A stretch of 64,000 nucleotides of DNA from Muribaculaceae bacterium (GTDB taxonomy: Bacteria > Bacillota > Clostridia > Lachnospirales > Lachnospiraceae): NCBI GenBank assembly GCA_023666425.1, contig JAMPCA010000001.1, positions 737,692-801,691 on the forward strand, read 5' to 3'. The notes under the pieces were generated by a model that saw only the letters and a program-made list of their open reading frames with translations, ran no database searches and had not been told where the DNA came from. Positions 1 through 64,000 of this stretch are shown here, in pieces. The translations under genes and the position numbers were made by a program. Within the stretch, counting starts at the first letter, position 1, and every line of letters starts with the position of its first letter.

Positions 1-2344
1 CGGAAAAATCAAAATCGACCGACACCTTCCCGGTCTCCTGCTCCCGCCCAAGCTTTAAGCAGGCATCAAACTTCTTCCCGTTCTTCGACTGAAAGCCACG
101 GATTGTTCCGGTAGCCCCTTTTTCCATAAGCTCCTTCACCTGTTCTTCTGTTAAAGCTACACCGGCAATATCTCCAATATTAAAATTACATCCTGATTTA
201 TCATTTTTGTAATTGCTGCATCCGTATCCAAAAGGAGTCGTGACCATCTCACCCCCACAGACCGGACATGAAACCCCGAGTTTTTTTCTCACTCCCTTCG
301 CATTTTTCCCTGTGAAAGCACTGATTCTCTCCGTCAGGGCTTCCCGCAGATTCTGGTTGCGCATCTTTAGAGTCTCTGTGCGGATAAAATCCTCCAGCTT
401 GCCCCGGTATTCCCAGAAATCCACCGTCCCCTGCGTGATTCCTTCCAGCCCTTTCTCCCATGAAGCGGTCATTTTCGGATTCAAAAGCGCGGGAACGGTC
501 ATGTTCACTACCTCGTAGACCATCTCGCCCAGGCTCTCCGGGGTAAGTATCTGCGTTTTTTTGTTGAGACTGAGATAATGGATACGAACCAGCTTCTTAA
601 TGATTTCCGCCCGGGTCGCAGAGGTTCCGATTCCCGAACCCCGGATCTGCTCCCGAAGCTCCTCATCCTCAATGAGCTGGCCGGCATTTTCCATGGCCAG
701 AACCATGGAACCGGAGGTGTAGCGCTTCGGCGGGGACGTCTTTCCCTCCCGGATCGCATAGCCGCCCACAGAAATCTCATCACCGCTGCGATACTTTTCC
801 GCGAAGGCAAGAAGAGCCTCCGGGTCTGCCGTCTCCTCCTGCTCCGTCTCCCCCTCGCTGCGGCTGTATGCGCCTGCCGTCACTCTGTCCAGCCCCCGGC
901 TGGGATTGGTCGGATCATTTCGATCCTTCTTCTTCGGAATGCCTGCAATTTCCAGATAACCCGGCTTTTTTAAAATCTTGCAGGAAGAAAAAAACATCTC
1001 CTTCTTTCCCTCTGCCTCCACCGAGACCTGCAGCTTCACCGTCTGATATTCCGCCGGAGGGTAGAAGATGCTTAAAAAACGCCGGACAATCAGTTCAAAA
1101 ACCGCCCGCTGCAGAGCATTTAACGATCCCAGCTCCGTGAGCTGTCCCGTTGGAATGACTGCATAGTGGTCAGTAATCTTGGAATCGTCTGTGTACTGGG
1201 TTTTCGGCAGCTTCCCATACAGCCGCTCCGACAAAATTTTCTCCGCAAAAGCGGCCACAGGCTCAAAACGCCGCAAGCCCGCAATATTTTTATGAATCTC
1301 CTTTGCGACTGCCACGGAAAGTACTCTTGCATCCGTTCTTGGATAGGTGGTCAGCTTTTTCTCATAGAGCGCCTGCGCCACCTCCAGCGTCTCGTCCGGG
1401 CTAATCTTAAAGCGTCTGGCGCACTCCGCCTGCAGCTCCGCCAGATTAAAAAGAAGCGGCGCTTTTTTTCGCGTAGTACCCTTTTCGACCGAATGTACAT
1501 ATGCCTTTCCCCGCAGGCTTTCGATCAGGGTCTTTGCATCTTTCTCCTCCTTAAAACCGTTCTCCTTATACAAGAGGGGCGACTCATAATACCCGGAGCC
1601 CTCGACGGCCTTCCATTCTCCTTCGATACCCGCCTCCGAAAAACGTCCGGTCACACGGTAAAAAGGGGTTTCCTTAAAATCCCGGATCTCCCGCTCCCGG
1701 ATGACCACCATTCCCAGCACACAGGTCATCACCCGCCCCACTGCAATGGCTGTATAGGAGCGGGTATTCGCCGCATCGTTTAAAAGTCCTCCATACCGGA
1801 CAGACAAGACCCTTGAGAAATTGATCCCCATGGCATAGTCCTCAATCGTCCGCATAATCCCGGAATTGCCGAGATTTTCATACTCCGACATCGGCCTTGC
1901 TTCCTTAATGCCCCTTAAAATCTCCTCCTCGGTCTGTGAGTCAATCCACACCCGAAGCTCTTCCATTCCGGGGCGCACACCGCCAAACCTGCGGATGTTC
2001 TCCTCGATGGTCTGCCCTTCCTTCCCGGCGTCTCCCGCCCAGTAAACCCGGTCGATATCCTCCCGCATCAGCATACCGTGTACGACCCTGTACTGCCTGC
2101 TGACCTCTCCAATCACATCGTATTTATATTCCTTTGGCAAAAAGGGGAGATCTTCCAGTCTCCACTTTTTATATTTTATGTCATAGCTCTCAGGATAGAC
2201 CAGTCCCACCAGATGGCCTACACACCATGTAATAACATAGTTCCCGTCCTCTATGTAGCCGTCATTCCGTCCATTCACATGCAGCACCCGCGCAAACTCC
2301 TGCGCGACAGAGGGTTTCTCCGTAATAATCAGCGACTTTCCCAT
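1..2344 (-). CDS. topB: DNA topoisomerase III (type IA), 3' end cut by window edge
   Basis: Type IA topoisomerase that relaxes and decatenates DNA through a 5'-phosphotyrosine link. About 781 codons are visible and the gene runs off the left edge. The start at 2344 follows a GAGGAAG ribosome site and gives MGKSLIITEKPSVAQ, the usual Toprim opening. The active-site motif TYPRTD places the catalytic tyrosine at about residue 334. The second Toprim motif reads AGDAGKEGQ, where many relatives have an arginine in place of the lysine. Near the visible C-terminus there is a CPVCGG-type cysteine cluster and a topoisomerase C-terminal repeat. It lies 16 bases after the ATPase gene and is probably co-transcribed with it. 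Whether it is chromosomal or of mobile origin cannot be judged here, but no transfer genes are near. Confidence 0.9.
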   Translation of the reverse strand, partial: MGKSLIITEKPSVAQEFARVLHVNGRNDGYIEDGNYVITWCVGHLVGLVYPESYDIKYKKWRLEDLPFLPKEYKYDVIGEVSRQYRVVHGMLMREDIDRVYWAGDAGKEGQTIEENIRRFGGVRPGMEELRVWIDSQTEEEILRGIKEARPMSEYENLGNSGIMRTIEDYAMGINFSRVLSVRYGGLLNDAANTRSYTAIAVGRVMTCVLGMVVIREREIRDFKETPFYRVTGRFSEAGIEGEWKAVEGSGYYESPLLYKENGFKEEKDAKTLIESLRGKAYVHSVEKGTTRKKAPLLFNLAELQAECARRFKISPDETLEVAQALYEKKLTTYPRTDARVLSVAVAKEIHKNIAGLRRFEPVAAFAEKILSERLYGKLPKTQYTDDSKITDHYAVIPTGQLTELGSLNALQRAVFELIVRRFLSIFYPPAEYQTVKLQVSVEAEGKKEMFFSSCKILKKPGYLEIAGIPKKKDRNDPTNPSRGLDRVTAGAYSRSEGETEQEETADPEALLAFAEKYRSGDEISVGGYAIREGKTSPPKRYTSGSMVLAMENAGQLIEDEELREQIRGSGIGTSATRAEIIKKLVRIHYLSLNKKTQILTPESLGEMVYEVVNMTVPALLNPKMTASWEKGLEGITQGTVDFWEYRGKLEDFIRTETLKMRNQNLREALTERISAFTGKNAKGVRKKLGVSCPVCGGEMVTTPFGYGCSNYKNDKSGCNFNIGDIAGVALTEEQVKELMEKGATGTIRGFQSKNGKKFDACLKLGREQETGKVSVDFDFS

Positions 2345-2360
2345 AACTTCCTCAAATACT

Positions 2361-3722
2361 CTACAGCTCGTTCATGTCGATCAGCTCAAAACGGTCGTCC
2401 CTCTTGACATACTCCACCAGTGCAGGCTCAAATGCCTTCGCAGAAAAGAGGTAAAAATGCTCCGACTTGATTTTCGCCTGATCCATGGCAAGCGCCATCT
2501 CCTCGCACATATCCATAGTCATCATCGGCTTCTCCCAGTTACAGAATCCGATGATATTCTGCCGGTCGCTGCTCTGCGCAATAATATCCAGATTCCCGGT
2601 CTTCCCCACCCATGTCCCAATCTTATGGATAGGGAAGGGAACTCTCCCCAGCTGATCCAGAAGCAGCAGATACTCCATGCACACATTACGGAAATAGCGG
2701 TTCAGATACTCGTCCAGCTCCCCGGCGATATACTTGTCGTAAAACGCGGAAGCACTCAAAAGATACAGATCCGACAAATGGGGAAACACAAACTTATACC
2801 AGAAATTAACATATGTATCCTTAATCTGATATACGCCCTTTTTCGCGTTGTCCCAGCCTCCGGTCTGAAAAGATTCCACCTTCTCCACAATGTCGAAATG
2901 GCTCAGATTCTTCATGTATACACTGATCTTCGCTCTGGAAAATCCGGTCGTCAAAAACAGATCATTCAGCTTATTGTGTCCCCTCGCAATGGCAGACAAA
3001 ATCGTATTGTATACTGACAGCTCCCGAAGCTCCGAGGAAATCAGCTCCTGCGCCGCATCAAAGAGCCCGCCTCTCTCCGTGAGCACGAGACTGCAGATAT
3101 TTTCCTTGAAGGAAGCTTTTGCATCCCACAGCTCCATATACCCCGGGACACCGCCGATGGCTCCGTAGATTTTTACGCATTCACTGACCGGAAGAGAAGA
3201 AAATCTGCGCACAACCGACAAAAAATTCATATCTTCAATCTTGATATAATCAGAAATCTTCTTCGCGCCCTCTCCCGCCAGCTCCTTCAAATCCTGCTCA
3301 ACCCACACAATCGAGGAAGAGGCGAGAACAATCATCACCGGACCCGGATACAGCCTCTTCGCCCGCAGCTTAAGAATGCTCTCGAAAAAAGCCGGATCGC
3401 GCTTCATCACATACTGCACCTCATCAATGACGACGAGAAGCCTGCTGGCGTCCCCGCTCCGAATACGGTTAAAAAACTCATCATAAGCATATTTTTGCAG
3501 CTTCACATCAAACTGCCTGCTGATTTCCTCTCCCATCATGCGAAGCTGATCCTCGGGGGACACCTCGCGGCAGCGGTAGTAGAACAGCTTCTTGTCCCTG
3601 GAAAATTCCCGAATCAGAGCTTCCTTCTTACATCCCCTTCTCCCATACAGAACAAGAATGGAATTCCCCTTCTCCCCGTAATACTCTTCAAGTCTGTTTA
3701 TATCCGCTGTCTTTGCAACCAT
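2361..3722 (-). CDS. ATP-binding protein, archaeal-type ATPase (ATPase_2 / DUF234 family)
   Basis: A 453-residue P-loop protein of the family that pairs an N-terminal AAA-type ATPase domain with a C-terminal DUF234 nuclease-like domain. Residues 1-220 hold the NTPase: a P-loop at about 23-35 reading LYGRRGCKKEAL, and a Walker B region LLVVIDEVQYV near 95-105. A winged-helix segment follows (around FLTTGFSRAKISVYMKNL). The C-terminal region contains GNLDIIAQSSDRQNIIGFCNWEKP, which resembles a PD-(D/E)xK core. The P-loop departs from the GxxxxGK[ST] consensus: the glycine and the Ser/Thr are replaced by Lys and Glu. The cellular role of the family is unknown. Its own promoter is likely at 3781-3809, and topB follows closely. 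Confidence 0.75.
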   Translation of the reverse strand: MVAKTADINRLEEYYGEKGNSILVLYGRRGCKKEALIREFSRDKKLFYYRCREVSPEDQLRMMGEEISRQFDVKLQKYAYDEFFNRIRSGDASRLLVVIDEVQYVMKRDPAFFESILKLRAKRLYPGPVMIVLASSSIVWVEQDLKELAGEGAKKISDYIKIEDMNFLSVVRRFSSLPVSECVKIYGAIGGVPGYMELWDAKASFKENICSLVLTERGGLFDAAQELISSELRELSVYNTILSAIARGHNKLNDLFLTTGFSRAKISVYMKNLSHFDIVEKVESFQTGGWDNAKKGVYQIKDTYVNFWYKFVFPHLSDLYLLSASAFYDKYIAGELDEYLNRYFRNVCMEYLLLLDQLGRVPFPIHKIGTWVGKTGNLDIIAQSSDRQNIIGFCNWEKPMMTMDMCEEMALAMDQAKIKSEHFYLFSAKAFEPALVEYVKRDDRFELIDMNEL

Positions 3723-3780
3723 AGCATCCCTCCGTAACTACCTTTTTCCTCTTCGGTGGATAAATTTGTCATACTTTGAA

Positions 3781-3809
3781 ATTATATCATTTTTTAACAA
3801 AAGAAACAA
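3781..3809 (-). promoter_or_regulatory. Sigma-A type promoter for the ATPase-topB unit
   Basis: On the minus strand, TTGTTT and TATAAT are separated by 17 bases, and the -10 box ends 59 bases before the ATPase start codon. The -35 side lies close to the asd terminator, so the two transcription units are packed tightly. Confidence 0.5.
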
Positions 3810-3811
3810 TA

Positions 3812-3844
3812 GAAAAAAGCGGTCATGTACAAAAACATAACCGC
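3812..3844 (-). terminator. Rho-independent terminator of asd
   Basis: On the minus strand GCGGTTATG pairs with CATGACCGC (one mismatch), followed directly by TTTTTT. It lies 28 bases beyond the asd stop codon. Confidence 0.75.
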
Positions 3845-3872
3845 CATAGAATATCAGCCCCTGACAGAGCGC

Positions 3873-4964
3873 CTATTTCTTCGTAATATAGCCCTTCGCC
3901 TTTAACAGCTCCGCACAGAGCACAGCACCGCCTGCTGCGCCGCGCACAGTGTTATGGGAGAGGCCTACAAACTTCCAGTCGTACACGGTATCTTCCCTGA
4001 GACGTCCCACGGAGATTCCCATCCCCTTCTCAAAATCCACGTCCAGCCTGACCTGCGGACGGTTGTCATCCTCGAGATACTGGATGAACTGCCTGGGAGC
4101 ACTGGGAAGTCCAAGCTCCTGCGGAACGCCGCTGTAATCCCACAGTGCCTGCACAAGCTGTTCCTTCGCCGGCTTTTTCCGGAACTTCACAAACACCGAC
4201 GCTGTGTGGCCGTTCAGAACCGGAACGCGGATACACTGACAGGTGATCACCGGTGAAACCGCAGGAACGATTGCCTTTTTCTCATCGTCTACATAGCCCC
4301 AGATCCGCAAAGGCTCCTTCTCTGACTTCTCCTCCTCGCCGCCGATGTAGGGAATGATATTCCCCTCCATCTCCGGCCAGTCCTTAAAGACCTTGCCCGC
4401 ACCGGAAATCGCCTGATAGGTCGACGCCACCACTTCATATGGCTCAAACTCCTTCCACGCCGTCAGCACCGGGCTGTAACTCTGAATCGAACAGTTCGGC
4501 TTTACCGCCACAAAACCGCGGGTCGTGCCAAGGCGCTGCCTCTGGTATTTGATAACCTCTATGTGTTCAGGATTGATCTCCGGAACTACCATCGGCACAT
4601 CCTCTGTCCAGCGGTGTGCGCTGTTATTGGAGACTACGGGCGTCTCCGTCCTGGCATAGTCCTCCTCAATCCTCTTGATCTCGTCCTTCGTCATATCTAC
4701 CGCAGAAAACACAAAATCCACCTGGGAAGCCACAGCCTCCACCTCGCCCACATCCATAACGACAATCGACCGGACTGCCTCCGGCATCGGCGTATCCATT
4801 TTCCAGCGGTCTCCCACTGCCTCCGCATAGGTCTTCCCCGCACTCCTCGGGCTGGCTGCAATCGTCGTAACCTCAAACCACGGGTGGTTCTCCAGAAGAG
4901 AGATAAATCTCTGTCCCACCATACCGGTTCCGCCCAAAATACCTACCTTTAGCTTTTCACTCAT
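3873..4964 (-). CDS. asd: Aspartate-semialdehyde dehydrogenase
   Basis: Converts aspartyl phosphate to aspartate semialdehyde with NADPH, the branch point to lysine, threonine, methionine and diaminopimelate. The 363-residue protein has the dinucleotide-binding motif GILGGTGMVGQRF at 8-20 and the catalytic cysteine C158 in KPNCSIQSY. Length and motifs match the archaeal/fungal-like branch of the family that is also found in Clostridia. It has its own promoter (5027-5055) and terminator (3812-3844), so it appears to be a single-gene unit downstream of argH. metA of the same pathway lies about 50 kb away in the window. Confidence 0.93.
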   Translation of the reverse strand: MSEKLKVGILGGTGMVGQRFISLLENHPWFEVTTIAASPRSAGKTYAEAVGDRWKMDTPMPEAVRSIVVMDVGEVEAVASQVDFVFSAVDMTKDEIKRIEEDYARTETPVVSNNSAHRWTEDVPMVVPEINPEHIEVIKYQRQRLGTTRGFVAVKPNCSIQSYSPVLTAWKEFEPYEVVASTYQAISGAGKVFKDWPEMEGNIIPYIGGEEEKSEKEPLRIWGYVDDEKKAIVPAVSPVITCQCIRVPVLNGHTASVFVKFRKKPAKEQLVQALWDYSGVPQELGLPSAPRQFIQYLEDDNRPQVRLDVDFEKGMGISVGRLREDTVYDWKFVGLSHNTVRGAAGGAVLCAELLKAKGYITKK

Positions 4965-5026
4965 TGCCTCTCATCTCCTCTTCCCTACAAGAGCTGTCTC
5001 CAGTGCACGCTCCCTTTTTAGACAAT

Positions 5027-5055
5027 ATATTACTGGATATGCCTGAAAATAGCAA
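5027..5055 (-). promoter_or_regulatory. Promoter of asd
   Basis: TTGCTA and TAATAT with a 17-base spacer on the minus strand, 62 bases before the asd start. It lies in the 140-base gap between argH and asd. Confidence 0.55.
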
Positions 5056-5104
5056 GTTTTATTTCGTACAAAATCACCAAATTTTCCAACAGAAAATTGT
5101 CAAA

Positions 5105-6538
5105 TCAGACAATTTCCTGTTCCACGTCCTTGATACATTCCTCCCAGCCGGGAATCTTCCACTCCTCAGAAAGATAGGCCTCCCCGGCGGCGATTGCCTG
5201 CTCCATCGCGGTTTCGGAGGGAGCGCCCGTGGTACAGCGGGTATTCACGCAGGTTTCCATGGAAACTGCCTCGTAGACATCCTCTTCAAACACGGGGGAG
5301 AACTGATGAAATTCCTCCATGCCCAGATCGTCAATCGCAATCTGCTTCTCCATACAGTAAAGCACAATCTGCCCGATGATTCCATGCGCGTCCCGGAAGG
5401 GGACGCCGTGCTTCACCAGATAATCCGCCGCATCCGTAGCGTTGGTAAAGCCGTTGTTTGCGCTTTTTCGCATAGTCTCCTTCTGAAACTGAATCGTGTC
5501 CAGCATCCCGGTAAACAAAGCAATGCAGCCTTTTACTGTATCCATCGCGTCAAAGGAGAGCTCCTTGTCCTCCTGCATGTCCTTATTATACGCAAGGGGG
5601 AGTCCCTTCATCGTTGTGAGAAGTGAAATCAGGGCGCCATATACCCGTCCGGTCTTGCCCCGCACCAGCTCCGCAATATCCGGGTTCTTCTTCTGCGGCA
5701 TGATGGAGCTTCCGGTGCTGTATGCATCATCAATCTCCACGAAACCGTACTCGTTCGAGTTCCAGATAATAATCTCCTCCGAAAAACGGCTCAGATGCAT
5801 CATAATGGTAGACAGCGCCGCCAAAAATTCAATCAGATAATCCCGGTCAGATACGCCGTCCATGCTGTTGAGCGTGGAGCCGTAAAAACCCATGAGCTGC
5901 GCCGTGTACTCTCTGTCCAGGGGATAAGTCGTCCCGGCCAGTGCGCCGGAGCCTAAGGGACAGTAGTTCATACGCTCAAAAATATCGTGCAGGCGCATCC
6001 GGTCACGCTTAAACATCTCAAAGTAGGCTCCCATGTGATGGGCTAATGTAATGGGCTGCGCCTTCTGCAGATGGGTGAAGCCGGGCATGATCGTCCCGGT
6101 ATTCTCCTTCATCAGCCGAAGCAGCACCTTAAGCAGCTCTTCTAACAGCGCGTCCGTCTCTAAAAGCTGAATCCTCGTGTAAAGCCGCATATCGAGAGCC
6201 ACCTGGTCGTTTCTGCTTCTTCCGGTATGCAATTTCTTGCCAACGTCCCCCAGACGGTCGATGAGGTTCGCCTCTACAAAACTGTGTATGTCCTCATACT
6301 CCTCTGTGATTGCCAGAGCACCGCTCTCCACGTCCTTTTGAATCTCATCCAAAGCTTTTACGATTGTCTGCATCTCCTCTTTGGTAAGAATTCCCTGCTT
6401 TCCCAGCATACACACATGGGCAATCGAACCCTCAATGTCCTGCTTATAAAATTTCTTGTCGAAGGAAATTGATGCATTGAAATTATACACCAACCGGTCT
6501 GTCTCCTTCGTAAACCGTCCGCCCCACAACTGAGCCAT
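5105..6538 (-). CDS. argH: Argininosuccinate lyase
   Basis: Last step of arginine synthesis: cleaves argininosuccinate to arginine and fumarate. The fumarase/aspartase superfamily signature is present as SSIMPQKKNPD near residue 280, and the N-terminus MAQLWGGRF is typical of ArgH. The start was placed at the ATG at 6538 because a perfect AGGAGG lies 8 bases upstream; a GTG one codon earlier is the alternative. The first 56 bases overlap the 3' end of queH, so translation is probably coupled. The arginine repressor gene argR is elsewhere in this window (44.7 kb). Confidence 0.95.
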   Translation of the reverse strand: MAQLWGGRFTKETDRLVYNFNASISFDKKFYKQDIEGSIAHVCMLGKQGILTKEEMQTIVKALDEIQKDVESGALAITEEYEDIHSFVEANLIDRLGDVGKKLHTGRSRNDQVALDMRLYTRIQLLETDALLEELLKVLLRLMKENTGTIMPGFTHLQKAQPITLAHHMGAYFEMFKRDRMRLHDIFERMNYCPLGSGALAGTTYPLDREYTAQLMGFYGSTLNSMDGVSDRDYLIEFLAALSTIMMHLSRFSEEIIIWNSNEYGFVEIDDAYSTGSSIMPQKKNPDIAELVRGKTGRVYGALISLLTTMKGLPLAYNKDMQEDKELSFDAMDTVKGCIALFTGMLDTIQFQKETMRKSANNGFTNATDAADYLVKHGVPFRDAHGIIGQIVLYCMEKQIAIDDLGMEEFHQFSPVFEEDVYEAVSMETCVNTRCTTGAPSETAMEQAIAAGEAYLSEEWKIPGWEECIKDVEQEIV

Positions 6539-7190
6539 CACTTTTTCCTCCTGCTTCCTTCGCTTTTATCTGCGCGTCCCGCTCCCGCTTCGAGAACAGA
6601 CATCCACAGTAATACTGCCGGTACATGTCGTATTCTCTGGAAATCTGCGTAGATTTTTTATAGCCATCCTTCTTTTTAAAATCTGCATACAGATAGCGCA
6701 CCTGCAGCTCTTCCTCCAGGCGGCTTCCGATCTCATTGATCTTTTGGGCATTTTTCAGCGGACTGATGGAGAGTGTCGTCGTGAAAAAGTCAAAATCCTT
6801 AGCCTTCGCATATTCCGCTGTCTCCCGAAGCCGCAGGCCGTAACACAAAAAACATCTCTCACTGCCCTCCGGCAGCTCCTCCATGCCCTGCACGGTATCA
6901 TAAAAACGTTTTACATCGTAAGCGCCCTCCACGAAAGACACGGGATATTTCGTCGGAAACGCCTCAATAAACCGCTTCTGCTCCGCCGCACGCATATGAT
7001 ATTCCTCTGGGGGATAAATGTTCGGATTGTAGTAGAACACCGTCACAGAAAAATGTGCGGCCAGACACTGAATACAATAGGTACTGCAGGGGCCGCAGCA
7101 GCTGTGCAGCAACAGCTTCGGCACATCCGGCGACGCGTCTGCCTCGCGAATCAGCCCCTCCATAAGCTCCTGGTAATTTATCTTTTTCAT
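6483..7190 (-). CDS. queH: Epoxyqueuosine reductase QueH
   Basis: Catalyses the last step of queuosine tRNA modification, reducing epoxyqueuosine. This is the QueH (DUF208) type, not the cobalamin-dependent QueG. All expected cysteine motifs are present: HSCCGPCS (C31, C32, C35), ERCFLCYG (C113, C116) and YYCGC (C195, C197), which would hold an iron-sulfur cluster and a second metal site. The 235-residue protein overlaps the upstream HD gene by four bases (ATGA), and its last ~19 codons overlap argH. The C-terminal tail after about residue 215 is not recognisable as part of the family. Confidence 0.88.
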   Translation of the reverse strand: MKKINYQELMEGLIREADASPDVPKLLLHSCCGPCSTYCIQCLAAHFSVTVFYYNPNIYPPEEYHMRAAEQKRFIEAFPTKYPVSFVEGAYDVKRFYDTVQGMEELPEGSERCFLCYGLRLRETAEYAKAKDFDFFTTTLSISPLKNAQKINEIGSRLEEELQVRYLYADFKKKDGYKKSTQISREYDMYRQYYCGCLFSKRERDAQIKAKEAGGKSDGSVVGRTVYEGDRPVGV

Positions 7191-7744
7191 AGCTCATCCT
7201 GAAGCCCGAACATTGTGCGGCACAGCTTTTTGCCACTCTCTGTCCGAAAAATATTCTGATACGCCTTCTCGATTCCCTTGTGTCCCGTTCCATCCTCGTA
7301 GAGATTCACCAGAAAATCCGCCTCTATCAACAGCTGGTAATCGATGCCGTCCACATGGTCATATGTATGGTGATGACCGATCAGATAACAGATGCGCTCT
7401 ATCATATAGTTCTCAATTCCTACTTCCGAGAGCATCTTCTGGGCAACCGTCGGCCCTTCCTGCTCCTGCAGCTTCCCGTCCGAGCGGCCGTACTTCTCCT
7501 CCGCAGGGCGTATCCCGATATCGTGGGTATAAGCGGTCGCCTCCAATATAAAAAGCGTCGCCGCATCCAGCTTTTCCATACTTCCAAGCATCTGCGCAAA
7601 ACTGTGCACCTTGATAAAATGCTGGATCCGCTTCGCGTCCCCCGCATAGTATTCCATCATGCGGCTGCACAGCTCCCTTAACTGTTGCCGGGCGTAAGCA
7701 TTTTCCTGAAAATGATCACTCACGCTGAAACTGTCCTGCTCCAT
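7187..7744 (-). CDS. HD domain phosphohydrolase
   Basis: A 185-residue HD-superfamily metal-dependent phosphohydrolase. The motifs are H43 (QHFIKVHSF), the HD pair in AYTHDIG (about 73-74), then GHHHTYDH and EADFL for the remaining metal ligands. The substrate is unknown; single-domain relatives hydrolyse nucleotides or are uncharacterised. It starts 10 bases after the small membrane protein gene and overlaps queH by four bases, so it sits in a four-gene run with argH at the end. Confidence 0.75.
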   Translation of the reverse strand: MEQDSFSVSDHFQENAYARQQLRELCSRMMEYYAGDAKRIQHFIKVHSFAQMLGSMEKLDAATLFILEATAYTHDIGIRPAEEKYGRSDGKLQEQEGPTVAQKMLSEVGIENYMIERICYLIGHHHTYDHVDGIDYQLLIEADFLVNLYEDGTGHKGIEKAYQNIFRTESGKKLCRTMFGLQDEL

Positions 7745-7753
7745 TCCCTTCTC

Positions 7754-8077
7754 CTATTCGTCCCTGCCGAGCATCTGCAGCACCACAATTGCCATCACAT
7801 ACATAACGGCACACAAAAACACGAGCAAAACTCTCCCCGTAATAATACCTGCCACAAGCTCCGCCATCACCATGACCGCATGGATCCAGACCTTCGCACG
7901 GTGCAGCATCACCGCAATTCCCGCCTCGAGCATCACCAGCACACACATCGCAACCACCGGAGTGTGGAGCGCAAAAGCGCCGGTCAAAAGTACGGCAAAG
8001 GCAAGTACGCAAAACGCCAGCACGGACACCAGCGTACTCTTCTCCTTTAACAGATTCAACATGGATTCTTTTGTCAT
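7754..8077 (-). CDS. Small hypothetical membrane protein
   Basis: About 107 residues if translation starts at the ATG at 8077 (MTKESMLNLL), which has GAGGGG six bases upstream. A longer reading frame to 8173 would run into the tRNA-Thr terminator and is unlikely. Three or four hydrophobic helices cover most of the protein (about 18-35, 38-55, 58-75 and 80-100). No family was recognised. Together with HD, queH and argH it forms a tightly spaced minus-strand run. Confidence 0.55.
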   Translation of the reverse strand: MTKESMLNLLKEKSTLVSVLAFCVLAFAVLLTGAFALHTPVVAMCVLVMLEAGIAVMLHRAKVWIHAVMVMAELVAGIITGRVLLVFLCAVMYVMAIVVLQMLGRDE

Positions 8078-8133
8078 TCGCTTCCCCTCACCCATAAACC
8101 GAGTATCACGCCCCCTGCGCATTAAAATTAAAT

Positions 8134-8163
8134 AAAAAGGTGATACATCGTCAGATGTACCAC
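8134..8163 (-). terminator. Terminator of tRNA-Thr
   Basis: On the minus strand GTGGTACATC pairs with GATGTATCAC (one G-U), loop TGAC, followed by C and TTTTT. It lies about 40 bases past the tRNA 3' end. A weaker stem, GTATTGCAAC/GTTGTAATAC, sits between the two. Confidence 0.75.
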
Positions 8164-8200
8164 ATAACAACAAGTATTACAACTAACGTTGCAATACATA

Positions 8201-8273
<73 letters not shown>

Positions 8274-8294
8274 ATACCAGATACGCGCTTAATT

Positions 8295-8323
8295 ATATTA
8301 TCAAATCTCTGCCGAAAAATCAA
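8295..8323 (-). promoter_or_regulatory. Promoter of tRNA-Thr
   Basis: TTGATT and TAATAT separated by 17 bases on the minus strand. The -10 box ends 21 bases before the tRNA 5' end. Confidence 0.6.
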
Positions 8324-8371
8324 CCACTATTTTTTGAAAATATCAATTTTTATCAAAATAATGAATTTCCC

Positions 8372-8399
8372 TTGACATTGCAGGGAAATCCGATACAAT
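8372..8399 (+). promoter_or_regulatory. Promoter of the potABCD operon
   Basis: A perfect TTGACA followed after 16 bases by TACAAT. The expected start site near 8406 leaves a leader of about 70 bases before potA. Confidence 0.7.
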
Positions 8400-8455
8400 G
8401 ATTCGAGAATGTTTATTCTATAAGATAAGGTATACACAGCCTTACGGCATAGTGC

Positions 8456-8480
8456 AAGGAGGTATATGAGACCAGAATGA
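8456..8480 (+). promoter_or_regulatory. potA ribosome binding site with possible four-codon leader peptide
   Basis: AAGGAGG at 8456-8462 lies 14 bases before the potA ATG, longer than usual. Three bases after it an ATG at 8466 opens a tiny frame, M-R-P-E-stop, whose TGA overlaps the potA start as ATGA. No better potA start exists in frame. The tiny frame may couple translation into potA, but this is inference. Confidence 0.3.
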
Positions 8481-9550
8481 GCAAGCATTTAATCGAGTTT
8501 CAGGATATTTCCAAATCCTTTGACGGCGTCCTCGTGCTGGATGAACTGAATCTCTACATCCGCGAGAACGAGTTTCTGACGCTGCTTGGGCCAAGCGGCT
8601 GCGGCAAGACCACGACCCTGCGGCTTTTAGGCGGTTTTGAATCACCGGACAAGGGACATATTTTGTTTGACGGGGCAGATATTACAAATCTTCCCGCCAA
8701 CGAACGAAAACTGAATACTGTATTCCAAAAGTATTCCCTGTTCCCCCACATGACTATCGCGGAGAACATTGCTTTTGGTCTGAAAATCAGCAAAAAAAGC
8801 AAAACTTATATTCAGGATAAAATTAAATATGCATTAAAGCTCGTGAATCTGGAGGGCTTTGAGCATCGCTCGGTGGATTCCCTCTCCGGCGGCCAGCAGC
8901 AGCGTATCGCCATCGCAAGAGCCATCGTAAACGAACCCCGGGTGCTGCTTCTCGACGAGCCTTTGGGCGCACTGGATCTAAAGCTCCGCCAGAACATGCA
9001 GTATGAGCTGATCCGCCTCAAGGAGGAGCTGGGCATCACCTTTGTCTATGTTACCCACGACCAGGAGGAAGCCCTCACCATGTCCGACACCATTGTGGTT
9101 ATGAATCAGGGCTACATTCAGCAGATCGGCACGCCCGAGATGATATACAATGAGCCGGAAAATGCCTTTGTTGCGGATTTTATCGGCCACAGCAATATCA
9201 TTGACGGCACGATGCTGGAGGACAGGCTGGTGGAGATCTTAGGGGTAAAGATGCCCTGCGTGGACACGGGCTTCGGCACCAACATGCCGGTGGATGTAGT
9301 GATCCGGCCGGAGGACGTGGAGCTGGTGGATCCCAGCGGAGGCTATATGGAAGGGGACGTGACCTCCCTCATTTTCAAGGGCGTGCACTATGAGCTGGAC
9401 GTGATGGCGAACGGCTACGAGTGGCTGGTGCACACCACAAAGCATGTGCCGGTGGGAAGCCATGTGGGAATCCGCGTGACCCCTTTTAACATTCAGATCA
9501 TGCACAAACCGGAGTCATCCGACGAAAAGGCGGTGGAGATTGATGAGTAG
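8477..9550 (+). CDS. potA: Spermidine/putrescine ABC transporter ATPase PotA
   Basis: ATP-hydrolysing subunit of a polyamine importer. Walker [13 protein letters not shown] is near residues 36-47, the Q-loop lies in [10 protein letters not shown], the ABC signature in [10 protein letters not shown] near 138, Walker B in [13 protein letters not shown] and the switch histidine in [11 protein letters not shown]-terminal TOBE-like regulatory domain (about 235-345) completes the 357 residues, as in PotA and other MOI-family importers. It is the first gene of potABCD, and potB begins eight bases before its stop codon. Confidence 0.92.
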
Positions 9551-10367
9551 ATTCAGGCAGCAGTTTCTTGCCGGACCCTATCTGGTCTGGATTGTCGGCT
9601 TTATCCTTCTGCCGCTCCTTATGATCTTATACTATGCCTTTACCGGAACCGACGGCGGGTTTACCCTGTCCAACCTGACAGCCATCGCCTCGGAGACGAA
9701 CCGCAAGGCCATGGGGCTTTCCCTGGAGCTGGGACTGATATGTACCGCTATCTGCCTCGCCCTCTCCTACCCGCTGGCCATGATATTAAGCAATATGCAG
9801 TTTAAAAGCCAGAGCTCTGTCGTGTTCATTTTCATGCTTCCCATGTGGATGAACTTCATGCTGCGCATACTGGCATGGAAGCTGCTTTTATCTAAAAACG
9901 GCGTGTTTAACAGCCTCCTGACCTCACTGGGGCTTGGGCGGATCAATATTATCAACACTTCCGCCGCTGTGGTTCTCGGCATGGTGTACGACTTTTTGCC
10001 CTTTATGCTCCTGCCGATCTACAACTCCATGACGAGGATACGCAGGGACTGGATTGAGGCGGCAAAGGATCTGGGAGCCGGGAGCGTCACCATCTTTTTT
10101 AAGATCATTCTGCCCCTGACGGTATCCGGCATTATCAGCGGCATCGTGATGGTGTTCGTCCCCTCCCTGACAAGCTTTGCAATCTCGCAGGTGCTGGGAG
10201 GCGGGCAGGTGCTTTTGATTGGAAATGTGATTGAGCAGGATTTTATGCAGGGTATGCAGTGGAACACCGGCAGCGGGCTTTCTATCGTGCTGATGATTTT
10301 TGTGATCGCCAGCATGGCGCTCGTAAATCTGTTTGACAAAGAGGGGGAGGGAACCGCACTATGGTAA
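9543..10367 (+). CDS. potB: Spermidine/putrescine ABC transporter permease PotB
   Basis: Membrane permease of the polyamine importer, 274 residues. About six hydrophobic helices are visible, beginning at residues 12-30. The EAA coupling loop is seen as [23 protein letters not shown] near 180, the contact site for PotA. The ATG at 9543 was chosen because GGTGGAG lies just upstream inside the end of potA. The stop overlaps the start of potC by seven bases, indicating coupled translation. Confidence 0.9.
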
Positions 10368-11143
10368 AAAAATGTGTCTCACGGCTCTATATGGCCCTGA
10401 TTTTTCTCTTCCTGTATCTGCCGATTATTGTGCTGATCGTGCTCTCCTTCAACGATTCCCGCACCCGGGTGCTGTGGGGAGGCTTCACCCTCAAGTGGTA
10501 CGCGAACTGTTTTCAGGACGAGAATATCATGTCCGCCTTTTTTACAACCATCCAGATCACATTTTTGTCCGCAGTCATCTCTACCATGATCGGAACTCTC
10601 GCCGCCCTTGGCATCAGCTCCATGAAAAGGCGGGGATATGCCATCTACCTTATGGCTACCAACGTCCCTCTCCTGAATGCGGATATTGTGACCGGCATCT
10701 CGATGATGCTTTTATTTGTAAAATTTATGGATCTGGGTTTTGTGACGGTGCTGATCGCCCACATAACATTTTCCATTCCCTATGTGATCCTAAATGTGCT
10801 CCCGAAGCTTAAATCCATGAACCGCTCCACCTATGAAGCTGCGCTGGATCTGGGAGCCGGCCCGCTCTATGCTTTTTATAAAGTGACCTGGCCGGAGATT
10901 CGCCCGGGTGTTTTTTCGGGTTTTATGATGGCAATCACCATGTCGCTGGACGATTTTTCCATCACCTATTTTACCAAAGGACCAGGCGTCAACACACTGT
11001 CCACCATGCTCTACACAGAGCTTAGAAAAGGCGTGAAGCCGGAGCTGTACGCACTTTCCACCATACTGTTTTTTGTCGTGCTGCTTGTGCTGCTCATCGG
11101 CAATGTACGCCCGGCGAAAAAAGCCGCCATTGAAAGGAGATAA
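10361..11143 (+). CDS. potC: Spermidine/putrescine ABC transporter permease PotC
   Basis: Second permease of the polyamine importer, 260 residues with about six membrane helices. The EAA loop reads TYEAALDLGAGPLYAFYKVTWPEI near residue 157. The opening LYMALIFLFLYLPIIVLIVLSFND is characteristic of PotC. A GGGGGAGGG purine run within the end of potB serves as the ribosome site. It ends two bases before potD. Confidence 0.9.
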   Translation: MVKKCVSRLYMALIFLFLYLPIIVLIVLSFNDSRTRVLWGGFTLKWYANCFQDENIMSAFFTTIQITFLSAVISTMIGTLAALGISSMKRRGYAIYLMATNVPLLNADIVTGISMMLLFVKFMDLGFVTVLIAHITFSIPYVILNVLPKLKSMNRSTYEAALDLGAGPLYAFYKVTWPEIRPGVFSGFMMAITMSLDDFSITYFTKGPGVNTLSTMLYTELRKGVKPELYALSTILFFVVLLVLLIGNVRPAKKAAIERR

Positions 11144-11145
11144 AC

Positions 11146-12216
11146 ATGAAAAAGAAAATGCTGATATGTCTTGCCACTGCCCTGCTCGTTTCCCTGACCG
11201 CCTGCGGGGGGAACGGTTCCTCCAGTCAGGAGGAAAGCAATACCATCACCGTGCTCAATTACGGCAAATATTTTGACGAAGAGGCACTCAGCCAGTTTGA
11301 GGAAGAGACGGGCATCACGGTAAAATACGAGGAATATGAAAGCCCCGAGGAGATGTACACCAAATACAAGGCCGGCTCCATACACTACGATGTGATCTGC
11401 TCTTCCGAGTATATGGTGCAGAAGCTGATCGAGGAGGGAGAGGTGCTTGCCATGGACTATGAGGGCATGGCAAATTACGGCAATCTTGATCCCGCAATCC
11501 TCGCGCTGAACGCTTCCTACGACAAGGATCACAGTTACTCGCTCCCCTATTTTTACGGAACACTGGGGCTTTTGTACGACAGCTCAAGAATTGACACTTC
11601 GGTAGTATCCAGCTGGGACTGTCTCTGGAATCCGACCTACGAGGACGAGATCATTATGGAAAATTCCGTGCGTGATACCTTTGCGCCCGCGATGATCTCC
11701 CTCGGCTACTCCTTAAATGACACCGATGAAGGCCATCTCCGGGAGGCGCTGGACATTTTAAAACAGCAGAAGGACGACAGCATCGTCTATGCCTATTATG
11801 TGGACGAAACCAGCGACGCGATGATTGGCGAGGAGGCGGCGATCGCCCTCTGCTATTCCGGCGAGGCGGCGCTTGCCATGGAGGAGAATTCCAACCTCTC
11901 CTACGCAATTCCTGCGGAGGGCTCGAATCTCTGGATTGACTCGTGGTTTGTTCCGAAGTCCTGCACCAATACAGAGGCGGCTATGAAATTTCTTGATTTT
12001 ACCTGCCGCGAGGACATCGCCCAGAAAAACTTTGAGTATGTGCTCTACAGCTCGCCCATCACTTCCGTGACGGAAAATATGGCCGCAGAGTACAGAGAAA
12101 ATCCTTCCATCTGCCCCGCAGAGGAGACTGTCAGCCGCTGTGAAATCTACACCTCCCTCTCCGACGAAGAGGCGGCTCTCTACAGTCAGCTGTGGCAGGA
12201 GCTCCTGTCACACTAG
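11146..12216 (+). CDS. potD: Polyamine-binding lipoprotein PotD
   Basis: Extracellular substrate-binding protein of the polyamine importer, 356 residues. It has a lipoprotein signal: MKKKM, a hydrophobic stretch, and the lipobox LTAC with C20 as the lipidated residue. After it come TVLNYGKYFDEE and FEEETGITVKYEEYESPEEMY, typical of the PotD/PotF family. The late motif WIDSWFVPKSC is part of the ligand cleft. Whether spermidine or putrescine is preferred cannot be told by eye. Preceded by GAAAGGAG. It is the last gene of the operon; no clear terminator follows. Confidence 0.9.
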   Translation: MKKKMLICLATALLVSLTACGGNGSSSQEESNTITVLNYGKYFDEEALSQFEEETGITVKYEEYESPEEMYTKYKAGSIHYDVICSSEYMVQKLIEEGEVLAMDYEGMANYGNLDPAILALNASYDKDHSYSLPYFYGTLGLLYDSSRIDTSVVSSWDCLWNPTYEDEIIMENSVRDTFAPAMISLGYSLNDTDEGHLREALDILKQQKDDSIVYAYYVDETSDAMIGEEAAIALCYSGEAALAMEENSNLSYAIPAEGSNLWIDSWFVPKSCTNTEAAMKFLDFTCREDIAQKNFEYVLYSSPITSVTENMAAEYRENPSICPAEETVSRCEIYTSLSDEEAALYSQLWQELLSH

Positions 12217-12277
12217 ACACTATTTTTTAAAAAAAGAATTTATCCATTGCATTTTCATGCAAAATGTGTTACCTTGT

Positions 12278-12305
12278 ATCCACGGTGTCCCCATACACCG
12301 TGGAT
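12278..12305. repeat. Perfect 11-bp inverted repeat ahead of the DUF5688-like gene
   Basis: ATCCACGGTGT, six-base loop, ACACCGTGGAT. Neither strand has a T tract after it, so it is not a standard terminator. It lies 49 bases before the chosen start codon at 12354. A second short stem, TTGCAT/ATGCAA, lies just upstream. It could be a structured leader or a protein-binding dyad. Confidence 0.5.
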
Positions 12306-12353
12306 TTCCAGGTGCTGTTCGCACAGAAATCTCCAATGTATAACAAACTACAT

Positions 12354-13235
12354 ATGAATTATCAGGATTTTTTAACAGAGATTCGCACACAGCTGTCCAC
12401 ACAGATAGAGCCCGACGCCGTTTTACGGATACAGACCATGCCGAGGAACAACGGCACCTTCTATGACGGACTCATCATTTTGCGTCCCGGAAGAAATATC
12501 TCGCCCGCCATTTATCTGACGCCCTACTATCACCGCTACTTGGCGGGCGTTTCGATGGAGGATATCTACGCCGACATTTTGAGCGCTTACCGCAGGCACC
12601 TTCCGGAGGAGGATTTTGACACCAGCATGTTTACAAACTTTGAGAAGGTACATTCCCGCATCATCATGCGGCTGGTCAACTATGCCCGCAATGAGGAACA
12701 GCTTCAGAATGTTCCCCACTTCCTCTTTCACGATCTTGCGGTGGTATTCTACTGCCTCCTCCACGCCAACGACGAAAATCAGGCGAGCATTTTAATCCAC
12801 AACGAGCATCTTGCGCTGTGGGGAATAGACGGGGAACAGCTCTATGCGCTGGCAAAAAAGAACACACCGCGGCTCATGCCACTCCATACCAGAACCATGC
12901 ATGAGCTCCTTCTTGATCTCCATTCCCCGGAATACAGCGCACACTGCGACTGCGATATCCCCATGCTTGTCATTACCAACCGCTTTCGCACAAACGGGGC
13001 ATCGGTACTGCTCTACGAAGGGCTGCTTGCCGCCTTTGCCAGACACTTCCGTGCAAATCTGCTCATCCTCCCCAGCAGCGTCCATGAGGTTATCCTGCTC
13101 CCGGTGGAGGACGACTCCGCACTGGCGGCTGCCAGCCACATCGTGCAGGAGGTCAACGAGACACAGCTCACCGACGAGGAGGTTCTCTCCGACCACGCCT
13201 ACTACTACGACCGGCTGACAAAGCAGCTCACCTGA
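12354..13235 (+). CDS. DUF5688-like conserved protein of Lachnospiraceae
   Basis: A 293-residue protein starting MNYQDFLTEIRTQL. Two upstream ATG codons (12264, 12336) are in frame, but the first would read through the 11-bp inverted repeat, so 12354 is preferred. No start has a clear ribosome site. The sequence has no signal peptide or membrane helix. The pattern YDGLIILRPGRNISPAIYL, followed later by ITNRFRTNGASVLLYEG, matches what I remember of DUF5688, a family of unknown function. Its 3' end meets the glgA 3' end five bases away in opposite orientation. Confidence 0.6.
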   Translation: MNYQDFLTEIRTQLSTQIEPDAVLRIQTMPRNNGTFYDGLIILRPGRNISPAIYLTPYYHRYLAGVSMEDIYADILSAYRRHLPEEDFDTSMFTNFEKVHSRIIMRLVNYARNEEQLQNVPHFLFHDLAVVFYCLLHANDENQASILIHNEHLALWGIDGEQLYALAKKNTPRLMPLHTRTMHELLLDLHSPEYSAHCDCDIPMLVITNRFRTNGASVLLYEGLLAAFARHFRANLLILPSSVHEVILLPVEDDSALAAASHIVQEVNETQLTDEEVLSDHAYYYDRLTKQLT

Positions 13236-13240
13236 CCGGC

Positions 13241-14680
13241 TTAGAGATTATCATATAATTTTTCATACTGCCTCGCCGAGGTATTCCACGAGAAATCCTG
13301 CTGCATGGCGCGCCGCATCATCTGGTTCCAGTGATCCCGCTGTTCAATGTAGATGCGCTGTGCATAGCGAATGATGAAAAGCATCTCGTGGGCATTGTAA
13401 TTGCTGAAAGAAAAGCCCGTCCCGGTATTCTCGTACTCATTGTAGGAGAGCACCGTATCCTTGAGTCCTCCGGTTTCCCTCACAACCGGGATCGTGCCAT
13501 AGCGCATGGACATCATCTGGCTTAAGCCGCAGGGCTCAAAGAGCGACGGCATAAGAAAAGCGTCCGCCGAGGCATAAATCTTGTGCGCCCGCTCCTCAGA
13601 GTAGCCAATGTAGGAGCTCAGCTTGTCGGGATACTTATTCTGGAAATGGTGGAACATATTTTCATACTGGCTCTCTCCGGTGCCAAGAACTACGAGCTGC
13701 ACATCCATGGTGGAAAGCATCTCATCCAGCACATAGGCGATCAGGTCAAAGCCCTTCTGGTCTGTCATGCGGGAAACGATTCCAATCATAAAGGCGTCTT
13801 CCCGCACCGGAAGCCCCGCCTCCTTCTGCAGCGCCTCCTTATTCTTCTGCTTTCCGGCGAGCATTCCATTCAGATTAAAGTTTGATTCAATAAATGGATC
13901 CGTCTCCGGATTATACTCATCATAATCAATACCATTTAAGATTCCGAAGATCCGGCTGCGCTTCGCGTTCATCAGACCTTCCAGACCCTCTCCTCCCTCC
14001 GGGGTGCGAATCTCCTCCGCATAGCTCGGACTGACCGTGCCCACCGCATCTGCGTAAACCACGCCGCCCTTCAAATAATTCGCCTCCCCATAGAATTCCA
14101 GCTCCCGGGCGTTGAAAATCTGTGCGGGAAGTCCCGTGATATCCATGACTTCCTTCATCTTCCAGCGGCCCTGGAACTTCATATTGTGGATAGAGAACAC
14201 GGTCTTAATCCCCGCGTAGAAGTTATCATCTCCATGCGATGTATGCAGATACACCGGTATCAGACCGGTCTGCCAGTCGTGACAGTGAATAATGTCCGGC
14301 GAAAAGTCAATGTAGGGCAGGCACGCCAGCACGGCTTTGGAAAAATAGGCAAACTTCTCCACATCCTCATAGATGTTGTTGTACAGCCCCTCCCCCGCAA
14401 AGTAGAACTCATTGTCTACAAAGTAGTAGCGCACGCCCTTATACTCCGACGTAAAAATCCCGACATACTGCCTGCGCCAGTTCAGATTCACATAGAAATG
14501 GCACACAAACTGCAGCTGTGGCAGAAACGCTGTATCCATGCAGGCGTATTTTGGCAAAATTACCCGCACATCATACCCATTACGGTCAAAATACTTCGGC
14601 AGCGAACCCGCCACATCCGCCAGTCCACCGGTTTTTACATACGGCACAGCCTCTGATGCAGCAAACAATATTTTCTTCAT
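13241..14680 (-). CDS. glgA: Glycogen synthase
   Basis: ADP-glucose-dependent glycogen synthase of glycosyltransferase family 5, 479 residues. The N-terminal ADP-glucose motif KTGGLADVAGSLP (about 16-28) is intact. The C-terminal half has GIVSRMTDQKGFDL and the retaining-transferase motif PSLFEPCGLSQMMSMRYGT containing the catalytic glutamate. It lies 40 bases after spo0A, separated by a small GGGAGG/CCTCCC stem without a T tract. The ADP-glucose pyrophosphorylase genes glgC and glgD are 40 kb away, so the pathway is split. Confidence 0.94.
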   Translation of the reverse strand: MKKILFAASEAVPYVKTGGLADVAGSLPKYFDRNGYDVRVILPKYACMDTAFLPQLQFVCHFYVNLNWRRQYVGIFTSEYKGVRYYFVDNEFYFAGEGLYNNIYEDVEKFAYFSKAVLACLPYIDFSPDIIHCHDWQTGLIPVYLHTSHGDDNFYAGIKTVFSIHNMKFQGRWKMKEVMDITGLPAQIFNARELEFYGEANYLKGGVVYADAVGTVSPSYAEEIRTPEGGEGLEGLMNAKRSRIFGILNGIDYDEYNPETDPFIESNFNLNGMLAGKQKNKEALQKEAGLPVREDAFMIGIVSRMTDQKGFDLIAYVLDEMLSTMDVQLVVLGTGESQYENMFHHFQNKYPDKLSSYIGYSEERAHKIYASADAFLMPSLFEPCGLSQMMSMRYGTIPVVRETGGLKDTVLSYNEYENTGTGFSFSNYNAHEMLFIIRYAQRIYIEQRDHWNQMMRRAMQQDFSWNTSARQYEKLYDNL

Positions 14681-14720
14681 ATTGCACCTCCCAGTGTGTC
14701 AGGGAGGACAAGCCTCCCCT

Positions 14721-15512
14721 CTATTTACTTTTCATCTGCAAACGTATTTTATCGGTAATCAGGGCGATAAACTCCGAATTCGTCGGCTTACCCTTCCCGT
14801 TACTGATCGTGTAACCAAACAGCTCATCCAGGGTGTCCATCTTGCCTCTGCTCCACGCCACCTCAATCGCATGGCGGATGGCTCTCTCGACACGGCTGGG
14901 CGTAGTATCAAACTTCTTTGCAATCCCCGGATAGAGAATTTTTGTGATGGAATTGAGCATGTCCATATTCCCCACAGACATAATGATTGCCTCCCGCAGA
15001 TACTGGTATCCCTTAATATGCGCCGGAACGCCTACCTCGTGGATAATCTCCGTCACGTCCTCCTCCAGCGTCTGCGCATCCCTTGCCTCCGTCCGCTCAA
15101 AGCTGCTTACCCAGTGCGCTTCGCGCACCGGATGATCCGCCCGCGTCTTCTTAATATGCTCCAAAATTGATTTGGAGTCAAAGGGCTTCATAATATAGTA
15201 ATCCGCACCTCTGGAAAACGCATCGTCTGTGATCCGCTCATTGCCAATCGCGCTGACCATCAAAATAGATGGCTGCTTCTTTACCGTAGTATCCGCCCGG
15301 ATACGATCCAGCACGCCCAGACCATCAAGCTTTGGCATCACAATATCCAACAGCACTACGTCCGGCTCCTTCTCCTTTATCATCAGGTACGCTTCTTCTC
15401 CATCCTTTGCAGTTCCAATCACCTGAAGCTCTTCGTCGCTGGATACGATTGCACCCAGCATCTCCAGCATAAGCTCGTTATCATCTGCAATTGCGACATT
15501 CAATTTTCCCAT
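14721..15512 (-). CDS. spo0A: Sporulation master regulator Spo0A
   Basis: Response regulator that controls entry into sporulation, 263 residues. The receiver domain (1-125) has the acidic pair D10-D11, the phosphorylation site D56 in [11 protein letters not shown], and the lysine in MKPFD. A linker of about 20 residues leads to the DNA-binding domain (about 150-263), including the recognition-helix region [20 protein letters not shown], which is highly conserved in Spo0A. Upstream are a candidate promoter and one perfect 0A box. In many endospore formers spo0A directly follows spoIVB; here they are 26 kb apart. Confidence 0.96.
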
Positions 15513-15670
15513 AATCAGCCTCCAACTGTCAAATTAAGTCAAAGTATAATATAAACTTATGACCCAAAAAAATTTGTAAAATATCGTCGATATCATTAAA
15601 CTGATGATAACACAGAGACATCGTCCAATTCTAGCCAATTATTAGAAAAATTCAATCCCTTTTAAACTTC

Positions 15671-15694
15671 AAATGGTTCAATTATGAACCATTT
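15671..15694. repeat. 10-bp perfect inverted repeat upstream of spo0A
   Basis: AAATGGTTCA, loop of four, TGAACCATTT. It is about 160 bases before the spo0A start and is A+T-rich, so it may be an operator or a weak bidirectional terminator for the ABC genes. Confidence 0.45.
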
Positions 15695-15722
15695 ATACAT
15701 TATTCTATCTAAATTTACTTTT

Positions 15723-15729
15723 TTCGACA
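15723..15729 (-). promoter_or_regulatory. 0A box (Spo0A binding site)
   Basis: TGTCGAA on the minus strand is an exact match to the Spo0A core site, here 211 bases upstream of spo0A itself. This suggests autoregulation. A seven-base site alone could occur by chance. Confidence 0.4.
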
Positions 15730-15801
15730 AATGCTGAAATTGCTTGTCTGACGCGCTTTTCCTCCTTTTCTTTTGGCAATTTCCCCAAATAATTTAGTAT
15801 T

Positions 15802-15830
15802 ATTTTATCACATTCATGCATTTTTCACAA
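15802..15830 (-). promoter_or_regulatory. Candidate vegetative promoter of spo0A
   Basis: TTGTGA and TAAAAT with a 17-base spacer on the minus strand. It would give a leader of about 280 bases containing the 0A box and the inverted repeat. Confidence 0.4.
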
Positions 15831-15863
15831 TGGAGAAACGTAAAAATCCAAAACTTCTGCAAA

Positions 15864-17645
15864 TTATCCCGCATTCTGAAACTGGCTGTTATACAAATCC
15901 GCATAAAACCCATTTTTCTCCAAAAGCTCCTCGTGATTTCCCTGCTCCACGATATCGCCATCCCGCATGACAAGAATCAAATCTGCATCGCGGATCGTAG
16001 AGAGCCGGTGGGCAATGATGAAGCTTGTGCGGCCGCGCATCAGATTGTCCAGTGCCTTTTGAATCCGGATCTCCGTGCGGGTATCCACCGAGGAGGTTGC
16101 CTCGTCCAGAATCAGTATCGGATTGTCCGCTAAGATTGCCCGGGCAATCGTCAGAAGCTGTTTCTGTCCCTGCGACACATTGCTGGCGTCCTCGTTTAAC
16201 TCCATCTGATAGCCTCCGGGAAGGGTCTGGATAAAGTGGTGGGCATGAGCCGCCCGCGCCGCCGCGATCACTTCCCCGTCGGAGGCGTCAAGCCTTCCGT
16301 AGCGGATATTTTCCATAATCGTTCCGTGGAACAGCCATGTATCCTGAAGCACCATCCCAAACGCCTCCCTAAGATCTGTGCGGTTAAAATCCCGTATATC
16401 GTGCCCATCGACCTGTATGGAGCCGGAATTCACATCGTAAAAGCGCATCAAAAGCTTTACCATCGTGGTCTTGCCCGCACCGGTCGGACCGACAATTGCA
16501 ATCTTCTGTCCCGGCGAGACACTTGCCGAAAAATCCTTCACAATCATCTGTGTACTATCATATCCAAAGCTTACATGCGAAAACTCCACCCTTCCCTCAA
16601 TCTGCGAAAGGCGCACCGGATCCGGAACAGTTTCCACCTCTTCTTCTTCATCTAAAAATTCAAAGACACGCTCCGCCGCCGCGGCCATGAGCTGCAGCTG
16701 GTTTGCCACCTGTGCAATCTGCATGATGGGCTGGGTGAAATTCTTCACATACTGAATAAATGCCTGAATCTCGCCAATCGTTATCACTCTCCGGACCGCA
16801 AGGAGACCTCCGGAAATCGCCACACCGACATACCCGAGATTCCCTACAAACTGCATGATGGGCTGCATCAGGCCGGACAAAAACTGGGATTTTCTCGCAG
16901 AATCATACAGAATCTGATTGGTCTTTTGAAAGGAGTCGATCGTATCCTCCTCCTTATTGTATGCCTGCACCACCAGATGGCCGCCGTATACTTCCTCCAC
17001 CTGCCCGTTGATGTGTCCCAGATATTCCTGCTGCTGCCGGAAATACTTCTGCGAATGACGAATCACCAGCGAGATCAGCAGCACCGAAACAGGAAGTATC
17101 ACGAGGGAAATCAGCGTCATAAGTCCCGAGATTGACAACATCATGACCAGCGTTCCCACCAGCGTCGCAATGCTGGTGATAATCTGCGTGATGCTCTGGC
17201 TTATGCTCTGTCCCAGCGTATCCACGTCGTTCGTAATCCTCGAAAGCACTTCCCCGTAGGTTTTGCTCTCAAAATACTTCATAGGCATACGGTTGATTTT
17301 TCTGGAAATGTCCCCCCGCAGCCGGTAGCAGGTCTTTTGGGTGATGCCCGTCATTATCATACCCTGCACAAAGGAGAACAGCGCGCTGCACAGGTAGAGC
17401 CCCAGTGTAAAAAGAAGCACTCTTGCCAGATAGGTAAAGTCAATGCCTCCCGTCCCCGCAAGCTTCTTCATCAGTCCATCCGCCAGCGCCGTGGTCGCAC
17501 GCCCCATCACCTTAGGGCCAAACACAGAAAAAATCGTAGAGACTGCCGCTGTGATCATCACCACAACGATTGCCGCCCAGTAGCGCCCCAGATATTTCAC
17601 AAGTTTCTTTAATGAGCCTTTAAAATTCTTCGGTTTCTCCGCCAC
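15864..17645 (-). CDS. ABC exporter half-transporter (catalytic-site subunit)
   Basis: Type IV ABC exporter subunit, 593 residues: about six membrane helices in residues 15-320, then an ATPase domain. Walker A is IVGPTGAGKTT, Walker B ILILDEATSSVD has the catalytic glutamate, and the H-loop is IIAHRLST. The signature motif is altered to VSQGQ. This is one half of the TM287/288-BmrCD type of heterodimer, where an altered signature in one subunit pairs with a missing glutamate in the other. The start is two bases after the partner's stop. The substrate is unknown; multidrug or lipid export is common for the group. Confidence 0.88.
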   Translation of the reverse strand: MAEKPKNFKGSLKKLVKYLGRYWAAIVVVMITAAVSTIFSVFGPKVMGRATTALADGLMKKLAGTGGIDFTYLARVLLFTLGLYLCSALFSFVQGMIMTGITQKTCYRLRGDISRKINRMPMKYFESKTYGEVLSRITNDVDTLGQSISQSITQIITSIATLVGTLVMMLSISGLMTLISLVILPVSVLLISLVIRHSQKYFRQQQEYLGHINGQVEEVYGGHLVVQAYNKEEDTIDSFQKTNQILYDSARKSQFLSGLMQPIMQFVGNLGYVGVAISGGLLAVRRVITIGEIQAFIQYVKNFTQPIMQIAQVANQLQLMAAAAERVFEFLDEEEEVETVPDPVRLSQIEGRVEFSHVSFGYDSTQMIVKDFSASVSPGQKIAIVGPTGAGKTTMVKLLMRFYDVNSGSIQVDGHDIRDFNRTDLREAFGMVLQDTWLFHGTIMENIRYGRLDASDGEVIAAARAAHAHHFIQTLPGGYQMELNEDASNVSQGQKQLLTIARAILADNPILILDEATSSVDTRTEIRIQKALDNLMRGRTSFIIAHRLSTIRDADLILVMRDGDIVEQGNHEELLEKNGFYADLYNSQFQNAG

Positions 17646-17647
17646 GC

Positions 17648-19804
17648 TTACGCCTCCCTTCCTTCTGCGATTCCCAGCTCTTCTGCGGAGAGCTGGCTTG
17701 TCGCGATCTGTCTGTAGACCTCACAGTCTGCCAGCAGCTCCCCGTGCCTTCCCTTTCCCACAAGCTCTCCGTCGTCCAGCACAAGAATCTGATCCGCCTG
17801 CAAAATCGTGCTGATGCGCTGCGCCACAATGATCACCGTCGCATCGCCCGTCTCCTCAGAAAGCGCCTGCCGGAGTTTCGCGTCCGTTTTCATGTCAAGG
17901 GCGGAAAAGCTGTCGTCAAAGACATAGATTCTCGGATTTTTTGCAATCGCCCGCGCAATGGCAAGTCTCTGCTTCTGCCCTCCCGACACATTGCTGCCGC
18001 CCTGCGCGATGTGACTGTCAAATTTGTCTTCCTTCTCCCCAATGAACTCTGCTGCCTGCGCAATTTCTGCGGCTCTTTGAATCTGTGCATCCTCTGCATT
18101 CTCCGCACCAAATCGCAGATTGGAGGCAATCGTTCCTGAAAATAAAATTCCTTTCTGCGGAACAAAACCAATACTCTCCCGCAGCCCGTGCAGAGAAAGC
18201 TCTTTAATATCTATCCCGTCCACCGTGATGCTTCCGGCCGTCACATCATAAAAGCGCGGCAGAAGGTTCACCAGCGTGGATTTGCCGCAGCCGGTGCTTC
18301 CAATGATGGCGGTGGTTTTTCCCGGCTCCGCCACAAAACTGATGTCGTGAAGCACATCCTCCCCGGCGCCGGGATAACGGAAGTTCACATGGGAAAACTC
18401 CACAATTCCCCGGCACGCTCCCAGTGACTTTGGATGTTCGCACTCTGCAATCGAGCTCCTGGTCCGAATGACCTCGTCAATCCGCTCCGCCGCCACGCCT
18501 GCCCGCGGCAGCATGATCGACATGGCCGTGAGCATAAGGAACGCCATCACAATCGTCATCGTATAGGTGATAAAGGCCGTCATTGCCCCCACCTGCATGT
18601 AGCCCGCGTCAATCCGCTGTGCCGCTACCCACACAATGAGCAATGTAATACAGTACATGATCATCATCATTCCCGGCATCATAAAAGTCATCACCCGGTT
18701 TGTGAAAAGCTGGGTCTTCGTCAGGCTCCGGTTCGCCTCCTCAAAGCGCTCCTCCTCCCGCTTTTCCCTGCCAAACGCCCGGATAACGCTAAGTCCTGTC
18801 AAAATTTCCCTGGAGACAAGATTCAGTTTATCCACCAGATTCTGCATAATTTTAAACTTTGGCATAGTGATGGAAACCAGCACGCCCACGAAGCCGAGAA
18901 TCAGGAGCACCGCCAGCACGATCACCCACTCCATGCCTGCCCGCGTCTGGGCCACCTTGATGATGCCGCCGATTCCGACGATGGGCGCGTAGAGAATCAT
19001 GCGCAGAAATACTGCCGTCACCATCTGAATCTGCTGAACGTCGTTCGTACTCCTCGTAATCAGGGAAGCTGTGGAGAAATGATCCATTTCCGCGTTCGAG
19101 TAACGCACCACATTCTGAAACGTTCTCTCCCTGAGATCCCGGCCAACTGCCGCACCCACCAGAGAGGCGGCATAGCCCACCACTACAGCCGCCAGCACCA
19201 TGACCAGCGTAAAACCCAGCATTTTCGCCCCGGTCGTCCACAGGTAAGCAATCTGCACTCTCTCCACATCAACTCCCGCCGCCTGATCCGCCGCAATCGC
19301 GTAGGCCGTGCCCATGGATTTTAAAGAAGAGGCGCCGATGGCTTCTATCTGCTCTGACAAAGACTCCCGCATGGCAGGCAGCATCGTCTGATCCAAAACC
19401 CCTCCTCCATAGGCAGACAGATCCACACTGGCCTCCTCCATCTGCGTCATCTGATAGACCATCACGATTGGAATCAAAAGCTCTTCGTCCAGCCGCTTAA
19501 GCGTCCCCCTGTCACAATCCCGAATATAAGCCCCGCTGTCCGTATCCGTTTCACCGGGCTTGTAGCAGGCCGCAAAACTCTGCTTCTCCGCATCCGTCAT
19601 AAAAAGCTGTGCGTTTCGGTAATCCTCCTCTGTCATCCGCTCTGGAAGAATATGCTCCACCCCGCTGTTCATAATCCCCACGTCTATGATATCAGAGGTG
19701 TACTGCGGCAGCGACAGGTCGCAGAACGCCTGCACGATCAAAAAAGCGAAAATCAGCAGAACCCACCGCCAGTAGGGAAGCATGTTTTTTAGGATCTTAC
19801 TCAT
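17648..19804 (-). CDS. ABC exporter half-transporter (degenerate-site subunit)
   Basis: Partner of the following subunit, 718 residues from the ATG at 19804, which follows AGGAGG by five bases; an in-frame start seven codons earlier is less likely. Between the first and second membrane helices there is an extra external region of about 130 residues (roughly 45-175), common in this branch. The ATPase domain has Walker A IIGSTGCGKST and signature VSGGQKQR. Its Walker B ends in aspartate (IYVFDDSFSALD), and glutamine replaces the switch histidine (IVAQRIST). It would therefore carry the non-hydrolysing site. The terminator of the pilus locus lies just before it, and no separate promoter was found. 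Confidence 0.88.
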   Translation of the reverse strand: MSKILKNMLPYWRWVLLIFAFLIVQAFCDLSLPQYTSDIIDVGIMNSGVEHILPERMTEEDYRNAQLFMTDAEKQSFAACYKPGETDTDSGAYIRDCDRGTLKRLDEELLIPIVMVYQMTQMEEASVDLSAYGGGVLDQTMLPAMRESLSEQIEAIGASSLKSMGTAYAIAADQAAGVDVERVQIAYLWTTGAKMLGFTLVMVLAAVVVGYAASLVGAAVGRDLRERTFQNVVRYSNAEMDHFSTASLITRSTNDVQQIQMVTAVFLRMILYAPIVGIGGIIKVAQTRAGMEWVIVLAVLLILGFVGVLVSITMPKFKIMQNLVDKLNLVSREILTGLSVIRAFGREKREEERFEEANRSLTKTQLFTNRVMTFMMPGMMMIMYCITLLIVWVAAQRIDAGYMQVGAMTAFITYTMTIVMAFLMLTAMSIMLPRAGVAAERIDEVIRTRSSIAECEHPKSLGACRGIVEFSHVNFRYPGAGEDVLHDISFVAEPGKTTAIIGSTGCGKSTLVNLLPRFYDVTAGSITVDGIDIKELSLHGLRESIGFVPQKGILFSGTIASNLRFGAENAEDAQIQRAAEIAQAAEFIGEKEDKFDSHIAQGGSNVSGGQKQRLAIARAIAKNPRIYVFDDSFSALDMKTDAKLRQALSEETGDATVIIVAQRISTILQADQILVLDDGELVGKGRHGELLADCEVYRQIATSQLSAEELGIAEGREA

Positions 19805-19826
19805 GGTGTCCTCCTTGCCATACAAA

Positions 19827-19850
19827 GAGTCCGGCAGAATTGCCGGACTC
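19827..19850 (-). terminator. Terminator after the pilus locus
   Basis: A perfect 10-bp stem GAGTCCGGCA/TGCCGGACTC with a four-base loop, followed on the minus strand by TTTGT. The T tract is short, so read-through into the ABC exporter genes is possible. Confidence 0.6.
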
Positions 19851-19860
19851 CGATGTCTGT

Positions 19861-22800
19861 TTAGTTCAGATTAAAGAGAGGTAAAAGCATAACCTCCGCA
19901 TTTGTTGTTTTGGTAGAGGTCGTTACGAAGCGCTTGCTCTTCGTGTAGGTCGCATAGGTTCCGATGGAGTAATCCGAGATTCCGTCTCCGTCTGTAACGT
20001 CCTCATAGGGCACATACATAATGTAGCGCACGCCCGCATCCGTATCGTCCGCGTCCACTGAATAATAGGGCTGCAACGTCTCCTTGCCCTCGAGAGGAAC
20101 GATATCCCCAATGACAGAATTGCCCTCAGCATCCTTCTCCAGCTTCCGGACAATGACATTGTTCTCGTCGATGGCCGTCCCGTCATGGTAGAGACGCATA
20201 TAGCACTTTTTGTTTGTCAGCTGGTTCGTGCCGCCTTTATCGTGGATGGAAAATTCAATCCCCACCATCACTCTTCCATTGACAGTAACCACACGGCTGT
20301 CCAGTGCATTCTTTACCGGACCAGGCGTTCCTGCCGCGTTCTCATCATCCGGATCCGGAGTACTCTGGTACTGATAGCCGTCGTAATCCAGATAAAGCAC
20401 GCTGGTTCCGCTCGCAGCTGTCGTATCCGCATTGTCGATTGCCGCATAAGGCTGCGACTCCGGCTGGCGGTAGGCCGCAATCATGGTATTGACAAACAGC
20501 TTGACCTCATCGTCCGGCATGACTGTTCCCGTCGTATGCCCGCTTCCCGTATAAGTAATATTTCCCTTGTTGTAGATAAAGAAGCTGTTACGGCAATCCT
20601 GATCCCTTGCAGAATACAGATTGGTGGAGGTGTTTGTTCCATTCCCCTTTCCACTCTCCTTTAAGTATGCCCGTACCTGGTCGTCCTTTGTATCCGAGAG
20701 ATTGAACCATACATTGACGTCACCCTCCTCCAGATACTCGAGATCGAGCTGGTAATACTGCAGATGGGATGTCAGCACCTCAATCGTATCGTTGATATGG
20801 TACGGATAAGTGGTAATCTGCCCATTGTTCGTCATCTTGACATAGCTGGTCACCGCTCCATTCGTCCAGCCGTTTCGATTAAGCCAGTTGTCCTTTGTTA
20901 CACGGTCTGTCTTATAGTTCGTATAATTCACCAGCGTTCGCAGATACAGAAAATGGCTGTTATCTGTCCAGTCGTTTACATATGTCCCCCAAAAACGGGA
21001 ATATACCGTATCTCCGTCCACCTCCTGCGACAGCTGCTTAAAATACTGCCTGTAGCTTCCGTTGTTCAGGTTACTCTGGGAAGCAAAGGTCACGGTCGTA
21101 CCGTTCGATTTCACATCGGTATAGGACTTCACGTAGGTACCGTCGCTTTGCCTGTTATAGTAAGCGCGGCGCTGTCCCGCCATCGTCCGGAGCCATGAGG
21201 TATAATTATTATATAAGTAGCTGTGCCCGGTATAGTAGGCATCCGAACCGTAAACCGTATCGTGGCTGAAAATGACTGACTTTCCCTGTGCGATGTAATC
21301 CTTAAGCCCCTCCGCAAATACCTGATTTTCTGTGAACTGGCAGCTGTCAATAAAACCAAACACCAGCATATCATAATTTGATAAAAACGCTTCCCAGTTG
21401 GCCAGTTTCACCTCGTAGGACTCATTCGTATCAAACAGTTTGCGCCAGTCGCTGTTGTACAGGAACTGGATAGTCACATCAAACTCATTCACCGGATCCA
21501 GATAGGTTCTAAACTTTTTCGCCGTCGCATTGTCCATGGTACTGGTAGTCTCCGGCGCTCCATCTTTATCGTACGCTATGCGTCTCGTGTCAAAGGCCGA
21601 ATAACTCTCCCCGTTCTTTACAACAATACGCTCTTTTGTAAAGGAGGTTCCCGTCTTGTCTGTCCTCATATCCTTCGACAGATTCATCTGCAGGACTAGG
21701 ATGCCATCCTTCTCGCTGTTGTAGACCGCCGTGTAGTCAATGGCGCTCGAGCGCAGGTAGTTGTTTGTGCGCGACTGCACCTCAAGCTTCCACGGTATGA
21801 TTCCCTGCTGGGAAGAAGGAATCACGCGCGTCGCATAATATTCCGTATTTGCCTGCAGCGCAAAGCTGGCCGACGGATTCTTGGGATTCGTCGTTCCCAG
21901 CAGATTACGGTTCGCATCGTAAATATTCATCCCGAGAGCCGGCTCTGAGGTGTCAACCGTGTGCGGGCTTTCCGGCTCCGCATCGTTCATATTATAGACC
22001 TCATTGAGCTGTTTCAGAGAACCCGAGTACACACCGTCGCCGTCCAGATCCAGATTCAGGTAGACATTGTAGGTGTCCGCCGCATTTCCATAGATATAGA
22101 AGTGGTACTCAAGTACCGCCGTATTATCGCTCTCCTTTGCATGGTAAACCTCGTGATCGATGACGCCTCTCGCCATTCCTCCGCCATAATTCTTATCTAC
22201 CTCCGAGTAGGTGTACTCGATCGGATAGCCCTCTTCATAGAACTCGAGACGGCAGATATTCTGGGAAATCAGCGACTTCATTTTTGCGCTCTCGATTCGG
22301 TCATGCACAAACAGATTTTCATGCCCGGTGCCACTGTAGGTCAAAAGATCGTAAATTTTTGAGTCGCGGTCCACCTTCGACGTATCCACCTGACTGCCCG
22401 CATAGAGCCCCTCGTCCACTACAATCGGCTTGCCTGCCCGCAGGAAATCCTCACACTCCAAAAGCTTCTTTAGCGTAATATCGTTGCCTGCATAGCGCAT
22501 ATCCAGATTCGTGGACAGCCTAATTCCCTCAATCTGTCTATTCGGATTGTCTGTCAGCGTTCCACCGATCGACGTATAAACCAGATTTCCAAGATCCACG
22601 CCATAGGAATATTTATTGTAGCCATTCTTTCCGTTCGACGCATCCTGCTTGGCGCCAAAAATGATCATATCGTACTTCGCAATCAGATCGTCCGAGCTCT
22701 CGGTCGTCAGGCGCACAAGATTTCCCGTATCATCCAGCTCCCCATAGTCGTAGCGCCCCGTGCTTCCGATAAACTCCCACGTCGGCATCGTCGTGACCTC

Positions 22801-24525
22801 AATCAGACTGGAATCCTCCAGCCAGCTGTTATTCTTGCTGGACTTGGGGTGATACCATGGGAACAGAGCCTGGTAATAGTCCTTCCAGCCATCCGAGCCG
22901 TAAATATACTGGTCGCAGGGCTGCACCTCTAAAATTCTAAGCTTCGGCGTATAGGAGGGCTGCTCCAGAATAAATTCAATCGCATCAAGGAAGGACATAT
23001 TGCTCCCGTCCCTGTCCACGAAAGCGTCAGCGGTGGAATTGTTCGTCCAAAGACCGTCTTTATCCATACCGCTCTCTGTGATATTGCCTCCGGTCAAAAG
23101 CTGCTGGAGTGTCGCCTGATCGCCCTGATAGGTAAAAATCTTGTCAAATACATCGTTTCCGCCGCCGCCAATATTGTAATAGCGGACGTCATCAATCAGG
23201 CAGGCGCCTGTCTCCGGGTGAAACAGGAAAGGCGTCGTGGTATTCGTGTAGGTCGAGCCCTTATAAGTCCACGGGTCACAGGACTCCGAGATTCCCCAGA
23301 AACGCGAGGTAGGATAAGCGCCCTCCTTTCCTCCCTTCGTGTACTCCACCTTTGTCGTACCGTCCGCACCGGTATAGGGCTGCAGATAAGCGCCGAAATA
23401 ATTCCAGAAGGCCTGCGGCTTATACATCAGCACCATATACAAAAGCTTGTGGCAATTGTACTCCTTCCGGTCATTATTGCCCGCAAACATATTCGCCTTG
23501 TCGAGCATCAGCGCCGCCGGCTTGTCGGACGCCATTCTTTTTGTAATCTGTATGACCTCATTGTAGGTCAGGTCATTCCCCGGATCCCAGAACGAGGGAC
23601 CGTTCTTGGGAATTTTAAAGGTCTTGTTTCCGTTGCTGTCCTCTGTATAGTCCGTCGTATCGCCGTTATTATTCAGCTGGTAATAGATATTCGCAATTCC
23701 AGTATAGTTTCCCGAGCCCGGATGAATGTAGATCAAATCCGCATCATCAATCAGATTCAGATTCGATTCCAGCTCCGACGGCGTCATGGTAATGACCTGC
23801 GACTGGAAGCTCGTAGACTTTGCCCCATTAAAGGTTCTCTGTATGAACTCGTCCTTGTGCTTATACTCGATATAGCTGTAGGCAAAGAGATCCCCATTGG
23901 GCTTGCGCACAAAATTGCCGTCCTCCGAGGCTATCCAGCGGTATTCGCCCGCTCCCTCGCCCACATAGCTGTAGTTCTCTCCGCTCTTACTAAAGCCGCC
24001 GCCTTCCTCCTGCACATAGTAGCCCTTCTGGCTGTAATCGTTGCTATATTCTGTCCGCCACTGTCCGTAATTTGTCCACTTGTCGGTATAATTCAGATCA
24101 TCCCTGGTCTTAAACCGGTCATCCCATGTGTTGATTGTGAGGACAGAATTCACCGGAATCTGGTCGTAAAAGGCATACTGCTTCTTATCCGAGATATCAT
24201 AGACACTGCCCAGGGCAGACTGAAAATCTCCTTTTGCCGCCTCGGTATATTTTGCCAGCTCCATATCCACCGGCTCACAGCCCGGAATAAAATACCCAAA
24301 CTGCGCTTCCTCATGGCTGGGAACAATCTCTAAGACCGTAAAGGGATTGCCCTCTGTGCCAAGCTCTGCGTTTTTGTCCGTCTTAGGCTTTAACTCCGAA
24401 GGTTTTGTCGTCCCGATATTCAGTGCCGTACCCAGCGCTTCAAAGGCTCCGCTCTGATACAGAAGCCCTCCCAGCAGACAAATACACAGTACAATTGATA
24501 TAATTTTAATATTCCTGCGCTTCAT
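19861..24525 (-). CDS. Very large exported DUF5057-type protein of the pilus locus
   Basis: A 1554-residue protein with an N-terminal membrane anchor or signal (basic MKRRNIK, hydrophobic 8-24) and no sortase motif. I read it as a DUF5057-type protein. By eye, three segments repeat one alpha/beta pattern: a leading strand (VLEIVPS at 64, RILEVQP at 530, VTIQFLYN at 1017), then a hydrophobic strand (ADLIYIH at 262, YDMIIFG at 618, YDMLVFG at 1051), then G-K/D-K-P-type turns followed by a strand ending in Asp (335-347, 698-708, 1081-1093). This resembles class I amidotransferase-like folds without a visible catalytic triad. A calcium-loop-like DLDGDG is at 826-831. It is the last gene of the pilus locus. 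A surface or tip role is inferred from position. Confidence 0.7.
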   Translation of the reverse strand: MKRRNIKIISIVLCICLLGGLLYQSGAFEALGTALNIGTTKPSELKPKTDKNAELGTEGNPFTVLEIVPSHEEAQFGYFIPGCEPVDMELAKYTEAAKGDFQSALGSVYDISDKKQYAFYDQIPVNSVLTINTWDDRFKTRDDLNYTDKWTNYGQWRTEYSNDYSQKGYYVQEEGGGFSKSGENYSYVGEGAGEYRWIASEDGNFVRKPNGDLFAYSYIEYKHKDEFIQRTFNGAKSTSFQSQVITMTPSELESNLNLIDDADLIYIHPGSGNYTGIANIYYQLNNNGDTTDYTEDSNGNKTFKIPKNGPSFWDPGNDLTYNEVIQITKRMASDKPAALMLDKANMFAGNNDRKEYNCHKLLYMVLMYKPQAFWNYFGAYLQPYTGADGTTKVEYTKGGKEGAYPTSRFWGISESCDPWTYKGSTYTNTTTPFLFHPETGACLIDDVRYYNIGGGGNDVFDKIFTYQGDQATLQQLLTGGNITESGMDKDGLWTNNSTADAFVDRDGSNMSFLDAIEFILEQPSYTPKLRILEVQPCDQYIYGSDGWKDYYQALFPWYHPKSSKNNSWLEDSSLIEVTTMPTWEFIGSTGRYDYGELDDTGNLVRLTTESSDDLIAKYDMIIFGAKQDASNGKNGYNKYSYGVDLGNLVYTSIGGTLTDNPNRQIEGIRLSTNLDMRYAGNDITLKKLLECEDFLRAGKPIVVDEGLYAGSQVDTSKVDRDSKIYDLLTYSGTGHENLFVHDRIESAKMKSLISQNICRLEFYEEGYPIEYTYSEVDKNYGGGMARGVIDHEVYHAKESDNTAVLEYHFYIYGNAADTYNVYLNLDLDGDGVYSGSLKQLNEVYNMNDAEPESPHTVDTSEPALGMNIYDANRNLLGTTNPKNPSASFALQANTEYYATRVIPSSQQGIIPWKLEVQSRTNNYLRSSAIDYTAVYNSEKDGILVLQMNLSKDMRTDKTGTSFTKERIVVKNGESYSAFDTRRIAYDKDGAPETTSTMDNATAKKFRTYLDPVNEFDVTIQFLYNSDWRKLFDTNESYEVKLANWEAFLSNYDMLVFGFIDSCQFTENQVFAEGLKDYIAQGKSVIFSHDTVYGSDAYYTGHSYLYNNYTSWLRTMAGQRRAYYNRQSDGTYVKSYTDVKSNGTTVTFASQSNLNNGSYRQYFKQLSQEVDGDTVYSRFWGTYVNDWTDNSHFLYLRTLVNYTNYKTDRVTKDNWLNRNGWTNGAVTSYVKMTNNGQITTYPYHINDTIEVLTSHLQYYQLDLEYLEEGDVNVWFNLSDTKDDQVRAYLKESGKGNGTNTSTNLYSARDQDCRNSFFIYNKGNITYTGSGHTTGTVMPDDEVKLFVNTMIAAYRQPESQPYAAIDNADTTAASGTSVLYLDYDGYQYQSTPDPDDENAAGTPGPVKNALDSRVVTVNGRVMVGIEFSIHDKGGTNQLTNKKCYMRLYHDGTAIDENNVIVRKLEKDAEGNSVIGDIVPLEGKETLQPYYSVDADDTDAGVRYIMYVPYEDVTDGDGISDYSIGTYATYTKSKRFVTTSTKTTNAEVMLLPLFNLN

Positions 24526-24562
24526 TCCTCACACCTCTTCCTGCTTCCTGGATAAATCTTTC

Positions 24563-26740
24563 CTAATCCGGCATCCAGCCCCGCCATGTAGAATTGTAAG
24601 TATAGCCCTTCCCATCGTACACAACATGATACTTACTGTTTTTGGTTCCATAGACAATCTGCTTACCGCTCACGGTAAAGAGCACGGCTGTCTCGCTGCC
24701 CGACGGCGTAGAAAGCTGGCTGCTGTAACCCGTCAGATCCGTCGCTCTCGGAAGGAACAGGTTCGTCCGGTTTCCATTTCCATCTACGAACACGTTCGCC
24801 TCCCCCGGCACAAAGGTCAGGTCGCAGGAAATTCCATCCAGCACGTTCCCTTCCGCCGTGCGCACGCCAAAGTGGAAGGTCTTGGACTGTGTCTGTCCCG
24901 AGGCCACCGTTACAGAGGCCTCCTCCCCGCTGATTGCAAGGTATATACTGGAGCGGCTGCCCGCATCGCCATCCGCCAGACAGAGCGTCCCTCCATCCAG
25001 ATTTTCTATGACAAAGGACATGGTATCCGTCTCTCCCCTCGTCACCGGAAAACGCGTCTGGCTTCCGGTCACACCGGCAAGCCTTAATCTTACCGGCTCA
25101 AAAGAAAGGATCACACCGGGCCCAGGCTGGCTTTTTCCGGTCGTATCCGTGTAGAAGGTAGTCAGATTGACCGATACCTTCTTACTATAATCCTGCACCC
25201 CGAGCTTTAGCTCATAACCATCTGTCTTCTCCAAAATCCGCACATCGGAATTGTCAGATGTAATGCTCCAGTCTGCCGCCTCCATGGGAACCCAGCTTCC
25301 GCCGCCCTTGTACATGACCTGAAGCTCCAGTTTTTTAGAACCCCCCCGGTTCGCGCGGGTCTGGGTAGACCCCATGGCGTCGTAAACAATATTATCCGTC
25401 GTATCCATAAGACGCACAGCCGTGATTTCCGCGCCCTCCTCCACAATCGAGGGCGTAAAGACAATATTGTCCACCTGCGCGGTCTGTACTTTTCCGTTCA
25501 GAGTATAGCCCACCACAAGCGTATATGACTTATTCACATAATCGGCCGGACGGCGCACCTTCACCTTCCAGCGCAGACTTGTAGACCCGCTCTCCTCCGG
25601 AATTTTCTCAAAGGTTGCCGTGACAGTACTTCCCGCCGCCACAAAAGGCATCCCCGCCATATCCACATCTTTTTCCAGATTGTTTCCGTTGGCCGCAAAA
25701 ACAGCCTCATAGATCTTGTGATTGTCCTCAGACTGGGGCTGCGGCTGGGTCAGCGTCGCACCGCCGTCAAAGGACTTGATATGTACGGTCGCGGTAGCAG
25801 AGATATACTTTGTGGTATCTCCCATCGCCGCATTGATACTGCTTAAGGACGTAGCCTCCACCGTTATGTCTCCGGTCACATTATCTCCCACCTTAATGAG
25901 CCCGGAATTGCGGCCGATGGACGCATCCACCCCCGCAGGCGACTTGACATTCCAGATAACCTGCACGCCGTTCTTCGTCTGGCCGTCTACCGTGGCGGAG
26001 ACACTGAACGGATTCGGCATGGATGTCCCCTGCCAGACATAAACATCCGCGGGCGTGATGGAAATTGCCGTAATCGACTGCTGGCGGTCTGCCTCCGCAT
26101 CCGTCTTGAAATAATCATCCGCACTGCCGTCCGCTTTTTTTACCACTTCATTGCGGAGAAGAAAGGTATTGCCCGTGGTATAACTCTTATCCATATTCTC
26201 AAAATCTACCTGAATATCCACGGCATTTTTGTCGATTAAATTGGTCAGATCTACGTTAAAATCCTTGATGAACTCTGAAAGTATCTCCGGATTCACCTTA
26301 TCTGCGGTCAGCGAGGATGTGCCGGAAGCGTCAAGGCTATAGGTTCTGTGACAGTAAAGAAGCTGGCTTCCCTCCTGATAGATATGGACAATGTCATACT
26401 GTCCCTGCACATAGCTTCCTCCGCCAATCTCCTTACGGTTATAGACAAAGAGATCCTTTCCCGTGAGCGTCGAGGGAGTTCCGCCTCCCCCGGGAAGTCC
26501 TCCCGCCGGGTCTGTCACGCTGCAGCCATGGCTCGCATTCACGATCAGCGACTGGAGCCGGGTCATCGTAAGCTGCGCCTCATTCTGCAGACTTGACTCC
26601 CTGCTTCCACGGTTGTAAATACCCACCGCACGGACGACAAACCCCATGCCAATGGCGAGGACAACCGCAAGGATCGTAATGGACACCAGAAGCTCCACCA
26701 GCGTAAATCCCATATGTTTTCTTTGTCTGTTTTCCCTCAT
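24563..26740 (-). CDS. Large minor pilin, PilW/GspJ-like, with Ig-like region
   Basis: About 725 residues from the ATG at 26740; a start six codons earlier is possible. The type III signal reads KHMG then FTLVELLVSITIL, so PilD would cut after the glycine and glutamate is at +5, as in standard prepilins. The next segment has the PilW/GspJ look (NEAQLTMTRLQSLIVNAS). From about residue 230 there is a bacterial Ig-like (BIG2-type) region beginning ITAISITPADVYVWQG, and more beta-rich sequence follows to the end. Usual PilW proteins are 200-350 residues, so this is greatly extended. It probably sits at the pilus tip complex with the other minor pilins. Confidence 0.72.
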   Translation of the reverse strand: MRENRQRKHMGFTLVELLVSITILAVVLAIGMGFVVRAVGIYNRGSRESSLQNEAQLTMTRLQSLIVNASHGCSVTDPAGGLPGGGGTPSTLTGKDLFVYNRKEIGGGSYVQGQYDIVHIYQEGSQLLYCHRTYSLDASGTSSLTADKVNPEILSEFIKDFNVDLTNLIDKNAVDIQVDFENMDKSYTTGNTFLLRNEVVKKADGSADDYFKTDAEADRQQSITAISITPADVYVWQGTSMPNPFSVSATVDGQTKNGVQVIWNVKSPAGVDASIGRNSGLIKVGDNVTGDITVEATSLSSINAAMGDTTKYISATATVHIKSFDGGATLTQPQPQSEDNHKIYEAVFAANGNNLEKDVDMAGMPFVAAGSTVTATFEKIPEESGSTSLRWKVKVRRPADYVNKSYTLVVGYTLNGKVQTAQVDNIVFTPSIVEEGAEITAVRLMDTTDNIVYDAMGSTQTRANRGGSKKLELQVMYKGGGSWVPMEAADWSITSDNSDVRILEKTDGYELKLGVQDYSKKVSVNLTTFYTDTTGKSQPGPGVILSFEPVRLRLAGVTGSQTRFPVTRGETDTMSFVIENLDGGTLCLADGDAGSRSSIYLAISGEEASVTVASGQTQSKTFHFGVRTAEGNVLDGISCDLTFVPGEANVFVDGNGNRTNLFLPRATDLTGYSSQLSTPSGSETAVLFTVSGKQIVYGTKNSKYHVVYDGKGYTYNSTWRGWMPD

Positions 26741-26770
26741 TCCTATCACTCCCACCATAAACAGCCAGAC

Positions 26771-27331
26771 CTACAGCTTTTGTTTATCATGCTTTCCGGT
26801 CTCCGGGTATAGTGTCAGCTCATATGTCGATTTCCCGTTGGAGACCGTAATCTTTGTACAGTATTCATTGCCGGACGCATAATTATAAACCGCGCTTCTG
26901 GAGCCGTCGTCATAGGTGCCGACGGTAACAGAACTGATCCGGTAGGTGAATGCTCCGCTTCCCCTGTTATAGCTTATGATCAGCGGCGTCGTCTTCACGT
27001 CATAGTCCGTTCCCGTTGTCGAGCCGGATGGCTTTGACTCAAATGTGACATCAAAATGGTCGCCCAGCACCACATCCTTACTGTAGGATGTGGAAATGAC
27101 ATAGCCGTTCGTGCTGTCATATTTCAGCTCCATCCATGCGTTGGCCTTTGCGAGCGCCTGCGCCCTTGTCTCGGAGAGAGCCGTGCTGATCTCGTCCGCC
27201 GCCTTGCGGCAATACCAGTCCGACTGGGAGAGCACAATGTTGACAACCCCCGTTGTCAGAAGCGCCATGATTGCAATCACAACGACCAGTTCAATTAGTG
27301 AAAAGCCTGCATTCTTTTTCAAATCCATCAC
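26771..27331 (-). CDS. Minor pilin, FimT/GspH-like
   Basis: A 186-residue prepilin-like protein. The N-terminus has KKNAG followed by FSLIELVVVIAIMAL, with glutamate at +5. The region after the helix (ADEISTALSETRAQALAKANAWMEL) matches the FimT/GspH pattern, where a short helix is followed by a beta domain. It lies between two larger minor pilins with very small gaps, consistent with an operon encoding a tip-initiating complex. Confidence 0.75.
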   Translation of the reverse strand: MMDLKKNAGFSLIELVVVIAIMALLTTGVVNIVLSQSDWYCRKAADEISTALSETRAQALAKANAWMELKYDSTNGYVISTSYSKDVVLGDHFDVTFESKPSGSTTGTDYDVKTTPLIISYNRGSGAFTYRISSVTVGTYDDGSRSAVYNYASGNEYCTKITVSNGKSTYELTLYPETGKHDKQKL

Positions 27332-27334
27332 CGC

Positions 27335-29782
27335 CTATTGCTTCGTCCAGTTACTGTATGTCACATAATCAGAATAGTTGATCTGTCCATAGGTATTCTG
27401 TCCGGTTCCTGTCGTGTCAATCAGATAACTCTGCCCGTTGATCAGATAATCCACCGCACAGACGCCGTCCGCGTTTGGAATCCGAAGCGCCTGCTGAACC
27501 ATGTTGCTGTCCGCAGAAACATTTAACGCTTTACTCGAAAATGTCACTTTCCCGCCCGCGATGATGAGTCCCTGAAAATTACAGTCAACGGTCACATCAC
27601 CGGAGGCAATCAAAAGATGCACGGGAAGCGTTTCTGTGCCCACCGTCTCGTAGGCATCCGCCCCGGTTCCCGTTAAGGTGTAATTCCCATTGACTACCAG
27701 CGCACACATCTGTGACTCCGGCGCAATTCCTGCCGTACCGGTGCTGAATACCTTTTTTGAACCCGGCGCAATATTTTTTTTCACGCCCTCCGTACCGGTA
27801 AATCCTGCCATCGGGTAGATTAAATTATCATAAAGCTCCGACTGCCGCTGGGTCGCATCCAGCTGGGAGTAATCCGACACCAGATAGTGGCTTAACGCCG
27901 CAAAGGTATTCTGATAGCCCTTTGCCTGCGAAGCAAGCGTCTGTGCCGGAAGTGAATTCAGCCTTGTGCACTGGCCGCTGACGATTTTTGTCTTCGTCTG
28001 CTGTGTATTCTCCGGCACTAAGATACTTCCATTGTAATAAAAACGGAAATCCGCAATCGGATCCTGCGTGTCCGCATTCATCTCGGTATACAGCTCGGAG
28101 GGGTAGACAATATTCGTCCTGTAGTGATCCTCGTCCACCCGCACCTGCATGGACTTTAGGTTCTTCTCATTGGCAAACTCGCTGTCCGCATACTTCATCG
28201 CATCCTGCTCGCTTGCAAAAATCAGGAAAAAATATACCATATTCATAGTGCCGTTCTGCGTCGCGACCTGGTACACTGCCCGCCTTATACCCGTCACATG
28301 ATACTTCGTACTCAGCTCTGTCGGAACCGAGGGCTGCGCATTCGCACTGCTCCGCAGATAATCCAGCTCCTGAATATCCGTCGTGGAACCATAGCCCAGC
28401 AAATCCCTCATCTCCTCCTGAAGCGCATTGTAACTGTCCGCACTCATAGGATTCATGCCGCCGTGCATACAGTAGGGTGCAATCAATCCTGCCGGCACAA
28501 GGTACGCCCGCTGGCTCGCCTTCAGCGCGATGGACTCTCCCATCCGCACATCCGAATTACTCACGTCCTCCGCACCTGCCGCCACATAGGCATTTCCGGC
28601 GATGATCATATCTTCCAGGTTACTCATATCCAGCGTGGCGTTGCGCCCGTTAATCAGAATCGCACTGGAATAGTTCGCCGGATGATCCATGAGATCCTGC
28701 ATCATAAGCGAATTCATCATAAAAGCATCCGCATTGCCCGCTGTAAGAGCATTTCCATAAGCATAGAGACGCCCTCCCAGATTCACCTTCACCTCGCCGG
28801 TGCCGAGGGAATTGGAGATCACCAGATCATCGTTCAGATAGATACTTCCGTTGACCGAAACCTCCCTCGCCGAATCCACATAAATCTCGTGCGCCCATGT
28901 ACTATAGCCCACATTGACATTCACCTTTGCCCCGTTTCTCGCATAGAGCTGTCCCGAGGTCACAAGCTTTCCACCGCCGTTTACCGCTGTCGGGGAGAAC
29001 TCCACCTCGCCCACAGAGAAATCCGTCCCGTTGTTGCCAAGATAAGCGTTGCCCGTCACATGAATGCTGCCGCCTCTCACAACCGTCTGGTCGTTTGCCA
29101 CCATCACATAAGTGCTCAGCTCCTGCACTTCCGTTTTCTTCTGGGTGAAATCAATCTTCGGGCAGGAAAGCACAATATCCGTCCGAATCTCCGTCATATA
29201 TTCCCGGTCGTCCACATACCGCACCAGAAGATTCTTGATTGTGTAAGTGCCTGCATCTACATCCTGATTCAGGGAAAAATTACCGTCTGCGGAGGAAATC
29301 ATCGGAATGTCCACAGAACTGGCATTCTTCGCCCCGCTCTTCACCGCGGGGGACACAAGAGAATCCAGCTTTGCAATGTCATACTTCTGGGAATACAGTC
29401 CGGCAGAAGGATCCTGAATGCGTTTTAGAAGCTCCTCCTGGAACTTGAGCAGATAGTTCGTTTTGCGCTGGTTCTCGTTGGAATTACTGTAATTTTCCAG
29501 CGTCCATGTATAGGCGGCTCCTGCGGCGTCCGCCACATACTGCTGGAGCCCGACCCGGATATCGTCCATCACACTCTCCGCATCGTAAAAGTTCTTCTGG
29601 GAACCCATGTAGGTCTGCTTCATTCGAAAAGTCGCAAGGGAGACCGACAACAGCACAGCTGCCAGAATCCCGACAATCGCCATAATGGTAATGACCAGCG
29701 CGAGGGAAGATCCCCGGTTATTCGATTTTCGTTCCTTCCATCGTTGTGAGAAGCTCATATCCTCCACCAGCTTTCTGTTCAT
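27335..29782 (-). CDS. Very large minor pilin-like protein (PilX/GspK-like) with beta-helix-like region
   Basis: An 815-residue protein whose N-terminal helix resembles a prepilin: NNRG then SSLALVITIMAIVGI, but without glutamate at +5. Among classical systems that is a property of GspK-like tip proteins. Residues ~245-350 contain repeating short strands rich in G, N and V (SIHVTGNAYL, VSVNGSIYL, VKVNLGGRLYAYGNA), suggesting a beta-helix. Another such stretch is near the C-terminus (VNGNYTLTG, IASGDVTVDCNFQGLIIAGGKVTF). The start is uncertain: the first ATG has a weak ribosome site, and the ATG at 29758 has GGAGG only two bases before it. The 5' end overlaps the preceding gene by 65 bases. 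Confidence 0.65.
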   Translation of the reverse strand: MNRKLVEDMSFSQRWKERKSNNRGSSLALVITIMAIVGILAAVLLSVSLATFRMKQTYMGSQKNFYDAESVMDDIRVGLQQYVADAAGAAYTWTLENYSNSNENQRKTNYLLKFQEELLKRIQDPSAGLYSQKYDIAKLDSLVSPAVKSGAKNASSVDIPMISSADGNFSLNQDVDAGTYTIKNLLVRYVDDREYMTEIRTDIVLSCPKIDFTQKKTEVQELSTYVMVANDQTVVRGGSIHVTGNAYLGNNGTDFSVGEVEFSPTAVNGGGKLVTSGQLYARNGAKVNVNVGYSTWAHEIYVDSAREVSVNGSIYLNDDLVISNSLGTGEVKVNLGGRLYAYGNALTAGNADAFMMNSLMMQDLMDHPANYSSAILINGRNATLDMSNLEDMIIAGNAYVAAGAEDVSNSDVRMGESIALKASQRAYLVPAGLIAPYCMHGGMNPMSADSYNALQEEMRDLLGYGSTTDIQELDYLRSSANAQPSVPTELSTKYHVTGIRRAVYQVATQNGTMNMVYFFLIFASEQDAMKYADSEFANEKNLKSMQVRVDEDHYRTNIVYPSELYTEMNADTQDPIADFRFYYNGSILVPENTQQTKTKIVSGQCTRLNSLPAQTLASQAKGYQNTFAALSHYLVSDYSQLDATQRQSELYDNLIYPMAGFTGTEGVKKNIAPGSKKVFSTGTAGIAPESQMCALVVNGNYTLTGTGADAYETVGTETLPVHLLIASGDVTVDCNFQGLIIAGGKVTFSSKALNVSADSNMVQQALRIPNADGVCAVDYLINGQSYLIDTTGTGQNTYGQINYSDYVTYSNWTKQ

Positions 29783-30923
29783 AAATCTCTATGGTTGCCT
29801 TGTAAATCCTGACGTCGTAATCCACCCGTGCCAGCCCTCCTGAGCCTGCCTCCGATATGTCTAAAACCTCCGAAAGCCGGTATCCCGCCAGGTAACTCAC
29901 GCCATTATAAGTGAGCTGAAGCTCATTGTTCGTATAATTATTATCTGTATACGCGAGGTTGGTCGCCACTTTCGTCACATAGACCTTATTCCCGTCCGCA
30001 TCCACCTCTGCCAGATTCCTCGGAGCCTCTTTAATATCCAGACCCACACTGTAACGGCTCTCCTGCACTGCCGACGGATTCGACGCCTGCCGAATCACAT
30101 AGACGCCAACCGGATAATTGCTCAGAGTATTGTCCACGGTGATCGTCTCCGTCGGACTCGTTCTCCCGCTGTTGTTGTACATTGGATAAAAGCAGATGAA
30201 CAGGTTTTTTAGCTCGTTTGTAAGCTCTGTCCCATTGTTATAAATCTCCTGCTGATCCATGGAGAGAAAACTTACAGAATTATATGTATATGTAACGCTG
30301 GCCTTGACAATGCTCACGCCGCTGACGGCGCCGTGGGAAATACTCAGGTCAATCCTTCTCTCCAGACCGTCTAAAATATCCTGCTTTGCAGTTCCCGGCA
30401 TCTGCAGCGCCAGCTCATCCGCCGCCTTTGACGCGTCGTCCGCCTGCAGAATCAAAAAGGCATTGTCCGGCTTTGAGAGACTCGACAGCTGTGACCAGCC
30501 CGCACTGTTGTAATCCGTAGCGGCAGGCGACACCACTCCGACGGGAGGCGTCTGGGTCGTATAATCCTGGGGATCGAGCGTCACTTTCACGCGAAAACTG
30601 ATCCCATTCACCGTCCGGTCTACCTCTCCCCACTGGGTATAGATTGCATTCCCCTCACTGTCAAGCTTTCCGGTATTGGTCTGCCCGCTGTTCACCGCGT
30701 CCGCCATAAAATCCGCCACCGTATTGGCCTTTAGCTCCTCAAATACGTTCTGCCCCGCCGTGGTGGCCTCCATCGCCCTCTTGGCCTTGGTGTTGGTTCG
30801 CGTCGCCGTCACAAAGCTGTGCATAAGCGGAATGAATATCGCCGCCAGAATCGTGATTGCCGCCAGAAGCTCAATCAGTGAAAAACCGCCGTTATTTATT
30901 TTTTTGGAACGCTCCTTTTTCAT
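29718..30923 (-). CDS. Minor pilin, PilV/GspI-like
   Basis: A 401-residue prepilin-like protein. NNGG is followed by FSLIELLAAITILAAIFIPLMHSF, with glutamate at +5, and then by TKAKRAMEATTAGQNVFEELK, the usual PilV/GspI continuation. The C-terminal 300 residues are beta-rich and not recognised; standard PilV is shorter. It is the first of the four minor pilin genes in transcription order, and its 3' end overlaps the next gene. Confidence 0.72.
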   Translation of the reverse strand: MKKERSKKINNGGFSLIELLAAITILAAIFIPLMHSFVTATRTNTKAKRAMEATTAGQNVFEELKANTVADFMADAVNSGQTNTGKLDSEGNAIYTQWGEVDRTVNGISFRVKVTLDPQDYTTQTPPVGVVSPAATDYNSAGWSQLSSLSKPDNAFLILQADDASKAADELALQMPGTAKQDILDGLERRIDLSISHGAVSGVSIVKASVTYTYNSVSFLSMDQQEIYNNGTELTNELKNLFICFYPMYNNSGRTSPTETITVDNTLSNYPVGVYVIRQASNPSAVQESRYSVGLDIKEAPRNLAEVDADGNKVYVTKVATNLAYTDNNYTNNELQLTYNGVSYLAGYRLSEVLDISEAGSGGLARVDYDVRIYKATIEIYEQKAGGGYELLTTMEGTKIE

Positions 30924-30944
30924 AGCCCGCTCCCTTCCGCACAG

Positions 30945-31718
30945 CTAACGCACTGTGCCAAAAATGTTCTCATTGCCCTTGATCACGGTACCTGCATCCG
31001 GCTTCTCATAAATCTTATCCGTACCGCCCAGATAGTACATATTTACGCCCAGATTGCCGACGATCAGTCCCGTCTCCGTGTCGTAGGTCATGGACATATC
31101 CGCAACATTGCGCCGGTTCCGGTTCGACATCAAACGTGCAAATACAGATTTCATGTCCGAGTAGTCCGATGTGAAATCATAACTGACCACCATGACAAAA
31201 AAAGTGTAATCGGGACATACGATCTGGCTCTCATCCAAAATGCCAAGATCCACACCCGTGGGGGCTGCCCCCGCTGCCTCTTCCGTCCCGGCAGAAGCAT
31301 CCGCAGACGCATCATCGGTGACTGCCACACTCCCGTCGGTGACTGCCGGAGCATTTAAGGAATACAAAAGATTCGCCGGATTGATCGTAATACTCGTAAC
31401 ATCAATGTCCGCCCCCTCCGTCAGATCCCTGGCATAAAGAACCACATCCTCCTCCCTGACGTTTGGGGGATATTTGTCAATAATCTCCGCAATCTGCTTC
31501 TCAAACAAATCTGTCTGCTGGGTGTAGGTGGAAAGATTTGCCTCCAGATCGCGCACCTGCTGAAGCTGGCCTGCCAGCACAGCATTCTCCGCCTCCAGTG
31601 TCGTCCTCTCCTCCTCAAGCTCTGGCCGAAGGAGAGCCACCACTACGATAAACACCAGAAGGCCGATGCCATCCAGCACCGCTAACATTATTCTCTTTGA
31701 GCTTCCACTCTTTTCCAT
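30945..31718 (-). CDS. PilO-like pilus assembly protein
   Basis: A 257-residue bitopic protein: short cytoplasmic part, one membrane helix (about 11-27, MLAVLDGIGLLVFIVVVAL), a coiled coil (about 30-90) and an extracytoplasmic domain. This plan and its place directly after the PilM-PilN gene match PilO, which links the inner assembly platform. An Ala/Ser/Asp/Thr-rich linker (about 126-150) interrupts the outer domain. Sequence similarity to PilO is too weak to call by eye alone; context carries the assignment. Confidence 0.6.
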   Translation of the reverse strand: MEKSGSSKRIMLAVLDGIGLLVFIVVVALLRPELEEERTTLEAENAVLAGQLQQVRDLEANLSTYTQQTDLFEKQIAEIIDKYPPNVREEDVVLYARDLTEGADIDVTSITINPANLLYSLNAPAVTDGSVAVTDDASADASAGTEEAAGAAPTGVDLGILDESQIVCPDYTFFVMVVSYDFTSDYSDMKSVFARLMSNRNRRNVADMSMTYDTETGLIVGNLGVNMYYLGGTDKIYEKPDAGTVIKGNENIFGTVR

Positions 31719-31727
31719 CGGTACCTC

Positions 31728-33419
31728 CTACTGCGCTTCCGTCGTCTCCATTTCTGCTGCTCCGTCTCCGCCTGCCGTCTCTTCACTCTCTTCCCCACTT
31801 ACAGGCGGCTTGTAAGTCAGCGTGATATCGAAGTGCTCTTCCTTAACTCCCGCATCGTTCTCCTCCTCGGATACGCCGCTGCAGGTAACGTCCAGAATCG
31901 TGTCAAATGTTCGAAGCTGCATCAGCGCCTCCGCCACGGATGGCTTACTGGTACATACGGCGGCAATCGTCATAATGTTCTCCGAAACACTCAGGCTTTC
32001 CACGCGCAAGTCCTTCGGCATATGCTCTTCCATCTCTTCCAGAAAATCCAGAAACGCCTCGTTGGGAACCGAAGCATTGCTGTCCGCCGCCACCATGCCT
32101 GCATTCGTTTTTCTCTGCACCAGATAGTTATTGTAGATTTCTACAACAGACTGCTTCGATAAAATCTCCGTGCGCATACTCTCGTTGTCCTGCTCAAGGC
32201 TCATATTCTGTATAAGAGGAATCACAGCCATGGCAGCAGACGCGCCCAGGAGCACAAGAAACGCAAGCAGCATGAGCGCTGAGTAATCTCCGCCAGACGA
32301 AGTCTTTCCCTTCGTCGCGACCTGCGTCTCCATCGCAAAATTGAAAGGCTCAAAAGTTGCCCCCACCGCGACCATATACTCGGCCAGACGGAACTGGTTC
32401 CGGCTAAGACTCCGCGCGATGCTGATTCCCTTTTTATCCCGCGCTACCTGCACAGCGACGCCCAGCTCGTTTGCCAGAAGCTTATCCAGCCCCTTGCACT
32501 CCGCGCCAAGACCGATCAGTTCAAGCTCCTCCAGCTTCACTTCCTGATTTCTGGAGGTATAGTAATCCAGAATCCGGGCAACATTTCCGATCAGTGTCGT
32601 CAGGGACTGGGTGGCTTTTCCCCTGACGTCCATAATCTCCTGATCCTCATAATCGTCCCAGTCATCCATATCGGCGTCCTGCTGGAGCTGCTGGTTGATA
32701 CACACCTTCTCCCGCAGCAGATCGAGCGCCTGCTGATAGGTTGCATTACCGTCAAACGCCTTGCTCTTTCGAACCGTATCCACCACCTCGTCGATTCCAT
32801 AGGCGACCGTCCTCTGTAACTCCACCCGGCCATCTTTTATGATGGTGAGCATGGTGCTTTTGTCATTCACACAGACCGTCACTGCCAGCGCCTGGTCCAT
32901 CGTGCGCATCATTGCCTGGTAGACGCTGTTGCCGCTGTAGTCCATGGCCAAAAGCTGGAAATTCCAGGCTCTTGCAAGCTGCTGGTAGGAAACAATCAGC
33001 GATCTTGGAACCGCGTACACGGAGAGCTTGATCTGCTTTTCCTCCTTCAGTCTTTCCGTGATTCTGTACACCAGCTCATGCTGGGACAGATCCACCGGAA
33101 AATAATCTCTGGAATTTGCAAGCAAAAGCTGTTTGATCTTGTTGTCCTTCACCACCGGGATCACAACATCACGATTGGCGATACGCGAGGAGGAGATGGT
33201 AAATATCGCCTTATTCGTGCGGATTCCGTTCTGGCTCAACCCCTGCCGCATCAGTGAGAGCATACTGTCGTTCACCACGACGCCCTCCTCGGTCAGCGTG
33301 TTCGGGGGCGTCTCAAAGGAAAACGCATTATAAATCTTCGGGGTCTTTGTCCCCTGATCCATCTCGATTACTTTGGTGATGCTCTCTCCCACCTCAATAC
33401 TCAGTACTTTTGCCGCCAT
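31728..33419 (-). CDS. PilM-PilN fusion pilus assembly protein
   Basis: A 563-residue protein that appears to join two normally separate proteins. Residues 1-350 are an actin-like PilM domain: VLSIEVGESITKVIEM (strand and phosphate loop), VIPVVKDNKIKQLL, YFPVDLSQHELVYRI, and ELIGLGAECKGLDKLL in place of the family's later glycine motif. A linker EPFNFAM (357-363) occupies the place of the PilN peptide that normally binds PilM. A membrane helix follows at about 380-402, then a coiled coil and an outer domain, as in PilN. The acidic Glu/Thr-rich tail is not conserved. It lies before the PilO-like gene, matching the usual pilM-pilN-pilO order. Confidence 0.75.
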   Translation of the reverse strand: MAAKVLSIEVGESITKVIEMDQGTKTPKIYNAFSFETPPNTLTEEGVVVNDSMLSLMRQGLSQNGIRTNKAIFTISSSRIANRDVVIPVVKDNKIKQLLLANSRDYFPVDLSQHELVYRITERLKEEKQIKLSVYAVPRSLIVSYQQLARAWNFQLLAMDYSGNSVYQAMMRTMDQALAVTVCVNDKSTMLTIIKDGRVELQRTVAYGIDEVVDTVRKSKAFDGNATYQQALDLLREKVCINQQLQQDADMDDWDDYEDQEIMDVRGKATQSLTTLIGNVARILDYYTSRNQEVKLEELELIGLGAECKGLDKLLANELGVAVQVARDKKGISIARSLSRNQFRLAEYMVAVGATFEPFNFAMETQVATKGKTSSGGDYSALMLLAFLVLLGASAAMAVIPLIQNMSLEQDNESMRTEILSKQSVVEIYNNYLVQRKTNAGMVAADSNASVPNEAFLDFLEEMEEHMPKDLRVESLSVSENIMTIAAVCTSKPSVAEALMQLRTFDTILDVTCSGVSEEENDAGVKEEHFDITLTYKPPVSGEESEETAGGDGAAEMETTEAQ

Positions 33420-33475
33420 GTTTTCTCCAATCCTCTGTTTATGTTATATCTATATGAAATAGTACTCATTATTTT

Positions 33476-34234
33476 CTAATTCAACAGCCACTGCAGATAC
33501 GTCTGTATCCACACATCGCCCCAGAGGGCGGAAAGCATAATGCCAAGAGACAGATAGGGGCCTAATGCCAGCACATGCTCGGCGTCTGACACCTTCATGC
33601 GGATCAGGTGTATGACGGAGCCCGCCACGCAGCCGAGCAGAAACGCCAGAAGGATTTTTCTCCAGCCGAGCAGAAGCCCTGCCGCCGCCATGAGACGGAC
33701 GTCACCGCCGCCAATGGCTCTCCCTCCGCTAATCAGCAGGATTGCCTCTAAGGGTAAACTGACTGCCAAAAGACCGATCACATAATCGGGCCAGCTCTTC
33801 TCCAGCACCATATGTATCAGTCCCAGCAACAGTATAAACAGATTGATTCCAAAAGGAATCTCATAGGTTCGAAAATCTATTACAGTCAGCACAATGAGTG
33901 CAGACCCGAGCAGACAATAAATAACGCTTGTCCACGTCACGCCACAGACCAGAAAGACTATGACATACAGAATTCCGTTCGCCCCCTCGATTAGAGGGTA
34001 CTGAGCGGAAATTTTGGTTCTGCACTTGCGGCATCTTCCGCGAAGCGCAAGGTAGCTTGCGACCGGTATCATGTCATACCAGCTCAACTGGTAGCCGCAT
34101 TTCATACAGTGGGATCTCTCGGTAACTATCGTTTTCCCTTCCGGTATACGCAGGATGCACACATTCAGAAAGCTGCCGATAATCAGACCGTAGCAAAATG
34201 CGGCTATCAGTATAAAAATAAATGCTGGTTGCAT
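33476..34234 (-). CDS. pilD: Prepilin peptidase / N-methyltransferase
   Basis: Membrane aspartyl protease that cuts prepilins after the glycine of the type III signal and methylates the new N-terminus. 252 residues. The zinc-binding cysteine pairs C43/C46 and C68/C71 of the full-length, methylating type are present. The two catalytic aspartates are D120 (VIDFRTYEIP) and D178 (GGGDVRLM). Several membrane helices fill the rest. Its substrates are very likely the six prepilin-like proteins of this locus. A strong hairpin and 121 bases separate it from the upstream pilin gene. Confidence 0.92.
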   Translation of the reverse strand: MQPAFIFILIAAFCYGLIIGSFLNVCILRIPEGKTIVTERSHCMKCGYQLSWYDMIPVASYLALRGRCRKCRTKISAQYPLIEGANGILYVIVFLVCGVTWTSVIYCLLGSALIVLTVIDFRTYEIPFGINLFILLLGLIHMVLEKSWPDYVIGLLAVSLPLEAILLISGGRAIGGGDVRLMAAAGLLLGWRKILLAFLLGCVAGSVIHLIRMKVSDAEHVLALGPYLSLGIMLSALWGDVWIQTYLQWLLN

Positions 34235-34299
34235 GATAAATCCTTTCCAAAACAGTTCTTAGGCATATTCATGTAGGGACTCCTATGCCGTTATCATTT

Positions 34300-34328
34300 C
34301 TCTCCTGCGGGAATATCCCGCAGGAGAG
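34300..34328. repeat. 12-bp perfect hairpin between pilin and pilD
   Basis: CTCTCCTGCGGG and CCCGCAGGAGAG with a five-base loop. On the minus strand it is followed by AAATGA rather than a T tract. Its place after a highly expressed pilin suggests transcript stabilisation or partial termination that lowers expression of the machine genes. Confidence 0.6.
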
Positions 34329-34355
34329 GTATGTACAATTCTCGAATGCACAAGA

Positions 34356-34823
34356 TTACGTTGTAGGTGTGGCAGTAGGCCATGCGCCAACCACCTCGTA
34401 TGCCTGTCTGGTCGCATTGTATGTAACTGTTATCGTATAAGTCTGGGCTGAATGTGTCTTTGAGGACATTTTCACCGTGGTGCCAACCGTAGCCTCTACA
34501 TCTGCCTTTAACTTTGTAGCAGACGCTGGGAATGTCATAGCTCCAGTACTGCCAGTCAGTGTTATCGTAAACGAACCGCTCGTACCTGATACAGTACCCG
34601 CCTCTACATAGATGTCCTCCTGCGCCAGTGCAAGCTCAACTGCATGTGCAACCTCTGCCGCCGCAGACTCATCCTTCTGCACTCTTGATTTCTCCACATA
34701 ACGGAGCATTGCCGGAGCCAGCACTACCATCAGCACTGCCATGATGGCGATAACTACGATCAGCTCGACAAGCGAGAAACCTTTGTTGTTGCGCTTCTTT
34801 GTTTCTGTTACTTCCTTTTTCAT
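34356..34823 (-). CDS. Type IV pilin, copy 1 (likely major pilin)
   Basis: A 155-residue prepilin from the ATG at 34823, which follows AAAGGAGAAAAAGGT. The signal is NNKG then FSLVELIVVIAIMAVL with glutamate at +5. The N-terminal helix (about 14-55) is nearly identical to pilin copy 2, including AMLRYVEK-S-RVQKDESA. The beta domain differs and lacks cysteines. It has its own promoter (34904-34932) and a strong hairpin downstream, which suggests separate high expression and supports the major-pilin guess. Confidence 0.85.
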   Translation of the reverse strand: MKKEVTETKKRNNKGFSLVELIVVIAIMAVLMVVLAPAMLRYVEKSRVQKDESAAAEVAHAVELALAQEDIYVEAGTVSGTSGSFTITLTGSTGAMTFPASATKLKADVEATVGTTVKMSSKTHSAQTYTITVTYNATRQAYEVVGAWPTATPTT

Positions 34824-34903
34824 ACCTTTTTCTCCTTTTCTTTGAACTTTGATATGCATTTATCTTAAAAATCCCGCTCCCTACAAGCAGAATCTTTAAT
34901 TCA

Positions 34904-34932
34904 ATTATACACAAAAACCATCGTCATGTATA
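34904..34932 (-). promoter_or_regulatory. Promoter of pilin copy 1
   Basis: TATACA and a perfect TATAAT with a 17-base spacer on the minus strand, 81 bases before the pilin start. It lies downstream of the duplicated nuclease genes and would make the pilin independent of them. Confidence 0.5.
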
Positions 34933-34944
34933 GTCATATGTCAT

Positions 34945-34990
34945 CTATTGTAAAATTTCTATGACTTCTATTGTAATATCTCTATGACCT
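34945..34990 (-). repeat. Partial third-copy remnant at the 3' end of the nuclease tandem
   Basis: The final 23 bases of the nuclease gene (coding EVIEILQ and stop) occur twice in a row: 34968-34990 is the end of copy A and 34945-34967 repeats it with about three changes. This is what remains if another copy once followed and was removed by recombination. Confidence 0.7.
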
Positions 34991-35912
34991 CTTCACGGCT
35001 GATTCCCACCTCTTCCGCTATGGTGTCTATGTCACAGCCCTGCTGTTCCAGCTTAAATACTCTTTTCGTCAAATATTTCCCTCTTTCCAGACCCTCTTCT
35101 ATTCCTCTTTCCATGCCCTCTTCTATTCCTGCATATCGGAACATTTCCTCTCTCGAAAATGTTGCCACCGTCATATCGCACACCTCCTTTTTCTCGAACA
35201 GCTCCCGGAAAATCCCCCTCTCTTTTAAGAGCCTGCATACATCCGCCGCTGTCTCCAGACCCCCGGGTCTCTTATATGTGCTGTCATGCCCCGCCTGCAG
35301 GATATAGGTCAGGCTGTTGGCTGTCAGGGCATACCAGAACAGCTCTTCATCCCGGTATTTCTCAAAACGCCCCGGAATCCGGTTCTCCTCCAGATAGTCA
35401 CAGGTTTCTTCTCGGCTCATTACAAATTCATAGGCATGAACCGTAAGCTCCAGATCCGGTTCTGTATCACATGCCATGTAGGAATCTGACAGACGCATGA
35501 TCCGCTCTGTCTCTTCCGGCATCCTGCTGCGGTTTTTCACTCCGGTAAACACAACATAAAGCTTCGGCACTGCCAGCTCTACCATTTTGTTTCTGTAAAG
35601 CATATCCTCCGACCCGATCAGTCCCCGCAGGCCTGCCGTGATATATTCCAGCAGACGGTACGGGATATTGGGATTTGGCGACGCCTGCGCCTCTATCATA
35701 TAGTATATCACATGATCGGCCAGAATACCTAAATCATTTTCCTTCCTCCCGAAAATTACCGGCCTTACATCTGCCACCTGCACATCAGTGACGCTTCTTC
35801 CGCTCAAAAAGGATACCAGACGCTTTTTACTTTCCTCTGACTCAAATACCTTTGCAAAAAAGTGATCCTTTGCCTGCGCGTTTATCCCCGGCACATTCTG
35901 TTCTTTTTTCAA
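34968..35912 (-). CDS. Rpn-family recombination-promoting nuclease / putative transposase, copy A
   Basis: A 314-residue protein of the PD-(D/E)xK Rpn type (PDDEXK_2). The N-terminal nuclease core includes DHFFAKVFESEESKKRLVSFL (about 16-36) and NDLGILADHVIYYMIEAQ, which holds the presumed acidic residue and the E-x-Q pair. The C-terminus has the low-complexity linker GMERGIEEGLERGKY and a small helical domain ending EEVIEILQ. Translation starts at TTG, seven bases after GAGAGG. It lies 19 bases after copy B. The two proteins are identical over about the first 260 residues, so the duplication is recent. Rpn proteins act in RecA-independent recombination; a role in pili is not known. Confidence 0.85.
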   Translation of the reverse strand: MKKEQNVPGINAQAKDHFFAKVFESEESKKRLVSFLSGRSVTDVQVADVRPVIFGRKENDLGILADHVIYYMIEAQASPNPNIPYRLLEYITAGLRGLIGSEDMLYRNKMVELAVPKLYVVFTGVKNRSRMPEETERIMRLSDSYMACDTEPDLELTVHAYEFVMSREETCDYLEENRIPGRFEKYRDEELFWYALTANSLTYILQAGHDSTYKRPGGLETAADVCRLLKERGIFRELFEKKEVCDMTVATFSREEMFRYAGIEEGMERGIEEGLERGKYLTKRVFKLEQQGCDIDTIAEEVGISREEVIEILQ

Positions 35913-35931
35913 ATACTTTCCTCTCTCGTAT

Positions 35932-36888
35932 CTATTGTAATATTTCTATAACTTCTTCACGGCTGATCCCTACCTTTTCCGCTATGGTGTCTATGTCACA
36001 GCCCTGCTGTTCCAGCTTAAATATTCTTTTCGTCAAATATTTCCCTCTTTCCAGACCTTCCTCCAAGCCTCTTTCCATACCTCTTTCCATGCCCTCTTCT
36101 ATGCCTGCATATCGGAACATTTCCTCTCTCGAAAATGTTGCCACCGTCATATCGCACACCTCCTTTTTCTCGAACAGCTCCCGGAAAATCCCCCTCTCTT
36201 TTAAGAGCCTGCATACATCCGCCGCTGTCTCCAGACCCCCGGGTCTCTTATATGTGCTGTCATGCCCCGCCTGCAGGATATAGGTCAGGCTGTTGGCTGT
36301 CAGGGCATACCAGAACAGCTCTTCATCCCGGTATTTCTCAAAACGCCCCGGAATCCGGTTCTCCTCCAGATAGTCACAGGTTTCTTCTCGGCTCATTACA
36401 AATTCATAGGCATGAACCGTAAGCTCCAGATCCGGTTCTGTATCACATGCCATGTAGGAATCTGACAGACGCATGATCCGCTCTGTCTCTTCCGGCATCC
36501 TGCTGCGGTTTTTCACTCCGGTAAACACAACATAAAGCTTCGGCACTGCCAGCTCTACCATTTTGTTTCTGTAAAGCATATCCTCCGACCCGATCAGTCC
36601 CCGCAGGCCTGCCGTGATATATTCCAGCAGACGGTACGGGATATTGGGATTTGGCGACGCCTGCGCCTCTATCATATAGTATATCACATGATCGGCCAGA
36701 ATACCTAAATCATTTTCCTTCCTCCCGAAAATTACCGGCCTTACATCTGCCACCTGCACATCAGTGACGCTTCTTCCGCTCAAAAAGGATACCAGACGCT
36801 TTTTACTTTCCTCTGACTCAAATACCTTTGCAAAAAAGTGATCCTTTGCCTGCGCGTTTATCCCCGGCACATTCTGTTCTTTTTTCAA
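35932..36888 (-). CDS. Rpn-family recombination-promoting nuclease / putative transposase, copy B
   Basis: The upstream twin of copy A, 318 residues, also starting at TTG with GAGAGG seven bases before. It has one more four-residue unit in the linker (GMERGMERGLEEGLERGKY) and a few substitutions near the end (KRIF, AEKVG). The expected nuclease residues are the same as in copy A. Upstream it abuts a 46-base fragment of a third copy, and that fragment abuts the 3' end of pilin copy 2. The pair therefore sits between two pilin genes inside an otherwise uninterrupted pilus operon. No inverted repeats or DDE transposase signatures are present. Confidence 0.85.
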   Translation of the reverse strand: MKKEQNVPGINAQAKDHFFAKVFESEESKKRLVSFLSGRSVTDVQVADVRPVIFGRKENDLGILADHVIYYMIEAQASPNPNIPYRLLEYITAGLRGLIGSEDMLYRNKMVELAVPKLYVVFTGVKNRSRMPEETERIMRLSDSYMACDTEPDLELTVHAYEFVMSREETCDYLEENRIPGRFEKYRDEELFWYALTANSLTYILQAGHDSTYKRPGGLETAADVCRLLKERGIFRELFEKKEVCDMTVATFSREEMFRYAGIEEGMERGMERGLEEGLERGKYLTKRIFKLEQQGCDIDTIAEKVGISREEVIEILQ

Positions 36889-36892
36889 ATAC

Positions 36893-36938
36893 TTTCCTCT
36901 CTCGAAAATGCTGCCACCGTCATATCACACACTTCCTT
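36893..36938 (-). repeat. Partial third-copy remnant at the 5' side of the nuclease tandem
   Basis: This matches an internal part of the nuclease gene (coding KEVCDMTVA-FSREE) with three changes, then passes into the spacer and start of copy B at the 12-base string CGAGAGAGGAAA, which occurs both inside the gene and before its start codon. The junction looks like a deletion at this short match. It ends one base from the pilin stop codon. Confidence 0.75.
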
Positions 36939-36939
36939 A

Positions 36940-37419
36940 TCAGCTGACCGTCCAGTTGAGGTCGGGATCGGACGCGTTGGGTCTCACAATGTATGCACCC
37001 CTTGTACTGCTATACTCAAAAACTATGGTAAAGGTCTTACCTCTGTACTGCTGGGAACTAAAGGCAATCTTATCTCCCACGGTCGCACGGATATCCGTCT
37101 CAAGATTTCCGGCTGCAGCGGGGGCCGAATGACCGCCCGCACATGCTACCGCGATATTTGTGTTGTCCGCAACCGTCACGGTAATGGTATCGCCTCCCGC
37201 CTCGGTATACAGCTTATCGTCTGTCAACGCCAGTTCAATGGTTCTTACAACCTCCGAGACTGCGGACTCGTCCTTCTGCACCCTCGTCTTTTCCACATAG
37301 CGGAGCATCGCCGGCGCCAGCACTACCATCAACACTGCCATAATGGTAATCACCACTATTAACTCTACCAGCGAAAATCCCTTATTATTTTCCCTTTTTC
37401 CTGTCATAACCTCTCTCAT
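36940..37419 (-). CDS. Type IV pilin, copy 2
   Basis: A 159-residue prepilin. The signal is NNKG then FSLVELIVVITIMAVL with glutamate at +5, and the helix reads AMLRYVEK-T-RVQKDESA, nearly the same as pilin copy 1. The outer domain (about 60-159) is different, with a single cysteine in VACAGGHSAP. The start is the ATG two bases after the pilC stop; an in-frame ATG four codons later (37407) has GAGAGG close by and is an alternative. It follows pilC directly, so it is expressed with the machine genes. Confidence 0.82.
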   Translation of the reverse strand: MREVMTGKRENNKGFSLVELIVVITIMAVLMVVLAPAMLRYVEKTRVQKDESAVSEVVRTIELALTDDKLYTEAGGDTITVTVADNTNIAVACAGGHSAPAAAGNLETDIRATVGDKIAFSSQQYRGKTFTIVFEYSSTRGAYIVRPNASDPDLNWTVS

Positions 37420-37421
37420 TC

Positions 37422-38636
37422 CTACAGATTATCCATCTGGTTGTACATTGCGAGCATTGGCGCCATGACTGCACCGAGCAACAAAATTACCGCTCCTGCC
37501 AGCACCAGAATAATCATGGGCTCCATCGCGGCAAGAACTGTCTGGGTGGCCATCTCCACCTCCTCGTCGTAATAATCCGCGAGCTTGTTGAGCATTCCTT
37601 CCAGATCTCCGGTCTCCTCGCCGATTTTTGCCATATGCCCTACCATAGGTGGAAAAAGATCATCCCGAAGCAAAGGCTCCGAGAGCGGCACGCCGCGGAT
37701 CACCTCATCCCTCGTCTGTTCAAGCTTTTCTCTATATAAAAAGTTCGACATCGTACCCGCCGTAATCGCCAGTGCCTCCACCATGGGAAGGCCGGAGTAG
37801 ATTAAGGTGCTCAGGGTGCGGGAAAAATTCGACGCCGCCGTCTTTACCGTCAGTTTTCCAAAAATAGGAGCATTTTTACTGAGCTTGGCAAACAGGAGCT
37901 GCCCGGTGGGCGTCTTTTTAAAGGCTTTAATGCCAAACACCACCGCAAGCACAATGGCAATCAGGATATACCAGCGCTGCATCACAAAATCACTGGCCTT
38001 TACCACCGCAACAGTGAGCGCCGGAAGTTCAAAATCCATGGTCTCAAACATCTCCGTATACTTGGGAATAACAAAAGCCAGCATCACAACCACGACAATC
38101 ACTGCCACCAGTCCTACCATGATCGGATAAACAGCAGCTTTTTTCATAATGGCTTTCAGCTTTGCGCTCTTCTCAAAATGGGTCGCCATGCGGTCAAACG
38201 CCACATCCAGCTTACCGGAGGCCTCTCCCGCATTCACCATCTTCACCATAATGTCCGGAAACACCTTCGGATAAAGCGCCAGCGCATTCGCCAGCGTCTC
38301 GCCCTTGCCGATTTCCATTTTCACACCGCCAATCGCGGAAGCCATCGTCTTGTTCTCTGTCTGCTCCTCAAGCATAGCCAGAGAATCTATAATCGTGACG
38401 CCCGCATCGATCATGCTGATAAACTGCCTGCAGAATACGGAAAGATCCCGGGGCTTCACTGATCCCCCGATGCTGATGGAAACCTCCCTCGTAAGGAGGG
38501 AGGCCGGATTCACCTCCATAGGCGTCATTCCATCCGACCGCAGACTCTCGTATGCCGCTTCCAGCGAATCAATCGTAATATTTCCTTTTTTCTCCTTGCC
38601 AAACCTGTCTATGGCCTTGTAAGTAAATTCCGGCAC
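37422..38636 (-). CDS. pilC: Type IV pilus inner-membrane platform protein
   Basis: A 404-residue PilC/GspF-family protein. It opens with the typical MPEFTYKAIDRFGKEKKGNI. Two repeated cytoplasmic domains (about 70-190 and 270-390) each contain a GEASGKLD- or GEETGDLEG-type motif. Membrane helices follow at about 165-190, 215-235 and 370-395. It holds the extension and retraction ATPases in place. It lies between pilT and pilin copy 2 with gaps of 22 and 2 bases. Confidence 0.93.
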   Translation of the reverse strand: MPEFTYKAIDRFGKEKKGNITIDSLEAAYESLRSDGMTPMEVNPASLLTREVSISIGGSVKPRDLSVFCRQFISMIDAGVTIIDSLAMLEEQTENKTMASAIGGVKMEIGKGETLANALALYPKVFPDIMVKMVNAGEASGKLDVAFDRMATHFEKSAKLKAIMKKAAVYPIMVGLVAVIVVVVMLAFVIPKYTEMFETMDFELPALTVAVVKASDFVMQRWYILIAIVLAVVFGIKAFKKTPTGQLLFAKLSKNAPIFGKLTVKTAASNFSRTLSTLIYSGLPMVEALAITAGTMSNFLYREKLEQTRDEVIRGVPLSEPLLRDDLFPPMVGHMAKIGEETGDLEGMLNKLADYYDEEVEMATQTVLAAMEPMIILVLAGAVILLLGAVMAPMLAMYNQMDNL

Positions 38637-38658
38637 GGTATCTCCCTCTGTCTGTCAA

Positions 38659-39738
38659 TCAATAAAACATCGAAGTCTTTGAAATCATAGTGTTTTGATC
38701 CAGTGCAAACTGAATCGCCGTATCTCTTGTTATTATATTCTGCATGAGAATCTTGTATATCGTATCGTCCATGGTCTGCATTCCCTCCTTCTTGCCCGTC
38801 TGGAGCACGGAAGGAATCTGAAACGCCTTTCCCTCACGAATCAGGTTGCGGATCGCAGGATTGGCGAGGAGCACCTCAAAGGCAGCAATCCGGCCGCCGT
38901 CCACCTTGGGAAGAAGCTGCTGGGCAACCACTCCCTCGATCACCGAGGCGAGCTGCACACGAATCTGCTGCTGCTGGTGGGGCGGGAAAACGTCAATCAT
39001 ACGGTCGATAGCGTCCGCCGTGCTGTTGGTATGCAGGGTGGAGAACACGAGATGTCCGGTCTCCGCCGCCGTAATCGCGATAGAGATCGTATCCAGGTCA
39101 CGCATCTCTCCCACCAGAATCACATCCGGATCCTGCCGGAGTGCCGCACGCAGGGCATTGGCATAGCTTAGAGTATCAAGTCCAACCTCCCTCTGGTTCA
39201 CGATTGAGCGCTTATGCTTGTGAAGATACTCGATCGGATCCTCCAGAGTGATGATATTCTTTGCGTAATTCTCGGAGATAATATTGATCAGTGACGCCAG
39301 TGTGGTGGACTTTCCACTTCCGGTAGCTCCAGTGACCAGTACCAGTCCCCTCTTTTTGCGGGTCAGATCCACCACCGCCCTCGGCAGCCCAAGCTGTTCG
39401 GGAGCCGGAACCTCCACAGAGAGGATTCGAAGCGCAATGCCGTAAGTCCCCCTCTGTTTAAAGGTATTCACCCGGACTCTGGAAAATCCCGGGAAAGAGT
39501 ACGCAAAGTCCAGCTCTCCCATCTTCTCCAGCTCTTCCCACTGCTTGTCATCCATGATCGAGCGTGCCACCTGCTCTGTCTCTTCTGGTGACAGGCTGTG
39601 GTCTGACGCGGGAACGAGCTCTCCGTCCACCCGGATCATCAGCGGGCTCATGGGAGCCAGGTGTATATCGGATGCACGGCGTTCGCATGAATACTCCATA
39701 ATGTCCCGTGCCGAAATCTGTCCTGCAAGTAAATTCAT
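38659..39738 (-). CDS. pilT: Pilus retraction ATPase PilT
   Basis: A 359-residue hexameric ATPase that powers pilus retraction. Motifs: Walker A VTGATGSGKSTT (about 133), the Asp box ITLEDPIEYLH, Walker B DPDVILVGEMRD and the His box HLVFSTLHTNS. The PilT-type AIRNLIREGKAFQIPSVLQTG is also present near 290 and distinguishes it from PilB. Its presence predicts dynamic pili with twitching or DNA-uptake ability, although function is not shown by sequence. It lies 54 bases after pilB. Confidence 0.93.
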   Translation of the reverse strand: MNLLAGQISARDIMEYSCERRASDIHLAPMSPLMIRVDGELVPASDHSLSPEETEQVARSIMDDKQWEELEKMGELDFAYSFPGFSRVRVNTFKQRGTYGIALRILSVEVPAPEQLGLPRAVVDLTRKKRGLVLVTGATGSGKSTTLASLINIISENYAKNIITLEDPIEYLHKHKRSIVNQREVGLDTLSYANALRAALRQDPDVILVGEMRDLDTISIAITAAETGHLVFSTLHTNSTADAIDRMIDVFPPHQQQQIRVQLASVIEGVVAQQLLPKVDGGRIAAFEVLLANPAIRNLIREGKAFQIPSVLQTGKKEGMQTMDDTIYKILMQNIITRDTAIQFALDQNTMISKTSMFY

Positions 39739-39792
39739 ATTTATCCTCCATAATGGAACAATTCTATCCTGATTCTATAAAATCTCCACTTC

Positions 39793-41499
39793 CTAACCTG
39801 CATCATTGTCAAAGGATACCTTCATCATCTCTGAGAAGGAGGTAACGCCCTGGATCACCAGCGCAGAAGAACTCATACGCAGAGTGTGCATCCCTTCTGT
39901 GAGAGCCGCGTCCTTAATCTCCTCCGCCGTCCCCCTCTTGGAAATCACATGGCGGATCTTCGGTGTGATCGTCATAATCTCATAGACGCCGATTCGTCCT
40001 TTATAGCCGGTATTATTGCACTGGTCACAGCCGCAGGGTTCATAGATCGTCAACGGCTCATACGCAGGCCTTCCGAGAAGCTTTTTCTCCTCCTCATCCG
40101 CCTCGTGTACCTTCTTGCACACGGGACAAAGCCGTCTCACCAGACGCTGGGCGATTACACCCACCATGGAATCCGCAAGCAGATAGCTCTCGATTCCCAT
40201 ATCCATCAAACGCGTAAGCGTACTGGCAGAACTGTTGGTATGCAGCGTGCTCACCACCAGATGTCCGGTAATGGACGCCTGCACTGCGATTGCCGCTGTC
40301 TCGGTGTCTCGGATCTCTCCAATCATTATAATATCCGGATCCTGACGCAGAATGGAGCGGAGCGCTGACGCAAAGGTCAGATCCGCCTTCGTGTTGGTCT
40401 GCACCTGATTGATTCCGTCGATATTGGCCTCCACCGGATCCTCGACAGTGATAATATTTACGTCTTCTTTGTTCAGCTCACTGAGTGCCGTGTACAAAGT
40501 GGTAGACTTTCCGCTTCCGGTGGGTCCGGTCACAAGAATGATTCCATTCGGATTCTTTAGTATATTTTCAAACTGCCGCATCTCCTCGGGCGTAAAACCA
40601 AGCTCACTCTTATCCTTCGTCAGCATCTTCTTCTGGGCGAGACGCATAACACATTTCTCCCCGTATACTGTAGGAAGAATGGATGCACGGATATCGTACT
40701 CAACGCGATCTACGATATAAGTGATACGTCCGTCCTGCGGCTTACGCTTCTCGGAGATATCCATGCCGCCGATAATCTTAAGGCGGGCAATGATTGCCGG
40801 AAGCAGATGAATGTCATAGGTGAATTTTTCGTAGAGTGCACCGTCGATCCGGAAACGAATCCTCACGATACGCTCCAGTGCCTCAATATGTATATCGGAA
40901 GCCCTCTGCCTCGCGGCCTGCTCAATTGTCGAATTCACAATCTTGACAATCGGGGAATTGTTGACATTCTCATCGTAATCGTCGTCCTGGCTCGCTTCCT
41001 CAATGGCACGGCGCTCATCCGCATACTTCTGCGCCGCCTCCATATTCTCGTCGTCGCCAAAATACCGGTCGAGCGTCACCATAATCTCATTCGGCAGAGC
41101 CAGAACCGGCTCCACCTGCAGATTCGTAATGATCGTAAAGTCATCTATGGCAGCCATATCCATGGGATCTGCCATGGCAACCTCTACAATATTCATGTTC
41201 CCCTGAAAGAAGCCCAGTGGCACCATGCGGTTCTTACGCAAAATCGAAGAATTCACCAGAGTCATCATCTCCTCCGGAATCCGTACCCCAATCAGGGAGA
41301 CAATTCCGATATGCAGCTGATTCGACAGTGCGTGCATGATGGCATCATCTGTGGTAAAGCCAATCTCAACCAGCGTCTCTCCGATTCTTTTGCCCTTTTC
41401 TTTTGCAACAGCCAGCGCTTTCCCCAGCTGCTCATCTGTAATCAGACCCTCTTCAATCAGCATATCGCCGAGACGTTTTTTATTTCCCCGGAATGCCAT
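39793..41499 (-). CDS. pilB: Pilus extension ATPase PilB
   Basis: A 568-residue assembly ATPase. The N-terminal domain carries two consecutive RLG/RIG-x-x-L-type motifs (starting about residues 9 and 38), as in MshEN domains that bind cyclic di-GMP in related ATPases. The central and C-terminal parts have Walker A VTGPTGSGKSTT, the Asp box TVEDPVE, Walker B DPDIIMIGEIRD and the His box HLVVSTLHTNSS. A four-cysteine zinc site follows (CPVCKK, later CGCDQC). The start follows GGAGGGGATAGG. It is the first gene of the locus, behind its own promoter. Confidence 0.95.
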   Translation of the reverse strand: MAFRGNKKRLGDMLIEEGLITDEQLGKALAVAKEKGKRIGETLVEIGFTTDDAIMHALSNQLHIGIVSLIGVRIPEEMMTLVNSSILRKNRMVPLGFFQGNMNIVEVAMADPMDMAAIDDFTIITNLQVEPVLALPNEIMVTLDRYFGDDENMEAAQKYADERRAIEEASQDDDYDENVNNSPIVKIVNSTIEQAARQRASDIHIEALERIVRIRFRIDGALYEKFTYDIHLLPAIIARLKIIGGMDISEKRKPQDGRITYIVDRVEYDIRASILPTVYGEKCVMRLAQKKMLTKDKSELGFTPEEMRQFENILKNPNGIILVTGPTGSGKSTTLYTALSELNKEDVNIITVEDPVEANIDGINQVQTNTKADLTFASALRSILRQDPDIIMIGEIRDTETAAIAVQASITGHLVVSTLHTNSSASTLTRLMDMGIESYLLADSMVGVIAQRLVRRLCPVCKKVHEADEEEKKLLGRPAYEPLTIYEPCGCDQCNNTGYKGRIGVYEIMTITPKIRHVISKRGTAEEIKDAALTEGMHTLRMSSSALVIQGVTSFSEMMKVSFDNDAG

Positions 41500-41553
41500 C
41501 CTATCCCCTCCGACGCGTTATGTTCTCATAGTTTACCCTTTGCTTCATTCTAT

Positions 41554-41581
41554 ATTATAGCACTTTTTACATGTAAATCAA
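41554..41581 (-). promoter_or_regulatory. Promoter of the pilus locus
   Basis: TTGATT and a perfect TATAAT with a 16-base spacer on the minus strand. The -10 box is 55 bases before pilB. The short leader leaves no room for a large riboswitch. Confidence 0.6.
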
Positions 41582-41664
41582 GAAAAATCAACTATAAAAT
41601 AGACATTTTTCCCAATCTGCCTGCTTATCATTTTCAGACACATCAGGAACCACTGCATCCATGA

Positions 41665-42933
41665 TTACTTTTCAAGCATAGATTCTATAAAAATTCCATA
41701 TCCCTGCGTGGGTTCATTTACAAGCACATGGGTAACAGCTCCGATCAGGCGGCCATTCTGAATGATCGGCGAGCCGCTTAAGCCCTGCACAATCCCGCCG
41801 GTGAGCTCCAAAAGAGCCTCGTCGTCCACATGAAAACGAATCCCCTTATTCCGGTCTGTGGGGGAATAATCCAGAGAATCAATCTGTATATGATAGGTAC
41901 AGAGTTCTCCCGAAACGTCCGAGAGAATTACCGCATCCTTTAGCTGGACATCCTGCTTGTAGCCCACCGGATAGCAATTGTCCATGCCGCTGTAAAGACT
42001 GAATCTGTCCGCATCCAGCTTTCCATAGATTCCGATATCTGTATTGTCAGTGACCGCACCGATCTGATTCTCCGTTCCGTAGTAGACCACACCCTGCAGC
42101 TCTCCCGGGGATCCCCGGCTCCCCTTGGTAATCCCTAAGACCTCCGACTCATAGAGTTCTCCCTCCCGGATGCGCAGAAGCTCCCCCGTCTCCCCGTCTC
42201 CAATTCCGTGACCGAGCGCGCCGAAGCTGCCTGCCGCATCATAGTAGGTCAGTGTGCCGATGCCCGCCATATCGTCCTTCACCCACAGACCCAGCATGTA
42301 GTCATTCCCCGAGGCATCCGTCTGCACCGCCCGCACAGACACGTCGATCAGCTCCTCCCCCCGCCAGAGTGACAGAACAAGGGGGGAGTCCCCGAATTCA
42401 TCGATCAGCCTGATCAGGTCCTCCTTCTCCTTCACCTGCACACCGTTCACCGCCACAATGTAATCGCCGGAAAACACAAGATTTTTAGCAGGCTCGACCC
42501 GGCTTCCCTCCGCCGTCTCAACCGGAGAGCTTGCAAGCACCAGCACGCCCTGCGTCGCGCCATAGATTCCGACCACACGCCCCGCTGCATAAAGCTCTTC
42601 GCCCTCCACCACCGACACCTCTACCTCTTTGACCGGCAGGATGCCAAACAGATAGCAGACGACCTCATGCTCCCCTGCGGCCAGACTTTTGCACTCCGTG
42701 CTCCTTCGCATCTGCAGAGTCTCGTAGGTACTGTCCGCCATCGCCATAACCTCTGTCCCGTCGTTCACCGCAAGACTCACCGGAAGCTTGTGATCCAGCG
42801 CAAGCTCCTCCCCTTCCTTTATATATACATGATCGGGAATAGCAGAAAGCATGGAGGAATAGGCGAAACAGCCGAGGGCACATAAATAAATCCAGATAAT
42901 ATTTTTATAAAATTGAGCCAAAAATTTGGACAT
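41665..42933 (-). CDS. spoIVB: Sporulation serine peptidase SpoIVB
   Basis: Signalling protease made in the forespore that triggers SigK-type processing late in sporulation (family S55). About 422 residues from the ATG at 42933, chosen for GAGGT upstream; an earlier in-frame start at 42975 is possible. There is an N-terminal membrane helix (NIIWIYLCALGCFAYSSML) and a PDZ domain (NGVQVKEKEDLIRLIDEFGD). The peptidase domain has the catalytic histidine in GALGHGIGD and serine in GLSGSPIIQNG. It follows recN by 46 bases. In many relatives spo0A comes next; here the pilus locus does. Confidence 0.93.
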   Translation of the reverse strand: MSKFLAQFYKNIIWIYLCALGCFAYSSMLSAIPDHVYIKEGEELALDHKLPVSLAVNDGTEVMAMADSTYETLQMRRSTECKSLAAGEHEVVCYLFGILPVKEVEVSVVEGEELYAAGRVVGIYGATQGVLVLASSPVETAEGSRVEPAKNLVFSGDYIVAVNGVQVKEKEDLIRLIDEFGDSPLVLSLWRGEELIDVSVRAVQTDASGNDYMLGLWVKDDMAGIGTLTYYDAAGSFGALGHGIGDGETGELLRIREGELYESEVLGITKGSRGSPGELQGVVYYGTENQIGAVTDNTDIGIYGKLDADRFSLYSGMDNCYPVGYKQDVQLKDAVILSDVSGELCTYHIQIDSLDYSPTDRNKGIRFHVDDEALLELTGGIVQGLSGSPIIQNGRLIGAVTHVLVNEPTQGYGIFIESMLEK

Positions 42934-42979
42934 ACTATCTACCTCTTCTAAATACATTACAGATAATATGTCCAAAAAG

Positions 42980-44650
42980 TTATTTTTTCATGTGCGCCAT
43001 GGCCCGCATTTCTCTCGCATTCTGGCGGACGGTATCCGTAATCTCCACACCGCCCAGCATTCTGGCCAGCTCCTCCACGCTGTTCTCCTCATCCAGCCGC
43101 CGGATCCGGGATACAGTAGACTGCTGTTCCACTGACTTTTCAATCAAAAAATGACTGTCCGCCATGGCCGCGATCTGTGGAAGGTGGGTAATACAGATCA
43201 TCTGGTGGTTTTTCGCCAGATAACTCATTTTTTCAGCTACCATCTGGGCGGTTCTGCCGCTAATGCCACTGTCAATCTCATCAAAAATCAGCGTCTCGAT
43301 TGCATCCGCGTCCGCCATCACCGTCTTGATCGCAAGCATGATCCTCGACAATTCACCGCCTGACGCCACCAGCGCCAGCGGCTTTTGCGGTTCCCCGGGA
43401 TTCGTGGAAATATAAAATTCGGCCTCGTCCGTGCCTCCTGCAGTATAATCTGTCCGGGTGAAGTTCATCGCAAATTCCACCTCTAAAAAATTCAGATCGC
43501 ACAATGCCTCCCGGATTGCTTCGCAAAGTCCCCCGCTCTCCTTCCTGCGAATGGCAGACACCTCCGCACAAAGTGCATCAAGCTCCTTTTGTTTTTCTTT
43601 TAAAGAAGTTGAAAGCTGATTTAAGTATTCATCATAATCCTTTAGGACAACAATCCGCTCCTGCTTTTTCTCATATGCCGCAAGAATCTCCTCTATCGTT
43701 GACCCGTACTTGGACTTCAGGTGATTGATGAGATCCAGACGCTTTTCTGTCTCGTAATAGGTCTTCTCGTCAAATTCCTCCTCCGACAGATAGGCCGCCG
43801 CCTCGTGATTGAAATCCGCCATCAGATCGTCAATCTCCGCAAGCTGGTTCTGCATGTCCTCTACCCGTTTATCATACTCCGATACTGCAGCAAGCTCCCG
43901 GATGGCGCGTCCGAGAAGCCCGGTCGCGCTCTCACCCTCGCCGCCGACAGCGCTGTGCGCGGCATTGACCGCATCCATGAGCCGCCTGCCGTTTTCATAC
44001 TTTCGAAACAACTGCTCCAGCTCCTCATCTTCCCCCGGACGCAGGCCGGCGTCCGAAAGCTCCTTCACCTCATATTCCAGGAAGGAAAGCTCGCGGGTTC
44101 TCTCCTCCGTATCCAGCTTTGAGCTCTCCCACTCCTCCTTCAGCTTCCTGTAATCCTGATAACATGCGGCCAGCCGCTTCGGCCGGTCTGAAAGCTGTTC
44201 CCTCGCGTAGGCGTCTAAAATCTCCAAATGTTTTTTTCTGTGGAGCAGGGACTGATGCTCATGCTGTCCGTGAATGTCTATGAGCAGAGCCGCCACCGCC
44301 TTAAGCTTAGAAGCTGGCACTGCCTCTCCATTGATTCTTGCGACCGTTCGTCCGGATGTTATCTTTCGATTTAATATAATTGTATCGTCCTCCATGGGAA
44401 TGCCAAGGCGGCGGACAGCCTCCAGCGTGTCCTCATCCTCCACAGAGAAGATCAGCTCCACAAAAGCTGTATCCTCCCCCTCCGGCAACAGACCCCTGGA
44501 CGCCTTTTCCCCCAGTGCCAGACCGATAGAGCCGATAATAATGGACTTTCCTGCCCCGGTCTCTCCTGAAAGAATATTGAGCCCCTCTGTAAATTCCACC
44601 TCCGCCTCGTCGATCAAGGCAAGATTTTTCACATGTAGATTTTGTAGCAT
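42980..44650 (-). CDS. recN: DNA repair ATPase RecN
   Basis: SMC-like protein acting in double-strand break repair, 556 residues. It has a Walker A GETGAGKSIIIGSI near residue 30, a long coiled-coil middle region (about 150-380), an ABC signature VASGGELSRIMLA and Walker B ETLIFDEIDSGISG in the C-terminal head. Its place between argR and spoIVB is the standard Firmicutes order. It follows argR by 12 bases. Confidence 0.94.
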   Translation of the reverse strand: MLQNLHVKNLALIDEAEVEFTEGLNILSGETGAGKSIIIGSIGLALGEKASRGLLPEGEDTAFVELIFSVEDEDTLEAVRRLGIPMEDDTIILNRKITSGRTVARINGEAVPASKLKAVAALLIDIHGQHEHQSLLHRKKHLEILDAYAREQLSDRPKRLAACYQDYRKLKEEWESSKLDTEERTRELSFLEYEVKELSDAGLRPGEDEELEQLFRKYENGRRLMDAVNAAHSAVGGEGESATGLLGRAIRELAAVSEYDKRVEDMQNQLAEIDDLMADFNHEAAAYLSEEEFDEKTYYETEKRLDLINHLKSKYGSTIEEILAAYEKKQERIVVLKDYDEYLNQLSTSLKEKQKELDALCAEVSAIRRKESGGLCEAIREALCDLNFLEVEFAMNFTRTDYTAGGTDEAEFYISTNPGEPQKPLALVASGGELSRIMLAIKTVMADADAIETLIFDEIDSGISGRTAQMVAEKMSYLAKNHQMICITHLPQIAAMADSHFLIEKSVEQQSTVSRIRRLDEENSVEELARMLGGVEITDTVRQNAREMRAMAHMKK

Positions 44651-44662
44651 TCTTCCCCCCTG

Positions 44663-45112
44663 TTATTCCATTACTCTGTGCAGCCTTCGCATAATATTCA
44701 CTGCATCCTCCTCCGAGCGCACGACGCACATCAGCGTGTCGTCCCCTGCGATCGAACCGATAATCTCTCTGAGTTCCATGGCATCAACCGCCGCACCCAC
44801 TGCCGATGCCATGCCGGAGACAGTATGAATGACAAGAATATTCCCTGCGGCATCCATATGAACAAATCCTTCCCTTAAGACCCGCACATACTTATCCGTC
44901 ATATTACCTCCTCTGTCTGCATAGGCGGCATATTTCTGCCTGCCATTTTCCCTTGCAACTTTGGTGAGCTTTAAATCCCTGATATCCCGTGATACGGTCG
45001 CCTGCGTGACCTGAAAGCCCTCCCCTGTCAGATATGCCAAAAGCTCCTCCTGCGTCTCAATATCATGTTTTCGTATCAGCTCAAGGATTTTGTTCTGCCT
45101 GTTTGTTTTCAT
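44663..45112 (-). CDS. argR: Arginine repressor
   Basis: Arginine-sensing transcription factor, 149 residues. The N-terminal winged helix (KTNRQNKILELIRKHDIETQEELL, TQATVSRDIRDLKLTKV) carries the family's SR recognition motif. The C-terminal domain (about 80-149) contains the arginine-binding, hexamer-forming GSIAGDDTLMCVVRSEEDA motif. Its regulon may include argH at 5-6.5 kb, but I did not identify ARG boxes there. Confidence 0.94.
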   Translation of the reverse strand: MKTNRQNKILELIRKHDIETQEELLAYLTGEGFQVTQATVSRDIRDLKLTKVARENGRQKYAAYADRGGNMTDKYVRVLREGFVHMDAAGNILVIHTVSGMASAVGAAVDAMELREIIGSIAGDDTLMCVVRSEEDAVNIMRRLHRVME

Positions 45113-45120
45113 GTTACCCC

Positions 45121-45966
45121 CTATCTGCTCATTTTCTTGCGAAGAATCTCCAAAAAACTGCGGTTACTGAGCTTACAGATTCGAATGATATTCGCCGCCC
45201 TGGCAATCATCACCCGCTCTCCCGCCACAAGGGAGAGACATGCATCCCCGTCGAAGCTGACACTGGCGCGCTCATTCTCTCCGTAGCGGCGGCTCCCCAT
45301 CTCAATCTCCACCACGTCCTCATCTCCCAGTACAATACTTTTTGAATTAAGATCGTGCGCATTGATCGGCGTAAGCAGAAGCATTCTCGCCTTTGGATCC
45401 ACGATGGGTCCTCCCGCCGACATGCTGTAGCCCGTCGAGCCCGTGGGCGTCGCCACGACCACACCGTCCGCATGGTAGGTGGTCAGATATTCCCCGTTCA
45501 CATACACCATGAGCTTTAACATGGATAAGTCCCCCGCCCAGTGGATCACAATATCATTGAGCGCTAGCCTCGGCGGCGTCCTCTCTCCTCCATCACGAAA
45601 ACCGCAGAGCATGATGCGCTCCTCGGTTATGTAATCGTCCGCCATCAGGCGGTCGATGGCCGAAAACACCGTCGCCTCCTCCAGCTCACAGAGATAGCCG
45701 AGCGTTCCAAGATTCACGCCGATCAGCGGAATCTGCAGGGATTCCACTTTCGTGGCCGCCCGTATGAGCGTGCCGTCGCCCCCCAGCACTAAGATGCACT
45801 CCGTATCCCCCGGAATCTCCGAGAGAGAAAATCCCTCCTCCATGTCCCGGCTGTTTTTGACAATGGACGCCCTGCCTCCCTGCTCCTCTATATAAGAAAC
45901 TATGCGTTTCGAGAGCGCGAGGCCTTTGTCCTTGTATGCATTGGTAATCAATAAAAATCTGCGCAT
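45121..45966 (-). CDS. nadK: NAD kinase
   Basis: Phosphorylates NAD to NADP, 281 residues. The family motif GGDGTLIRAA is near residue 62, followed by GVNLGTLGYL and the conserved PTGSTGYSMSAGGPIVDP near 153-170. It lies between tlyA and argR, as in many Firmicutes, with gaps of 2 and 8 bases. Confidence 0.94.
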   Translation of the reverse strand: MRRFLLITNAYKDKGLALSKRIVSYIEEQGGRASIVKNSRDMEEGFSLSEIPGDTECILVLGGDGTLIRAATKVESLQIPLIGVNLGTLGYLCELEEATVFSAIDRLMADDYITEERIMLCGFRDGGERTPPRLALNDIVIHWAGDLSMLKLMVYVNGEYLTTYHADGVVVATPTGSTGYSMSAGGPIVDPKARMLLLTPINAHDLNSKSIVLGDEDVVEIEMGSRRYGENERASVSFDGDACLSLVAGERVMIARAANIIRICKLSNRSFLEILRKKMSR

Positions 45967-45968
45967 GG

Positions 45969-46772
45969 CTAATCCAACTCTCCGTGGGCGCAGGCTACCA
46001 GCGCCTGTACGTCCACATCCTCATTCTTTATAGGATTCTTACTTTTTTCCAGATAAATCAGATACTCAATATTGCCCTCCGGCCCCTTGATGGGGGAAAA
46101 ATCCAGCCCCAGCACTGAAAAACCTTCTGAAAATGCAAAGGAAACAACATTCTCCACGACCTCCTTATGCACCTTTTTGTCACGCACGACCCCTTTCTTT
46201 CCAACCTTCTCTCTCCCGGCCTCAAACTGGGGCTTAATCAGACAGATCATATGCCCGCCGTCCTTCAAAAGCTCCCGCACAGGCCCCAGCACCTTCGAAA
46301 GAGAGATAAACGAAACATCCACGGAGGCAAAATCCAGCACGTCTTCAATGTCCGCAGGAGTGACATACCGAATGTTCGTCTTTTCCATACACACAACCCT
46401 GGGATCGTTTCGCAGCTTCCAGGCAAACTGTCCGTAACCCACGTCCACAGCGTAAACCTTCTCCGCCCCATTTTGCAGCATACAATCCGTGAAGCCCCCG
46501 GTAGATGCTCCCACATCCATACAGGTCTTCCCCTCTAAAGAAAGATCAAAAGCTGCGACCGCCTTCTCCAGCTTCAGACCGCCGCGGCTGACATATTTTA
46601 AAGGGCTGCCGTGGATCTCTATCCCGCAATCCTCCGAAAAAACCGCTCCTGCCTTATCCTCCCGGTTGTTATTTACAAAGACATGTCCCTCCATGATCAT
46701 GGTCTTCGCCTTCTCCCGGGAGGGCGCAAGCCCTCTCTGCACCAAAAGTATGTCCAATCGTTCCTTCATCAC
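45969..46772 (-). CDS. tlyA: TlyA-family rRNA methyltransferase
   Basis: A 267-residue protein joining an S4 RNA-binding domain (about 4-60, RLDILLVQRGLAPSREKAKTMI) to an FtsJ/RrmJ-like SAM-dependent methyltransferase domain (CMDVGASTGGFTDCMLQNGA at about 83-102). Relatives methylate ribosomal RNA at 2'-O positions. The haemolysin label used in databases is historical. The first four bases overlap the dxs stop. Confidence 0.92.
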   Translation of the reverse strand: MMKERLDILLVQRGLAPSREKAKTMIMEGHVFVNNNREDKAGAVFSEDCGIEIHGSPLKYVSRGGLKLEKAVAAFDLSLEGKTCMDVGASTGGFTDCMLQNGAEKVYAVDVGYGQFAWKLRNDPRVVCMEKTNIRYVTPADIEDVLDFASVDVSFISLSKVLGPVRELLKDGGHMICLIKPQFEAGREKVGKKGVVRDKKVHKEVVENVVSFAFSEGFSVLGLDFSPIKGPEGNIEYLIYLEKSKNPIKNEDVDVQALVACAHGELD

Positions 46773-48652
46773 TCTTCCTCTCGCAGCCCAAACGCATGCA
46801 TCCGCCCCCGGATACGCTCTGCCACCGAATCCGCATCCAGCTCCAGCGCCCTTTTAAGCTCCTCCACACTGCCGTGCTCCACAAAACAGTCCGGAATTGC
46901 GACCGCTAAAAGCGCCGCCTGCCGCCCTTCTCTCTCCAGAAATGCCGCTACATGTTCGCCCATGCCCCCGGCGGCTACATTTTCCTCCATGATGACCAAA
47001 AGCCTGTGTCCATCTGCCAGCCGGCGGATACAGTCCATATCTAAAGGAGCCGCAAAGCGGGCATTTACAAGGCTCACAGAATAGCCCCACTCTTCTAACA
47101 TCTGCCGTACCTCCACGGCGGTCTGCACCATGCTTCCCACTGCAAAGAGAGCGATATCCCGCCCCACGCAGATTGTCTCGCTTTTTCCATGCACAATGGG
47201 CGCGCGGTTCTTTTCAAGCCCGTCATATGCCGTACCCCGCGGATAGCGCAGGGCAATGGGGCCGCCAAAGGAGACGGCAAATTTCATCATATCCGACAGC
47301 TCCCACTTGTTCTTCGGAGCCATCACCGTCATGCCGGGAATCGTAGTCAGGTAAGACAGATCAAAAATCCCCTGATGGGTAGCCCCGTCGCCCCCCACAA
47401 GCCCCGCCCGGTCAATCAGAAATACCACCGGAAGCCCCTGCAGGCACACGTCATGCAGAATCTGGTCATACGCCCGCTGCAAAAAGGATGAATAGACTGC
47501 AAACACCGGAATGAGGCCGGCCTTCGCCAGACCCGCCGCAAAAGTCACCGCATGTCCCTCTGCAATTCCCACATCAAAGAAACGTTCCGGGTAGAGGCGG
47601 GCAAAGCGGGCAAGCCCCGTGCCGTCCGCCATGGCCGCTGTGATGGCAACCACTTTGGGATTCCGCTCCCCCAGTTTTTTCATCACTGTGGAAACCACGT
47701 CCGTGTAGCCCGCCTTTCTCTTCTTCTCATGGGGAAGTCCCGTCTCCACGTCAAAGGCGCCGGTGCCGTGAAACCGGGCAGGATGGCGCTCGGCCGGCGG
47801 ATAGCCTCTCCCTTTTTTGGTCAGCACATGCACGAGCACCGGCCCCCGGACGCGTTTTGCCTCCTCAAACGCTCTGCGCATCCCCTTAATGTCTGTGCCG
47901 TCCACCGGACCGATATAGAGGATTCCCATCTGCTCAAAGAACATGCCCGGCACAAAAAGCTGCTTGATTCCGCTTTTTGCCCTGCGAATCCGCTTCACCA
48001 GCCGCTCGCCATACAGCGGAATCCGGCTCAGGGAATTCACGACGCCGTCCTTTAAATCCAGATAAGCGTCCGCCGTGCGCAGACTGCTCAGATAACGGTT
48101 CAGTCCGCCCACATTCTCGGAGATGGACATATTGTTGTCGTTTAAAACAATAATGAAATTCGACTTCATGCGGGAGACATTGTTCATGGCTTCAAAAGCA
48201 AGCCCTCCCGTCAGAGCCCCGTCTCCAATCACAGCCACAACATGGTACTGTTCTCCCTCCAGTTCCCTCGCATGGGCATATCCAAGCCCGGCAGAAATGG
48301 AAGTGGAGCTGTGCCCCGTATCAAAGCTGTCACAGACACTCTCGCTCCCCTTGGGAAAACCGCTCATGCCCCCGTACTGCCGCAGGCCTGCAAAGCCGTC
48401 CCTCCTGCCCGTCAAAAGTTTGTGGGTGTAGGACTGGTGCCCCACGTCCCACAGAAGCTTATCCTCCGGGAGCGTAAAGCTCAGATGCAGCGCCATCGTC
48501 AGCTCCACCACGCCGAGATTTGACGCCAGATGACCGCCGGTCTTTGCAAGGCTTTCAATCAAAAACTCCCGGATTTCCTCTGCAAGAAGGGGAAGCTCTT
48601 CCTCATTCAGTTGTTTGATATCGTTTTCTCTCTGAATACGCTCTAATATCAT
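46769..48652 (-). CDS. dxs: 1-deoxy-D-xylulose-5-phosphate synthase
   Basis: First step of the MEP isoprenoid pathway: thiamin diphosphate-dependent condensation of pyruvate and glyceraldehyde 3-phosphate. 627 residues. The thiamin-binding motif GDGALTGG is near residue 148 with NDNNMSISENVG after it, and the transketolase-like second domain has DRAGLVGGDGATHQGIFD. It lies between ispA and tlyA in the conserved housekeeping run, so isoprenoid precursor genes are clustered. Confidence 0.95.
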   Translation of the reverse strand: MILERIQRENDIKQLNEEELPLLAEEIREFLIESLAKTGGHLASNLGVVELTMALHLSFTLPEDKLLWDVGHQSYTHKLLTGRRDGFAGLRQYGGMSGFPKGSESVCDSFDTGHSSTSISAGLGYAHARELEGEQYHVVAVIGDGALTGGLAFEAMNNVSRMKSNFIIVLNDNNMSISENVGGLNRYLSSLRTADAYLDLKDGVVNSLSRIPLYGERLVKRIRRAKSGIKQLFVPGMFFEQMGILYIGPVDGTDIKGMRRAFEEAKRVRGPVLVHVLTKKGRGYPPAERHPARFHGTGAFDVETGLPHEKKRKAGYTDVVSTVMKKLGERNPKVVAITAAMADGTGLARFARLYPERFFDVGIAEGHAVTFAAGLAKAGLIPVFAVYSSFLQRAYDQILHDVCLQGLPVVFLIDRAGLVGGDGATHQGIFDLSYLTTIPGMTVMAPKNKWELSDMMKFAVSFGGPIALRYPRGTAYDGLEKNRAPIVHGKSETICVGRDIALFAVGSMVQTAVEVRQMLEEWGYSVSLVNARFAAPLDMDCIRRLADGHRLLVIMEENVAAGGMGEHVAAFLEREGRQAALLAVAIPDCFVEHGSVEELKRALELDADSVAERIRGRMHAFGLREEE

Positions 48653-48656
48653 AAGC

Positions 48657-49571
48657 CTACTTTTCCCTATTGATCAGATAGCGGAACAGCGCTTTGAGAA
48701 AATCACTGTTCTCCATCCCCTCCAGGTCCATCACAGCCTCCTCAGACTGGCGCTCTACCTCCCGCCTTGCCTGCTCCATGCCATAAAGGGCGACATAGGT
48801 GGCCTTGTTGTTCTTCTCGTCGCTTCCGATGGGCTTTCCCAGCACCTCAAAAGTACTGGTCACATCCAAAATATCATCCTGAATCTGAAAAGCCATGCCG
48901 AGATGTCCTCCGGCGCTTTGCAGCCTGCCGACCTCATTTTCCCCTGCTCCCGCAAGCATCGCGCCCATCATCAGCGCCGCCTCCAGCAGCGCCGCTGTCT
49001 TACAGCGATAGATATAGATAAGCTTCACTTCCCGCTCCCTGTCCTGCAAAAGCGTCCCTTCGCTCTCCACATCCACAGACTGTCCCCCCACCATGCCCTT
49101 CGCCCCGGCATGGGAAGAAAGGCAGGCAAAGGCTCTTGCCATATCCACATCGCAGGCGCCATGCTCCAAAGCCTCTTTTACCATCGCCTCCGCTACAATC
49201 TCGTAGGCATGGTTTAACAGCGCATCTCCGGCGAGAATCCCCATCGCCTCCCCATACACGGCATGGGTGGTCTTTCTGCCCCGGCGGTACTCGTCGTTGT
49301 CCATGGCGGGAAGGTCGTCGTGCACCAGCGAATATGTGTGAATGCACTCGATTGCCGCCATAAAGGGATAGGGTCTCTCCCCCCTCCCGCCAAACATCTC
49401 ATAGGCCGCCTCCAGCAGCAGCGGCCGGAGCCGCTTGCCCCCTGCGGTCACGCTGTATTCCATGGCTGATCGCAGGGTCGTTGCATAGCCCAGCTCTTCC
49501 CCCGGAAGATATTGTAAAAGCACCTTGTCTATGTGCGCCGCCCGCGCCGCGATCTCCTCTGCAATTCCCAT
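48657..49571 (-). CDS. ispA: Polyprenyl (farnesyl/geranyl) diphosphate synthase
   Basis: Short-chain prenyl transferase, 304 residues. The first aspartate-rich motif is DDLPAMDND (about 85) and the second is DDILD (about 233), both needed for magnesium and diphosphate binding. The insertion between the two Asp of the first motif is the usual bacterial type II pattern. It overlaps the xseB stop by one base and precedes dxs by four. Confidence 0.93.
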   Translation of the reverse strand: MGIAEEIAARAAHIDKVLLQYLPGEELGYATTLRSAMEYSVTAGGKRLRPLLLEAAYEMFGGRGERPYPFMAAIECIHTYSLVHDDLPAMDNDEYRRGRKTTHAVYGEAMGILAGDALLNHAYEIVAEAMVKEALEHGACDVDMARAFACLSSHAGAKGMVGGQSVDVESEGTLLQDREREVKLIYIYRCKTAALLEAALMMGAMLAGAGENEVGRLQSAGGHLGMAFQIQDDILDVTSTFEVLGKPIGSDEKNNKATYVALYGMEQARREVERQSEEAVMDLEGMENSDFLKALFRYLINREK

Positions 49572-49810
49572 CAGAATTCCTCCAGACTGCCATCTTCCAT
49601 CATTACCAGCATGGTCTTTTCCATCTCATCCAGCATACTGTTTGCGGCATTCAGCTCCTTAAGCCCCTGCTGGTACAGTGCAAAGGACTGCTCTAAGGTC
49701 GCCTCCGGCTTCTCCATCGCGTCTAAAATCTCCTCAATTGCCGCAAAGCGCTCCGCAAGCCCCGTCTCCTGCTCCCTGCCGGGGTTCTCTTCCATCTCCC
49801 TGATTTCCAT
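49571..49810 (-). CDS. xseB: Exodeoxyribonuclease VII small subunit
   Basis: A 79-residue helical protein from the ATG at 49810, which has CAGGAG eight bases upstream and gives the normal length for XseB; a frame open to 49882 would add 24 unlikely residues. It contains LAERFAAIEEILDAMEKPEATLEQSFALYQQGLKEL-type sequence typical of the family (about 17-52). It binds XseA to form the exonuclease. Confidence 0.9.
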   Translation of the reverse strand: MEIREMEENPGREQETGLAERFAAIEEILDAMEKPEATLEQSFALYQQGLKELNAANSMLDEMEKTMLVMMEDGSLEEF

Positions 49811-49853
49811 ATCCACTCTCCTGTCTGTCCTCTGTGCATCCTTTTTACGCTCT

Positions 49854-51071
49854 TTACCCGGACTTTTCCCTGTCCACTGCATTCACCGAAAGCACCTGCG
49901 CATGGATTTCCCCGTCCAGAAGCGCGATTTGAAGATCCTCTCCCGTCCGCACCTGCGAGACAGAGGAAAGCCTCCGCCTGTTTGTCGTCACATAGGCGTA
50001 GCCGGCCCGCAGCTTTTTCGTGGGAGAATTGCTTTCCATGCGCTCTGCCAGCAATGCAAGCCTGTGGCGGTTTTCTTTCAAAAGCTCCTGCATACGGGTG
50101 CAAAGCCTCTCCTCATAGTCCACTGCCCTGCTGCGATTTTCGCGCAGACGGCTCTGGGGACTTAAATAGCGCATCCGCATCCTCTGACGCTCCAACGCTG
50201 CCCTTGCCTGTTCCAGCCGGCGTCTCATTTCTGTCTCCATACGGCGCTTAAGCTTCCCCAGCTCTCCCAGTGTCTGTGCGCAATCGTACACCGCAAGCTC
50301 CGCCGCCGCAGAGGGTGTCGGGGCGCGCAGATCCGCCACAAAATCCGCGATCGTCCAATCCGTCTGATGTCCCACCGCCGAAATGACCGGAACGGAGCAT
50401 TCAAAGATAGCCCGGGCGACAATCTCCTCATTGAAAGCCCAGAGATCCTCGATGGAACCGCCGCCCCTCCCCACAATGATCACGTCCACGCCAAGCTGCT
50501 CAAGCGCGCGGATTCCGTCTACGATGGAGCAGGCAGCCCCCTCCCCCTGCACTAAAGCCGGATAGAGAATGAGCTGCACAAAGGGATTCCTTCTTGCAGA
50601 AATATTCCGGATATCCTGCACCGCGGCTCCGGTCGGCGCCGTGACGACGCCAATCCTGCGGGCAAAGCGAGGAATGGGTCGCTTATACTCCTCTGCAAAC
50701 ATTCCCATCTCCTCCAGCTCACGCTTTAGCGCCTCAAAGCGCAGATAGAGACTGCCCTCACCCTCCAGCTCAATCTGCCTTGCGTAAATCTGATAGCTGC
50801 CGTCCCGTTCATAGACCTCCACAGAGCCGGTCACAACGACCTTATCCCCCTCCTTCATGGAAAAGGCAAGTCCTCTGCGGTTTCCCGCAAACATAACCGC
50901 ACGAAGGGTTCCGGAGGCGTCCTTTAAGGTAAAATAGATGTGACCGCTGCTGTGATACTTGCAATTGGACACCTCTCCTTTGATACGGATGTCATGCAGA
51001 AAGAAGTCCTGCGCGAACATATCCCTGATATATTTATTTACCTGTCCTACGGAATAAATATTTTTTGTCAT
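49854..51071 (-). CDS. xseA: Exodeoxyribonuclease VII large subunit
   Basis: Catalytic subunit of the single-strand exonuclease, 405 residues. An N-terminal OB fold (about 5-95, including RIKGEVSNCKYHSSGHIYFTLKD) is followed by the nuclease domain with VVTAPTGAAVQDI, GRGGGSIEDLWAFN and GHQTDWTIADFVAD, which contain the conserved catalytic residues. A long helical tail follows. The start overlaps the nusB stop by four bases. Confidence 0.95.
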   Translation of the reverse strand: MTKNIYSVGQVNKYIRDMFAQDFFLHDIRIKGEVSNCKYHSSGHIYFTLKDASGTLRAVMFAGNRRGLAFSMKEGDKVVVTGSVEVYERDGSYQIYARQIELEGEGSLYLRFEALKRELEEMGMFAEEYKRPIPRFARRIGVVTAPTGAAVQDIRNISARRNPFVQLILYPALVQGEGAACSIVDGIRALEQLGVDVIIVGRGGGSIEDLWAFNEEIVARAIFECSVPVISAVGHQTDWTIADFVADLRAPTPSAAAELAVYDCAQTLGELGKLKRRMETEMRRRLEQARAALERQRMRMRYLSPQSRLRENRSRAVDYEERLCTRMQELLKENRHRLALLAERMESNSPTKKLRAGYAYVTTNRRRLSSVSQVRTGEDLQIALLDGEIHAQVLSVNAVDREKSG

Positions 51072-51463
51072 GTGAGCTTCGCCAAAATTCCATTTACAAA
51101 GGAGGGTGAGGCGTCCGTGCCGTACCTTTTTGCCAGCTCTACTGCCTCGTTGATGGACACTGCCACCGGAATATCCTCCTCGTGGCGCATCTCATACACC
51201 GCCAGCCGGATAATTGTCAGATCCACCTTGCCCATACGGCTGGTTTTCCAGCCGGACGACACCTGATTGATTGCCGCATCCAGCTCTTCCACACATGCAA
51301 ACACTGCATTACATTTTTCCGTGAGGTATTCCAGATCCTTTCCCTGAAGCTGCTCCTGTTCCTCCTCAAAAAATGAAAGCTGCTCCGGAAGCTCTCCCTC
51401 CCCGTGAAATTCGATGCGAAATAACATTTTAAAAATATTTTCCCGTAATTCCCGTCTCGTCAT
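51068..51463 (-). CDS. nusB: Transcription antitermination factor NusB
   Basis: An all-helical RNA-binding protein of rRNA antitermination complexes, 131 residues. It starts MTRRELRENIFKMLF, the usual NusB opening, at the ATG at 51463 behind AAAGG. The open frame extends upstream to 51556, but that part crosses repeats and a dyad. The C-terminal half has SINEAVELAKRYGTDASPSFVNGILAK, the most conserved NusB segment. It is the first gene of the nusB-xseA-xseB-ispA-dxs run. Confidence 0.93.
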   Translation of the reverse strand: MTRRELRENIFKMLFRIEFHGEGELPEQLSFFEEEQEQLQGKDLEYLTEKCNAVFACVEELDAAINQVSSGWKTSRMGKVDLTIIRLAVYEMRHEEDIPVAVSINEAVELAKRYGTDASPSFVNGILAKLT

Positions 51464-51479
51464 GTGATACCTTTCTTTA

Positions 51480-51517
51480 TTGTGGGGCAATACCCCTTTT
51501 TTGTTGTGGGGCAATAC
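51480..51517 (-). repeat. Two 14-bp direct repeats in the nusB leader
   Basis: TTGTGGGGCAATAC (plus strand) occurs at 51480-51493 and 51504-51517, 24 bases apart. In the minus-strand transcript each gives GCCCC, and the GGGG between them could pair with either copy, allowing two alternative stems just before the nusB ribosome site. Confidence 0.55.
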
Positions 51518-51518
51518 A

Positions 51519-51547
51519 AGAGGACATCTAATTATTAGATGTCCTCT
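51519..51547. repeat. 13-bp perfect dyad downstream of the nusB -10 box
   Basis: AGAGGACATCTAA, three-base centre, TTAGATGTCCTCT. It begins immediately after a TATAAT box, a classical operator position. It has no T tract and is 36 bases beyond the Asp23 gene, so a terminator role is less likely but not excluded. Confidence 0.55.
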
Positions 51548-51576
51548 ATTATACAACAGTGATGAAAATTAAGAAA
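51548..51576 (-). promoter_or_regulatory. Candidate nusB promoter
   Basis: A perfect TATAAT with a weak TTTCTT 17 bases upstream on the minus strand. The start site would fall inside the adjacent dyad. Confidence 0.4.
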
Positions 51577-51583
51577 CCCCAAA

Positions 51584-51961
51584 TTACTGGTTGCCATCCA
51601 TATCAACGCTTGCAATGCGGACATTTACTGTCGCCACTGTAAGTCCGGTCATATTTTCAATGGCCGACTTCACCCGGTCCTGCACCTTCGTCGACACCTC
51701 CGGGATTGAGAAGCCATAAGCAATATTGATGGCCACGTCCACCTTCACCTCATCTTCAAGCACTTCGACCATGATTCCCTTCGACAGATTCTTCATGCCA
51801 AGTCTGCTGACAATCTCATTGGTGATATTGCCCGCCATGGAGCTGACTCCCTCCGCTTCTGTGGCCGCCAGTCCCGCGATAATCGCAACGACTTCATCTG
51901 CCACCCGAACCTCGCCGATATCATCGGATTTTATCTTGAATGTTTTCCTGCTATCAGCCAT
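51584..51961 (-). CDS. Asp23/Gls24 family envelope stress response protein
   Basis: A 125-residue member of the Asp23/Gls24 (DUF322) family. Characteristic segments are IGEVRVADEVVAIIAGLAATEAEGVSSM (about 15-42) and VDVAINIAYGFSIPEVSTKVQDRVKSAIENMTGL (about 73-106). In many Firmicutes one such gene lies near nusB, as here. The protein is thought to support envelope homeostasis; the molecular role is unclear. It has a good promoter just upstream. Confidence 0.9.
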   Translation of the reverse strand: MADSRKTFKIKSDDIGEVRVADEVVAIIAGLAATEAEGVSSMAGNITNEIVSRLGMKNLSKGIMVEVLEDEVKVDVAINIAYGFSIPEVSTKVQDRVKSAIENMTGLTVATVNVRIASVDMDGNQ

Positions 51962-51998
51962 ACCAAAATGCCTCCTAATGTCTTTTTACTAAAATAGT

Positions 51999-52026
51999 AT
52001 TATAGCAGACCTGACTCCTTTTGCAA
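51999..52026 (-). promoter_or_regulatory. Promoter of the Asp23 gene
   Basis: TTGCAA, 16-base spacer, perfect TATAAT preceded by TGC (extended -10), 38 bases before the start codon. Confidence 0.65.
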
Positions 52027-52033
52027 AGCTTTT

Positions 52034-53176
52034 TTATACGATCTGCCCCTTGGAGACATATACCTGGAAAGAATCATTGCCGGTCAGGGACTTGCCCTTG
52101 CTGATTGTCACATTCTTGTCCGTGATCACATAGTCCACATTCGCGCCTTCCTCAACGACCGTATCCTGCATGAGCACACAGTTCTTTACCACTGCGCCCT
52201 TGCCAATTTTGACGCCTCTGAACAGAATGCTGTTCTCCACAGTGCCTTCCACCACGCAGCCGTCCGCGAGCATAACGTTCTTTGCTACGGAACCGTTGAT
52301 ATAGCGGGTCGGATTGTCGTCGCGGATCTTGGTGTAAATCTGGTTGCCGGAAAAAAGAGCGTCCAGATTCTCCTCGTCCAGAAGCCGCATATTCTCCTCA
52401 AAGTAGCTCTTCATATCGTGAATATGCGCCACATAGCCCTCATAGCAATAGCCCCGGATATCAAGCTGTTCCACCTGCGGCTCTAAGAGATCCCTCACAA
52501 AATAAGTCAGGCCATGTACATACGCCTCGTCGATCAGGCGGATCAAAAGCTCCCGCTCAATGACATAGATATTCAGGCTGAAATTCATCTCCCCGTCCTC
52601 GCTGGGGTTGATGTAAATTTTGCTCACTCTGTCCCCGTTCAGGCCGAGAGAATAATAGAGGTCAATCGTGTCTGTGCTCTGGCGGATCAGCGCCTCTGGA
52701 ATTTCCTGCTTCCGGTACACCATGGTCACGTCTGCGCCGCTCTTTATATGGGCGTCCAAAAGATCCCGGAAATCAAAGTTGACCGCGATGTTCGCATCAC
52801 TCATAATCACATACTTTTCTGTCTGCTTCTTGAGAAAGCCCTTGATACTCTCCAATGCCTCGATACGGCCTGCGTAAACCTTCACCTGCCGCTGTGCGAA
52901 GGGAGGCACAATGTTCAGACCGCCCTTCTTTCTCGTCAGATCCCACTCACGGCCGGAACCGAGATGATCCAGCAGCGAATGGTAATTTTTGCGGACGATC
53001 ACGGAAATATTGTCAATGCCGCTGTGCACCATGCTCGAGAGCAAAAAGTCGCACATACGGTATCTGCCTGCAAATGGAATGGAGGCCATCAGACGCTCGG
53101 ATACCAGATCCGGAACCAGGGAATCATAGCTGTTCGGGAAGATAATTCCCAATGCCTCTGCCTTTGAATTTACCAT
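52034..53176 (-). CDS. glgD: GlgD, ADP-glucose pyrophosphorylase regulatory-type subunit
   Basis: A 380-residue paralogue of GlgC. The N-terminal nucleotide-binding loop AGGQGSRL of GlgC is replaced by [15 protein letters not shown], so the protein is probably non-catalytic, as is known for GlgD subunits that modulate GlgC. The C-terminal left-handed beta-helix ([21 protein letters not shown]) is present. It overlaps the glgC stop by seven bases, which fits 1:1 expression. Confidence 0.92.
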
Positions 53177-54381
53177 TTCTCCTCACCCTCCTTCACATCT
53201 TCATAGACCATGGCGTTCGGCCCAACCTTTGCGCCGGAGCCAATCGTCACTCCCGAAGCGACCGTAGCCACCTCGCCTACACCCTCGCCCTCCGGCTGTG
53301 CACCGACGACAGCATTCTCTCCAATCACGACGTTCTCGGCAATGATACAGTGCTTCACCACCGCTCCTGCCCGGATCACTGTGCGGCCCATGATCACCGC
53401 ATCCTCCACGACAGCGCCCGCCTCCACGGTAACACCGGCAAAGAGAATCGAGTGCTTCACGGTACCCTGAATGCTGCAGCCGTCTGTAATCATGGAATCT
53501 ACAACCACCGCCTCCTTGCCGATGCGGTGCCCGGTCATACCGCTGTTGCGGCTGAAAATCTTCCATTGCTCGTCAAAAAGGTCGATGCCGCTGTGCTCCG
53601 GATCCAAAACCTCCATATTGGCCTCCCAGAGTGAGGGAATCGTCCCCACGTCCTTCCAGTAGCCGTTAAAGTGGTAGGCATACATCTGCCGGTCGTCCCT
53701 GAGAAGATTCGGAATAATGTTTTTACCGAAATCATTCTCAGAATTCGGGTCTGCCTCGTCCTCGACGAGGTATTTGCGGAGAATATCCCAGTTGAAAATA
53801 TAGATACCCATGGAAGCCAGATTGGACTTCGGCTCCTTCGGCTTCTCCTGAAACTCGGTGATCTTGTCATTCTCGTCCGCCACCATCAGGCCGAAGCGGG
53901 AAGCCTCCTCCCACGGAACCTCCATGACTGCCACGGAGAACTCCGCGCCCTTTTTCTTATGGAACTCCAGAAAATCACTGTAGTCCTGCTTGCAGATCTG
54001 GTCGCCGGAGAGAATAATCACATACTCCGGATCATAGCGCTCAATAAAGGCGATATTCTGGTAAATTGCGTTGGCCGTTCCCTTGTACCAGTCAGATCCG
54101 GATGCCTTCTGGTAAGGCGGAAGCACATGTACGCCTCCATACAGACGATCAAGATCCCATGGCTGTCCATTTCCGATATACTCATTCAGCACAAAGGGCT
54201 GATACTGCGTAAGGATTCCGACCGTGTCAATCCCGGAATTCACACAGTTCGACAACGGAAAGTCGATGATTCGATACTTGCCGCCGAAAGGCACCGCAGG
54301 CTTCGCGAGCTTCTGCGTCAGGGCATAGAGTCTGGACCCTTGTCCGCCGGCAAGCAGCATTGCAACTAATTCTTTTGCCAT
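53170..54381 (-). CDS. glgC: Glucose-1-phosphate adenylyltransferase
   Basis: Makes ADP-glucose from ATP and glucose 1-phosphate, the committed step of glycogen synthesis. 403 residues. The nucleotide loop is [14 protein letters not shown] (about 10-23), followed by [20 protein letters not shown], and the sugar-phosphate site includes [13 protein letters not shown] beta-helix domain forms the C-terminus. It precedes glgD; the user enzyme glgA is at 13-14.7 kb. Confidence 0.95.
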
Positions 54382-54478
54382 AATTACTAAAACTCCTTCC
54401 TATTTTATGATTTTATTGTTCATGTTTTACATATTTTCATCATATCACAAATGAATCTGTATGCCTAGTACTATTTTG

Positions 54479-55411
54479 CTATTTCCCCAAAATTTCTGCG
54501 GTATTGATGAACTCGTAGGGCGTCTGCTGGTACACATAATAATTTAGCCAATTTGCATAAAGGATATTCCCATGGGAGCGCCACTGGAGCAGGGGCTTTT
54601 TCGTATCGTCGTCATTCGGGTAATAATTCACCGGAAGCCCGACCGGCAGCCCCTTGTCCTTGTCCCTCTTATATTCTTTATGCAGAGTCACCCGGTCATA
54701 TTCCGGATGTCCCATCATAAAAATCTGACTTCCATCCTGATTGATGACAAGAAAAACGCCAGCCTCCACGGATTCTGCCAGAATCGTGAGATTTTCCTGC
54801 CGGACAATATCCTCCCTGCGCACCTCGGTATGACGGGAATGGGGCGCAAAAAAGAGATCGTCGAAGCCTCTGACCAGCGGAATCTTTCGGTTTTTTACCC
54901 TGTGTTCATAGATGCCGAACATCTTTTTTTCCAGCGGATATTTGGGGATCCCATAATGGTAATACAAAGCGGCCTGCGCTCCCCAGCACAGATGAAGCGT
55001 AGATGTCACATGCGTCTTCGACCACTCCATCACCCCGCAGATCTCCTGCCAGTAATCCACCTGCTCATATTCCATCAGCTCCACCGGAGCGCCTGTGATA
55101 ATCAGTCCGTCGAAATACTGATTTTTAATATCCGAAAAAGTCTGATAGAATTTGTTCAGATGGCTCACTGAGGTGTGGGTGGACTGATGGCTGTCCATCA
55201 TTACAAAAGATACATCTACCTGCAGGGGTGTGTTGGACAGGGAGCGCAGAATCTGAAGCTCTGTGTCCTCCTTTAGGGGCATCAGGTTCACAATCACAAT
55301 ACGAATCGGACGGATATCCTGATGCATGGCCCGCGTCTCATCCATCACAAATATATTTTCTCTCTCTAATATCTCCTTGGTAGGCAGATCACTCTGTGTC
55401 CTAATCGGCAT
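54479..55411 (-). CDS. metAA: Homoserine O-acetyltransferase (MetA family)
   Basis: Acylates homoserine in methionine synthesis, 310 residues. The catalytic cysteine is C142 (LHLCWGAQA), with the partner His and Glu in MGHPEYD near 235-237. Residue 111 is glutamate (TGAPVELMEYE); in this family Glu111 goes with acetyl-CoA and Gly111 with succinyl-CoA, so acetyl transfer is predicted despite the common succinyltransferase label. It lies 31 bases after ligA on the same strand. Confidence 0.92.
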   Translation of the reverse strand: MPIRTQSDLPTKEILERENIFVMDETRAMHQDIRPIRIVIVNLMPLKEDTELQILRSLSNTPLQVDVSFVMMDSHQSTHTSVSHLNKFYQTFSDIKNQYFDGLIITGAPVELMEYEQVDYWQEICGVMEWSKTHVTSTLHLCWGAQAALYYHYGIPKYPLEKKMFGIYEHRVKNRKIPLVRGFDDLFFAPHSRHTEVRREDIVRQENLTILAESVEAGVFLVINQDGSQIFMMGHPEYDRVTLHKEYKRDKDKGLPVGLPVNYYPNDDDTKKPLLQWRSHGNILYANWLNYYVYQQTPYEFINTAEILGK

Positions 55412-55442
55412 ACCCGTTTTCCCTCTTTTCTATACATTCCTC

Positions 55443-57404
55443 TTATTTTTCTCCAAAGCGGGCGATAAACTCCTCCTCCGTGAGAATCGGAATCTGCATC
55501 TCCCGCGCCTTGCGGTTCTTGGAAGATTCGGATGCTGCGTCGTTGTTCACCAGAAAACTGGTCTTTTTAGAAACGCCTGCAGTCACCCTTCCTCCCTGCG
55601 CTTCCACAAAGGCCTTGAATTCATCACGGTTTTTATAGATGTGCACATCTCCGGTAATTACAAAGGCAAGCCCCATGCAGCTTCCTCCCGTGCGCTCCGC
55701 TACCGGCACATGCTCCACATTCACCTCCTGAAGAAGATTCTTAAGGCTCTCCTGATTTTTCTCATTCCTGTACCAGTTTAAAATAGAGTTGGAGCGCTCT
55801 CCCCCGATGCCCTCCACATCTTCAAAGCCCATACCTTCTTCCATACGCTGTAAAAACGCGTCAAAACCGATAAATGTGACAAGCTTTTTGGCCGCATCAA
55901 TTCCAATCAGCGGAATACACAGTGCAAAAATAAAATTCACCGGATGTACATGACGGCTCTTTTCGATGGAGCTGTCCATGTTTGCCACGGACTTCTCCCC
56001 AAAGCCCTCCTGCTGCGCAATTGTCTCAAAATGTTCTTTCAGGTGATAGATGTCCGCAAACTCCCGGATATACCCGTCGTTGATGAATTTTAACATGGTC
56101 TGGGTCGACAGACCGTCAATTTCCATGCCGTTTTTGCCGACAAAACGGGCAAACTTTTTGACATTTTTTGCAACACAATCCGGGTTCGTGCAATGCAGGG
56201 TCTTCGTACCGCCGGGGCTGACATTGATTCTTGTGCTGGCATGGCACACCGGGCACTCCCCGGGAATCTCCACCTCCCCGACAGCGTCGCTTACGGCGAT
56301 ACACTTCGGAATGATCTTGTTCGCCTTAATGACCGTCAGCGTACACTCCCTGCCCAGCCCAAGGCGCTCGATCTCGCTCAGATTACAGAGGCTCGCCCTT
56401 GACACCGTGGTTCCCTCGAGCTGCACCGGCTCAAATACTGCTACCGGAGAGATCGTAGACACCGCGCAGGACCACTCGATATGGGAAAGTTTTGTGTCCG
56501 CCGAGGCGTCCTGCCACTTGAAGGCAAGTCCCGCCCTTGTGGCATGGTGCCCGGTCACGCTTCCGCTGGAGGCATAGTCCGTATCGTCATAGCACAGCAC
56601 CAGCCCATCCACCGGAATATCCATCTGCCGTTTTTCCACCTGCGCCGTCCAGCGCTCTACCACCTCCGGGAGATTCTCTCTGTCTGTCTTTTCATAGTCT
56701 ACCACGGTAAAGCCCAGCGTCTTCAGATATTCCATCCGTTCGCCCCATGAGACAAGCTCCTCCTCCATATAGACCAGCGTAAAGGCGTGAAACTGTACGC
56801 ACCGCTCTTTCACCTGCGCCGGATCGTCCAGATTCAGTGTCCCGGAAGCAAGATTTCTCGGATTCGCATATTTCTCATTATCGTCCTCAATCGTATCGTT
56901 GATGACGGCAAAATCTGTGTAGGAGATAGCCGCCTCGCCGCGCACCACCATATGTCCCTTGTATTTGATTTTCAGCGGAAATCCGGAAATGGAATTCTTT
57001 AGGAAGGTGATGTTCTTGCCTACCTCTCCGTTTCCCCGGGTGAGAATTTTTACAAGCTTTCCCTCTTCATAGGTCAGCATCAGCGTCAGCCCGTCCAGCT
57101 TCCAGCTCAGCCAGACGGGACGCTCCCCCGCCCACTCCTGCAGCTCGGAAATCAGCTTGGTCTTCGCCAGAGAGAGTGCGGGAAATTCGTGTATCTCTTT
57201 CTCCCCGCCGGACTCATAGCCCACAGTCTGGGTAGGGCTGTCAGGCCGCACATAGTCCGTCTCCTGCTCAAGCTCCATAAGCTCATCCAAAAGCAAATCC
57301 CACTCATAATTGGACATTGCCTCCTGCCCGCTGTTATAGTAGGAGCCCGAAGCAAGGTTCAGCTGCTCTACCAGTTTGTCAATGCGCATACGTTTTTCTT
57401 CCAT
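55443..57404 (-). CDS. ligA: NAD-dependent DNA ligase, divergent in active-site residues
   Basis: A 653-residue LigA-type protein with the full domain order: N-terminal Ia, nucleotidyltransferase with WKLDG (lysine K102), OB fold, four-cysteine zinc finger (CPVC, CTNPDC), helix-hairpin-helix region and C-terminal BRCT (about 575-650). Several residues known to be important in E. coli LigA differ: H23 is Y, D32 is N, Y35 is W, E113 is S100 and K290 is C271. K314 is kept as K297. It may be a second, specialised ligase paralogue or a changed enzyme. A start five codons later (MRIDK) is possible. Confidence 0.82.
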   Translation of the reverse strand: MEEKRMRIDKLVEQLNLASGSYYNSGQEAMSNYEWDLLLDELMELEQETDYVRPDSPTQTVGYESGGEKEIHEFPALSLAKTKLISELQEWAGERPVWLSWKLDGLTLMLTYEEGKLVKILTRGNGEVGKNITFLKNSISGFPLKIKYKGHMVVRGEAAISYTDFAVINDTIEDDNEKYANPRNLASGTLNLDDPAQVKERCVQFHAFTLVYMEEELVSWGERMEYLKTLGFTVVDYEKTDRENLPEVVERWTAQVEKRQMDIPVDGLVLCYDDTDYASSGSVTGHHATRAGLAFKWQDASADTKLSHIEWSCAVSTISPVAVFEPVQLEGTTVSRASLCNLSEIERLGLGRECTLTVIKANKIIPKCIAVSDAVGEVEIPGECPVCHASTRINVSPGGTKTLHCTNPDCVAKNVKKFARFVGKNGMEIDGLSTQTMLKFINDGYIREFADIYHLKEHFETIAQQEGFGEKSVANMDSSIEKSRHVHPVNFIFALCIPLIGIDAAKKLVTFIGFDAFLQRMEEGMGFEDVEGIGGERSNSILNWYRNEKNQESLKNLLQEVNVEHVPVAERTGGSCMGLAFVITGDVHIYKNRDEFKAFVEAQGGRVTAGVSKKTSFLVNNDAASESSKNRKAREMQIPILTEEEFIARFGEK

Positions 57405-57433
57405 ATTACCCTCCTGAATATGCTCTCTGCTGT

Positions 57434-58180
57434 TTACTCTCTCCTCTTTTTCTCCCGGGCTGGCGCGTTGGAGGATCCTGCAAGTCCCTCCATGAGCGCC
57501 TCATACTCCCCGCCCGCGATTTCCCTGTACTCGCCAACAGCCAGATTCCCCAGCCGGATATTCATTATCCGAACCCGGATCAGCCGTACCACCCGGTAAC
57601 CAAATGCCTCGCACATACGCCGGATCTGCCGGTTCAGCCCCTGCGTCAGCACAATGCGGAACTTTCTTTCCGCGACTTTCTCAACCACACACTTTCTGGT
57701 GGTGACGGAAAGCTCTTCTATGTAGACCCCCGAGGCCATTCCCTGTACAAATTCCGGAGTCACCGCCTTGTTCACCGTGACAATGTACTCTTTTTCATGC
57801 CGGTTGCCCGCCCGCATCATCCGATTGACAATATCCCCGTTGTTTGTAAGGAGCAAAAGCCCCTCGGAATTCTTATCCAGACGTCCGATGGGGTAAATCC
57901 GCTTCGGATATTGCAGAAAATCCACAACATTATCTTTTTCACGCTTCTCTGCGGTACAGACAATGCCCTTTGGTTTATATAGTGCAAGGAGTATCCTCTC
58001 CTCCTCCGGCCGCACCTCGCTGCCCCGGCAACAGACTCTCTGCCCCGGAAGCACCTGATCTCCGAGTATGGCGATCTGTCCGTCGATTGTGACAGCGCCC
58101 TCTGCAATCAGCCGGTCTGCCTCCCTGCGGGAGCATACCCCCGACTCACTTAAATATTTATTGACCCGAATACCTTCCAT
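57434..58180 (-). CDS. Ribosomal pseudouridine synthase (RsuA/RluB/RluF family)
   Basis: A 248-residue enzyme with an N-terminal S4 domain (RVNKYLSESGVCSRREADRLI) and a pseudouridine synthase domain. The catalytic aspartate is in GRLDKNSEGLLLLTN (about 97-111), and the RQIRRMCEAFGY motif is near 190. The sequence is closest in look to RluF (23S rRNA), but the target site cannot be assigned by eye. The ATG at 58180 was chosen for AAAGGG upstream; an earlier in-frame ATG is at 58195. Confidence 0.88.
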   Translation of the reverse strand: MEGIRVNKYLSESGVCSRREADRLIAEGAVTIDGQIAILGDQVLPGQRVCCRGSEVRPEEERILLALYKPKGIVCTAEKREKDNVVDFLQYPKRIYPIGRLDKNSEGLLLLTNNGDIVNRMMRAGNRHEKEYIVTVNKAVTPEFVQGMASGVYIEELSVTTRKCVVEKVAERKFRIVLTQGLNRQIRRMCEAFGYRVVRLIRVRIMNIRLGNLAVGEYREIAGGEYEALMEGLAGSSNAPAREKKRRE

Positions 58181-58204
58181 CGTTCCCTTTCTCATGTAAT
58201 TGGA

Positions 58205-58228
58205 AAATGCGGAGACTATTGTCTCCGC
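58205..58228 (-). terminator. Terminator of the SH3-domain gene
   Basis: A perfect stem GCGGAGAC/GTCTCCGC with a four-base loop, then ATTTTCC on the minus strand, 28 bases past the stop codon. Confidence 0.65.
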
Positions 58229-58256
58229 AATTCCTTCTTATTCTTTCCGCAGACTG

Positions 58257-59318
58257 TTATACCTTTTTCAGCAGATCGCTCCTTATATATCCTGTTCCGT
58301 CCTGGAACTCAACCTTTGTCCAGTCTCCCTCCTCGCCGAGAGCCGTCAGTTTCGTTCCGGCCAGCACGCGCCCGAGCATCTCTCCGTCAGTACCGGGCGT
58401 CGCGCGGACATTACAGATATCCAGAGTCTCCACCGTGTAAGTGCTATCCTCCGGCGCAGGCTGATCTGCCTCTGTATTTTCCGGCTCCCCACTGTCTCCG
58501 GGCTCCTGCGTATTTTGTTCTGCCGCCTGCTCTGTCTCCGGTTCTGTAGATGCTGCATCCGCAACCTTATCCCGCCACTGGGTCATTGCATTGCGGAGGG
58601 TTCCTCCGACCAGATTTGCCAGCTTTTCATCTCCGGCTACTGCCTCCTCATAGCGCGCCTGCACATCCTTCTGCAGAGCCGTAATCTCCGCTTTCTCCTC
58701 ATAAGCAATAATATTCGCATAGATATTTGCGTCTAAGGGCTGCTCCATGAAATTAAAATTGTAGGTCGTATAGGCGCTATTGATGAACAGTTCTCCCTCT
58801 GCGTTCCTCTGCACATAGAAGAAATCCATACCCGGCGCAGGCGTGTCTGCCTCGTAGAATTTCAAGTCATAGCAGACGGACACAAAGTACTCTTCATCAT
58901 TCAGCCTGAGGGTATAGCACTCTATATTCCGGTATTCTTCATAATACTCGGAAAATGTCGCGATATAACTCTTTTCGTTGTCCGAGAGCACCGAAACGAT
59001 GGCTTCCAGAGCCGCTGCATCGTTGTCAGCATAAGCCTTGTAGTATTTTTGCATGAGGGCGATCATCGCCTCGTCGCCCGTCTTTTCCACCGCACCCGCC
59101 AGATTTACCGCCTTCTCTGTATCCGGGACTTCCTTCTGGGTATCGGCTGTATTGCCGCCCTTTACTTCTACTGCCGAATTCTCACTCTCCTCCGGCTCTC
59201 TGCCCTCCTCCGGCCCCGTACACATAACCAGCACAAGTACAAAAAAGACAAACAGCGCGCCCGCCGCAAAATATCGTTTGTAATCTATAAAAAATTTCTT
59301 TATCGCATCAAGCTTCAT
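58257..59318 (-). CDS. Membrane-anchored SH3-domain protein
   Basis: About 353 residues from the ATG at 59318, which has GGGAGG seven bases upstream. A longer open frame overlaps tRNA-Arg and is rejected. One membrane helix lies at about 17-34 (FAAGALFVFFVLVLVMC), so the protein is probably anchored with the rest outside. An acidic linker leads to a helical region (about 70-220) with an NTF2-like feel (MQKYYKAYADNDAAALEAIVS). A second Glu/Pro-rich linker follows. A bacterial SH3 domain (about 290-353, ICNVRATPGTDGEMLGRVLAGTKL) ends the protein and may bind cell wall. Exact function unknown. Confidence 0.7.
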   Translation of the reverse strand: MKLDAIKKFFIDYKRYFAAGALFVFFVLVLVMCTGPEEGREPEESENSAVEVKGGNTADTQKEVPDTEKAVNLAGAVEKTGDEAMIALMQKYYKAYADNDAAALEAIVSVLSDNEKSYIATFSEYYEEYRNIECYTLRLNDEEYFVSVCYDLKFYEADTPAPGMDFFYVQRNAEGELFINSAYTTYNFNFMEQPLDANIYANIIAYEEKAEITALQKDVQARYEEAVAGDEKLANLVGGTLRNAMTQWRDKVADAASTEPETEQAAEQNTQEPGDSGEPENTEADQPAPEDSTYTVETLDICNVRATPGTDGEMLGRVLAGTKLTALGEEGDWTKVEFQDGTGYIRSDLLKKV

Positions 59319-59337
59319 TGAATATCCTCCCAATTTT

Positions 59338-59386
59338 AAAAAAGGAGCACCTACATGACAAGACGAACCGTGTTCGCTGTAGGTGC
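59338..59386 (-). terminator. Terminator of tRNA-Arg
   Basis: GCACCTACA pairs with TGTAGGTGC around an inner GCGAAC/GTTCGT stem, and is followed on the minus strand by TCC and TTTTTT. Confidence 0.75.
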
Positions 59387-59453
59387 AAACTGTCGCAAGG
59401 GTGGTCAGCTCTGCTGACAGATTCCTTACGACTCTTTCGTTTAGAATACGGAA

Positions 59454-59525
59454 TGCGCCCGGCGGGAATCGAACCCGCATCTCAGGAGTCGGAGTCCTAC
59501 GTTCTATCCATTATACTACGGTCGC
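59454..59525 (-). tRNA. tRNA-Arg (anticodon CCG)
   Basis: A cloverleaf can be drawn with anticodon loop CTCCGAC (anticodon CCG, reading CGG), T arm GCGGG TTCGATT CCCGC and discriminator A. The acceptor stem pairs GCGACCG with CGGGCGC, leaving an A-G mismatch at the fourth pair. CCA is not encoded. Confidence 0.92.
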
Positions 59526-59566
59526 ACGGCGCAGGCTGTCATAACAAAAACCTTCACGCGTTAAAT

Positions 59567-59595
59567 AATATAACACACTTGATGGAGCTCGTCAA
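59567..59595 (-). promoter_or_regulatory. Promoter of tRNA-Arg
   Basis: TTGACG and TATATT with a 17-base spacer on the minus strand, 41 bases before the tRNA 5' end. Confidence 0.6.
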
Positions 59596-59638
59596 CAAAA
59601 GAATCATTTCACATCTCTGGTCTGTTTATATCCGCCGC

Positions 59639-60415
59639 TTACATTACCCATTTTTCCAGATAGGCGGCTACGCCGTCCTCCTCATTTGAGAGCGTTATGT
59701 CATCGGCAATCTCTTTGACCTCCTGTACGGCATTGCCCATCGCCACGCCAGTGCCGCATATCTTTAACATACCGATATCCGGGTAATCGTCTCCGAAAGC
59801 GATGATTCTGGATAAATCTATATGGCAGGATTCACACAATGCGAGTATGGCCTTTTCTTTCGTAATGCCATTTCTGGTAAATTTGTACCAGTCGCCATCT
59901 GAAAAATGCTGACTGTCAAGTTCCAGGAAGTGTCTGCACAATTTTTGCGCAAGGCTGGAATCAGGTATTTCGACACATATCTTCAGGGCTTCGTGGTTAA
60001 AGTCCGTAAAATCCGTGTATATGCTGTCGCCCCAGCTTTGATCCTGCTCTCTGGGGTCAGCTTTATAGTTCCAGTAATGTGCATCGAATGTGTCTACCGT
60101 AATTTCACAATCCATACCACAGACAGCTCTGGCTGTTTCAATAAAGTTTTTTGTTTCTGCCGCTGAAAGGGAAGAAGAACAGATAATTTTTCCGGCTGCC
60201 CGCACCGATGCACCACCGCTGGCAATAAGAATATCCGGTTTCATTTCTCTCAAAAAGCCCAGACAGTTTTGCTCACTCCTCGATGTTGAAATACCGATCA
60301 GACATCCGTGTTCTTTGCATTTGGATAATATGTCCAGCGTGTATGCTGATATGGTTTTATCATTTCTTAGCAGCGTGCCGTCTAAATCAAAAAGTAATAC
60401 CTGTGGCATTTCCAT
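59639..60415 (-). CDS. HAD-superfamily hydrolase, Cof type
   Basis: A 258-residue Cof-type phosphatase. Motif I is LLFDLDGTLLRND (aspartate nucleophile), motif II SGGASVRAAG, and the late motifs are the lysine in GITKEKAIL and IAFGDDYPDIGML. Members dephosphorylate sugar phosphates and cofactors, and the substrate cannot be inferred. It lies 30 bases after aroD on the same strand. Confidence 0.85.
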   Translation of the reverse strand: MEMPQVLLFDLDGTLLRNDKTISAYTLDILSKCKEHGCLIGISTSRSEQNCLGFLREMKPDILIASGGASVRAAGKIICSSSLSAAETKNFIETARAVCGMDCEITVDTFDAHYWNYKADPREQDQSWGDSIYTDFTDFNHEALKICVEIPDSSLAQKLCRHFLELDSQHFSDGDWYKFTRNGITKEKAILALCESCHIDLSRIIAFGDDYPDIGMLKICGTGVAMGNAVQEVKEIADDITLSNEEDGVAAYLEKWVM

Positions 60416-60445
60416 TGTATGTTTCCCCCAAAAATCAAATGTATT

Positions 60446-61210
60446 TTACACATTCCCCGCCTCGTGCAGCACCGAAAGCAGATGCTTTAGCTCCTCCTGC
60501 GGAAGCTGCCCCGGGGCGCTGGCAACGGCTCCGGCTCCAAAGGTCACGCAGGAGCCGAAAAATTCCCCGGCCACGCGGGAGACCGTCCCCATCGCTCCCA
60601 TGGACATGGTAATCAGTGCCTGCATGGGATATGCCTCGTGAAAACTGTTCGTCTCCTCCAGGAGATTCAAAACATCCTGCATCTGCCGGGGCATCAGCGC
60701 CAGCTTCACCACGTCCGCCCCGCTCTCATGGAGCCGGCTTAAAATCATGCGGATAACATTTCTCTCCGGCGTCCCCGCAAAATCGTGATGGGAAGCAATC
60801 ACATACGCCCCCATCTCCTGCAGCTTTTTGACTTCCCGCTCCGGGTACCTCTCCTCAAAAAACTCCACGTCAATAAAGTCCACAACTCCCGTCTCCGCCG
60901 CAGCCTCCCGAATGTCCCGGATCTGTTCTCTGTCAAGCTCCCGTAAGCCCCCCTGCCGCTTTGAGCGGAAAGTATATACAAAAATCGTGTCGGAAAGCAG
61001 CGGCGCAAGCTCCATTAGCACTTCGCGAACCGCATTCGGACTCTCTGCCTGTGAAAAGGCATCCACCCTCCACTCCATCATATCGACAGAAAGCGCAAGA
61101 AGCCGCTTCACCTCCCCGACCACAGCCTCCCTGTCAGCCCCCATCACCGGCACACAAACGAGGGGCTGGCCAATCCCTATGGTTCTTCCCTTCACGCAAA
61201 GATTTTCCAT
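60446..61210 (-). CDS. aroD: 3-dehydroquinate dehydratase, type I
   Basis: Third step of the shikimate pathway, class I (Schiff-base) enzyme, 254 residues. Key residues are visible: E46 and R48 (MEWRVDAF), the general base H142 (IASHHDFAG) and the Schiff-base lysine K169 (VVKLALMP). The start at 61210 follows AAAGGAG by eight bases; an upstream extension of 51 codons is hydrophobic and crosses the promoter, so it is rejected. It is divergent from the DAHP synthase gene, placing two shikimate genes around one control region. Confidence 0.93.
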   Translation of the reverse strand: MENLCVKGRTIGIGQPLVCVPVMGADREAVVGEVKRLLALSVDMMEWRVDAFSQAESPNAVREVLMELAPLLSDTIFVYTFRSKRQGGLRELDREQIRDIREAAAETGVVDFIDVEFFEERYPEREVKKLQEMGAYVIASHHDFAGTPERNVIRMILSRLHESGADVVKLALMPRQMQDVLNLLEETNSFHEAYPMQALITMSMGAMGTVSRVAGEFFGSCVTFGAGAVASAPGQLPQEELKHLLSVLHEAGNV

Positions 61211-61246
61211 AAAACACGCTCCTTTATTTTCCAAACATACAGCTTC

Positions 61247-61255
61247 ATTATAGCA
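61247..61255 (-). promoter_or_regulatory. Extended -10 promoter of aroD
   Basis: TGCTATAAT on the minus strand, 37 bases before aroD. No good -35 box is seen, as is common with extended -10 sites. Confidence 0.45.
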
Positions 61256-61290
61256 TTCGGGTAAAAAAAAGAAAAGACATGCCGATAAAA

Positions 61291-61319
61291 TTGACATTTT
61301 CCGGATTTTCGAGTAAGAT
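61291..61319 (+). promoter_or_regulatory. Promoter of the DAHP synthase gene
   Basis: A perfect TTGACA, 17-base spacer, TAAGAT; 50 bases before the start codon. Confidence 0.65.
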
Positions 61320-61368
61320 AGGCTCTGTGCAAAAGCATAGAATACTACATAACAGAGGAGCAATTGCT

Positions 61369-62397
61369 ATGAGTTTTACATTTTTAAACCAACTGCCGAC
61401 TCCGGCGGAGATCAAAAAGGAATATCCCCTCTCCCCGGAACTTACCGCATTAAAACAGCGGCGGGACGCCATGATCTCGGACGTGATCACCGGGAAGGAT
61501 TCCCGTTTTCTTCTGATTATCGGTCCCTGCTCGGCAGACAATGAGGAAGCTGTATGCGACTATGTCAACCGCCTGACCAGCATTCAGGAGGATGTGCGCG
61601 ACCGTCTGATTATCATTCCCCGCATCTACACCAACAAGCCAAGAACCACCGGAGAGGGCTACAAGGGCATTGCCTCCCAGCCGGATCCGGAAAAAGCGCC
61701 GGATATGGTCGAAGGTCTCATTGCCATGCGCAAGATGCACATTCGCGCCATTGCCGAGAGCGGCCTGACCTGCGCAGACGAGATGCTCTACCCGGAAAAC
61801 TGGGGATATGTGGAGGATCTCCTGTCTTATGTAGCCATCGGCGCCCGTTCTGTGGAGGATCAGCATCACCGTCTGACGGTCAGCGGCTTCGACGTTGCCT
61901 CCGGCATGAAAAATCCCACCAGCGGCGATTTTTCCGTCATGCTGAATTCTGTTTATGCAGCGCAGCATCCGCATCATTTTGTCTACCGTGGCTATGAGGT
62001 GGAGACGAGCGGCAATCCGCTGACCCATGTTGTGCTCCGGGGAGCGGTCAGCAAACACGGCAACACGACTACCAATTACCACTACGAGGATTTGATCCGT
62101 CTGCACCGCATGTACGAAAAGATGGATGTCGTCAATCCCGCTGCTGTGATTGACACAAACCACTCGAACTCGGGCAAACAATTCAAAGAACAGATCCGTA
62201 TCGCGCTGGAGGTCATGCACAGCCGCAAAGTCTCTCCCGAGATTCACACCCTTGTCAAGGGGCTGATGATCGAGAGCTACATTGAGGAAGGCTGTCAGTC
62301 CATCGGCGACCACATATACGGCAAGTCCATCACAGACCCCTGTCTGGGCTGGGAGGACTCCAGAAAGCTGATCTACGACATCGCGGATATGGTCTGA
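61369..62397 (+). CDS. aroF: 3-deoxy-7-phosphoheptulonate synthase, type I (AroFGH type)
   Basis: First step of the shikimate pathway: joins phosphoenolpyruvate and erythrose 4-phosphate. 342 residues from the ATG at 61369 behind GAGGAG. Family motifs are LLIIGPCSADNEEAV (about 47-61), IPRIYTNKPRTTGEGYKG, ARSVEDQHHR, DTNHSNSGKQ and the metal-ligand-rich C-terminal segment CLGWEDS. The AroF/G/H isoenzymes of E. coli differ in feedback control; which one applies here is not determined. Its 3' end faces the SpoIIM-like gene three bases away. Confidence 0.93.
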   Translation: MSFTFLNQLPTPAEIKKEYPLSPELTALKQRRDAMISDVITGKDSRFLLIIGPCSADNEEAVCDYVNRLTSIQEDVRDRLIIIPRIYTNKPRTTGEGYKGIASQPDPEKAPDMVEGLIAMRKMHIRAIAESGLTCADEMLYPENWGYVEDLLSYVAIGARSVEDQHHRLTVSGFDVASGMKNPTSGDFSVMLNSVYAAQHPHHFVYRGYEVETSGNPLTHVVLRGAVSKHGNTTTNYHYEDLIRLHRMYEKMDVVNPAAVIDTNHSNSGKQFKEQIRIALEVMHSRKVSPEIHTLVKGLMIESYIEEGCQSIGDHIYGKSITDPCLGWEDSRKLIYDIADMV

Positions 62398-62400
62398 CCG

Positions 62401-62955
62401 CTACAAGACCGTGGGAATCCGGTAAGCGCCAAACAGACGCTGCAATATACGGATTCCCACCGTTGCTTCCGCCACACAGCCAATAACCAGAAGCGAAAAT
62501 ATACTCAGGCTGTAAACAATCCTCTTTACTGTCTCATTCCTGCTGCCGTAGCCCCTGACAAGCTCCCTCCGAAACATCAGAATGATTGCCACCAGATAAA
62601 CCGGCCCGTGCGGTATCCATGAACCCAGGAAAACCACAAAACCATAGATTCCCATATTTATCATGCAGGCTCCTGCAAACATACCGGCTGTAAAAAAGAG
62701 GGCACAGCGCAAAATCAGCGGCGCAATGCGCTTTATGGGCGTATAGCTCACAATCCAGATGAGCAGAAAGAGCTCTCCCCGCTTCCACACAATATTCGCA
62801 AGCAGCGTCGGCAGATCAATCTGTGCCTTGGAAAAGGCCTGTATATGGTAGGCGTTTAAAAACCCATAGGTCGAAAAATAGTCATAGCCAAACAGACTTG
62901 CACACAGCACGCCTGCCACCACAAAGCATATCCCGATTACAATTTCTTTTCGCAT
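62401..62955 (-). CDS. SpoIIM-like membrane protein (stage II sporulation protein M family)
   Basis: A 184-residue integral membrane protein with about five hydrophobic helices (near 6-22, 62-75, 83-100, 105-130 and 145-168). The size, the glycine-rich GMFAGACMINMGIYGFVVFLGSWIPHGPVYL stretch (about 92-122) and the position beside a NUDIX gene resemble Lachnospiraceae proteins annotated as SpoIIM, a member of the forespore-engulfment peptidoglycan complex. Sequence evidence is modest, so another DUF95-type protein is possible. Confidence 0.6.
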   Translation of the reverse strand: MRKEIVIGICFVVAGVLCASLFGYDYFSTYGFLNAYHIQAFSKAQIDLPTLLANIVWKRGELFLLIWIVSYTPIKRIAPLILRCALFFTAGMFAGACMINMGIYGFVVFLGSWIPHGPVYLVAIILMFRRELVRGYGSRNETVKRIVYSLSIFSLLVIGCVAEATVGIRILQRLFGAYRIPTVL

Positions 62956-63010
62956 TCGATACGGTTATCCCAAAATAATCTCTATTCAGAATATGTCCCG
63001 CCCATTTTCT

Positions 63011-63553
63011 TTATGCTTTTATTTTGTTGCTGTAGGCAAGTACCGCCGCCACTGTCTTGGAATCCTGAAGCTTTCCGGCATAGATCATATCGCAAAGCTC
63101 CTCCACCGTATAGAGTTCCACATCAATCGACTCCGAATCATCCAGATGCTGTGTCCCCGGTCGCAGGTCAGTCGCCAGATACACGTCCACAAATTCATCG
63201 CAAAAGGCAACCGTCGTGCGCAGCGACAAAAGAAATTCAATATGACTGCTCTGGTAGCCGGTCTCCTCCTCCAGCTCCCTCGCCGCACAAACGGCCGTAT
63301 CCTCATTCTGACCGTCCCTGCAGCCAGCCGGAATCTCAATCGTCTCCCGCTCTAATGCATTGCGGTACTGACGCACCATGACGAGCCTGCCATCCGGGAG
63401 CACCGGGAGCACTGCCGCCGCTCCCATGCGGTGGGACACAAAATCCCATTCCTCCGTCTTTCCGTTTGCAAACTGCATCGTATCCTTGTAAATATCCAAA
63501 ATCGCACCCTTGTAGGCAAGTTCTCTCTTAACCCGTTTCATCTGCTCCACCAT
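63011..63553 (-). CDS. NUDIX hydrolase, ADP-ribose pyrophosphatase type
   Basis: A 180-residue NUDIX enzyme. The box is seen as AGCRDGQNEDTAVCAARELEEETGY (about 77-101), with one more residue than the consensus between the first Gly and Glu. The catalytic REL-EEE-TG core is intact. IEIPAG before it and the downstream pattern TVAFCDEFVDVYLATDL fit the ADP-ribose/NudF-like group. The start follows AAGGAGGACGCT. It lies 55 bases upstream of the SpoIIM-like gene on the same strand. Confidence 0.85.
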   Translation of the reverse strand: MVEQMKRVKRELAYKGAILDIYKDTMQFANGKTEEWDFVSHRMGAAAVLPVLPDGRLVMVRQYRNALERETIEIPAGCRDGQNEDTAVCAARELEEETGYQSSHIEFLLSLRTTVAFCDEFVDVYLATDLRPGTQHLDDSESIDVELYTVEELCDMIYAGKLQDSKTVAAVLAYSNKIKA

Positions 63554-63612
63554 AGCGTCCTCCTTCTATATAGTATGTTGTACTATCTCCCACTTTATTA
63601 TTATATGATATG

Positions 63613-63647
63613 AAAAACGGGGCTGCGTCCTTACGGACTGCAGCCCC
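63613..63647 (-). terminator. Terminator of rny
   Basis: GGGGCTGC-A-GTCC pairs with GGAC-GCAGCCCC (one bulge), loop GTAA, followed on the minus strand by G and TTTTT. Confidence 0.8.
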
Positions 63648-63682
63648 ACATATTTTGTTGTAATTATTTTTGTTGTTATCCA

Positions 63683-64000
63683 TTACTTCGCATACTCAAC
63701 GACACGCGACTCCCGAATCACATTGACCTTAATCTGTCCCGGATACTCTAAATCTGACTCAATCTGCTTTGAAACATCTCTGGCCAGCAAAACCATATCC
63801 GCGTCACTGATCTGTTCAGGAACAACCATCACTCGAACCTCCCGGCCTGCCTGAATAGCAAAAGACTTCTCAACTCCCTTGAAACCATTGGTAATATCTT
63901 CCAGCTGTTTTAAACGGTTGGAATAGGTCTCCAGCGTCTCTCTTCTCGCCCCCGGTCTTGCAGCGCTGATCGTGTCAGCAGCCTGCACCAGACACGCAAT
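63683..64000 (-). CDS. rny: Ribonuclease Y, C-terminal part (5' end beyond the window)
   Basis: The last 105 codons of an RNase Y gene, a membrane-anchored endoribonuclease that starts mRNA decay in Firmicutes. The visible part begins inside the HD domain and contains [18 protein letters not shown], a hallmark of RNase Y, then [20 protein letters not shown] and ends VVEYAK. The KH domain, most of the HD domain and the membrane anchor lie to the right of the window. Confidence 0.93.

Follow-up and report, generated by a model that had tools for sequence, protein, structure and literature searches.

A monoderm type IV pilus locus encodes a K/X-like minor pilin with a predicted tapirin-like fold and a very large DUF5057 protein as candidate tip effector

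RESULTS

Gene content and order of the pilus locus

The window analyzed here (the whole stretch of 64,000 nucleotides, whose numbering is used throughout) carries a complete single-membrane type IV pilus locus at positions 19861 to 41499, with all genes on the minus strand, as the first-pass annotation had proposed. The order begins with pilB (39793 to 41499), which encodes an extension ATPase of 568 aa (T2SSE, 457.9 bits; MshEN, 59.9 bits), pilT (38659 to 39738), which encodes a retraction ATPase of 359 aa identified by T2SSE (180.2 bits) and by its place, and pilC (37422 to 38636), which encodes a platform protein of 404 aa in which T2SSF matches two stretches (184.1 bits). These are followed by the pilin gene pilA2 (36940 to 37419; 159 aa; N_methyl, 33.9 bits), two Rpn-like open reading frames (ORFs), the second pilin gene pilA1 (34356 to 34859; 167 aa; N_methyl, 37.2 bits), pilD (33476 to 34234), which encodes a prepilin peptidase of 252 aa (A24_N_bact, 115.3 bits; Peptidase_A24, 58.9 bits), and a PilM-PilN fusion of 563 aa in a single ORF (31728 to 33419; PilM_2, 41.8 bits; PilN, 25.7 bits). 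The PilB, PilT, PilC, PilD, PilM_2, and PilN domains are all above the Pfam cutoffs. The next gene (30945 to 31718) encodes a protein of 257 aa that has no family match in Pfam at an E value of ≤0.1 or in NCBIfam at ≤1, and we call it PilO-like from its place and its shape, with a single N-terminal hydrophobic segment.

Four prepilin genes follow. The first encodes a V/I-like minor pilin of 401 aa (29718 to 30923; N_methyl, 22.5 bits; PilV, E = 2.2e-4, and GspI, E = 6e-4, both below cutoff), and the second encodes a K/X-like protein of 815 aa (27335 to 29782), recognized by its prepilin-like N terminus and by the predicted tapirin fold of its ectodomain. The third is an H/FimT-like minor pilin of 186 aa (26771 to 27331; N_methyl, 31.7 bits; GspH, E = 7.1e-6, below cutoff), and the fourth is a W/J-like minor pilin of 731 aa with a long extension (24563 to 26758; N_methyl, 28.4 bits). 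The expectation of four minor pilins thus holds for the 401-, 186-, and 731-aa proteins, in which N_methyl is above cutoff; the 815-aa protein has no N_methyl match in Pfam at an E value of ≤1 and qualifies by its prepilin-like N terminus. The finer labels given to the four earlier (FimT/GspH, PilV/GspI, PilW/GspJ, and PilX/GspK) stand on position together with NCBIfam matches that fall below cutoff. Last comes the gene for the 1554-aa DUF5057 protein, a giant nonpilin (19861 to 24525; DUF5057, 130.6 bits), which its conserved place and C-terminal ending make a candidate tip effector.

The two Rpn-family nuclease-like ORFs between the pilin genes (copy 1, 35932 to 36888, 318 aa; copy 2, 34968 to 35912, 314 aa) are nearly identical, and copy 2 was assigned from its 97.6% DNA identity to copy 1. 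Copy 1, the one of the pair that was scanned, matches NCBIfam TIGR01784 with 31.4 bits, below the cutoff of 52.1. It lies inside the locus and is probably not part of the pilus. Every gene named in the first-pass annotation is present; its list omitted this pair, and it also missed the tapirin relation and the conserved C-terminal endings described below.

Promoter-like sites on the minus strand, recognized by consensus only, lie before pilB (41554 to 41581; 10 of 12 consensus matches, extended -10) and before the downstream pilin gene pilA1 (34904 to 34932; 10 of 12 consensus matches). They score equally against the -35/-10 consensus, and the 14 such sites in the region are within chance (shuffled sequences, mean of 10.0 and standard deviation of 3.9), so the one main promoter named in the first-pass annotation is putative.

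The secretin family PF00263 was not found in the host genome (2.74 Mb; 98% complete), as had been anticipated for a single-membrane cell, while the same search was positive in 6 of 14 control genomes. Based on the joint presence of PilB, PilT, PilC, PilD, PilM, PilN, and prepilins, and with no secretin found, we conclude that this is the locus of a monoderm type IVa pilus.

Sequence and predicted structure of the DUF5057 protein

DUF5057 covers residues 681 to 1089 of the 1554-aa protein and is its sole Pfam match at an E value of ≤1. In a Pfam analysis of 23 giants, DUF5057 was present in all 23, Listeria-Bacteroides repeats in 1, and a low-complexity family in 1. A search of PDB sequences with the giant profile gave no match up to an E value of 1, and DUF5057 was not found in the literature searched. 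The N terminus has a hydrophobic segment, seen by eye in the full-length relatives, and no prepilin leader. The C-terminal ending is conserved as L-F-x-L-[polar] (LFNLN in the window); this pattern, like the YxNWxK pattern of the 815-type proteins, was written after part of the data had been seen, and in its original form 25 of the 83 endings in the second locus set do not fit it, mostly through another last residue.

The structural model covers residues 515 to 1554 and was built from an alignment (A2) of 65 of the 74 full-length relatives plus the window protein, starting at residue 515. It is composed of alpha/beta and beta-sandwich parts, with no propeller among the 50 matches listed, and its last residues are of low confidence. 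Via re-alignment, the core of the model has a predicted ThuA-like fold (PDB 4pxy and 4jqs). When Foldseek matches are ranked by E value, the 50 listed are mostly peptidylarginine deiminases and other beta-sandwiches, and ThuA is not among them. Unlike the fold, the sequence does not point to ThuA proteins: Pfam gives no ThuA match at an E value of ≤1, and a comparison of six ThuA proteins of relatives with the core by hhalign returned a probability of only 4.2 (0.1 for the reversed core), so the ThuA link is one of fold only.

Distribution and gene order among relatives

Of 200 genomes of the family, 44 have DUF5057, 66 have the PilM-PilN fusion, and 43 have both. PilM_2 by itself was rejected as a pilus marker because it matches too widely, in 151 of the 200 genomes and in many of these via proteins of ~700 aa that resemble another family; the profile of the PilM-PilN fusion was used instead. 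In the sole DUF5057 genome that lacks the fusion (G025), a DUF5057 remnant of 652 aa immediately follows pilC (locus L047), as would result from loss of the intervening genes. In a class-wide sample, DUF5057 was found in 6 of 291 genomes, 3 of this family and 3 of other families, with 1 of the 6 matches below cutoff.

We took 46 DUF5057 places from the 200 genomes and left out two further places below cutoff. Their gene order hardly varies: pilB-pilT-pilC-pilin(s)-pilD-pilMN-pilO-401-815-186-731-DUF5057. After removal of three places with no upstream sequence (L048, L057, and L071) and one with no full gene (L077), 42 have at least 1 kb upstream, and among the five same-strand genes upstream of the giant, at least four are prepilin-like in 38 of 42 and at least one in 41 of 42. 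Where at least three prepilin-like genes are present, the median gap between the giant and the preceding gene is 21 bp. A second set, which shares species with the first, consists of loci from named records, the best 80 of 286 relatives; 10 of these 80 have too little upstream sequence, which leaves 70 loci. The giant directly follows a prepilin gene in 66 of the 70 (the others are L141, L147, L162, and L167, the last with a 160-aa ORF between), and an 815-type gene is upstream in 64 of the 70. Within these 80, the nearest relative is from a metagenome-assembled genome called Blautia sp., with a giant 96% identical to that of the window, and most of the others are from Lachnospiraceae, from which we take the family studied here to be Lachnospiraceae. 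Since the order recurs across many genera, it is not due to chance.

One possible explanation for the giant is that it is a secreted or wall protein that is exported by way of the pilus machine, or merely has its gene in the same operon, and never resides at the tip; its ThuA-like core would then be an enzyme or a ligand binder. We consider this unlikely. If the protein were a free secreted enzyme, it should turn up away from pilus loci more frequently, while 43 of the 44 DUF5057 genomes have the pilus fusion gene; this also answers the concern, raised with the first-pass annotation, that the large gene might lie mostly outside pilus loci. Moreover, the giant sits directly behind the minor pilins in nearly all loci of the second set (66 of 70, from the best 80 of 286), and its core gave no sequence link to ThuA proteins in Pfam or hhalign.

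Of the 66 genomes with the PilM-PilN fusion, 23 have no DUF5057, so the pilus can do without this giant in places. We examined 14 of these loci. In four (L078, L079, L081, and L087), a protein of 903 to 1024 aa with a hydrophobic N terminus occupies the slot of the giant; three of these match the N-terminal part of the giant profile, and the C-terminal motif is present in three. In two others, a giant prepilin is found instead (1396 aa in L085 and 2475 aa in L082). No counterpart was recognized in the other eight, of which L088 stops at a contig end. Various large proteins seem to occupy this slot. That is consistent with a tip effector, but it also shows that the pilus does not depend on DUF5057.

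The 815-aa minor pilin and its relation to tapirins

The predicted structure of the 815-aa protein begins with a long pilin-type helix (residues 23 to 96), which bears out the pilin-like N terminus expected of the large products for the one prepilin that was folded. Its leader region reads ...NNRG-SSLAL, with the hyphen at what we take to be the cut position, and the mature protein has no Glu5. A Glu5 rule for K-type minor pilins is given in the accessible text of PMC7541494. The GspK profile NF037980 matches 6 of 62 members of the protein's family at an E value of ≤0.01 (best, 0.0015) and does not match the window protein.

The ectodomain has the tapirin C-terminal fold in the predicted model, with structural matches drawn from Foldseek's top 1000 via re-alignment, and it also has profile homology to tapirins (NF051896; PDB 4wa0, 6n2b, and 6n2c). 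The structural alignments have 8 to 12% identity, and the match to NCBIfam NF051896 is weak (20.7 bits) and far below the equivalog cutoff of 600. Within type IV pilus loci, tapirin genes and the 815-type gene also occupy the same slot, after a V/I-type minor pilin, whereas the nine tapirin loci examined have no DUF5057 match. Taken together, the predicted fold and the profile homology make the tapirin relation well supported. Tapirins are reportedly called "structurally unique" in the title of the paper that describes them. They attach Caldicellulosiruptor to lignocellulose, according to the accessible part of PMC9933333, and have been described as proteins for cellulose attachment. In the literature searched, we found no description of tapirins as K-type pilins and none linking tapirin with type IV pili, and as far as could be searched, it is new that such loci generally include a K-type pilin with a predicted tapirin fold.

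The 815-aa protein also resembles PilX/GspK and ComZ of Thermus thermophilus, in having a leader without Glu5 and in being a bulky subunit. Its predicted beta-solenoid is inserted before the last strand, as in ComZ (described in the available text of PMC6561018), and the C-terminal ending of the 815-type proteins is conserved as YxNWxK. The pilus might instead serve DNA uptake (competence), with the K-type solenoid acting as a receptor for DNA in the way put forward for ComZ; we regard this as highly improbable.

The 731-aa minor pilin and other large proteins

The long extension of the 731-aa W/J-like pilin is an optional module, not part of a fixed device: the 54 recognized orthologues are 166 to 1145 aa long, and 32 are below 250 aa. 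The extension has no Pfam match, and the N terminus matches N_methyl; eight large W/J-type pilins gave nothing convincing in Pfam beyond N_methyl, and of five further large proteins from DUF5057-less loci, one matched GLUG and N_methyl. The earlier idea of a special tip device built from all three large products is supported for the 815-aa protein by its predicted tapirin fold and for the 1554-aa protein by its PilY1-like place and conserved C-terminal ending, while the size of the 731-aa protein is not fixed.

DISCUSSION

Based on gene content, conserved order, and predicted folds, we think it fairly probable that the locus encodes a retractable type IVa pilus with an elaborate tip, in which the giant is docked on the minor pilins and binds a surface. 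PilB, PilT, PilC, PilM-N, PilO, and PilD would build and retract a fiber of the major pilin or pilins, and the four minor pilins (V/I-, K-, H-, and W/J-like) would make a priming and tip complex with the bulky K-type subunit uppermost. The 815-aa K subunit would be a pilin whose head holds an inserted tapirin-like beta-solenoid, with the final YxNWxK strand returning to the pilin head as in ComZ. The giant would be exported separately, and its C-terminal beta-sandwich and L-F-x-L-[polar] ending would dock on the minor-pilin tip in the manner of PilY1. The repeated alpha/beta domains of the giant may extend outward and, together with the tapirin-like solenoid, attach to a surface or polysaccharide, after which PilT would pull the cell along. 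What the analysis shows is the gene set with its order and co-occurrence, the predicted fold and profile homology that point to tapirins, and the C-terminal endings; for the complex, we infer the location at the tip, the docking, the adhesion, and the ligand.

The giant resembles PilC/PilY1 of two-membrane pili in being a large nonpilin with its own N-terminal export-like segment and in having a gene that adjoins four minor pilins. Unlike PilC/PilY1, it has no T4P_PilY1 domain, which speaks against a PilY1-like tip protein, and its predicted parts are an alpha/beta ThuA-like core and beta-sandwiches. A genome-wide T4P_PilY1 search was positive in 0 of 200 genomes and also in 0 of 14 controls and thus carries no information. 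PilY1, an extremely large protein, is stated to be absent in monoderms in the accessible portion of PMC9934059. As far as could be searched, a nonpilin giant with a conserved ending in the place of PilY1 is new.

In the Myxococcus system, a complex of PilY1 and minor pilins primes extension, and a role as a cork has been suggested for it (PMC7541494, in the text available). By analogy, the 815- and 1554-aa proteins might prime assembly or stop retraction, their size being structural and adhesion being left to other parts of the pilus. This is quite unlikely as a full account, since the tapirin relation of the 815-aa protein points to carbohydrate binding (tapirin function, PMC9933333, in part); priming and adhesion are also not mutually exclusive.

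A comparable known system is the pilus of Streptococcus sanguinis, also a monoderm, in which large modular minor pilins (PilB and PilC) are modeled at the tip (PMC8179133 and PMC9934059, accessible parts); many modular pilins are reported in the same part of PMC8179133. In S. sanguinis, however, PilABC replace the HIJK set and carry vWA and lectin modules, as far as the available text of PMC10191384 goes, whereas here there is a full HIJK-like set and a nonpilin giant.

A more specific proposal, which we make tentatively, is that the giant may be a PilY1 counterpart of independent origin in monoderm gut bacteria, docked through its ending on a tapirin-fold K-type pilin to form a retractable, polysaccharide-gripping device, and that tapirins would be one branch in a widely distributed class of tip subunits.

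Although this type of locus is itself already known, the analysis offers two testable identities for large unannotated proteins that recur in Lachnospiraceae-type pilus loci. It would place tapirins among the K-type pilus tip subunits, which would explain how they arrive at the surface, and it calls into question the published view that PilY1, the large nonpilin effector, does not belong in monoderm pili. If this is true, many gut fermenters could use these proteins to hold on to fiber, mucus, or each other.

Genes at the distal end of the pilus locus

Two ORFs of the window (15864-19825), which from their sequence we take to be ABC-exporter-like, start 35 bp behind the gene for the 1554-residue DUF5057 protein, the last gene of the pilus locus. 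ORFs of the same sizes are present behind the giant gene in the pilus locus of one relative (L092) and are not found behind it in that of another (L093). Outside the pilus locus, the analysis of the window (1-15 kb and 32-64 kb) consisted of a listing of the ORFs.

In four Lachnospiraceae MAGs (loci L102, L105, L110, and L139), the minor pilins are followed by a tandem pair of DUF5057 genes or by fragments of such genes, and some genomes of the family (G039 and G166) have two pilus loci each, with a DUF5057 gene and a match to the PilM-PilN fusion in both. In another relative (L047, 1879-3837), pilC is immediately followed by a DUF5057 remnant of 652 residues, which looks as though the intervening genes had been lost. 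Two pilus loci that lack DUF5057 encode giant prepilin-type proteins, one of 2,475 residues (L082, 4223-11650) and one of 1,396 residues (L085, 4070-8260).

Rpn-like ORF pair between the pilin genes

The two pilin genes of the window are separated by two near-identical Rpn-like ORFs (34968-36888; 97.6% DNA identity), which differ in the number of their C-terminal repeats. A 46-nt stretch common to both ORFs occurs a third time, at 93% identity, just upstream of the first copy (36893-36938), and this is perhaps a remnant of a further Rpn copy. Because all that stands at the place of these ORFs in a close relative (L183) is a shorter remnant, and because just 93 bp separates the two pilin matches in a more distant relative (L184), the Rpn-like pair looks like a recent insertion that was also duplicated.
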